Origin: Acaryochloris sp. IP29b_bin.176 | GTDB taxonomy: Bacteria > Cyanobacteriota > Cyanobacteriia > Thermosynechococcales > Thermosynechococcaceae | DNA: 32,762 nucleotides | Direction of reading: 5' to 3' | Assembly: GCA_028285315.1 (NCBI GenBank) | Contig: JANQPU010000352.1 | Location: 1 to 32,762 of the forward strand | Shown here: in pieces, positions 1 through 32,762 of the stretch | How positions within the stretch are numbered: the first letter of the stretch is position 1 | Layout of the letters: every line of letters begins with the position of its first letter | Translations under genes and position numbers: made by a program | The notes under the pieces: generated by a model | The model's input: only the letters and a program-made list of their open reading frames with translations | What the model was told of the DNA's origin: nothing | Databases searched by the model: none

Positions 1-39
1 ACCTGATTAGGTAGAAATAGACCTCAAGCCATCGAGAAA

Positions 40-294
40 TCATGGTTTATTTTGCCGTGGAAGTGTTACCCAAAATCCCCTGTTTTTAAACCATGCCGCC
101 CAATGTGTTCGGGTCAATGGCTGGGTGGCGGTAGTTAAAGCGCTGACGAAGTCTTGGCAATCTGCTGCTGCAAAGTGAAGTTCTGGCAGGCTCAGGACTT
201 GAGTCTGATTGACCCCGATGGCAAGCACCCAGAGCACCGGGTCAGAGACTGAGCTTTGGGAGGGCTGGGTAATCTGAACCCCGACAGGTGGCAT
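40..294 (-). pseudogene. Truncated caspase-like (peptidase C14) N-terminal fragment
   Basis: The 84-residue frame contains LWVLAIGVNQ (about residues 21-30) followed by LPELHFAAADCQDFVSAL. This is the first beta strand and first helix signature of cyanobacterial caspase-like domains. After residue 58 the similarity stops and the frame ends at a TGA, so both catalytic His and Cys motifs are missing. A short stretch in another frame just downstream reads NHDFSMA, which resembles the HDFA motif that normally follows in this family and hints at frameshift decay. It lies downstream of the Hsp70-like genes on the same strand, with no clear ribosome binding site. It is most likely a degraded remnant; a short expressed protein cannot be excluded. 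Confidence 0.5.
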
Positions 295-444
295 TGCTAG
301 ACATTCTCTTTTGACTTATGAAAATCCTATCGACATCGGGTTCGGATACATCAAAAATTTTAGATTTCCTACTTAAGAAAACCCACATCTCATCGCTGTT
401 CCCTCTTTAACTGTCCTATACCTAAATATCTTCAATATTCACAC

Positions 445-2352
445 TCAACAGCATGCTGTATTTTTTAAAACCCTCGCAAGCATTCGAGCAAGAAGCTCCC
501 TATTATCTGCCATAATCAGACCTACCTCTGCTCCATTTATGCAAAGCTTGTCATCTGAACATTCTACTCTATAAATTTCACTATACCGAAGACACACTGG
601 AGGAGTAAGCATACCGGTTTTGAAGCATACACAATCTTTTAAAAGTAAGAACCCCCGACGAGCACCACCCCACATTGTATTATCATGTAATAAGAGAACT
701 TTTCCGCTTATTTTCCTATATTTATATATCCTCCATAGTTCACTTTTGTATGTGCTCAAAGCATTGTCCAGTTTATCTTTAGGTATGCTAGGAGATAAGT
801 AAACGCTGTCATCCTTAAATTGCCTCATAAGGCGCGTCAGATTTTGCCTAGTGAGTGTCTTTTTAGATGACTCTTCTTCGCTAAAGGCAGCATAGTTCTG
901 TGCTTGAGTTTTATGTTGTTTTTCTTTTAACCTGTCTTGAACTTTTGTTTTGTTTTTCAATACGTATGAAAGGCTTGAATTTATCTCTAAAGCCTGATTA
1001 TAACTTTCCAATGCTTCTTCTAGCATTTCTAACCTGAAGAGAACATTGCCTCGATTCGCATAGGCTTCTGCATAGCTTGGAGATAAGCTTATAACTTGAT
1101 TGAAGTCATCAAGAGCTTGCTCTAGCTTGCCCATTTTCAATAGAGCCAATCCACGATTGTATTTGGCTGGATAATAATCTGGATTTAGTGTCAATGCACG
1201 ATTGAATTTCAAAATTGCAGGAGAGAAATGACTCAATTTGGCTTCCTCTATTCCTTCCTTTAGATAACCCATGACTACATCTTCTTGAGAAGTCTCATGA
1301 TAGACGGCAGCGCCGTAAGATACTGCAAGCTCAGGATCAGTTACTCTTTCAACAGCACACCCAAAGGCTTTTTCTATCGATTCTTTGATATATGGAATCC
1401 GACAACTCCCTCCCACCATCAAGACTCGACTGATCTCCTCCCAGCTCAAGTTCGCGCTTTGTACTAGTTGGGTACAGAGATCCAGAGTTCTGGTTACAAA
1501 CGGCTCAATCATGCTTTCAAACTGTTGCCGAGTCAGGGCATAGGTTTCGGACATCCCCACGGGCAACAAATCCTCATATTCGGGCACTGCGCTGAGCTGG
1601 TGCTTAAAGCTCTGGCACCAATCTCCGATGATCAGCTTGGCTCGAATTGCAGCAACCTCCTGGTTGGTCGGTTCTAGAAGTTCTCGTAGCGCGTCACTGC
1701 AGCGGGACTTCAGATCAGCGTAGATTTGGCGATCAAAGTCAATCCCACCACACTGCTCATCACCTACGGGTTGTGCTAAAATCTGAAAACTGTCGCCCTG
1801 CTTCTGAATCAAGGCCGCGTCAAAGGTGCCGCCACCCAAGTCATAGACCAAGAGGATATCGCCCTCAGTAAGCCCTCCCTGTTTGTTGGCATAGTAGGTA
1901 GCAGCGGCCACTGGTTCTTCTAATAAGGTGACGGCTTCAAAGCCTGCTTGAGTAGCCACCTGCTTCATCAACTCCCGCTTATAGGCTTGATAGGTGGCCG
2001 GAACAGTAATAACTGCTTTTGACAAAGAATCGCGAGTCATCTGCTCTGCTTCAGTTTTGATGGTGCGGATCAGCTCTAGAATCAATTGCTCGGGCAAAAA
2101 TTCTTCCTCTCCCAGTACATAGGGGACGGAGCGGCCCAAATCGCGCTTAAACTCACGACGATATCGACCTGGATCAAGTCGATATTGATTCTCAGCAGCT
2201 TGCCCAACCACAATATTGCCCTGCTTGGTAAAAAAGGCGCTGGAGGGAAAAGAGTAGCCATGTTTCAATGGCTCTTTCACCGCTTGGAGTGTGCCATCTA
2301 ACATCAAGGCCGCGCTGGAATAGCAGGTACCAAAATCAATCCCGATTTGCAT
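445..2352 (-). CDS. Hsp70-like ATPase with TPR repeats and PH-like C-terminal domain
   Basis: The 635-aa protein begins with an actin/Hsp70 ATPase domain (residues 1-355). It has phosphate-1 IDFGTCYSS (5-13), K69 in FKRDLG, E146 in EEPVAAA, phosphate-2 DLGGGTFD (171-178) and the adenosine motif MVGGSCRIP (312-320). The usual Hsp70 substrate-binding domain is absent. Instead, about three TPR units follow (residues 375-465, e.g. ALDDFNQVISLSPSYAEAYA), then a linker and a C-terminal module (about 520-630) built around LLLHDNTMWGGARRGFLLL. That module recalls bacterial PH-like domains. ATPase residues are intact, so nucleotide cycling is likely. It is the last complete gene of the minus-strand cluster, separated from the next Hsp70 gene by a 550-nt gap, so it may have its own promoter. 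Family is sure; the PH-like assignment is tentative. Confidence 0.9.
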   Translation of the reverse strand: MQIGIDFGTCYSSAALMLDGTLQAVKEPLKHGYSFPSSAFFTKQGNIVVGQAAENQYRLDPGRYRREFKRDLGRSVPYVLGEEEFLPEQLILELIRTIKTEAEQMTRDSLSKAVITVPATYQAYKRELMKQVATQAGFEAVTLLEEPVAAATYYANKQGGLTEGDILLVYDLGGGTFDAALIQKQGDSFQILAQPVGDEQCGGIDFDRQIYADLKSRCSDALRELLEPTNQEVAAIRAKLIIGDWCQSFKHQLSAVPEYEDLLPVGMSETYALTRQQFESMIEPFVTRTLDLCTQLVQSANLSWEEISRVLMVGGSCRIPYIKESIEKAFGCAVERVTDPELAVSYGAAVYHETSQEDVVMGYLKEGIEEAKLSHFSPAILKFNRALTLNPDYYPAKYNRGLALLKMGKLEQALDDFNQVISLSPSYAEAYANRGNVLFRLEMLEEALESYNQALEINSSLSYVLKNKTKVQDRLKEKQHKTQAQNYAAFSEEESSKKTLTRQNLTRLMRQFKDDSVYLSPSIPKDKLDNALSTYKSELWRIYKYRKISGKVLLLHDNTMWGGARRGFLLLKDCVCFKTGMLTPPVCLRYSEIYRVECSDDKLCINGAEVGLIMADNRELLARMLARVLKNTACC

Positions 2353-2617
2353 TGCTGTTTTTCTATCCTAATTTACTCAATATAAATTCATACCTATCTT
2401 TCGCATACAAATGCCTAAAATTATCTCCAAATATCTCAATTGGGTATTGGGCAAATAATTTTAGCTAAGTTAAGTGACACTATGACTGTATCTGACACCT
2501 ATATGGCACAGAAGGCTATTCATTATCGTATTGAAACCGATTAAATATCCAATACTCCAGACACCTTTAGATCAAATAGCAGAATGAGGATTTCATGGTT
2601 TTAGCATTAGCGAAAAC

Positions 2618-2650
2618 TTAACCACTCTGGACTGCAAGTCCAGAGGTTAA
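2618..2650. repeat. Strong inverted repeat (14-bp stem, 3-nt loop)
   Basis: TTAACC (2618-2623) and TCTGGACT (2626-2633) pair with AGTCCAGA (2637-2644) and GGTTAA (2645-2650). This leaves a 2-nt bulge and a GCA loop. Such a stem would be very stable in RNA. There is no T-run directly after it on the plus strand. On the minus strand the following bases (TTTTCGCTAATGC) start with four T, so a terminator for the upstream leftward Hsp70 gene is possible, although it lies over 250 nt past that stop codon. Confidence 0.7.
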
Positions 2651-2697
2651 AGAAGGGACTGAGTCAACTTATCGATCTGATGTGATTTGAGAACCTC

Positions 2698-2745
2698 TAG
2701 CTGTTAGTGCTATAAATCTCTATTTTTAGAGGTGTGTAGCAGCTA
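2698..2745. repeat. Nested inverted repeat
   Basis: The outer arms TAGCTG (2698-2703) and CAGCTA (2740-2745) enclose an inner hairpin, CTCTA (2718-2722) with TAGAG (2727-2731) around a T4 loop. It lies 48 nt from the preceding stem-loop, so together they could form a structured leader or small RNA. Function is unknown. Confidence 0.5.
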
Positions 2746-2751
2746 AAGCCT

Positions 2752-2765
2752 TGCACTAAAGTGCA
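2752..2765. repeat. Short perfect inverted repeat TGCACT-AA-AGTGCA
   Basis: Six-base arms (2752-2757 and 2760-2765) flank two A residues. It follows directly on the nested repeat. It could be a dyad operator or just part of the structured gap; nothing else in the sequence decides this. Confidence 0.45.
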
Positions 2766-2903
2766 TAGTTTTGGACTAGCGTGTTTAGGATAATAAAGAG
2801 TTTTAAGTTCAGATTACAAAACCGTTTGGAGTGTTAATTTCAAAAGACCAAGAAATATATTATAGAACTCATATATTGACTAAAGTAAGAACAAGTATAG
2901 GAA

Positions 2904-4283
2904 TTATTTATTAAAAATAACTACCAACCTTATTGCGATAAAAATAATCACCAACCATATAGGCCATCCAAGAACAAATACACCTATACCTCCTAAAATC
3001 GCTGCAGCGGCTAAAGTAGTAAGTATCTCTTCCTGATTTTTATCTATGTCTTTATGTTTTGTGCTATCAACTACTTTATTTTGATTGGGTTCATCAGATG
3101 TTTTTAAATAAGCTGATTGATTGGAAATAATCTCATTAGATGTCTGAATATGAATTTGCTTATTGGTATTAGTTGCATCGCTTTCTAGTGATTTTTCTGA
3201 TTCTCTTGTCGGACAAGAAACTTTAAAGAGCGCGGCTCCGTAGGCAACTGCTAGTTCTGGGTCGTCAACATGAGCTAACGGACGTTTAAAAGACTCTTCG
3301 AGCACTTTTTTGACGGCAGGGATCCGACAACTTCCCCCTACCATTAAAATACTGTCTATGTTCTTCCAATCCAATCCAGCATTTTTAACTAGTTGGCTAC
3401 ACAACTCGCAGGTTCTTTGTAAAAAAGGGTCAATCATTACTGCAAAATCCTTTTGACTCAGTTGGTAGCTCTCAGTTATCCCCATAGGTAATAAATCCTC
3501 ATACACGCTTACTACACTGAGCTGGTGCTTAAACTCCCGGCACCAGTCTCTTACTATTAGCTTGGCTCTAAGTGAATCAGTATCAGAGCGCTGCGGGTTC
3601 AGAAATTCCGCTAATGCTTCGCTACAGTTGGTCTTTAAATCTTGATAAATCTGACGATCAAAGTCCACTCCGCCCAGTTGTTCGTCTCCAACGGGTTGAG
3701 CCAGTAAATCATATCCCTGACTATTTTTTTGAATTAGCGCTGCGTCAAATGTACCCCCACCCAGGTCATAAACCAAAAGGATCTTGCCTTCAGTTAGCAT
3801 TTGCGTCCCTTTCTTATTGGCATAGTAGGTGGCAGCAGCAACAGGTTCTTCTAGCAAAGTTATATTTTCAAAACCTGCTTGACTTGCAACTTTCCTCATC
3901 AAATCTCGTTTGTAAGATTGATAAGTGGCTGGAACAGTTATGATGGCTGTTGATAGGGATGCGTTGGCCATCTGCTCAGCCTCGATTTTTATAGAACGGA
4001 ATAGTTCCAAAACCAATTGCTCAGGGAGAAATCTTTGCTCTCCCAGTGTATAAGGCACAGTGATACCAAAATCTCGCTTAAATTCACGACAAAAGTGATT
4101 TGGAGCAAGCTTATACTGATTTTCAGCAGCTTGACCAACTACAATCTTACTTTGTTTCGTAAAAAAGGCACTTGAAGGGAAAGAGTAACCATGTTTTAGA
4201 GGTTCTTTCACTGGTCGCGGAATCCCATCTAGCATGAGGACGCCACTGGAATAGCAGGTGCCAAAATCAATCCCTAGATGCAT
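2904..4283 (-). CDS. Hsp70-like ATPase with C-terminal membrane anchor
   Basis: The 459-aa protein is a close paralogue of the neighbouring Hsp70-like proteins over residues 1-355. It has IDFGTCYSS (5-13), FKRDFG (68-73), EEPVAAA (145-151), DLGGGTFD (173-180) and LMVGGSCRIP (313-322). No substrate-binding domain follows. Instead there is a Ser/Asn/Lys-rich linker (about 357-418) and then a strongly hydrophobic end (421-456, including LGGIGVFVLGW and LVIIFIAIRLVVIF). This could be one long or two short membrane helices, and only three residues (FNK) follow. The ATPase would therefore be tethered to a membrane with its catalytic domain in the cytoplasm. Its start (ATG at 4283) aligns with the MHLGIDFG start of the third paralogue. 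The acidic coiled-coil gene lies 71 nt upstream, so co-transcription is likely. Confidence 0.9.
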   Translation of the reverse strand: MHLGIDFGTCYSSGVLMLDGIPRPVKEPLKHGYSFPSSAFFTKQSKIVVGQAAENQYKLAPNHFCREFKRDFGITVPYTLGEQRFLPEQLVLELFRSIKIEAEQMANASLSTAIITVPATYQSYKRDLMRKVASQAGFENITLLEEPVAAATYYANKKGTQMLTEGKILLVYDLGGGTFDAALIQKNSQGYDLLAQPVGDEQLGGVDFDRQIYQDLKTNCSEALAEFLNPQRSDTDSLRAKLIVRDWCREFKHQLSVVSVYEDLLPMGITESYQLSQKDFAVMIDPFLQRTCELCSQLVKNAGLDWKNIDSILMVGGSCRIPAVKKVLEESFKRPLAHVDDPELAVAYGAALFKVSCPTRESEKSLESDATNTNKQIHIQTSNEIISNQSAYLKTSDEPNQNKVVDSTKHKDIDKNQEEILTTLAAAAILGGIGVFVLGWPIWLVIIFIAIRLVVIFNK

Positions 4284-4354
4284 GTTTGTCGCCCTAACTC
4301 ATTATCTAAATAGAGGTTTATATTCATGACCTACTTTCAATCGCTCGTGTAGTC

Positions 4355-5068
4355 TTAAAAAAACGAATCATCGCTAGTACCTGAAGCTTCATTCACCCAA
4401 CTTTCGTATTGCTCGGCCTGCTCCTGATATCCTGTCGCCTGCTCAGTGTGGTAAACAACTTGTTCAGCGGCTTCAGCGGCGGCGGCTGCGTCTCCCGCTT
4501 CAGCATAGTTTTCGGCATCAGCAGAGGAGCGATCAGCAGCTATTTCCTCCTCATATTGGGAGGTGCGATTGTCCATCGCCATATCGCTCCAGCGCATCTG
4601 ATCTTGCTCGTTACGGATTTCACGAGTGATTTCCTGTTGGTTGATGTAGGCGTTGTTCTGAATTTCCAGTTGTTCGATGTGCTGCTCTTTTTGATCCAGC
4701 TTGGCTTCGACATCAGCGATCCAGGCGTCATCCCCAGAAGAGTAGGCTGCTTCAATTTCAGCAATGTCTGCATTGAGCTGGACATTTTGCTCATGGAGCT
4801 GTGTGAAAAAGTCAGTGGTAGAGTCACTTGTGAGTGACGGCAAGCCCTGCTGGTTCCTGATATCGTTTAGCTCTTGCTGGGTCTCAGCCAAAATATGCTG
4901 AGTTTCATGGAGCAGGGCATCAGTGGAAGAGCTTTGCGTTAATACGTCATTTTCATCAACATCTAATTCATCACCAGTTAAGTTATCCAACAACTGGAAC
5001 TCCTGAGCCTCATCATATTCACATCCATTTTCTAGACTCAAGTCGTCAATGTAGTTTTCAATATCCAT
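4355..5068 (-). CDS. Acidic coiled-coil protein of unknown function
   Basis: The 237-aa protein is very rich in Glu, Asp, Gln and Ala and has one Cys and no signal peptide or membrane segment. Residues 1-45 are highly acidic (DELDVDENDV). Residues 50-150 show heptad-like helix (ETQHILAETQQELNDI; QKEQHIEQLEIQNNAY). Residues 175-225 form an Ala/Glu-rich helix containing AEAGDAAAAAEAAEQ. The start is supported by AGGA 8-9 nt upstream. It sits between two Hsp70-like genes on the same strand (71 nt before one, 181 nt after the other), which suggests a partner, scaffold or substrate of those ATPases. I recognise no family. It has no HPD motif, so it is not a J-domain protein. Confidence 0.8.
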   Translation of the reverse strand: MDIENYIDDLSLENGCEYDEAQEFQLLDNLTGDELDVDENDVLTQSSSTDALLHETQHILAETQQELNDIRNQQGLPSLTSDSTTDFFTQLHEQNVQLNADIAEIEAAYSSGDDAWIADVEAKLDQKEQHIEQLEIQNNAYINQQEITREIRNEQDQMRWSDMAMDNRTSQYEEEIAADRSSADAENYAEAGDAAAAAEAAEQVVYHTEQATGYQEQAEQYESWVNEASGTSDDSFF

Positions 5069-5249
5069 AGGAAATTCCTAAACAAAAAATCAACTTTTAA
5101 CATCACAAAGAGAATACAAAATCGCGTTTTACTGAACTATTCAGGACTTTATCAAGGGCAAGAGAGACCAGGTTGTAATCTTTAGGTAATTTTGATTGAT
5201 TCTGTATTTTGCGATTCTTTCCAAGTCAAGTACTATAAAAATTTATTTT

Positions 5250-7061
5250 CTAAGGCTTAAAAATTCTCTGAATATGTTTCCTGGCAGGGCCAACTAAAGT
5301 TATTTGCAAATAAGGATTTCCAGATGAGGTAATTATCTTCATTGATTTCAAATCAATTACTGTTGGCAAAACCAGATAGCCCGAGGGCAGAAATCGATCC
5401 CTCCATTCTACTTTTAATCGATTAAAGCCTTGAGTAAAATCAGCATTGATCTCTGTAAATACGGCAATCGGGCAGCAGAAAGGAAGATTTTTCCAGAGAA
5501 GATTTGCACGGTTGAATTTTCTAGCCTCTTCATCAAAAAAACGAATACAGTTTTTGTAAAAATTCATGAAATCTTCACCCTCTCTTTCAGAGCTGATATT
5601 TGTTATAAAAAAAACAAAATTTGTATTTGCGGTTAAGATGGGCACATTACCATATGCAACCAGGTTAAAAGGTTGATTCATATAGGAAATATTTTCTTTG
5701 TGTTGAAGATTTTCTAATGCTAATTTTTGTATTACGTTAGATATATACTGGTCTAGATCCAGGTTTGTTTTTCGTTTTTGTGTATTTTGTTTGATTAGTT
5801 GAAAATGTTTGGGACTGCTTTGTTTTGAGTAGATGTCTTGCTCTGACGCGCTATCTTCATTAATCAGTTTTTCAGTTTTCTTCTCGAAGCTACTAGATGC
5901 AGTGGTTTGCTTTGGTTTGGATTGGCTCATAGCGGGCTGCTGCTTTATAGTCGCAGATATTGAACGTTTTTCGTCCAGCGTTTCCTGCTTTGATCCCTCA
6001 AAGAGGGTAGCTCCTAGGGCGACGGCTAACTCGGGATCATCAACGTTCACCACCGGGCGTTCAAATGTATCTTCCAGCACTGTCCTAACATCAGGAATAC
6101 GACAGCTCCCCCCTACCATTAGGATTCGATCTACTCTGTCCCAATCCAAACCCGCATTCTTAACCAGTTGCCAACACAGTTCACAGGTTTTATGCAAGAA
6201 AGGAGCAATCATTTTTGCAAAGCCGTCCTGGGTGAGGTGGTAGCTCTCGGACATCCCCACTGGCAGCAAGTCTTCATACTCATTCACTACGCTGAGCTGG
6301 TGCTTAAACTCGCGGCACCAATCCCCCACAATCAACTTGGCTCTCAGAGCCTCAGTATCTAGGCGCTGTGGATCCAGGAGGGCACGTAGCGTATCGCCAC
6401 ACTTGGCTCTTAAGTCTTGATAAATCTGGCGATCAAAATCTACTCCACCAAGCTGATCGTCGCCAATGGGTTGGGCCAGTAGCTCATATCCCTGTCTCTG
6501 CTTTTGAATAAGGGCCGCATCGAACGTACCTCCGCCTAGGTCGTAGACGAGCAAAATCTCCCCGTCCTTAAGGGATTGGCTGCCACTAACGAGATGGGCA
6601 TAATAAATTGCTGCCGCAACTGGCTCCATAAGTAATCTAACGTTTGTGAAGCCCGCTGCTTCTGCGGCCTGGGTCATTAGAGTTTGCTTGTGGCTTTGGT
6701 AGCTGGCAGGGATCGTTACTACGGTAGAAGTGAGCGGTTGATTGACCATTAGCTCCGCTTCTTTCTTGAGGGTGCGGAGTAGTTCATAGACTAGCTCTTC
6801 CGGTAGCATTTTATGTTCCCCTAAGCTATGGGGGGTGGAGGAACCCAACTCCCGCTTAAATTCGCGGCGATAGTGGGCCGGGTTCATCTTGCGTTGATTC
6901 TCCGCAGCTTGCCCCACAACAAGCTGTCCCTGTTTGGTAACAAATACGCTAGAGGGGAAAGAATAGCCCTGCTTTAGCGGTTCTTTGATGGGTTTGAGCG
7001 TCCCATCTAAAAACAGCGCTGCGCTGGTGTTACAGGTACCAAAATCAATTCCTAAATGCAT
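5250..7061 (-). CDS. Hsp70-like ATPase with unknown C-terminal domain
   Basis: The 603-aa protein carries the same ATPase domain as its two paralogues (residues 1-355): IDFGTCNTS (5-13), FKRELG (68-73), MEPVAAA (145-151), DLGGGTFD (174-181) and LMVGGSCRIP (314-323). A low-complexity linker rich in Lys, Ser and Gln (about 357-425) leads to a 175-residue C-terminal domain with features such as NLVAYGNVPI-like strands and FFITNISSEREGEDFMNFY, ending ARKHIQRIFKP. I cannot place that domain in a family, and it is not the Hsp70 substrate-binding domain. ATG at 7061 was chosen over a TTG two codons upstream. It has a purine-rich site (7068-7076) at 6-nt spacing and matches the paralogue starts. It follows the DUF1822 gene by 52 nt and is probably in the same operon. 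Confidence 0.9.
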   Translation of the reverse strand: MHLGIDFGTCNTSAALFLDGTLKPIKEPLKQGYSFPSSVFVTKQGQLVVGQAAENQRKMNPAHYRREFKRELGSSTPHSLGEHKMLPEELVYELLRTLKKEAELMVNQPLTSTVVTIPASYQSHKQTLMTQAAEAAGFTNVRLLMEPVAAAIYYAHLVSGSQSLKDGEILLVYDLGGGTFDAALIQKQRQGYELLAQPIGDDQLGGVDFDRQIYQDLRAKCGDTLRALLDPQRLDTEALRAKLIVGDWCREFKHQLSVVNEYEDLLPVGMSESYHLTQDGFAKMIAPFLHKTCELCWQLVKNAGLDWDRVDRILMVGGSCRIPDVRTVLEDTFERPVVNVDDPELAVALGATLFEGSKQETLDEKRSISATIKQQPAMSQSKPKQTTASSSFEKKTEKLINEDSASEQDIYSKQSSPKHFQLIKQNTQKRKTNLDLDQYISNVIQKLALENLQHKENISYMNQPFNLVAYGNVPILTANTNFVFFITNISSEREGEDFMNFYKNCIRFFDEEARKFNRANLLWKNLPFCCPIAVFTEINADFTQGFNRLKVEWRDRFLPSGYLVLPTVIDLKSMKIITSSGNPYLQITLVGPARKHIQRIFKP

Positions 7062-7067
7062 TCCCAA

Positions 7068-7076
7068 CCCTCTCCC
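7068..7076 (-). promoter_or_regulatory. Ribosome binding site fixing the start of the third Hsp70-like gene
   Basis: GGGAGAGGG on the minus strand lies 6 nt before the ATG at 7061. It would overlap or sit far too close to the alternative TTG at 7067, so it selects the ATG. Confidence 0.6.
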
Positions 7077-7113
7077 TGAGAAATTTCACACGATGACTGA
7101 ATCGACAGTGCTA

Positions 7114-8280
7114 CTAAAAATACAAAATCTCCTGATCGTAGTCCTCTGCTAGGGGACTTGTTTGCCAAACCAAACCCTCCCCCGGTTCCATAACCACTTC
7201 AAGCCCCAACACCTCCGTAGGTAAAGATGCCGTAGCCACATTATTCTCAAAAGGTTGCAGATCTTCTGTTAGTAAAATTAGCTTCATTCCTTCAGGAATA
7301 GATCGACCTAGCCCAAGACTGTGTAGCTCCACTCGCCAATGATGTGTTTTTGTGGGGAGAGGGAAAATTCGTAGCTCATAGGCCAGCCCCGCAACAATGA
7401 GCTGCCGTAAAAGTATCTGACTAGAAGGTTGGGGATCATTGCCCCGCGCTCCTTCAGGCATCAACGGCAATGTAATTAGCTGCCAGCCCATATCTTGAAT
7501 AGCTTCTGGAAGCTGAGTACGTAGCCACTGACTGACGGATCCCAAAGAGGAAACACCTTGCCGCCGATCGCTTAACTGTTGCCGCCACCCACCATGCTGA
7601 ACCAACTGTCGCCACTGCTCGAAGGGAACGCTGAGCCTTGGCCAAATCACTGCTGGGTTTCCCAGGCGCGTCATCAGGTTTTGAGCCTGAGTCAGGGGCA
7701 TGGGAGCCGTTCCCACCTGAGTTTTCTGCGGGAGATCGCAGAACTGGCGGGTTAACCATAGTGCATTAAGATCCTGGGTGAGGGCTGAGATGTTCACCTC
7801 ATATTGTCGATCCTCAGACTCGTAGATACCGCAATCTTTGACCGTTTGATGGGCTGCAAACCCAATCACCTGTAGCCAGCCCGCATCACAGTTGAGGTTG
7901 GTCGCTAGGTAGTAATTGGCAATCCAGTTGGGGATGTCTATCCACTCTTGAGCAATATACATCCTGCCCCAGTCCAGCGTGTCTGACGGAACCAGCACCA
8001 GACGAAGATCACCAACGCTAATGCAGACGCCCTGCACCAGTTCACTGAAGCTGAGTACCGTACCAGGATGGGGCCAAACTTTTCCCTTCAAGTTGTGTTC
8101 CTCATTCAGCCAGGGCAAAAAAACATCAAGACATACAAGATTTAGATAGGCATTCCACCTTGCCCAAGGCGTCGCACAGGCTCGACTTTGAGACCATGCT
8201 TGCTCTCGGGTCGTGCTCTCAACTTCCAACCAAAGGTGTTTAGGGTCTGTGAGAAATGACATCGTTAAATCAGCTTTCAT
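7114..8280 (-). CDS. DUF1822 family protein
   Basis: The 388-aa protein matches the cyanobacterial DUF1822 family. The N-terminal part has the usual WLEVESTTREQAWSQS region and a WNAYLNLVCLDVFLPWL helix. The hallmark stretch is DIPNWIANYYLATNLNCDAG followed by WLQVIGFAAHQTVK. The C-terminal half holds ELRIFPLPTKTHHWRVEL. The molecular role of the family is not established. It is often found directly after a sigma-70-like gene, as here: its ATG at 8280 overlaps the end of the sigma gene by 11 nt, which implies translational coupling. The ATG at 8262 (MSFLTDPK) is an equally plausible start, since family members usually begin close to that point. There is no strong ribosome binding site for either. 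Family call is good; function unknown. Confidence 0.8.
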   Translation of the reverse strand: MKADLTMSFLTDPKHLWLEVESTTREQAWSQSRACATPWARWNAYLNLVCLDVFLPWLNEEHNLKGKVWPHPGTVLSFSELVQGVCISVGDLRLVLVPSDTLDWGRMYIAQEWIDIPNWIANYYLATNLNCDAGWLQVIGFAAHQTVKDCGIYESEDRQYEVNISALTQDLNALWLTRQFCDLPQKTQVGTAPMPLTQAQNLMTRLGNPAVIWPRLSVPFEQWRQLVQHGGWRQQLSDRRQGVSSLGSVSQWLRTQLPEAIQDMGWQLITLPLMPEGARGNDPQPSSQILLRQLIVAGLAYELRIFPLPTKTHHWRVELHSLGLGRSIPEGMKLILLTEDLQPFENNVATASLPTEVLGLEVVMEPGEGLVWQTSPLAEDYDQEILYF

Positions 8281-9499
8281 GGTTATTGACGGTTGGAATT
8301 GGTGACTCAGCCGACTGATAGAAGGTACGGAGCCATACTTCAAGATCATCACTGATAGTGTTTACTATGTCGGGCGTGATAGAAATATGCAGGTGCTCTT
8401 GACTCCACTGGATTAATGCTTGAATAAATTTCTTCCTGGCCCGGCTGAGATAGCGAGAAATCTGGAACTGCTTAAGCTGCCCTTGAGCTGCAATCTGCTG
8501 TTGGGTACGTCCTTCACCGTAGTAGAGCTTGAGGAGCTGTTGTCGGGTGGGATCTAAAGTTGCGATCTCCTCTGCCAACACAGCATAAACTGCCTGCTGC
8601 TGAACCGTTCGCTGCCCTTCTGCTTCCTGCTTGAGCAGGTTATCCAGCTCTGAGGTCGATTGTAACTGTGGTAAAACCTCACCTAGCTCCTGCGATTCAG
8701 GTTCCCCCAGCGGCATATGAATCGAGATCTGAGCTGGATTCAAGTAGGATCGCGCCCAGCTAGCGCAGCAGTTGAGCCAATCTTGCATCTCTGAGACTGT
8801 AGCGACTGCCCCCGGCCCATAGGGTTGTTGGTTGCGTTCTGTGTTGTAGAGATTAACGATGGCGGTCCAGGTCTCTCGATCGGGTTCCTTCAAGGCGCGA
8901 TTCGCCGTGGGGTGCGGTGGAATGTATAAAGCGTTAAAACAGCGCCAAGCCAGCAGATACATATTGGTCTTGGGAGACACAAATCCAGCCTGTTCAATCG
9001 CCTCAGTGAGCTGCTTGCGGCTAATTTTACGTAGCAAAGCCCAGTCGCTACAAAAATCAATCTCCTTGCTCTGGCGGAGCTGTTCCTTAATGATGGTGCT
9101 GTAGGCGGTCGCTGCGTAGGTACTCAGGTGATACCCCCGGCTAGGATCAAATCCTGCCAATACCTGAGGGGTTTTGGCGATCGCCAACTGAAAGCAGTCA
9201 GCTAAACCAAACTGTCCTTGAGAAAATTGCGATCTAAACCGTAGGGCTGCTCCATAGCAGGTTTCTTGCAAGTAAGCGGTCAGATGTTCAACAGCCAGAG
9301 GGTCGGATTTGTGTTGCCATTCCCCGTGCCAGAACAATGCCCAAAAATGGCTTGATATAGTCGTTCTATCAACTTGAGAAAGTTGGGCTTCCATGCTTCG
9401 CTTAAGCTCTGGAGCCATGACCCAACCTATATAATTACCGTCCTCGAATTGCATAAAGCTAGAAAATGTTTCAAGCAGCGTTTGGCGACTCTTCATCAT
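8270..9499 (-). CDS. Sigma-70-family RNA polymerase sigma factor (divergent)
   Basis: The 409-aa protein has a sigma region 2-like segment at about 70-145, including FGLADCFQLAIAKTPQVLAG and FDPSRGYHLSTYAATAYSTI, which corresponds to the core-binding and -10 recognition helices. A region 4-like segment at about 305-370 has LDPTRQQLLKLYYGEGRTQQ then IAAQGQLKQFQISRYLSRAR, a helix-turn-helix for -35 recognition. The middle segment is long and divergent, unlike primary sigma factors. It heads the minus-strand cluster that includes DUF1822 and three Hsp70-like genes, so it may direct transcription of this locus (inference). The start used is the first of two consecutive ATGs (9499/9496), with no clear ribosome binding site; ATG at 9454 (MQFEDGNY) is an alternative. 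Confidence 0.75.
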   Translation of the reverse strand: MMKSRQTLLETFSSFMQFEDGNYIGWVMAPELKRSMEAQLSQVDRTTISSHFWALFWHGEWQHKSDPLAVEHLTAYLQETCYGAALRFRSQFSQGQFGLADCFQLAIAKTPQVLAGFDPSRGYHLSTYAATAYSTIIKEQLRQSKEIDFCSDWALLRKISRKQLTEAIEQAGFVSPKTNMYLLAWRCFNALYIPPHPTANRALKEPDRETWTAIVNLYNTERNQQPYGPGAVATVSEMQDWLNCCASWARSYLNPAQISIHMPLGEPESQELGEVLPQLQSTSELDNLLKQEAEGQRTVQQQAVYAVLAEEIATLDPTRQQLLKLYYGEGRTQQQIAAQGQLKQFQISRYLSRARKKFIQALIQWSQEHLHISITPDIVNTISDDLEVWLRTFYQSAESPIPTVNNHES

Positions 9500-9656
9500 A
9501 GTAGTTGTATCCCAATAGGACGCCGATACAGTCTTGTTCTTCTATCTCGCTCCCCCCGATGAGTATCAAATAGAGTCCCTTTGATTCAATTAATCGTATG
9601 TGACATTTTTCGTGAAGGGATATCAGCAGTTGTATTTGATTGACTACTGATTGCAC
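9471..9656 (-). CDS. Possible small protein upstream of the sigma gene
   Basis: A 61-residue frame opens with GTG at 9656 and overlaps the start of the sigma-like gene by 29 nt. The translation has an amphipathic look (LLISLHEKCHIRLIESKG, then LYLILIGGSEIEEQDCIGVL) with two Cys and no membrane segment. There is no well-spaced ribosome binding site and no family match that I recognise. It could be a small regulator or upstream reading frame coupled to the sigma gene, or chance. Confidence 0.3.
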   Translation of the reverse strand: MQSVVNQIQLLISLHEKCHIRLIESKGLYLILIGGSEIEEQDCIGVLLGYNYYDEESPNAA

Positions 9657-9928
9657 CTTTCGTATGAATAATAAGGAAGCGAACTATCCAGTACATCGTC
9701 TATCCCTGCAAAACCAGCTACCAGATTGAGTAAAACTGGTTTCACAAAACTGCAGCTACTAAAAATAGCATCCTAAGATCAATACTATTCAGATACGCCA
9801 AAGCCTCTAATTCAGGGGCTTTCAAACTCGCCATGTCAGTTGGCATGCTGAATTGGTCCCACCGCCTGCATAAACGGGGGGAGTGCGCCATATAGACCTA
9901 TTAAGGTTCCGTTCAAGGAGTAAACAGA
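9657..9928. promoter_or_regulatory. Divergent intergenic region with two hairpins
   Basis: This is the only region from which both the leftward sigma/DUF1822/Hsp70 cluster and the rightward peptidase/dynamin/GrpE cluster can be expressed, so it should hold both promoters. AAACCAG (9711-9717) pairs with CTGGTTT (9736-9742). AAAGCCTC (9800-9807) pairs with GGGGCTTT (9815-9822) with one G-T pair and a 7-nt loop. No canonical -35/-10 pair stands out on either strand, which would fit use of an alternative sigma factor. AAGGAG at 9915-9920 is the ribosome binding site for the peptidase gene. Confidence 0.5.
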
Positions 9929-11035
9929 ATGTTCAGCATGGACTGGCTAGATCTTGATGGAGATGGGGTAGAAGAAAGCTACGCCCAAGATATTGATACC
10001 GATGGTGATGGCCTTGCGGATACCACTCTAGTGCAATCAGATATGGATGGTGATGGCGTACTTGACAACACCTTTAGCGCCAACTTGGTTGACACCGATG
10101 GTGACGGCATTGCTGACATGGGGATTGTGGCCACCCCTTTTGAACTCGACCTGTCCCAGGATATCGATCAGTCCCCAACTGGGGATGACCTTGAACCAGA
10201 AATGGATCCCTTCCAGGATGATGACGACATTGAATTGGTAAACGAAGATCCAGGCTCAATTTATGAGGTGCCGGATGATCCCGAGGAGGACTTGGAGACA
10301 GAAATCGAAAACTTGTCTGACCCAGATCCAAGCGACGGGATGTTTGGTACACCTGATGAGGATATGGAGAACTGGCATCAGCAGATGCGTGACGATAGCT
10401 GCGCGATCGCATCCCAGGAATTTGTATTGGATGAAGTGCTCGGACGGGATGTGACCGAGCAGGAATTAACCGAAGTCGCCACCGCGAATGGTTGGTACAC
10501 CCCTGGTGGTGGTACTCCGTTGCATGCAACTGGCAATTTGCTAGAAGCCTATGGTGTCCCCGTGACCCAGGAATTTGGCAGTTCTCTGCAGGATATTGCC
10601 AACAAACTTGAACAGGGGCAAAAGGTCATTGTCGGTGTTGATGCTGATGAAATCTGGACACCGGGCGAGAACGAACTAGAAGACGATGTGCTGGGGGATT
10701 ACGTCGCTGGCTATGGGCATATTCCTGGCCAGGACGCGAACCATGCGGTGCAGGTGATCGGCATTGACACCACGGATCCAGATAATCCAATGGTTATCCT
10801 CAACGATCCAGGTACTGTTGACGGTCAAGGTTTCAGGGTGCCCGCAGGCGAGTTCGAGAATGCCTGGGCCGACAGCCAGCAATTTATGGTCAGCACCACT
10901 GGACTCACGCCTGATGCCACCGACCAGCCAGAATTCGCTGGAATGAGTGAAGTCCGTTTTGGTGCGGTTGATCGATATGGTCAACATTACTGGCCTAGCA
11001 GCGGTCAGTACTATACCCCCTCCAGATATGAATAA
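9929..11035 (+). CDS. Acidic C39-like cysteine peptidase with Ca-binding repeats
   Basis: The 368-aa protein begins with four DxDGDG repeats (DLDGDGVEES, DTDGDGLADT, DMDGDGVLDN, DTDGDGIADM; residues 8-64), typical calcium-binding loops. A very acidic stretch (about 72-150) follows. The C-terminal part resembles C39-type papain-fold peptidases: DDSCAIAS with the candidate nucleophile Cys158, NHAVQVIGID with His272, and VILNDPGT with Asp293. There is no signal peptide, so it probably acts in the cytoplasm, or it leaves by an unrecognised route. The start has a strong AAGGAG site 8 nt upstream. It is first in the rightward cluster, and the next gene begins 20 nt later. It may process or bind a partner encoded nearby; a non-peptidase binding role is possible. 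Confidence 0.75.
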   Translation: MFSMDWLDLDGDGVEESYAQDIDTDGDGLADTTLVQSDMDGDGVLDNTFSANLVDTDGDGIADMGIVATPFELDLSQDIDQSPTGDDLEPEMDPFQDDDDIELVNEDPGSIYEVPDDPEEDLETEIENLSDPDPSDGMFGTPDEDMENWHQQMRDDSCAIASQEFVLDEVLGRDVTEQELTEVATANGWYTPGGGTPLHATGNLLEAYGVPVTQEFGSSLQDIANKLEQGQKVIVGVDADEIWTPGENELEDDVLGDYVAGYGHIPGQDANHAVQVIGIDTTDPDNPMVILNDPGTVDGQGFRVPAGEFENAWADSQQFMVSTTGLTPDATDQPEFAGMSEVRFGAVDRYGQHYWPSSGQYYTPSRYE

Positions 11036-11055
11036 TTTTGTAGAAGAAAAATGCA

Positions 11056-11589
11056 ATGGAAAGTGAAACTGCAAAACTGATCAAATTGGTGCGCGCCATG
11101 CCCCTGGCGCAACAGCTCATACCGATGGAAGCTCTGTCAGGTTGGCCCATGCCTTTACGCCGAGGGAGCAAGGTCTATGTCCATCTTCCCTTTATCGGTG
11201 CCAACCAAACAAAGGATAAAAGCGGTATGGCCCTGTTCCCACCCTTTGCCCTCGTCACCGTGGATTGGTCGAATGGCTTGCCTGTGCAATACCTCAATCT
11301 TCGATTCCAGCATCCTTGGCCAGAAGGATACTGGGACAACCAAGCGGGAACTTTTCCCCATCCAGAGATTGCCCAGCTCCCTAAAACTGAGTATGTCAGC
11401 AAGTGCCAAGAGCTACTGGCCATGTATGACCATCTTCTCAATTCGTTGGTGAAGCGCGAAGCTTTCACACCCGAGTGGAAAACACGATTTTCAGAGTCCC
11501 TGCGCCTCCTGATGGAACCTGGTCTCGAACCCTACTACCGTGCCCTCTCTCCTAAGTTTTTCCAGACTTTTCTACCCCAATCATCTTAA
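11056..11589 (+). CDS. Conserved-looking protein of unknown function (177 aa)
   Basis: I do not recognise this protein. It has no signal peptide or membrane segment. Proline- and tryptophan-containing stretches (MEALSGWPMPLRRGSKVYVH; LRFQHPWPEGYWDNQ) suggest a compact beta-rich N-terminal half. The C-terminal half (about 110-177) is helical, including YVSKCQELLAMYDHLLNSL and ending FFQTFLPQSS. It lies 20 nt after the peptidase-like gene and 22 nt before the first dynamin-like gene, so it is almost certainly co-transcribed and may be an accessory subunit of the system. Confidence 0.8.
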   Translation: MESETAKLIKLVRAMPLAQQLIPMEALSGWPMPLRRGSKVYVHLPFIGANQTKDKSGMALFPPFALVTVDWSNGLPVQYLNLRFQHPWPEGYWDNQAGTFPHPEIAQLPKTEYVSKCQELLAMYDHLLNSLVKREAFTPEWKTRFSESLRLLMEPGLEPYYRALSPKFFQTFLPQSS

Positions 11590-11600
11590 CCACAGTTTTA

Positions 11601-11605
11601 GAGGT
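11601..11605 (+). promoter_or_regulatory. Ribosome binding site fixing the first dynamin-like start
   Basis: GAGGT lies 6 nt before ATG 11612. The frame is open further upstream (to ATG 11540), but that would overlap the preceding gene by 50 nt and lacks such a site. Confidence 0.6.
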
Positions 11606-11611
11606 CTAATA

Positions 11612-13663
11612 ATGGCAAATTTTCAAGCAACCAAGCAAGAAACCCTCTCGCTCCTAAAATCTGCGATCAACTTTGCAAAGGCTAGCAGCCATAAGAATGC
11701 CGTCAAACGTCTCAATGACAGCCATCAGCATTTACTAGAGGGCAAGTTGTTCGTGGTCGTGGCAGGTGAATTTAAACAAGGCAAATCCAGTCTGATTAAT
11801 GCATTCCTACGTGAACCTGGTCTATTTCCTGTCGATGTAGACATCGCTACCAATCTCGTGTCTACGATTACCTATGGTGACGCTGAAAAAGTCACGGTTG
11901 TCCTAGGTGAGCCAGGGAAAGAGAAACGCAAGGAGATTCGCCGATCTGATATTCCAGATTATGTAACAGAACAGGGTAATCAAAGAAATAGTAAGCAGGC
12001 TCGCATGCTAGTCATGGAGTCCCCTAACGCTCAGTTAAAGGAGGGATTGATCCTTGTGGACACCCCCGGAGTTGGTGGACTAAACGTCCAACACACGGAT
12101 ATTACCTATGCTTACATTCCTAACGCTGATTCCATTCTGTTTGTTAGTGATGCTCATGCTCCCCTATCAACAGAAGAGCTTAATTTCATTAAGCGCATTA
12201 GCCAACATTGTCAGAATTTCATCTTTGTTGTCACCAAAATTGATGCTGTTAGCAACTATAAGTCAATTATTGATAGCAATCGAGAAAAGCTAGCTCAAGT
12301 CTTGCCAGAAACAGGTGATAAGTTTCCAATTATTCCGGTTTCAAGTAGTGCTAGCCTAGCCTATCTAGACACTCAAGATCCTGAAGATTTAGAGGATAGT
12401 AACTTATCTTCCCTTGAGCAAGAGCTATGGCAGCTTTTGAGTCAGCAGCGAGGCAAAATACTACTTCTGAGAGCACTGACTGAATTGGGCAGAGTGGTCG
12501 CTGATATTAGGACACCTTTACAAGCAGAATGGGAGGCTTGTCAACAGCATGATCGAGAAGACCAAACCAAACTGGAGTCCAAGTTACAAGACACGTCTGA
12601 AAGGTTAAAACAGCTTCAGGGTAACAGTTCTGCTTGGCAATATCAGTTGAATGAAGGCATTCAAGATACTCAAAAAGAACTATTTAGGGAGTTGAGCAGA
12701 GAGATTGAACAAATCAAACGCCGGTCACAAGATTATATGGAGGATAGTCGGTTTCTAGAAGACCCTCCTCAAATAGCAAGACTTTTGGAAACTGACTTCG
12801 ACTCAATGATGTCTACTCTCAGTGAGAAGCTGAGTCAGAAGGCTGGCAACCTACATGTTGAGATCGTCAATTCTACTGGATTGAATATGAATCCATTGGC
12901 AATTGATTCTTTAGATTGGAGAAATCTTGGAGAAGACTCTTCTGAAGTTAGAGAACTGGAAGGCTTATCTCAAGTCAAAGCTCCGCAAGCCGATTGGTGG
13001 ACTAAAGCTGTAGATATGGTCTACAAAGGGGGATTTAAAGCTACTGCTGGTACAACGGTTGGCACTCTTCTGGGAGGCACGCTTGGAGGAATAGCAGGAC
13101 TATTGTTTGGTGGAGCAGGTGCTGTACCTGGGGCACAGATTGGCATGGCCTTAGGTTCAGTCTTAGGAGGTGTGAAAGGCTTTAGTGATGGAGCGAAGGA
13201 TGCACTGAGTCAGATTCAGGAACGGAATCAGATATTAGCCAAACGAGAAATTTCAAAAATCATTAATCCCTATATAATCGACAACCAGTTACTGTGTAAA
13301 GCTGCTTTGGAGGATATGGTTACTAAGTTAAGCCGAACGATGCGGAATGATTTGCAGCAGCAAATTAAACGCGAGAGAGAGCTTTGCGATCGCAGTCTAC
13401 GTTCTTTCCAGAAAACCCTCAAGCTTTCACAGGAACAAATGATTCGCAAGATGGCCGAGTTAAAAGGCCCCTTGCAGCAGCTCACAGATTTCCAAAAGGC
13501 AGCAGAGAAATTAGCCATGCAAGCATTGGAGGAAGCTGAGTCTGATACTATCTCCCCCTCTGATCCAGCCGCGTCCTCCGCAGATGCCGCTTCATCAGAC
13601 TCGCCAACGACACCTCAACCTGTTGCTGCTAGTGCGGACTACGGAGATTGGGCAGATGGCTGA
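11612..13663 (+). CDS. Dynamin-like GTPase (first of pair)
   Basis: The 683-aa protein has a dynamin-type large GTPase domain: G1 GEFKQGKSS (52-60), G2 threonine in the DVDIATNLVSTITYG region, G3 LVDTPGVGG (148-156) and G4 TKID (208-211). A helical stalk follows (about 305-465, e.g. TKLESKLQDTSERLKQLQ), then a Gly-rich hydrophobic segment at about 474-527 (GTLLGGTLGGIAGLLFGG). This is likely the membrane-inserting tip or paddle, as in bacterial dynamin-like proteins. More coiled coil and a low-complexity Ala/Ser/Pro/Asp tail ending DYGDWADG complete it. The family binds, tubulates or fuses membranes by GTP-driven assembly. Its last 8 nt overlap the next GTPase gene, so the two are made together and probably work as a hetero-oligomer, as in other bacterial dynamin pairs. 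Confidence 0.9.
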   Translation: MANFQATKQETLSLLKSAINFAKASSHKNAVKRLNDSHQHLLEGKLFVVVAGEFKQGKSSLINAFLREPGLFPVDVDIATNLVSTITYGDAEKVTVVLGEPGKEKRKEIRRSDIPDYVTEQGNQRNSKQARMLVMESPNAQLKEGLILVDTPGVGGLNVQHTDITYAYIPNADSILFVSDAHAPLSTEELNFIKRISQHCQNFIFVVTKIDAVSNYKSIIDSNREKLAQVLPETGDKFPIIPVSSSASLAYLDTQDPEDLEDSNLSSLEQELWQLLSQQRGKILLLRALTELGRVVADIRTPLQAEWEACQQHDREDQTKLESKLQDTSERLKQLQGNSSAWQYQLNEGIQDTQKELFRELSREIEQIKRRSQDYMEDSRFLEDPPQIARLLETDFDSMMSTLSEKLSQKAGNLHVEIVNSTGLNMNPLAIDSLDWRNLGEDSSEVRELEGLSQVKAPQADWWTKAVDMVYKGGFKATAGTTVGTLLGGTLGGIAGLLFGGAGAVPGAQIGMALGSVLGGVKGFSDGAKDALSQIQERNQILAKREISKIINPYIIDNQLLCKAALEDMVTKLSRTMRNDLQQQIKRERELCDRSLRSFQKTLKLSQEQMIRKMAELKGPLQQLTDFQKAAEKLAMQALEEAESDTISPSDPAASSADAASSDSPTTPQPVAASADYGDWADG

Positions 13664-15227
13664 TTTGCCCCTACGCGATCGCGCTCAGGCTCTGTTTAAC
13701 TTTATTCTGGAGCAGACCCGAGATCGCGCATCCCTGCAGGACTTGCATCAAGAGCTGTTGAATTGCCAACAGCGGCTCTCGGAACCCATGCGGGTTGCCA
13801 TCGTTGGCAAAATCAAGGCTGGTAAGTCCACCATGCTCAACGCTTTGTTAGGGGAAGCGATCGTTGCCACGGGGACTGTTGAAGCCACCTTCAATATCAA
13901 CTGGCTCAAGTACGGCTCCCAACCCACGCTCAAGGTGCATTACAAAAACGGTAAATCTGAAGATAAGTCCTTTGAAGAGTTAACCACCCTCACGTTACGT
14001 GCTGATGAGCATCTGGACTACTTACTGAGTATCAAATACATCGAAGTTTTTTATCCCAGCTCGATTCTGAAAACGTTTCACCTTATTGACACCCCTGGCT
14101 TAGAGTCATTTTATGAGGATGACTCGCAAAACACCCGTGACTTTCTCAAACTGCATGGCCAAGACCTGACCGCCGCGACCCAAGCCGAAGCTGCTAATGC
14201 CGATGCAGTTTTATATCTGTTCAGCCATAACCTCAGTGCTGGTGATCAGGCTGTGATGGAGGAATTTCAGGGACCATCTGTAGGACGTGCGACTCCCATT
14301 AACTCTATTGGGGTCTTAACCCGGATAGATGCTTACTGGCCTGAGTTTCCGCCCATTGAAAGCGGTAACCGAATTGCTGCCCGCCTTTCCGATATCCCTC
14401 AGGTTCATAACCTGTTCTATGCCATTAAGCCCGTGAGTGGCTATCTCGCACTAGGAGCGCAGACCCTACAAACTGATGAGTTAGAAATTTTGCAAAAGTT
14501 GGCAGCACTTCCCGAAGACCGTTTGCAGAGTTTGCTTCGAGTAAGAAATCGGTTTGAGAATCGAGAGTACCCTGATCAGCCAGGAGTGCCGACCATTGCT
14601 GAACGCCAGAAAGTACTCCATCGCCTGGAGCGTTACGGCATTTGGCAAGCCTGTCAGTTAATACGCTCAGGAACTTGCAATCTTGAATCACTGACCCAAG
14701 AACTGATGCAGGCCAGTGGTGTCCCAGACCTGTGTGAATTAATTACGTCCCATTTCGGCCATCGTGCCTATCTCATTAAACTTCGCACCGCCATAGATAG
14801 ACTACATGCACTCTGTTTTCAGCAAAAACAGAAGCAATCTGACGATGATTTGCAGGTGGTGGAAGCGATCGCCGGAAAAGTCGAAGCCCTTGAAGCTAAT
14901 TCCCATGACTTCCGCGAACTAGATATTCTGCGGAGCTACTACGATCGCAAGCTGGAATTTAGTGACGCAGAGATTCATCAACTACTGGAGGTGACTGGTG
15001 AATACGGGCAATCTTGCTTCCAGCGCCTCGGTATGAAGGAGCAGGCTTCCATCGATCAAATGCTCTCTGCCGCAAAAGAACGCATGCAGAAGTGGCGGTT
15101 GCGGGCCGCTGATCAAATGGGAGCATCTCGGCCAACCATTGAAGCCTCTACCGTCTTAGCTCATTCCTATGAACGCATTGTCTATCACTTACAAGAGGCT
15201 CAAAAACATCTCAATTTTTGGTCGTGA
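13656..15227 (+). CDS. Dynamin-like GTPase (second of pair)
   Basis: The 523-aa protein has G1 VGKIKAGKSTMLNALLG (50-66), G3 LIDTPGLES (143-151) and G4 LTRID (221-225), a dynamin-family GTPase with Arg in place of the common Lys of G4. The C-terminal 250 residues are helical (stalk-like). They lack the long Gly-rich hydrophobic segment present in its partner, so membrane attachment may come from the partner. ATG 13656 overlaps the stop of the preceding gene by 8 nt (ATGGCTGA arrangement). A longer frame from 13584 would run 80 nt into the partner gene and is less likely. The GrpE-like gene starts 44 nt downstream. Confidence 0.88.
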   Translation: MADLPLRDRAQALFNFILEQTRDRASLQDLHQELLNCQQRLSEPMRVAIVGKIKAGKSTMLNALLGEAIVATGTVEATFNINWLKYGSQPTLKVHYKNGKSEDKSFEELTTLTLRADEHLDYLLSIKYIEVFYPSSILKTFHLIDTPGLESFYEDDSQNTRDFLKLHGQDLTAATQAEAANADAVLYLFSHNLSAGDQAVMEEFQGPSVGRATPINSIGVLTRIDAYWPEFPPIESGNRIAARLSDIPQVHNLFYAIKPVSGYLALGAQTLQTDELEILQKLAALPEDRLQSLLRVRNRFENREYPDQPGVPTIAERQKVLHRLERYGIWQACQLIRSGTCNLESLTQELMQASGVPDLCELITSHFGHRAYLIKLRTAIDRLHALCFQQKQKQSDDDLQVVEAIAGKVEALEANSHDFRELDILRSYYDRKLEFSDAEIHQLLEVTGEYGQSCFQRLGMKEQASIDQMLSAAKERMQKWRLRAADQMGASRPTIEASTVLAHSYERIVYHLQEAQKHLNFWS

Positions 15228-15271
15228 GTAAAATCTCACTATTCCATCTATTTTTTATCTAAGGAGATCCC

Positions 15272-15964
15272 ATGCTTAATTCGCTGCTCCGACTATTCAA
15301 ACCTAGGTCTACCTATCGGGACTTTAGACTGAATACAACAACACTGGCTCTTCGAGCAGAATCCCTCGCGCGTCAACTCAACCACTTACCCTCCACAACC
15401 CGAAAACCAGTTGATACAGATGTAGTCGTGGTACTCAAGTCCACTTGCTTACTCATGGAACGATTGCTTGAGGTAAGTCAGGATTCTGATACAGATTGGG
15501 ATGACGAAGATTCTTTTATACCTTGCACTACAGGTGATTTTGTCTCGCCTGCACAAGAGAGTATCGAGCTAGTCCACGAACCTAAATCGGCGATCGCTCA
15601 AAAAAAACCTTCAAGCATAGCCGTTACCCCTAAGCCAGAACCCTCTGACACCGCTATGGATCTGATCAAGCTCAGAGATTGGATTTTGCTAGCTCAGTCC
15701 AATTCAACAACACCTATAACAGAGATTCTTCCAGAAATTTACAAGAGACTCGGACAAACTTTAGAACTAGAAAACATAACACCATTAGAGATAACAGGGA
15801 AGTTCAATTATGAACAACAGCAAGTTGTAAACACACAAGTTACTTATGATCCAGAGCAAGAAGATACGATTTGTTCGACCGTTCGACCGGGTTATCTGTT
15901 TGAAGGTAAACTTATACGACCGCAGGAAGTAACTGTATACACTTATCTACCTACAGACCCCTAA
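15272..15964 (+). CDS. GrpE-like nucleotide exchange factor
   Basis: The 230-aa protein has a C-terminal segment (about 128-225) that follows the GrpE pattern. A helix with ILPEIYKRLGQTLELENITP comes first, then the beta-domain pattern LEITGKFNYEQQQVV (in place of the usual G..FDP..H.AV). An acidic loop and VRPGYLFEGKLIRPQEVTVY follow, matching the GY...ILRPA.V.V ending of GrpE. The N-terminal part (1-125) is not the normal GrpE coiled coil: it is shorter, basic at the start and has an acidic/Pro-rich linker (DTDWDDEDSF). GrpE proteins release ADP from Hsp70s, so the natural clients are the three Hsp70-like ATPases transcribed divergently. The start has AAGGAG at 15261-15266. It lies between the dynamin-like gene (44 nt) and an orphan gene (37 nt). 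Confidence 0.75.
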   Translation: MLNSLLRLFKPRSTYRDFRLNTTTLALRAESLARQLNHLPSTTRKPVDTDVVVVLKSTCLLMERLLEVSQDSDTDWDDEDSFIPCTTGDFVSPAQESIELVHEPKSAIAQKKPSSIAVTPKPEPSDTAMDLIKLRDWILLAQSNSTTPITEILPEIYKRLGQTLELENITPLEITGKFNYEQQQVVNTQVTYDPEQEDTICSTVRPGYLFEGKLIRPQEVTVYTYLPTDP

Positions 15965-16001
15965 ATTTAGCTGTGAAAGCTGAAGGGCAGAAACTAAGTT
16001 C

Positions 16002-16682
16002 ATGGAACCATGCCGCGACCAATTTATCGCCATTTTGAGAGTTTTTTCGTTTTACCATAAGCCGACGCAACGAGCGATTCAATGGTGGTTTCATCAACAG
16101 ACAAAACAAACTTTTGAGCTGGGAGAGTTGATTCGCGAAGGTTTGCTACAGGAAACTTTCTCATTACGTCGGCAATTAGAATTTCTGCAGGCCCAGCAAG
16201 CAGAAGAGTCATCGACAAGGTTTATTAAACAAGAATTACAAGAACTAGAACAGATTTACAGGCAATTGGAGCAGGTAGCCGATCAATTAGCCCCTTTTTA
16301 CTTAGAACATCGGTGGCCATTGGCCATAAAACAAGCAATGCAACGCCTAGGTAGGGATGGAAAGGGCTTGCAAATATCTCTCGTTCTACCAGTGAATTGG
16401 GATTATCAACCACCCCAGCAAGATCAGTTGTTTTTAAAGTTTTTGGCTGAGTTGCTTATGATGGCTGCATCAAAGGATCCTGATAGTTCCCTAATTGAGC
16501 TGAAATTAGAAAATAGACAAATGATAAAAGTCAAAATCAATTACCGTAATCTTGCTACTAGGAAAGTGGTATCTGACTCTGAAGAAATTCGTCATTTACG
16601 TCTGGCTTTCAATTTCCTAACTAAAGGTAAGATAAATCAGCAAGTTTGCAAATCACAAGTCATTTATTCACTATCTTGGTAA
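16002..16682 (+). CDS. Coiled-coil protein of unknown function (226 aa)
   Basis: I do not recognise the family. Residues 1-45 are helical with aromatic residues (FYHKPTQRAIQWWFHQQ). Residues 45-100 form a long Glu/Gln-rich coiled coil (LRRQLEFLQAQQAEES; KQELQELEQIYRQLEQ). The C-terminal half appears alpha/beta (LQISLVLPVNWDY; IELKLENRQMIKVKINY). There is no signal peptide or membrane segment. The gene is 37 nt after the GrpE-like gene and 60 nt before the response regulator, on the same strand. With its central coiled coil it could be a structural partner of the GrpE-like or Hsp70-like proteins; this is only context. The start is ATG 16002, with no strong ribosome binding site. Confidence 0.75.
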   Translation: MEPCRDQFIAILRVFSFYHKPTQRAIQWWFHQQTKQTFELGELIREGLLQETFSLRRQLEFLQAQQAEESSTRFIKQELQELEQIYRQLEQVADQLAPFYLEHRWPLAIKQAMQRLGRDGKGLQISLVLPVNWDYQPPQQDQLFLKFLAELLMMAASKDPDSSLIELKLENRQMIKVKINYRNLATRKVVSDSEEIRHLRLAFNFLTKGKINQQVCKSQVIYSLSW

Positions 16683-16732
16683 TTTACAGAGACATCTTCC
16701 GATTAAGGTGTCAGGTCATTGTAGATATGAAT

Positions 16733-16736
16733 GGAG
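16733..16736 (+). promoter_or_regulatory. Ribosome binding site selecting the response regulator start
   Basis: GGAG lies 6 nt before ATG 16743. The in-frame ATG at 16731 overlaps this site and has no comparable signal of its own. Confidence 0.55.
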
Positions 16737-16742
16737 TTATTG

Positions 16743-17414
16743 ATGAATCAAAGTGTGCCGACCTCAGCAGAGATAACGATCTTGGTCGTTGATGACCACG
16801 CATCAGTCCTAAGCGGTACGGTCAATATTCTCCAGCAACAATACCCTAACGCTGAAATTTTCACTGCCCAAACTGCTGAAGATGCTCAGGCTCAAGTCCA
16901 TCAGCAGAAACTAGATTTAGTGGTGTTAGATCTTTCTATTCCTGAAAAATTAAGAGATCAAGCCCAAATCTCTACTGGCATCCAATTACTCAGAACTATG
17001 ATGCAAGAGCATGCTGCACTCAATATTGTCGTCCAAAGTGCGCATGTCAAATCACTTATTCGCCTCAAACCAGCCATAAACACACATGAAGGTGGCTTCA
17101 CCATTGCCGATAAAAGCTTATCAATGCAAGAGATGCTGACAAAAGTTGATTGGGCGCTGCAGGGGTTGATGTTTACACCCAAAGAAATGCGGACTGGCTT
17201 AGAAGTGAAACCAGAGTGGCTTGAGGTTCTTAATTTTGCATTTTTGGAAGGGCTACAAGATCGGGCGATCGCAGAATCGATGAATATCTCAGAGCGTACT
17301 GTACGGAATTATTGGACTAAGGTTCAAGATGCGCTGGGGGTGTACCCCGAAGAAGGCATTAATATGCGGATTCAAACAGAGATCCGCGCCAGGGAAGAAG
17401 GATTAATTGACTAA
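16743..17414 (+). CDS. Response regulator with LuxR/NarL-like helix-turn-helix
   Basis: The 223-aa protein has a receiver domain with ILVVDDHASV (acidic pair D17/D18), phospho-acceptor D63 in VVLDLSIPE, and a lysine in IADKSLS (K124). The output domain (about 155-205) contains FLEGLQDRAIAESMNISERT and VRNYWTKVQDALGV, a NarL-type helix-turn-helix. It should bind DNA when phosphorylated. Its stop overlaps the histidine kinase start by 8 nt, so the two form a cognate pair. It follows the orphan coiled-coil gene at short spacing, so the two-component pair may be co-expressed with the dynamin/GrpE genes or regulate the locus. The HIP1 palindrome at 17265-17272 falls inside the coding region. Confidence 0.88.
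   Translation: MNQSVPTSAEITILVVDDHASVLSGTVNILQQQYPNAEIFTAQTAEDAQAQVHQQKLDLVVLDLSIPEKLRDQAQISTGIQLLRTMMQEHAALNIVVQSAHVKSLIRLKPAINTHEGGFTIADKSLSMQEMLTKVDWALQGLMFTPKEMRTGLEVKPEWLEVLNFAFLEGLQDRAIAESMNISERTVRNYWTKVQDALGVYPEEGINMRIQTEIRAREEGLID
17398..17402 (+). promoter_or_regulatory. Ribosome binding site for the TTG start of the kinase gene
   Basis: AAGGA inside the end of the response regulator gene is 4 nt before TTG 17407. The nearest in-frame ATG (17473) would cut off the N-terminal membrane segment, so TTG is preferred. Confidence 0.5.
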
Positions 17415-19314
17415 ACCTTTTATTAGCCAAAGGCTGGGACCAAAACACTGGGGGGTGAGTCTTCTTCCAGGCATGGCGTTGATTGGAGGAGTGATTCTAG
17501 TTCGACTATTGGGATTACTTCAGAATCTGGAATGGGCTGCACTCGACTATGGACTAAAGCTACGCCTTCCTGAGCCTGTTGATGAGCGAATCGTTATTGT
17601 TGGGATAAATGAAGGTGATATTCAAGCTCTACAGTCCTATCCCATTTCTGATCGGGATTTAGCAGATCTTTTAGAGCAATTGCAAGCCTACCGACCTCAG
17701 GTGATTGGGGTCGATATTTTTAGAGATCTACCCGTTGAGCCTGGACATACAGAACTGTCTAAAGTCTTCAAAAATAATTCTAATATCATTGCAATAGAAA
17801 GGATTCTACCGGGTCGCAGCGGCTTTACCGTGTCAGCTCCACCGAATTTGCCCGATGAACAAGTGGGATTTGTAGATGCAGTATTGGATGCAGATGGCTT
17901 TCTTAGGCGGAGTTTGCTAGGAGCTAGCAATTTACAGGGGAAATTCCGCTTTTCGTTTACGATGCGGATTGCAGAAACCTACCTTCAGGACCAAGGGATT
18001 TTTCTCACGAATGGCATCCTTGATCCAGAAGCCATGCGGTTTAGAGCCAAAGAATTACACCGTTTCCAGCCTCACACAGGAGGATATATTCGTGCTGATG
18101 CAGCAGGCAATCAAATCTTACTTAACTTTCGTAGTGGTCCTCGGCCCTTTCGCCAAGTCTCGTTGAGAGATATTCAAACCAGATCCGTAAACCCAGAATG
18201 GTTGCGAGATCGCATTGTGTTGATTGGAGTCACGGCCCTGAGTCAAAAAGATTTGATCAACACCGCTGCGATTTCAGGGATGACCCCTGGATTAGTATAT
18301 GGCGTAGAAGTCCAAGCTCATGCCATCAGCCAAATCATCAGTACAGTCCTGGACAATCGCCCCTTATTAACGACTTGGCCCGATGTCTGGGAATACATCT
18401 GGATCATTCTATGGGGTAGCGTGGGCCTGGTGCTAGGACGCTTGTCGCCGTCCCCTACTAAGCACTTTAGCGTCATCATTATCTTGGGAATTGCCCTTAT
18501 TGGCTTTAGCTATGGATGTCTACTTTTGGGTCTATGGATACCCCTAGTTCCAGCCCTCATCGCTTTTGGATTAAATAGTATTGCTTTATATGCCTTCCAT
18601 TTATATGATCAAGGGCTAAAAGCACGGATTCAAGATCGCCAAATGGTGATTGAGAAGACATTTGATGCTCTGCATAACGGTCCGTTACAAACTTTGTCAG
18701 CTCTCCTCCGACAAACCCAAGATCAAGATGGATCGATGCTGCAACTCAACCAAAATCTCCAGACTCTTAATCAAGAATTACGGGTAGTCTATGAGGATGT
18801 CCGCCAAGAACTACAAGATCAAGATCGCCAATTTACACTGGGCCGAGACTTAAGGCTTGATCTAAAGTCTCCCTTACATGAAATTCTCTATGAGGTTTAT
18901 GCCTACACCGTTCAACGAAATTTCCCTTGTTTTCAGACCTTAAAAGTAAAGGTTGTTACCTTTGAACCGTTAGATAGCCGCCGTTTGAATTTTGAAAACA
19001 AACGTGATCTTTGTCGATTTTTAGAAGAGACTCTATGTAATGTCGGCAAACATGCGGAGGGGGTAACTCGCCTGACTATAGTTTGTGGACAAAGCAAAAA
19101 TCTAAATTTTATTCGAGTTGAAGACAATGGTATTAGTCATTCAACAATTCCATCAGATCCAAACTCTACCCACCAAAAGGGTAGAGGCACGCAACAGGCA
19201 TTAACGCTAGCCCAACATTTGCAAGGATCGTTTCAGAGATATTCTTCTGCTGCTAATGGAACAATCTGTGAAATAATCTGGCCAATTCAAAAGCCCTGGT
19301 TTTGGCAGCGATAA
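17407..19314 (+). CDS. CHASE2-domain sensor histidine kinase
   Basis: The 635-aa protein starts with one membrane segment (about 16-38). A CHASE2 extracytoplasmic sensor domain (about 42-325) follows, with RIVIVGINEGDIQALQSYP, VIGVDIFRDLPV and DRIVLIGVTALSQKD. Three closely spaced membrane helices come next (about 328-345, 355-374, 377-398). The cytoplasmic part is a NarX-type kinase with FDALHNGPLQTLSALLRQ (His423 as phospho-acceptor), N-box EETLCNVGKHAEG (N545), EDNG (572-575) and GRG (592-594). It starts with TTG, overlapping the response regulator by 8 nt. In cyanobacteria CHASE2 proteins are often near DUF1822/sigma, CHAT and two-partner-secretion genes, as in this window. The ligand is unknown. 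Confidence 0.9.
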   Translation: MTKPFISQRLGPKHWGVSLLPGMALIGGVILVRLLGLLQNLEWAALDYGLKLRLPEPVDERIVIVGINEGDIQALQSYPISDRDLADLLEQLQAYRPQVIGVDIFRDLPVEPGHTELSKVFKNNSNIIAIERILPGRSGFTVSAPPNLPDEQVGFVDAVLDADGFLRRSLLGASNLQGKFRFSFTMRIAETYLQDQGIFLTNGILDPEAMRFRAKELHRFQPHTGGYIRADAAGNQILLNFRSGPRPFRQVSLRDIQTRSVNPEWLRDRIVLIGVTALSQKDLINTAAISGMTPGLVYGVEVQAHAISQIISTVLDNRPLLTTWPDVWEYIWIILWGSVGLVLGRLSPSPTKHFSVIIILGIALIGFSYGCLLLGLWIPLVPALIAFGLNSIALYAFHLYDQGLKARIQDRQMVIEKTFDALHNGPLQTLSALLRQTQDQDGSMLQLNQNLQTLNQELRVVYEDVRQELQDQDRQFTLGRDLRLDLKSPLHEILYEVYAYTVQRNFPCFQTLKVKVVTFEPLDSRRLNFENKRDLCRFLEETLCNVGKHAEGVTRLTIVCGQSKNLNFIRVEDNGISHSTIPSDPNSTHQKGRGTQQALTLAQHLQGSFQRYSSAANGTICEIIWPIQKPWFWQR

Positions 19315-19459
19315 ACTTTTCAAGTTAGCCTTTTCTAATACGAGTCGTAAGAGATTGCAGTTTTAGGCAAGCAGACTTACTTGAACTATGCAACTAAATT
19401 TGCACGGATAGATGATGTATTAGCGATTTAGCTCTCCTATTGTGAAATCAATGAGACAG

Positions 19460-19488
19460 TCAGCAAGTTATCAAACACACCTTGCTGA
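19460..19488. repeat. Inverted repeat upstream of the small secreted protein gene
   Basis: TCAGCAAG (19460-19467) pairs with CTTGCTGA (19481-19488) around a 13-nt spacer. It lies 146 nt after the kinase gene and 56 nt before the next start. It could be an operator or leader hairpin for the small secreted protein, or a weak terminator; no T-run follows. Confidence 0.45.
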
Positions 19489-19543
19489 AATTACTTTGCC
19501 CAATCTGCTCTAATTCACACACTTCAATGAAGGAGACTCAATT

Positions 19544-19744
19544 ATGAAACATTTACTTACTACAACTGTAATTGTTGGACTAGTAGTTACTTCTGCTTTT
19601 GGAATGAGTCGCACTTCAAAGGCAAATGCATTTGCTCCTAACTCCAATAATATTGCGACTGTAATGACAACAACTACAGCTCCTGAACCGCCCGTAGTTG
19701 AAGAAAAACAAACCTCTTCCCCTGCAATCAAGCAGATAGCCTGA
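19544..19744 (+). CDS. Small secreted protein of unknown function (66 aa)
   Basis: The 66-residue product has a clear signal peptide: MKHLL, a hydrophobic core (TTTVIVGLVVTSAFG), and a probable cleavage after ANAFA near residue 31. This leaves a mature piece of about 35 residues rich in Thr, Pro and Glu (TTTTAPEPPVVEEKQTSS). The AAGGAG at 19530-19535, 8 nt before the ATG, is among the best ribosome binding sites here and supports real translation. It precedes a membrane Ser/Thr kinase by 149 nt. It may be a ligand or envelope component sensed by that kinase, but this is only positional. Confidence 0.7.
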   Translation: MKHLLTTTVIVGLVVTSAFGMSRTSKANAFAPNSNNIATVMTTTTAPEPPVVEEKQTSSPAIKQIA

Positions 19745-19893
19745 GATCCTTACCTCAAGGTGAAACTTTTACAGAAAATGTGATTGCAACTACTATCCCT
19801 ACCTTCTTGGAATCACCAATTTTCAAGATTAACCCGGTAGCCATTAGTTTGCAGATCTAGCGAGAATACTTAAGAATAGGATGGGAAAATATC

Positions 19894-21432
19894 ATGATTA
19901 ATCTACTCAATAATCGCTACCACATCATTGAAGCTGTCGGAATGGAAGGTGGCTTTGGTACCACTTTTCTTGCAGAAGATATCTGTATGCCATCACATCA
20001 AACCTGTGCATTAAAACAACTGAAACCAGTAACTGATAGTCCAGAAATTTACCAACTAATCCAACAAAGATTTAAGCATGAAGCAACTGTACTAGAAGAT
20101 TTAGGAAAAACAAACTCTCAGATTCCAAAGCTATATGCTTACTTTGAAGAAAATGGCTATTTTTACTTGGTCCAAGAATGGATCGAAGGTCAAACCCTGA
20201 CTCAGAAAGTGACGAAAGAAGGTCCTCTTTCCGACACTGATGTCAAAGATTTTTTAATCAACGTTTTGCCAATTTTGACTTATATTCACAGCAAAGGGAA
20301 AATTCATCGAGATATTAAACCTGATAATATTATTTTACGCAAACAAGATAATAAACCTATTTTAATTGACTTTGGTGCTGTTAAAGAGGTTGTTGGTACA
20401 GTTGTCAATTCTCAAGGGTTTACTACAAGTTCAATCGTAATTGGAACACCAGGATATATGCCCCTTGAACAAGCTTCAGGACGACCACAATTCTCAAGTG
20501 ATCTTTACAGTCTCAGCCTGACAGCAATTTATTTATTAACGGGTAAAATGCCTCATGAAATAGAATCAGATCCACACACAGGTCACCTATACTGGGAGCA
20601 ACTTACATTAGGTATAAATCCAGACTTAGCTACAGTATTGAATAAGGCAATTCAACCCTTGGCTCAAGCTCGCTATACTACTGCGAAGGCAATGCAAATA
20701 GCCTTAACAGACAATTCTAGTGCAAATGTTGATATTCCTCCCACAACTTTGCCAAGCCAGCCTGTTCCACCAACTCAACAAATTCAAACAAACAATTATT
20801 CTCAAGGTTCAAGGCAAGGAATGGGGGCAAGGTTACTAATTGGCGCTGGAATTACTGCCCTAGCTGTGACTTCAACTCTTGCACTTACCCGAGGCTCTCA
20901 ACCCCTTACAGCATCAAATGCACCACTTGTTAATAGTCCAACCGTTGAAGATCAACGAGAACTCTCCCCATCAGTGGGAACCAACACTGATTCAGAGAAT
21001 GCACCACAGTCGAGTCCTAGTCCTTCTCCATCTACAAGTACACCTAGCCCACAGAATTCTAACGCACGTTTTGTGAGACAAATAAGACAACAGCTAGAAT
21101 CCACAGCTATGCGCCTTGGCCAAATTAATTATCGTATTGTCCATGATCCACATATAGGAAACATGCCTGACAACAATTCAGAACGTCACACGTTGCAACT
21201 CCGATCTGGATATAGCTATGCATTGGCTGCGGTTTGCGATGAAGACTGTGGAGATATCGATCTCAAACTTTATGATGCTAATGGTAATACCGTCGTTGTT
21301 GATGAAGAACGTGATGACACTCCATTGCTTGAAGTTATCCCTCGTTCAACAGGGGAATTTACTTTGGAAGTTATTATGCCTAATTGTGCTGCATCTAATT
21401 GTTATTACGGGGTAGGTTTGTTTGAGAATTAA
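19894..21432 (+). CDS. Membrane Ser/Thr protein kinase with extracytoplasmic domain
   Basis: The 512-aa protein has a Hanks-type kinase domain (about 8-270): ALKQLK (K41), HRDIKPDNI (D140, N145), DFGAVKE (159-165) and GTPGYMPLEQ (184-193). Two details differ from the usual cyanobacterial sequence. The Gly loop reads VGMEGGFGTTF with one extra residue, and the APE-equivalent motif is PLEQ rather than PPEQ or PSEQ. All catalytic residues are present. A Pro/Gln linker, one membrane helix (about 312-332) and a Ser/Pro-rich stretch follow. The outer domain (about 395-512) resembles a PPC-like beta domain (YSYALAAVCDEDCGDIDLKL). It has four Cys in two pairs (448/452 and 498/503), likely disulfides. 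It probably senses envelope state and phosphorylates cytoplasmic targets. Confidence 0.88.
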   Translation: MINLLNNRYHIIEAVGMEGGFGTTFLAEDICMPSHQTCALKQLKPVTDSPEIYQLIQQRFKHEATVLEDLGKTNSQIPKLYAYFEENGYFYLVQEWIEGQTLTQKVTKEGPLSDTDVKDFLINVLPILTYIHSKGKIHRDIKPDNIILRKQDNKPILIDFGAVKEVVGTVVNSQGFTTSSIVIGTPGYMPLEQASGRPQFSSDLYSLSLTAIYLLTGKMPHEIESDPHTGHLYWEQLTLGINPDLATVLNKAIQPLAQARYTTAKAMQIALTDNSSANVDIPPTTLPSQPVPPTQQIQTNNYSQGSRQGMGARLLIGAGITALAVTSTLALTRGSQPLTASNAPLVNSPTVEDQRELSPSVGTNTDSENAPQSSPSPSPSTSTPSPQNSNARFVRQIRQQLESTAMRLGQINYRIVHDPHIGNMPDNNSERHTLQLRSGYSYALAAVCDEDCGDIDLKLYDANGNTVVVDEERDDTPLLEVIPRSTGEFTLEVIMPNCAASNCYYGVGLFEN

Positions 21433-21561
21433 AACTCACGATCATGAAATTGTCTATGCTGATGCAGTCTTAAACTAATGACATAAATAAGTCGCCCAAG
21501 CAGTCAGGATTCTCAGGAAGTTGGTTCTGCTCTGGGTGACTTTCACCAGTAATAGGTTGAC

Positions 21562-21590
21562 TTGACAGTATCATTAGAAACAAATAATTT
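21562..21590 (+). promoter_or_regulatory. Putative sigma-70 promoter for the DUF928 gene
   Basis: A perfect TTGACA (21562-21567) is separated by 17 nt from TAATTT (21585-21590). The expected start of transcription, near 21597, is about 17 nt before ATG 21614 and 47 nt before ATG 21644. The short leader favours the second ATG as translation start, though neither has a strong ribosome binding site. Confidence 0.5.
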
Positions 21591-21613
21591 TTCTTGACAT
21601 TCCATGAGCTAGC

Positions 21614-22381
21614 ATGGTGAAGACAACACGGGTTGAATTGGGTATGCATTCAAGACTTCTATTCTATTGGAGTATTGCATTGCTATTGGGGTTAACTGTA
21701 ATACCCCTGCCAGCGATAGCTAAATATAAGCCACCTAAACAACCCTCAGCTCCATCTGGCCCCATTACCTCAACTGGAACTCGTGGGGGATGTAGTCGTG
21801 ACCGTAAAACATCCCTTACAGCACTTGCACCTCATCAGCATGTGGGACAAACTACCGCTTCCCATCCAACTTTTCTATGGTATATTCCAGAATCTGATTC
21901 CTATCCCTTGCGATTTCAACTGTATGAGAAGAGTGCTACAGGTAAGCAACTTCTGTATACAACACAACTTCAAAGCATACCTGGGCTAATGCAACATACA
22001 CTTCCTCCTAATCAAGCTGGTTTAGCCAAAGGGAGGCGGTATTCTTGGCAAGTTATTTTATTGTGCAATCCTAATCGGCCTTCCACGGCGGTCGTTGCTG
22101 GTGCAGAGGTAGATATGGTGAGCGTACCAACAATACTCTCTAACTCTCTGGCTTCTATTACCCAACCCGAACATCGATCCAGACTCTATGCTGAGTCAGG
22201 ATTTTGGTATGACGCCCTAGCTGAAATTAGCAAAACAGAGAACATCACCTTATCTGCTGCAAAAACTAGCCTCATTCAGGATTTAATCACCCTTGAAACA
22301 GTTAACGAGACATATCCTGATAATAGACAGGCTAAACAGTTAAAGGAAATCCTGGAGGCTGAAACGTTATCTCAAGATTAA
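21614..22381 (+). CDS. DUF928 family secreted protein
   Basis: The 255-aa product has a signal peptide (hydrophobic core LLFYWSIALLLGLTVIPLPA, cleavage near AIA at about residue 36). It then matches DUF928: GTRGGC followed by LTALAP, the TTASHPTFLWYIPESDSYPL segment, LPPNQAGLAKGRRYSWQVIL and an LCNPNRPS loop. The two Cys (about residues 60 and 151) may form a disulfide. The function of DUF928 is unknown. Its genes commonly accompany CHAT, CHASE2 and two-partner-secretion genes in cyanobacteria, so an envelope role is likely. ATG 21644 (MHSRLLFY) is a plausible shorter start with a tidier signal peptide. The 3' end overlaps the convergent CHAT gene by 4 nt. Confidence 0.85.
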   Translation: MVKTTRVELGMHSRLLFYWSIALLLGLTVIPLPAIAKYKPPKQPSAPSGPITSTGTRGGCSRDRKTSLTALAPHQHVGQTTASHPTFLWYIPESDSYPLRFQLYEKSATGKQLLYTTQLQSIPGLMQHTLPPNQAGLAKGRRYSWQVILLCNPNRPSTAVVAGAEVDMVSVPTILSNSLASITQPEHRSRLYAESGFWYDALAEISKTENITLSAAKTSLIQDLITLETVNETYPDNRQAKQLKEILEAETLSQD

Positions 22382-25044
22382 ATCCAGTTGCCGATGAGGA
22401 TAAATGGTGCCCAAAATGCTGGGTGTGAGGATTGTTTGTCCTCTGCTTCTAAAAGGGCTAGTTGAGCTTTTTGTAATGCTTCTGCCTTAGTTACACCTAG
22501 TTTCAAAAGTTCCTGATAAAACTGTTCTACTAACTGTGAGGTAGCTTGATCATCAATGGACCAAAGGGAGGCAACAGCGCTCTTAGCACCCGCTTGAAGA
22601 GCAACTCCTGCTAATCCTAGCGCAGCACGATCATCACCCACGGCTGTTTTGCATGCGGTTAGCATTAACAAGTCAAGGGGTTCTCTAGTACTAGTAGCAC
22701 TACGTAATAAGATATCAAGTTCGCTGATAGAAAGAACTTGATTATTCCCTGTAATTAAAAATGTATCTTGAGGCTCTGGCCCAAATTCAGCATGAGTCGC
22801 AATATGGACAATTGAGTATGCATTTCTGCTTAATTCCTGCTGTAGCCGTTCGCGGGTAAATTGTTGATTGAGCAATGATCGTGTGCTTGGCAATAGCGTG
22901 CGGATGCTGGAAATTTCATCACTCACATAATCTAAGGCTGGATAGTCTTGCTGGTTGACGGTAGATTCTTCGGTTAGCCCTAGCGCTAAGGTTTTAAAAT
23001 CTTTGCGAATTGAGGTTGGGGGAATGGTGAGGTTGAAGAAAGGCGTCGTCGCTACAGCGTACTTCTGAATCAAAAACTGCTGGCCATCATGTAATGCTGC
23101 TGTGGGGATACTGCGAAAGACCCCGTCTTGGACAAAGACTAGCGTTTGAACACCCTGAGCCTGTAGAACAGGTTCAAAAGGGCGAATGAGCCAATTATAA
23201 AGTTCCTGAGCAGGTTGGGGGTTATAGGGATCGAAGTAGCTCTCCAAACCTATGCGATAGCGGTTTGCTATCTGGCGCAGGTCATTATCAGAGACCTCGA
23301 TCCAATGAATCTGTCTCTTCTGATTCGGGGGCGTTAAAATAACCGCCGTGCGATCGCCTAGCATCAGTGTGCTGATAACCGCAGTCGCTCGATCCTGGCT
23401 AATTTGTTCGACGGTCACCTCTGGTAGGGCTGTTATGGCACATTCATCCCCAAAATAATTTTGTAGCTCTGCTAGCTTGAGGGCATCGACGGTGTTGAGA
23501 GCCTTGGCAATATTATCTTTAGGAGTAGATTGTTGGGGTTCTTGAAATGGAGCCGAGGGTAGAGAAAACTGGTCAATATCCAAGCGGAGTTGCGCTAGCT
23601 CCCGGTAAAGGGGTTCTACGGTATCGCGAAAGTCAAATTGCAGATCGCGATCGGCTACCACAATATCTGCACGAATACCACCAAGGGTAGCGATGGCTTG
23701 CTCATAGGCTGCGATTGCAGCCTGATCTTGACCGATCTTATCGAGGATGCGCCCTGTTTGCCATTCCCAGAGATACAGACTATCTGCTGCTTTAAGGTCT
23801 TCAGCAGCCCATCGAGCTTTCTGTGTCAGATCCAGCGCTTGGCTAAATCTCTGACGACATTCATAGAGATGACCTAATTCTCCCAACGCAAAAGACTCAG
23901 ACCGACGATCACCCAAAGACTGGGCAGTTGTGGTGGCACTATTCAGCAAAGCCTTGATTTGAGGATCATAGTCTTCAGTAGGACAGAAAGTTTGCGAGAA
24001 AAGACGATCAAATTGTGACTCAGGCTGGACTAGATTAGCGAGATTGATCGTAGCAAACACTTTCTCCCGTGAATCTGGCAGAGTTGATAAAATTTTGCGA
24101 GCTTGCTGGTGGGCTTCTGTACCGAGTGCATATTCATTGGAACGATAGTGCAATGGAATAACATTCAGCAGCGTCTGTAGTTGATTCAATGGTTCAATGG
24201 TGGACAACGCCAAACTAGTTTGAAAATATTGAAGTCCAGCTTGATCATCAGTGCGAGCTTCTGCCTCTAAAGTGTTGGCTTGTTTATTTTCTCCAATAGC
24301 CTGGAGTGATCTAGCCCGTCGATATTTAAGCAAAGCGCGACTCGTGTGGGCATTGCCAAGACTGTTTAAGGTGGCAGCTTGATAAGACTGATTATCGAGG
24401 GTTTTAGTGGTAACTAGTCCTTTTTCTAGCCAAGTAATCGCTGACTCATAATCCCCACGTTGTCGCTGAGCATTGCCCAGGCTTCCCAATGCTGCAACTT
24501 CTCCTTCGATATCCTTGAGAGAACGGGCAATCCCTAAGGCGCTATCTGTGACACAATCGTTGGCATCTTGTTTGGGGTTGCAGAGTAAAGCAATGGCCTG
24601 GCGATGTTGTCCGAGTTGGCTAAGCGTTTGAGCTTGCTCCGTTAGCAATCGTCCTACTTTAGTGCGATCGCCTCGTTGACGATAGAACTCTACCGTTTGC
24701 TGCCAGGTATTGAGTGCTAAATCGAGCTGTCCTGTCTGCTGGTAAGCCCGAGCTAAATTTTCCTGAACTAAGGCTGTATTACCTGAATCGTTCGTTTTTT
24801 TGTAGATAACTAAAGCCTTTTCCCAAGACTCAATTGCTCCACGATAATCACCTGATTGGTAATAAAGGACTCCTTTCTGGACCTGCTGTGGAGCATTGGC
24901 GACATCAGCGGTTTTCATGAGGGAAACGGACACTTGTTTTGCAATCGATAGGGGATGATGGGTAATGATGCAACCCAGCAAACTGGTAAAGAACAGCAAC
25001 AAACAGGCGAAACGGAATATAAATCCACGGTGGAAACGACGCAC
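22378..25044 (-). CDS. Secreted TPR-CHAT protein
   Basis: The 888-aa protein starts with a signal sequence (RRFHRGFIFRFACLLLFFTS) ending in LLGC, which could be a lipobox. About residues 45-460 are TPR repeats (e.g. YYQSGDYRGAIESWEKALVI). The C-terminal part (about 560-888) is a CHAT caspase-like domain with the candidate catalytic His751 in HIATHAEFG and Cys798 in LTACKTAVGDDRA. It is followed by the usual GLAGVALQAGAKSAVASLWS. Both residues are kept, so it may be a protease, probably acting in the periplasm or at the envelope. GTG 25044 was chosen because AGGAG lies 7 nt upstream; the TTG at 25065 has no such site. It is transcribed towards DUF928 and divergently from the TpsA gene. Confidence 0.9.
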   Translation of the reverse strand: MRRFHRGFIFRFACLLLFFTSLLGCIITHHPLSIAKQVSVSLMKTADVANAPQQVQKGVLYYQSGDYRGAIESWEKALVIYKKTNDSGNTALVQENLARAYQQTGQLDLALNTWQQTVEFYRQRGDRTKVGRLLTEQAQTLSQLGQHRQAIALLCNPKQDANDCVTDSALGIARSLKDIEGEVAALGSLGNAQRQRGDYESAITWLEKGLVTTKTLDNQSYQAATLNSLGNAHTSRALLKYRRARSLQAIGENKQANTLEAEARTDDQAGLQYFQTSLALSTIEPLNQLQTLLNVIPLHYRSNEYALGTEAHQQARKILSTLPDSREKVFATINLANLVQPESQFDRLFSQTFCPTEDYDPQIKALLNSATTTAQSLGDRRSESFALGELGHLYECRQRFSQALDLTQKARWAAEDLKAADSLYLWEWQTGRILDKIGQDQAAIAAYEQAIATLGGIRADIVVADRDLQFDFRDTVEPLYRELAQLRLDIDQFSLPSAPFQEPQQSTPKDNIAKALNTVDALKLAELQNYFGDECAITALPEVTVEQISQDRATAVISTLMLGDRTAVILTPPNQKRQIHWIEVSDNDLRQIANRYRIGLESYFDPYNPQPAQELYNWLIRPFEPVLQAQGVQTLVFVQDGVFRSIPTAALHDGQQFLIQKYAVATTPFFNLTIPPTSIRKDFKTLALGLTEESTVNQQDYPALDYVSDEISSIRTLLPSTRSLLNQQFTRERLQQELSRNAYSIVHIATHAEFGPEPQDTFLITGNNQVLSISELDILLRSATSTREPLDLLMLTACKTAVGDDRAALGLAGVALQAGAKSAVASLWSIDDQATSQLVEQFYQELLKLGVTKAEALQKAQLALLEAEDKQSSHPAFWAPFILIGNWI

Positions 25045-25354
25045 GGGCAGGCTCCTGTTAGCCAAAAGATCAATAGATTTCCTATCAAAATGGGGATGCT
25101 TTTTACCACCTCCTACTCTTCATCTCTATTGAATACTGAAGACGATATGCTGACGGACTTTGTGGGTTAATCTCTTTGATGTAGGCCAAATAAAGGCAGA
25201 ATCGCCATGACTCATACCTAAGATCTATGTGATCTACTGGTTTAGCATTCTCAACATTTTGAATGACTTTTCAGCTTTATGATTAGGAATTATTCTACCT
25301 GAGAGATGAATCAATCAATTGTGAATTAATGTTGTCGCTAGTGAGGAAAAAGAA
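25045..25354. other. Divergent intergenic region between CHAT and TpsA genes
   Basis: This 310-nt stretch should hold promoters for both flanking genes. A 71-residue plus-strand frame at its left edge overlaps the CHAT signal-peptide region and reads as antisense shadow. I see TTTTCA and TATTCT spaced 17 nt before the TpsA start as a weak promoter candidate, and no other structure. Confidence 0.5.
25052..25056 (-). promoter_or_regulatory. Ribosome binding site for the GTG start of the CHAT gene
   Basis: AGGAG on the minus strand lies 7 nt before GTG 25044, which decides the start against the upstream TTG. Confidence 0.6.
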
Positions 25355-28300
25355 GTGACACAACGCATTCGAAAGCAAAGCTATTTTTCTCATAGGTTAA
25401 AGTTCGGTAGTTCCTGGAAAACTGTTTCTAGCTGTTTACTAGGATTTACCCTTTTAGCGCCTCCTGGTTTTGCCCAAGTGATACCGGATCAAACACTTGG
25501 TAGAGAACGGTCACAGGTCAAAACGATCGATGCTATTAACCAACGGATTGAGGGAGGAGCGACCCAAGGCAGCAATCTATTTCATAGCTTTCTGGACTTT
25601 AATGTTGATGAAGGTCGAGGGGTCTATTTTGCCAACCCTAATGGCATTGACAGCATTCTTTCGCGGGTGACAGGCAATAATCCATCTCACATTTTGGGGA
25701 GATTGGGGGTCTTAGGTAAAGCAGATTTATATTTGCTGAATCCAAATGGAATTGTGTTTGGTCCTAATGCCAGTTTGGATATCCAAGGATCGTTTTATGG
25801 AAGCACTGCTAATCATATTGCCTTAGGTGAAGCGGGAGTATTTAGTGCTGTAGCGCCCCAACAAAGTCAACTCCTCTCCGTCCAACCGCAGTCTGATTTC
25901 CTGAGCCAAGCAGCCCATCACCAAGGATCTATCATTAACCAAGCCCAATTGACGACAGGACAAGATCTCAGTTTGACGGCAGGAGAGTTGGATTTAACAG
26001 GTCAATTACGGGCGGGGGCTAATTTAACCCTTCAAGCTACAGATAACATTAAAATTCGAGATAGTCAGACCAGCCCATTTATCGCCGCAGCGGGCATCCA
26101 TCTTTTGATCCAGGGCAATCAAACTGTAGACATTTTTGCGTTGAATCACCCTGAGAGTGGCTTGTTCTCAGGTGGAGATATGGTGTTGAGATCTACTCAA
26201 CCTATACTTGGAGATGCACATTTTAATAGTATAGGAAACTATCAAATCGAGAATTTATATGGAGAGTTAGGGGATTTCCTAAGCTTAGATGATCCAGTAA
26301 TTCAATCCCTTGGTGATGTTACTTTTAACTCTTATAGTGGTACATCCCTACATATTCTAGCAGGAGGTAAAGTCCAAATTCCAGGTTTCATCCAAATAAC
26401 TGGACCAGATATATCCAATGGTGTTGTGGAAACGGTGACGCTATCGGATGGCTCATCTTTAAATATCAATGGCTTGAGTGAAGCAACTTTAGATATTCGG
26501 GCTGGAGTAAAGCCAGAATTTATAACGAGTTCATCGTTTAACCCTAATAACTTCTTCCCTTTTGATTTTAATAATTTACTTCTAAACCCTAATTTAGGTG
26601 ATCCACCTAGCCTAAGTTTGTCTGCTAGTGGAGCTGATATCAATATTGGTTCAATTATATTTCTCCCTACATCTGGCAAGATTTTGTTAACCAATCAATA
26701 TCAACCCAATACATCGCTCTCTGGTGATATAAAATCTTCGGCAACTTTGGGAAGCGCAATATCCACAAATGGTGGTCAAATTTTTATTGATTCTAGGAGA
26801 GATATACAAATTAGTGGAATAGTTTCAACTACATCATCTTCTTTTTTTGGCAATGGAGGCAATATATCTTTTTTTGCTAATCGAGATATTATTTTTCAAC
26901 CTGATACACTGATCGACTCAAGTGGGTTTCTTAGTGGAGCAATAACTTTAAAGAGTAGAGATAATATTTTGCTTACTAGAAGCAGATTAGTTAGCGAAAG
27001 TTTTGCTGATAAATCTGGATTAAAAGGTGGTAGTATTAATATTTTTTCTAAAAATCTTTCGTTGATAGATAACAACACGATTTTTTCTAGAACTCAAGGC
27101 CAAGCAGATGCAGGTGATGTAAAGATAAATGTTGATAAGTTAATTGCTCAGGATGGCTCATTCATATCAACTTCAGCTTTTCCTAATACAACTGGTAGAG
27201 GAGGAAATTTAGAAGTAAATTCTAAATATATTGAGTTAGTTGGTTCGACGCAATTTATTGACCCCCAAGGTCCCATAACAACTCAAGCAAGTGGACTTCG
27301 GTCTCAAACGGCTGGTCTGGGTAACGGTGGAAATTTGACTATCAATACTGAAGAACTAATTGTTCGAGATGGGGCGGGAATATCTACACAGACATTGGGA
27401 GAAGGAAAAGGAGGCAAACTAGATATAAATGCAACTAAATCAATTACTTTGAGTGGTGTTTCTTTAGGACAGGGTCCTACTTTGCCTAGTGGCTTATTTA
27501 CAATTACTTCAGGGTTTCTAACTGATAATTTTGCAGGTAGGGGTGGTGATCTTAGTATTGTAACTGGAAAATTGATAGTGAACGATGGTGCAAAAATTGA
27601 AGGGTCAACTACTGCTGAAGGTTCAGCAGGAAATATTCTCATCTTTGCAAAAGAATTGACTGAATTAGACGGTCTAGACTCAGGAATATTTGCTGAAAGT
27701 TCCAATGAATTTCTACCTCAGCAACAAGAGGCTGGAAATGCTGGCAGAATATCAATTAAAACTGGACAATTAAAACTGGATAACGGATCTAAAATATCTT
27801 CTGCTACCTCTACAAGTAGTAACTCAGGAAAGATCAATCTAGTTGTTGGAAAGAGCTTACTCATCATGAATGGTAGTCAGATACTATCCAATTCTATTGG
27901 AATTGGCAGTGCTGGTGATGTAGATATATCTGTAAAAGATAATATCTCTTTGGATGGAGTTGGAATGCAAGGTCCAAGTGGTATTTTTACCTTTATTGAT
28001 TTTGTTCCAATTGTAGACTTTCAGAGTAATCGTTTGGGAGGAAATATATCAATTAACTCTAAATCGTTATCCTTAACAAATGGTGCTCAACTAAATACAC
28101 TAACTAATGGTATAGGAAGTGCAGGAAATGTCAAGATTAACGTTGAAGACTTTGTGAACCTTTCCAATAGTGGATCTATTTTTAGTACTGCTGAGTTTTC
28201 GGCAATAGGAAGAGGCGGCTCAGTAAATATAAAGGCAAAAACATTAAATCTTGATAACAATGCCCAAATTGCAACTAATACATTAAGTCCATTTCCTACT

Positions 28301-29830
28301 ATTACTAATTCATTTGATATTTTACCCAGTCAGGCGGGAGATATAACCATATTTACGGATGAATCGATTTCTCTAAATTCAAACAGTGGCATATTAAGTT
28401 CTGTAGAAGCTGGAGGGATTGGTAACAGTGGTAACATCAATATCTATACCTCACAGTTGAATGTGTTCAACGGCTCACAAATTCAAGCGGCATTACTACG
28501 TGAACAGAATGGAGTCCCTGGAGGTCAAGGTAGGGGAGGGGCAATTAACATCAATGCTAGTGACTCAGTTACATTATCTGGTATTGGCTCAACAGGCTTC
28601 TCTAGTGGATTACTAGTTCTAAGTGAAAGAGGAGCATTTGGTCCAGCAGGTGATATTGAAGTAACAACAGGCGATTTTCAAGTTTCAAATGGAGCTATTG
28701 TTGCTGCAGGAATATTCAACGACGGTGGGCAAGGAGGCGACATCACTATTAATGCCCAGAATTTTAAAGCTTTAGATGGGGGGCAAATTCTTACCAACAC
28801 ACGAAGCAGTCGTGATGCTGGCTCGATCAAGCTTAATGTTGCTGATAGTTTACTCATCGAAGGAAGTGATGTTAATTTCAGTAGTCGCCTGAATCTCGTA
28901 AGGCAGCAACTACAACTATCTAACTCAAGCGATCGCTTGGACGATGTTGTTATTAATGAAGGACCAAATAGTGGCCTTTTTGCCAATACTGGATCAAATT
29001 CTACTGGCAATGGTGGGAATATTACCATCGATCCCACTATTGTTATTCTGCGCAATGGAGCAACCATCTCAGTTAATAGTCAAGGTTTTGGTCGAGGTGG
29101 TGATATTAATGTCATCGTTAATGGTCTTTTTAGTGCTACTGATAGTACAATTACTACCTCGGCAGACCGATCTTCTGGAGGTGCAATTTCCATTCAAGCC
29201 AAAGACATTCGCTTATTTGGTGACAGTGATATTACAACTCAGGTTGGCAGCGGAGTGGGGACAGGTGGTGATATTGTCTTGACGGCAGATTCCATCATTG
29301 CCTTTGACGATAGTGACATTTTGGCATTTGCCCAAGATGGTAGAGGTGGAGATATCACCCTCAATACTCCTGCGTTCTTTGGAGAAAATTTCTTTGGCGT
29401 TGTTCTATCTGGTGTTGACCCTGACACCCTTGATGGCAATAATCGCGTTGACCTTAACGCCACTGGACAAACATCAGGCATTATCACTGTTCCCGACGTT
29501 AGCTTCATTCAGAATAATCTTACCGAATTGCCTGAGAACCTTGTCAATCCAGAGAATTTACTAGCCAATAGCTGTATTGTTCGCACCGCAGATCAGGAAC
29601 AAGGAAAATTTATCGTCACAGGCCCCGGAGGCTTACCTAAACGTCCCGGTGACGCTCCCCTTTCCTCTTTCCCTACAGGCACTGTCCAAACCCCCAACAA
29701 CTCACCCACCTCTCCACAATCTAATTCTGATATTAGCTGGCAATCAGGGGAACCCATCGTGGAACCTCAAGGGGTGTATCAACTCGAAAATGGACAATTG
29801 GTGATGAGCCGGGAATGCTCCGATCTTTAA
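25355..29830 (+). CDS. TpsA-type filamentous haemagglutinin exoprotein
   Basis: The 1491-aa protein has a long signal peptide (residues 1-40, core CLLGFTLLAPPGFA) and then a TPS secretion domain (about 41-300). The TPS domain has the diagnostic FANPNGIDSILSRVTG, LLNPNGIVFGPNASL and DIQGSFYGSTANHI. The rest is a beta-helix passenger with some twenty units carrying G-x-GG-D/N-I (GRGGNLEVNS, GNGGNLTINT, GSAGNVKINV, GRGGDITLN). It ends with a Cys-containing NSCIVRTADQEQGKF segment and a Pro/Ser/Asn tail. Such proteins are exported through a TpsB partner and attach to or leave the cell surface; adhesion is the usual role. It starts with GTG, preceded by GAGGA at about 8 nt. The frame is intact. 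The likely TpsB partner is encoded 970 nt downstream. Confidence 0.92.
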   Translation: MTQRIRKQSYFSHRLKFGSSWKTVSSCLLGFTLLAPPGFAQVIPDQTLGRERSQVKTIDAINQRIEGGATQGSNLFHSFLDFNVDEGRGVYFANPNGIDSILSRVTGNNPSHILGRLGVLGKADLYLLNPNGIVFGPNASLDIQGSFYGSTANHIALGEAGVFSAVAPQQSQLLSVQPQSDFLSQAAHHQGSIINQAQLTTGQDLSLTAGELDLTGQLRAGANLTLQATDNIKIRDSQTSPFIAAAGIHLLIQGNQTVDIFALNHPESGLFSGGDMVLRSTQPILGDAHFNSIGNYQIENLYGELGDFLSLDDPVIQSLGDVTFNSYSGTSLHILAGGKVQIPGFIQITGPDISNGVVETVTLSDGSSLNINGLSEATLDIRAGVKPEFITSSSFNPNNFFPFDFNNLLLNPNLGDPPSLSLSASGADINIGSIIFLPTSGKILLTNQYQPNTSLSGDIKSSATLGSAISTNGGQIFIDSRRDIQISGIVSTTSSSFFGNGGNISFFANRDIIFQPDTLIDSSGFLSGAITLKSRDNILLTRSRLVSESFADKSGLKGGSINIFSKNLSLIDNNTIFSRTQGQADAGDVKINVDKLIAQDGSFISTSAFPNTTGRGGNLEVNSKYIELVGSTQFIDPQGPITTQASGLRSQTAGLGNGGNLTINTEELIVRDGAGISTQTLGEGKGGKLDINATKSITLSGVSLGQGPTLPSGLFTITSGFLTDNFAGRGGDLSIVTGKLIVNDGAKIEGSTTAEGSAGNILIFAKELTELDGLDSGIFAESSNEFLPQQQEAGNAGRISIKTGQLKLDNGSKISSATSTSSNSGKINLVVGKSLLIMNGSQILSNSIGIGSAGDVDISVKDNISLDGVGMQGPSGIFTFIDFVPIVDFQSNRLGGNISINSKSLSLTNGAQLNTLTNGIGSAGNVKINVEDFVNLSNSGSIFSTAEFSAIGRGGSVNIKAKTLNLDNNAQIATNTLSPFPTITNSFDILPSQAGDITIFTDESISLNSNSGILSSVEAGGIGNSGNINIYTSQLNVFNGSQIQAALLREQNGVPGGQGRGGAININASDSVTLSGIGSTGFSSGLLVLSERGAFGPAGDIEVTTGDFQVSNGAIVAAGIFNDGGQGGDITINAQNFKALDGGQILTNTRSSRDAGSIKLNVADSLLIEGSDVNFSSRLNLVRQQLQLSNSSDRLDDVVINEGPNSGLFANTGSNSTGNGGNITIDPTIVILRNGATISVNSQGFGRGGDINVIVNGLFSATDSTITTSADRSSGGAISIQAKDIRLFGDSDITTQVGSGVGTGGDIVLTADSIIAFDDSDILAFAQDGRGGDITLNTPAFFGENFFGVVLSGVDPDTLDGNNRVDLNATGQTSGIITVPDVSFIQNNLTELPENLVNPENLLANSCIVRTADQEQGKFIVTGPGGLPKRPGDAPLSSFPTGTVQTPNNSPTSPQSNSDISWQSGEPIVEPQGVYQLENGQLVMSRECSDL

Positions 29831-29928
29831 GGTATGGAGACAACAAGCTTTCCAGATTAAACGGTTTTAACAAGCCCTAATTGTACAGTTTCCTGCACTT
29901 TCGCTTGCATAAGTCGGATATCAATTGA

Positions 29929-29963
29929 TCCTGTTTCGGCCGTGAAGTTCACATAAAACAGGA
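29929..29963 (+). terminator. Putative terminator after the TpsA gene
   Basis: TCCTGTTT (29929-29936) pairs with AAACAGGA (29956-29963), with an inner GTGAA/TTCAC hairpin. A T-rich stretch follows on the plus strand. It lies about 100 nt after the TpsA stop, so it is suggestive rather than certain. Confidence 0.4.
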
Positions 29964-30099
29964 ATGATTTCTTAGTTTCTTTCTCTTATTGTGAGGATTA
30001 AGTCAAGGTCAATTACTTAATAAAAGACACTAAATTTCAGATTTAACTGTGTCTTTTGACCCAGACTCAATCCTATGCTCAAGACCACAGAGGCTAACC

Positions 30100-30564
30100 A
30101 TGTCTTTACTATCACCCACAAATATTTTTGAGGCAACCATTTCTCCTTTCAATATTAATAACGATCCCACTAACTTAGTGGGTAGAGGTTTAGTCGCAAG
30201 TGGCGGAATTGGCCCTATTCCATTTTCAGATACTGCCGCTGCGGTACAGATGTTTCCCCGAGCTTTTGATCCCTATCTAACCAATACGATCGATCCTCTC
30301 ACGGGTGGATTTTTTTCAGGAACGATTGATTTTCCTTCACTAGATACGAGTATTTTTAATAGCTTGACACCGATGCTAGCGCCTCTTGCTACCTTTGACC
30401 CAGCAACATCCCCTGTTAGCTTTGGAGCAAATGTCTTAGGTCTCTCTAGTGGTCTTTCCTTTGCAAACTCGGATCCATTTGCCAATACTTTTAATCAAGG
30501 CATCGATTCAGTATTTGCAGGTCTTAGTCTAGTAGGAATTACACCCCAAACATTAGGATTTTGA
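30100..30564 (+). CDS. Protein of unknown function between tpsA and tpsB (154 aa)
   Basis: I do not recognise this protein. It is rich in Gly, Ser, Phe, Pro, Asn and Asp and has no Cys, Lys-rich segment or obvious signal peptide. It contains repeated small-residue/Phe-rich pieces (GRGLVASGGIGPIPFSD; FFSGTIDFPSLDTSIF; GLSSGLSFANSDPFANTF), suggesting a beta-rich or extracellular fold. ATG 30100 was chosen because AGAGG lies 6 nt upstream; a GTG at 30049 would extend it by 17 residues without such a site. It lies between the exoprotein and its transporter and is followed by a very strong hairpin, so it appears to be its own transcription unit or the end of the tpsA unit. It could be a second TPS cargo or an envelope protein. 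Confidence 0.7.
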   Translation: MSLLSPTNIFEATISPFNINNDPTNLVGRGLVASGGIGPIPFSDTAAAVQMFPRAFDPYLTNTIDPLTGGFFSGTIDFPSLDTSIFNSLTPMLAPLATFDPATSPVSFGANVLGLSSGLSFANSDPFANTFNQGIDSVFAGLSLVGITPQTLGF

Positions 30565-30634
30565 GACTCATAAACTGATCGTTTTTAATAATTGGGATTT
30601 GTACCGTTCGATAAAAATCCTTTCATAAATCATA

Positions 30635-30684
30635 GAGCTTCCATAGTCTATATTCATTAGGATGAATATAGACTATGGAAGCTC
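30635..30684 (+). terminator. Perfect 23-bp hairpin, probable intrinsic terminator
   Basis: Bases 30635-30657 are exactly complementary to 30662-30684, with a 4-nt TAGG loop. The stem begins GAGCTTCCATAG. A T-run (TTTTTT at 30694-30699) follows about 10 nt later on the plus strand. It lies 71 nt after the 154-aa gene and 118 nt before the TpsB start, so it would separate the two. The stem is far longer than a usual terminator and could also be an RNase III site or a remnant of a mobile repeat. Confidence 0.65.
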
Positions 30685-30801
30685 AGATTTGCATTTTTTA
30701 TTGCAGACAATTTTTGTTTAAAGTCGTAAATTTTATTTTGGATTAGTATCACTAGTATTTTATACTTCGACATTAATATTATCGAATTTGGGGCTAATCC
30801 A

Positions 30802-32538
30802 GTGAACCCTACCTTGAGATTTATTGTTGTTATCGGGTCTATTTCTGCCTCATTATCAGGTACCTGCATTGCTTCTCAAGCTCAAACTACATCGCCTCCA
30901 GGGGTTGATCTGCCACCCAATATTCCAGGGACTATTGATCAAACCCTACCTACACCCTCTGAATCGAACCCTCTACCTACCCCTAATCTAGAGCCTCCAC
31001 CTGATCCTAACCTCAAGGTTCCTGATTTGTTAAATCCACCGGAGACAGGTGACTTACCTGAGCAGCGCTTTTTCATACAGCGGATCGAAGTGATAGGAAA
31101 CACCGTTCTCCAATCCGATATCTTCAAGCTGGTGCAGCCCTTTGAGAACCGCGAAGTCACTTTTAATGAGTTAATTGGATTACGGTCTGCGATTACGCAA
31201 CTGTACATCGACAATGGCTACATCACTTCTGGTGCTTTTTTGCCCAACAACCAAGATCTTAGTGACGGGATTGTCCAGATCCAGGTAGTTGAGGGAGAAA
31301 TTGAGCGGATTGAAATTCGAGGGTTGAAGCGACTACGAGAGTCTTATGTGCGCAATCGCATTACCCTTGGCACTGATACTCCCCTCAATCAACAGCGTCT
31401 AGAAAGAGAGCTACAACTCCTCCAGCTCGATCCACTCATTGAGAAAATAGAAACTGAACTTACCTCTGGGAGTACTCCGGGGCAAAATGTCTTGTTGGTC
31501 GATGTCAATCAAGCTCCCGGTTTTCAAACCAATCTCGCTTTTGATAATTACCGAGCACCCAGTATTGGCACCTTACAGGGTACCGCTGAAGTGGCTCATA
31601 ATAATGTTCTAGGGTTTGGCGATCGCTTCTTCGGAACATACAGCATTTCAGAAGGTTTAAACACCTTTGATTTAAGCTATAACTTCCCTATCAATGCCCG
31701 TAACGGTTCCGTGGGAGTCCAATTCAGTAATAGTGATAGCGAAATTGTGGAAGAAGCCTTTCGCGATCTGGGCATAAAAAGTGATGCCCAAACCTTATCC
31801 TTTAGCATTCGCCAACCTATTATTCGTGAACCCGAACAGGAATTTGCGCTGGGATTGAGCTTTGACCTGCGTCGTAGTCAGACGTTTCTATTGGATGATA
31901 TTCCCTTTTCCTTCTCTCCAGGTCCACGGGAAGGAGAGTCTAAGGTCCGAGCGTTGCGGTTTACCCAAGACTGGATTGATAGAAAAGCCCAGCGGATTTT
32001 AGCAGCTCGATCTCAGTTTAGTTGGGGACTCAATATCTTTGATGCAACGGTCAACGATACAGGGCCTTCTGCTGAGTTTTTCTCCTGGTTGGGTCAATTT
32101 CAATGGGTGCAACAGCTCTCGGCTCGTCATCTCATGGTCACTCAAATAAGGGCTCAACTGACACCCAATTCATTACTGCCTTTGGAAAAGTTTAGTATAG
32201 GTGGCATCGATACGGTTCGGGGCTATGCCCAAAACCAACTGTTGGCAGATAATGGCGTCCTCGCCTCTGTTGAATTTCGCATCCCCCTCTTATCAGATGT
32301 GGATCGCTTACAACTGACTCCCTTCTTTGAAATGGGAAAGGTATGGAATAACTCAGGATTAGATCTAGATCAATCTACCTTAGCTAGCATCGGTCTGGGT
32401 GCACGGTGGCATATTTACAAAGGTCTTAGAGCTAGAGTGGACTTTGGTGTTCCTTTGCTCAACACCAGGGATCAAGGAAATTCTCTACAAGAAGCAGGAT
32501 TTTATTTTTCTCTCCAATACACTCCTCCAGGATGGTAA
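30802..32538 (+). CDS. TpsB/ShlB-type outer membrane transporter (Omp85 family)
   Basis: The 578-aa protein has a signal peptide (residues 1-27, FIVVIGSISASLSG, cleavage near SQA). A Pro-rich stretch (30-85) follows, then two POTRA domains (about 90-166, FFIQRIEVIGNTVLQSDIF; and 167-238, IERIEIRGLKRLRESYV) and a C-terminal 16-strand barrel region. The barrel includes FSIGGIDTVRGYAQNQLL, whose VRGY motif is the conserved loop-6 tip of this family. TpsB proteins bind the TPS domain of their partner and pass it across the outer membrane. The obvious partner is the 1491-aa exoprotein upstream. It starts with GTG, with only a weak GGGG upstream. It ends in YTPPGW rather than a C-terminal Phe, which is slightly unusual for a barrel protein. 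Confidence 0.9.
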   Translation: MNPTLRFIVVIGSISASLSGTCIASQAQTTSPPGVDLPPNIPGTIDQTLPTPSESNPLPTPNLEPPPDPNLKVPDLLNPPETGDLPEQRFFIQRIEVIGNTVLQSDIFKLVQPFENREVTFNELIGLRSAITQLYIDNGYITSGAFLPNNQDLSDGIVQIQVVEGEIERIEIRGLKRLRESYVRNRITLGTDTPLNQQRLERELQLLQLDPLIEKIETELTSGSTPGQNVLLVDVNQAPGFQTNLAFDNYRAPSIGTLQGTAEVAHNNVLGFGDRFFGTYSISEGLNTFDLSYNFPINARNGSVGVQFSNSDSEIVEEAFRDLGIKSDAQTLSFSIRQPIIREPEQEFALGLSFDLRRSQTFLLDDIPFSFSPGPREGESKVRALRFTQDWIDRKAQRILAARSQFSWGLNIFDATVNDTGPSAEFFSWLGQFQWVQQLSARHLMVTQIRAQLTPNSLLPLEKFSIGGIDTVRGYAQNQLLADNGVLASVEFRIPLLSDVDRLQLTPFFEMGKVWNNSGLDLDQSTLASIGLGARWHIYKGLRARVDFGVPLLNTRDQGNSLQEAGFYFSLQYTPPGW

Positions 32539-32633
32539 GAAAAATATTATCCGGATTGGTTCAAAAGTGGGTAACACTGTCTGGATCGATCAAGGTAATC
32601 TGAAGGATTGTTGTCACCACTGTGAATTAACCC

Positions 32634-32762
32634 TCAAGCATGATTTCGACTCAACACCCGCTCCTCAATCTCCCGTCTAACCTTGCCCTTCTTCCGTCCT
32701 GAAACCTCAAGGGTTAGTCCCACCTGGACAACATTCGAGGGCAGATCCACTGCTTGGATCGG
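32634..32762 (-). CDS. 3' end of an unidentified minus-strand gene (partial)
   Basis: On the minus strand a frame enters from the window edge and runs 42 codons to a TGA at 32634. It reads PIQAVDLPSNVVQVGLTLEV, then a basic helix SGRKKGKVRREIEERVLSRN and HA. Hydrophobic/hydrophilic alternation followed by a charged helix looks protein-like. The gene body lies outside the window, so I cannot name it. It converges with the TpsB gene. Confidence 0.4.
   Translation of the reverse strand, partial: PIQAVDLPSNVVQVGLTLEVSGRKKGKVRREIEERVLSRNHA

Follow-up and report, generated by a model that had tools for sequence, protein, structure and literature searches.

What brings three Hsp70-like ATPases without a substrate-binding domain (SBD), two dynamin-like GTPases, a C39-like peptidase and a GrpE-like protein together in one cyanobacterial locus? 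The window analysed here is the whole 32,762-nt stretch, and the block under study spans positions 100-15964 (Table 1). An ORF check of the window confirmed the ORF positions of the original prediction, which had placed the three ATPases on one strand and the other components on the opposite strand. Both arms were borne out, with Pfam HSP70 in all three minus-strand proteins and PF01025, two Dynamin_N domains, Peptidase_C39_2 and DxDGDG repeats in the proteins of the other arm. The divergent arms are separated by a 429-bp gap (9500-9928). The predicted overlap of the dynamin genes exists at a smaller size, in that the listed ORFs (11540-13663 and 13584-15227) share 80 bases, whereas homology-based starts (dynA 11612, dynB 13656) leave 8. 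Four genes of the block had been left out of that prediction, namely those of the 177-aa, 237-aa and DUF1822 proteins and a caspase-STAND gene that starts at 294 and runs left.

Table 1. Features of the block, with window positions and the match or observation that characterises each
Feature	Position	Strand	Evidence
Repeat at contig edge	1..98		Interrupts caspase-STAND gene
Caspase (C14)-nSTAND1-WD40 gene, first ~65 codons; remainder off contig	100..294	-	91% identity to G157
Hsp70-3: NBD + TPR repeats + C-terminal part	445..2352	-	Pfam HSP70 6.6e-56, TPR_1 1.2e-22
Hsp70-2: NBD + C-terminal transmembrane segment	2904..4283	-	Pfam HSP70 1.5e-48
237-aa acidic protein, no assigned family	4355..5068	-	No Pfam match; 69% identical in G157
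Hsp70-1: NBD + ~245-aa C-terminal region without known family	5250..7067	-	Pfam HSP70 2.4e-48
DUF1822 protein	7114..8352	-	Pfam 4.3e-82
Sigma-70/ECF-type sigma factor	8270..9499	-	Sigma70_r4 7.6e-7; NCBIfam sigma70-ECF 1e-22
Conserved leader directly 5' of C39 gene, in divergent control region	9865..9928	+	~64 bp kept in G157
C39-like papain-fold protein, N-terminal DxDGDG (Ca-type) repeats	9929..11035	+	Pfam Peptidase_C39_2 1.8e-7
177-aa core protein, new family	11056..11589	+	No Pfam, NCBIfam or PADLOC match
dynA: IniA-type bacterial dynamin, conserved C-terminal W-A-D/E tail	11612..13663	+	Best PDB match IniA 6j72
dynB: second dynamin-like GTPase (IniC position)	13656..15227	+	Dynamin_N 3.6e-19
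GrpE-like protein: GrpE C-terminal domain + helical N-terminus	15272..15964	+	Pfam GrpE 1.1e-9

Do these genes form one system? The block recurs as a single syntenic unit in G157, a cyanobacterium of another family, at 69-88% amino-acid identity and between unrelated flanks, and the arrangement is therefore more than chance. The GrpE-like gene closes the block that both genomes share, and the divergent spacer outside the leader aligns poorly. A core of NBD-type Hsp70, C39-like peptidase, 177-aa protein, IniA-like dynamin, second dynamin and, at some loci, GrpE-like protein is found in varied form across phyla, in other cyanobacteria, tubeworm gammaproteobacterial symbionts, a Thermomicrobiota MAG and actinobacteria. 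The 177-aa protein is co-inherited outside the actinobacteria, and the genes lie on one strand in the Phormidium and gammaproteobacterial symbiont loci. A search with dynB only found nine loci, eight of which were kept, with L031 and L035 being short contigs. All eight have dynA within 3.5 kb, directly adjoining dynB in seven, and Hsp70 was seen in six, the 177-aa protein in six, C39 in five and the GrpE-like gene in four. The scan of genome contigs relied on just two short peptide patterns from dynB and thus finds members and gives no prevalence. An Acidobacteria locus (L037) was dropped on account of a match of 28 residues only, and one locus (L032) keeps the dynamins with an Hsp70 shrunk to a 15-residue remnant.

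The linkage extends to plasmids. All 27 system-type C39 records in the plasmid collection (12 Prescottella, 14 Rhodococcus and one Anabaena, redundant and thus of few independent lineages) lie within 12 kb of both Hsp70 and dynA. At the same distance, a system-like Hsp70 accompanies 33 of 40 plasmid dynA records (40 of 41 records; one of the 33 Hsp70s is the Nocardia farcinica DnaK) and a listed dynA accompanies 33 of 40 system-like Hsp70 records (all 38 of one search and two of another), with seven unaccompanied in each case. As a control, 30 cyanobacterial genomes, 19 with a dynamin, were examined for dynamin places other than these; 0/33 fall within 12 kb of an Hsp70 and one dynamin is 22 kb away from one, although some control contigs are short enough for a neighbouring Hsp70 to escape notice. 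Divergence in one part is matched by divergence in the others (Mantel r 0.93-0.98 for 8-11 loci, some near-identical). The G157 synteny, the multi-phylum core, the plasmid C39 linkage and the control dynamins uphold the prediction of one system. Linkage of Hsp70 with the dynamin pair is conserved in other genomes; the expected GrpE-like gene also recurs, but only in part of the loci.

Among 388 cyanobacterial genomes, dynA (E<=1e-20) and the 177-aa protein (E<=1e-6) were each found in two. C39 (E<=1e-8) was found in nine and co-occurs more loosely: two of the nine hold the system, two (L083, L084) have C39 among other dynamins with no Hsp70 in view, four (L085-L088) have no dynamin in the stretch examined and one (G138) has two partial C39 matches. 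A single-sequence query gave no match in viral contigs, and the phage collection gave one partial match.

By sequence similarity, dynA is an IniA-type dynamin. Its match to IniA 6j72 (E 1.2e-34, next PDB match 9.5e-13) covers residues 20-616 and thus most of its length, unlike the matches of other dynamins of the source genome, two of which resemble the bacterial dynamin 2j68 (6.5e-198 and 7.9e-296) and reach just 1.7e-8 and 3.6e-8 with IniA. The gammaproteobacterial dynA likewise matches IniA (9.4e-34). Dynamin_N scores 7.8e-25 in the dynA ORF, and the best PDB match of dynB is 5owv_C (5.3e-14), which we take to be a Campylobacter DLP. Pattern matching, rather than placement on a structure, found GxxxxGKS, DTPG and a [TNS][KR]xD string in 13/13 dynA and 12/12 dynB proteins listed, and the window dynB has a P-loop, DTPG and a T[KR]xD string. 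The W-A-D/E tail of dynA, which sits on a variable linker, is present in 9/9 non-actinobacterial dynA proteins listed. IniA cuts membranes in vitro, according to the available parts of PMC6715688.

The Hsp70s depart from canonical chaperones. The ATPase domain is present in all three; the best HSP70 stretch ends at residues 351-355, corresponding to model positions 370-371 of 599, and the substrate-binding part is therefore unmatched. They had been described as NBD-only, which holds for the missing SBD (Pfam) but not for a bare NBD, as they carry TPR, transmembrane (TM) or novel C-terminal modules. The ATP-site motifs of Hsp70-1 align with those of DnaK, and its C-terminal ~245 aa match no Pfam family above its cut-off. 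Hsp70-2 has a hydrophobic segment at residues 433-451, its G157 homologue has one too, and residues 505-600 of Hsp70-3 match PADLOC BnzA (1.1e-7). Across loci, the C-terminal modules include membrane anchors (TM segments in the Rhodococcus erythropolis and Prescottella equi Hsp70s also), TPR, a beta-helix and domains without known family, and Hsp70 ATPase domains are thus seen reused with swappable modules. In a tree, a branch with 97/92 support separates the system NBDs from DnaK; the L036 Hsp70 was entered with a wrongly long N-terminus that may inflate its branch, and the incomplete L035 Hsp70 was omitted. In N. farcinica, the dynamin-linked Hsp70 belongs with canonical DnaK and a GrpE-type gene follows it; this locus was dropped as evidence. 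NCBIfam scores HscA slightly over DnaK for the system NBDs; HscA is not known to need GrpE. Taken as sequences, the IniA-type dynamin and the second dynamin are paired and co-inherited with SBD-less Hsp70s and the C39-like protein.

The remaining proteins are less uniform. Putative Cys, His and Asp residues of the C39-like protein, which we presume to be catalytic, are kept in 8/9 homologues, and one (L033a) lacks Cys and His. The window protein is stand-alone, with no ABC domain (Pfam) and no TM segment, unlike the C39 of ABC-exporter-fused bacteriocin systems. Homologues of the 177-aa protein are 42-57% identical, and its AlphaFold2 model (mean pLDDT 75) gave no PDB fold match at E<=0.001. 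PF01025 covers the C-terminal part of the GrpE-like protein, the domain by which GrpE touches Hsp70, at model positions 83-163 of 165, above the gathering score, as also in L036, and the GrpE-like profile matches the GrpE structure 4ani (2.4e-5); the AlphaFold2 model predicts helices at low confidence (pLDDT 51) and was dropped as evidence. Three of seven GrpE-like proteins have an N-terminal TM segment, and GrpE may thus be a membrane-anchored exchange factor. The Anabaena, Dolichospermum, gammaproteobacterial and P. equi loci showed no GrpE-like gene, a whole-genome Pfam search of two gammaproteobacterial genomes found one full-length GrpE each and no other, and the R. erythropolis GrpE-like query matched nine Rhodococcus plasmid records only. 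GrpE is therefore not obligatory.

Is the sigma factor dedicated to this system, as had been claimed? The sigma and DUF1822 genes lie inside the block conserved with G157, but DUF1822 is found in 20/30 cyanobacterial genomes, and the profiles of the pair have no match in the Phormidium or gammaproteobacterial loci (L030, L032-L034 and upstream of L030). ECF sigma, DUF1822 and caspase together are moreover a published conflict theme (available text of PMC8195603). We therefore reject the idea that a dedicated sigma factor belongs to the core, and the pair is accessory. The ECF sigma gene found in actinobacterial loci belongs to a different subfamily.

How does the set relate to described systems? 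A 2018 review (PMC5827413) describes cyanobacterial dynamins of a 'chaperone' clade that have a gene with a DnaK domain downstream, a likeness that counts against the original claim of no described system with exactly this set; for the full gene set, no description was found in the literature among the matches listed. The accessible part of that review, compared by description only, makes no mention of SBD loss, GrpE, C39, the 177-aa protein or other phyla. Campylobacter Cj-DLP1/2 and other bacterial pairs likewise have side-by-side dynamin genes, with no Hsp70, GrpE or C39 partner named in the parts of PMC6104087 at hand. The mycobacterial iniBAC locus shares paired dynamins and the IniA resemblance of dynA, and in P. 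equi a Gly-rich protein, IniB-like in our reading, precedes dynA. Unlike iniBAC with its IniA/IniC pair and signal-transduction ATPase IniR, the present system has SBD-less Hsp70s that are separate from DnaK in the tree, and C39-like, GrpE-like and 177-aa proteins, and no IniR was seen. The DO-GTPase GAP1-N2 conflict systems include HSP70, GrpE and HSP70 without the peptide-binding domain, as far as the text available goes (PMC7159879), but they use DO-GTPases, not dynamins, and the word 'dynamin' occurs 0 times in that paper. A Pfam scan found no DO-GTPase among the window proteins scanned; the Anabaena plasmid locus has two DO-GTPase-type genes, one above and one below the Pfam cut-off, and a CHAT-STAND protein. 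EACC2/caspase systems are resembled by the sigma, DUF1822 and caspase genes of one G157 neighbourhood, and differ in that an Hsp70-dynamin core is joined here (PMC8195603, in part).

We propose, with a probability of about one half, a mobile membrane-remodelling module that responds to stress or invaders and whose IniA/IniC-type dynamin pair is gated by NBD-Hsp70s together with GrpE. The data suggest a rare transferable set whose chaperone switch may control membrane remodelling. The NBDs would act as ATP/ADP-switched adaptors rather than unfolding chaperones, with the variable C-terminal modules taking input from the membrane or partner proteins. At the membrane, to which it is anchored in some loci, GrpE would swap the Hsp70 nucleotide. 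Depending on the ATP state, the dynA/dynB heteromer would remain soluble or would assemble on the membrane and cut it. The conserved W-A-D tail of dynA is a possible docking site, and the C39-like peptidase may arm the system by trimming or freeing a component. Sigma/DUF1822 would add an expression layer, and caspase-STAND a cell-death layer, in the window/G157 subtype.

A tentative but credible alternative is immunity or programmed cell death. Invasion would be sensed by the STAND, caspase and GTPase neighbours, the Hsp70 NBDs would serve as sensors or assembly scaffolds, and the dynamins would act on the membrane as effectors whose assembly the Hsp70s do not directly control. This alternative draws on the caspase-nSTAND1 gene adjoining the block in G157, the CHAT-STAND and DO-GTPase-type genes of the Anabaena plasmid and the conflict themes of PMC8195603 and PMC7159879. 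The caspase-STAND gene is interrupted here, however, and its profile has no match in the other loci examined. The dynA protein matches PADLOC LeoA (7.5e-32), and LeoA/LeoBC presumably represents the Eleos defence system, but LeoA is also matched by three further dynamins from this genome (1e-12 to 1e-19), and this generic similarity was dropped as a sign of defence.

Unlikely, yet worth weighing, is ini-like envelope-stress repair, in which the pair reseals or prunes damaged membrane and the Hsp70s, GrpE and peptidase are quality-control helpers with no immune role. The IniA-like length of dynA fits, as do the induction of iniBAC by cell-wall drugs and the dnaK-like gene directly downstream of iniR in Mycobacterium smegmatis (PMC5760070, parts seen), the actinobacterial ECF sigma genes and the membrane-anchored Hsp70s and GrpE-like proteins of some loci. 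The sparse, patchy and partly plasmid-borne spread (2/388 genomes) is unlike housekeeping repair, and conflict-type neighbours (caspase-nSTAND1, CHAT-STAND, DO-GTPase) at some loci also speak against it.

The original prediction had the Hsp70s bind and dismantle a dynamin coat, as Hsc70 does with clathrin, and GrpE reset them. The linkage of Hsp70, GrpE-like and dynamin genes agrees with this, and the conserved dynA tail loosely resembles the C-terminal tail that clathrin has. The Hsc70-clathrin mechanism requires an Hsp70 SBD and a J-domain cochaperone, but a Pfam scan of 19 window proteins matched neither; uncoating of this style is therefore improbable and that claim is unsupported. Two unrelated islands abutting by chance, as the divergent arms and a right flank unlike that of G157 might suggest, are ruled out for practical purposes by the G157 synteny, the one-strand loci of Phormidium and the gammaproteobacterial symbionts and the plasmid co-location.

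The proposed chaperone-gated module could be taken further. A rather doubtful extension is a new class of conflict system in which a GrpE-reset, SBD-free Hsp70 timer, with exchangeable C-terminal sensors, licenses the C39-armed IniA/IniC-type pair to sever or permeabilise its own or an invader-modified membrane. If so, iniBAC might be a reduced derivative of such a system. To our knowledge, few regulators of bacterial dynamins have been described, and a chaperone-gated dynamin would be the first in bacteria. A co-inherited Hsp70, partly with GrpE, would provide a concrete, testable regulator and would make the mycobacterial iniBAC dynamins, which are induced by drugs, part of a wider mobile family in which more complete relatives point to candidate partners.

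The left end of the block leads into the caspase-nSTAND1 gene, which the repeat breaks in this genome. The stretch encoded here is 91% identical to residues 1-67 of a 1660-aa G157 protein, the first 985 aa of which match nSTAND1 (3.2e-118) and Peptidase_C14 (1.5e-9) in Pfam; the WD40 label comes from reading its repeats. Similarity to G157 ends near base 100, and the repeat itself recurs in the same genome: contigs C20 and C200 each begin with an identical copy, C234 has one at 90%, and 44 bases of it are found in C340.

The window forms the 32.8-kb start of contig C321, which belongs to a draft cyanobacterial genome (5.35 Mb, 87% complete). ORF calling and a Pfam scan agree with the gene set of the original prediction, namely three Hsp70s without a substrate-binding domain (SBD), a GrpE-like protein, a dynamin pair and a C39-like protein, arranged in two divergent arms.

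Features of the module, each arm listed from the spacer outward
Feature	Position	Strand	Remark
Divergent spacer	9500-9928		between the arms
Sigma factor		minus	
DUF1822 protein		minus	
Hsp70-1	5250-7067	minus	
237-aa acidic protein		minus	
Hsp70-2	2904-4283	minus	
Hsp70-3	445-2352	minus	
Further gene	starts at 294	minus	
C39-like protein	9929-11035	plus	DxDGDG repeats
177-aa protein	11056-11589	plus	no family
dynA	11612-13663	plus	IniA-type dynamin
dynB	13656-15227	plus	second dynamin
GrpE-like protein	15272-15964	plus	

Do the two arms constitute one unit? Across 388 genomes of the class, dynA (E≤1e-20) and the 177-aa family (E≤1e-6) were found in the same two genomes and the Hsp70 ATPase domain (NBD; E≤1e-50) in three, and six genomes of the same genus gave no match at these thresholds. 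The second genome with dynA and the 177-aa protein, G157, comes from another family and shows conserved gene order and relative orientation for all 11 genes (69-88% identity), with no ORF match between its flanks and those of the window. Such synteny between unmatched flanks upholds the proposal that the Hsp70, GrpE-like and dynamin arms belong together. DNA similarity to G157 extends in pieces from base 100 to 15941; because it stops there, we place the right border where the GrpE-like gene ends and regard the genes from 16002 onward as something else. In the spacer, the approximately 64 bp directly before the C39 gene show conservation, and the remainder aligns poorly. Beyond the module, positions 16731-32538 encode a response regulator, CHASE2, Ser/Thr kinase, DUF928 and CHAT-TPR proteins and a TPS-secreted protein with its ShlB-type transporter, none with a counterpart in the G157 stretch compared.

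In G157, the operon matching the minus-strand arm goes on to encode a 1660-aa protein that combines caspase (Peptidase_C14) and nSTAND1 domains with, by our own reading, apparent C-terminal WD40-type repeats. The window holds just the first codons of this gene (91% identity to residues 1-67), which break off into a repeat that also starts contigs C20 and C200; the gene is thus interrupted or unassembled here. The repeat (1-98), common to four other contigs of the genome, is probably a mobile element edge. A few kilobases past the G157 caspase-STAND gene lie a PIN-domain-like toxin/antitoxin-like pair and a tyrosine recombinase-like gene, as read from sequence (G157:C2 603162-605135; L020 18163-20000, L021 1-136). 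In another fetched locus (L085 9498-15198), a 1223-aa protein that fits the caspase-STAND profile is encoded ~1.2 kb from a C39-like gene, with no dynamin in that stretch.

A dynB alignment of three sequences, searched through two short peptide patterns, returned nine loci from 84,980 species genomes; one locus (L037) was dropped as a match of 28 residues. In the eight loci kept, two of them short contigs (L031, L035), dynA lies within 3.5 kb in all eight, Hsp70 was seen in six, and the 177-aa protein, C39 and GrpE-like genes occur in six, five and four, respectively. Gene order is Hsp70-C39-177aa-dynA-dynB-GrpE on one strand in Phormidium LEGE 05292, Hsp70-C39-C39-177aa-dynA-dynB in two tubeworm symbionts and 177aa-dynA-dynB-GrpE-Hsp70 in a Sphaerobacteraceae MAG (Thermomicrobiota). 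On plasmid pANA01 of Anabaena sp. 90, Hsp70, C39, the 177-aa protein and both dynamins are present, with identities of 47-56%. A search for a GrpE-like gene found none in the loci of Anabaena, Dolichospermum, P. equi and the gammaproteobacteria. In an Escarpia symbiont (L032 5406-6215), the Hsp70 gene is cut to its first 15 codons and fused to the C39-like gene, either a real deletion or an assembly error.

Actinobacterial versions are diverged: R. erythropolis has C39, ECF sigma, dynA, GrpE-like (N-terminal TM), dynB and two Hsp70s with TM segments, and Actinomycetospora has ECF sigma, dynB, GrpE-like, dynA and Hsp70, with no C39 in view. In the plasmid collection, whose records represent few lineages, all 27 system-type C39 genes lie within 12 kb of both Hsp70 and dynA. 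A system-like Hsp70 lies within 12 kb of 33 of the 40 plasmid dynA records listed, one being a canonical DnaK (N. farcinica), and a listed dynA lies equally close to 33/40 Hsp70 records. In Nocardia farcinica (L026 9965-16164), the system-type dynamin pair adjoins this canonical DnaK gene, after which comes a GrpE-type gene.

Among 35 dynamin places in 30 genomes of the class, just the window's two fall within 12 kb of an Hsp70; one other lies at 22 kb. Pairwise identities of dynA, dynB, Hsp70 and C39 correlate (r 0.93-0.98, Mantel p 0.0002-0.0012; 8-11 loci), as expected if the parts were inherited together, a result we treat as supportive only because some loci are near-identical. In an unrooted NBD tree of 27 sequences, a branch with support 97/92 divides the system NBDs (from cyanobacteria, gammaproteobacteria and, except for N. 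farcinica, actinobacteria) from DnaK and the remaining Hsp70s; their status as a clade depends on the root. The lone Hsp70 of genome G304 falls among them; the gene of this stand-alone 409-aa NBD-type protein sits at the start of a separate contig, beside those of two similar small proteins that look YbjN-like (L022 164-2317 for the group).

Hsp70 homology ends after the NBD in all three window Hsp70s, and Hsp70-1 keeps its ATP-site motifs. The downstream parts differ, comprising TPR plus a further part, a TM segment and a region of no known family; Phormidium has a 1006-aa TPR version and gammaproteobacteria a 1068-aa beta-helix version. Similarity of the GrpE-like proteins to GrpE covers its C-terminal part, and an N-terminal TM is present in three of the seven. 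At the position of R183, which with V192 we take to be an E. coli GrpE contact to DnaK, our alignment reads R or K in five cyanobacterial and Thermomicrobiota rows and neither in two actinobacterial rows; the same five are hydrophobic at the V192 position. DynA, including the gammaproteobacterial protein, resembles IniA along most of its sequence, and two other dynamins of the window's genome are close to bacterial dynamin 2j68. After a poorly conserved linker, dynA ends in a W-A-D/E tail in 9/9 non-actinobacterial proteins listed and in none of the four actinobacterial ones.

Eight of nine proteins preserve the putative C39 triad. The exception, first of the tandem pair in a tubeworm symbiont (L033 5250-7270), lacks the catalytic Cys and His and is likely an inactive twin of the intact copy beside it. 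Phormidium has a second, 578-aa C39-like gene upstream of its locus (L070 11858-13594). In genomes G365 and G304 (L083 576-7949, L084 7235-14415), a C39-like gene sits among three large dynamin-like GTPases on one strand, with no Hsp70 in the fetched stretches; given these other dynamins, the C39-dynamin link may predate the Hsp70 link.

What could such a gene set do? The sequences show domain content and linkage; for function, our favored inference is a chaperone-gated dynamin. The NBD-Hsp70s would serve as ATP-dependent adaptors, with GrpE, where present, exchanging their nucleotide on or close to the membrane; the dynA/dynB pair would be the machine acting on the membrane, and the C39-like peptidase would arm the system. 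There are two candidate outputs. An immune-type action would fit the STAND, caspase, CHAT and DO-GTPase neighbors and the patchy, partly plasmid-borne distribution. Envelope repair would fit the kinship of dynA to IniA, for which membrane fission is described (PMC6715688), and the drug induction of iniBAC (PMC5760070). A literal reading of the suggested parallel to Hsc70 stripping of clathrin is disfavored, since such uncoating requires an SBD and a J-protein.

Related arrangements have been published. They include cyanobacterial dynamins of a 'chaperone' clade in which a DnaK-domain gene lies downstream (2018 review, PMC5827413), ECF sigma-DUF1822-caspase neighborhoods (PMC8195603) and DO-GTPase systems that contain HSP70, GrpE and an HSP70 without a peptide-binding domain (PMC7159879), which, unlike the window system, are described there without dynamins. 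In M. smegmatis, iniR is immediately followed by a dnaK-like gene (PMC5760070). Among the matches listed by searches of openly available main texts, none described the Hsp70/GrpE/C39/dynamin set. Given these related systems and this scope, we regard the set as a variant of described arrangements, not as a category of its own. The pANA01 locus also carries DUF1822, a CHAT-STAND protein and DO-GTPase-type genes (L025 10734-12854), a system nearly absent from cyanobacteria according to its defining paper (PMC7159879). Four Anabaena/Dolichospermum locus proteins, the Hsp70, two unknowns and the DO-GTPase-type GTPase, share (D/N/E)WF at the extreme C-terminus (L025 8202-14286; L029 216-6312), perhaps a common docking tag.
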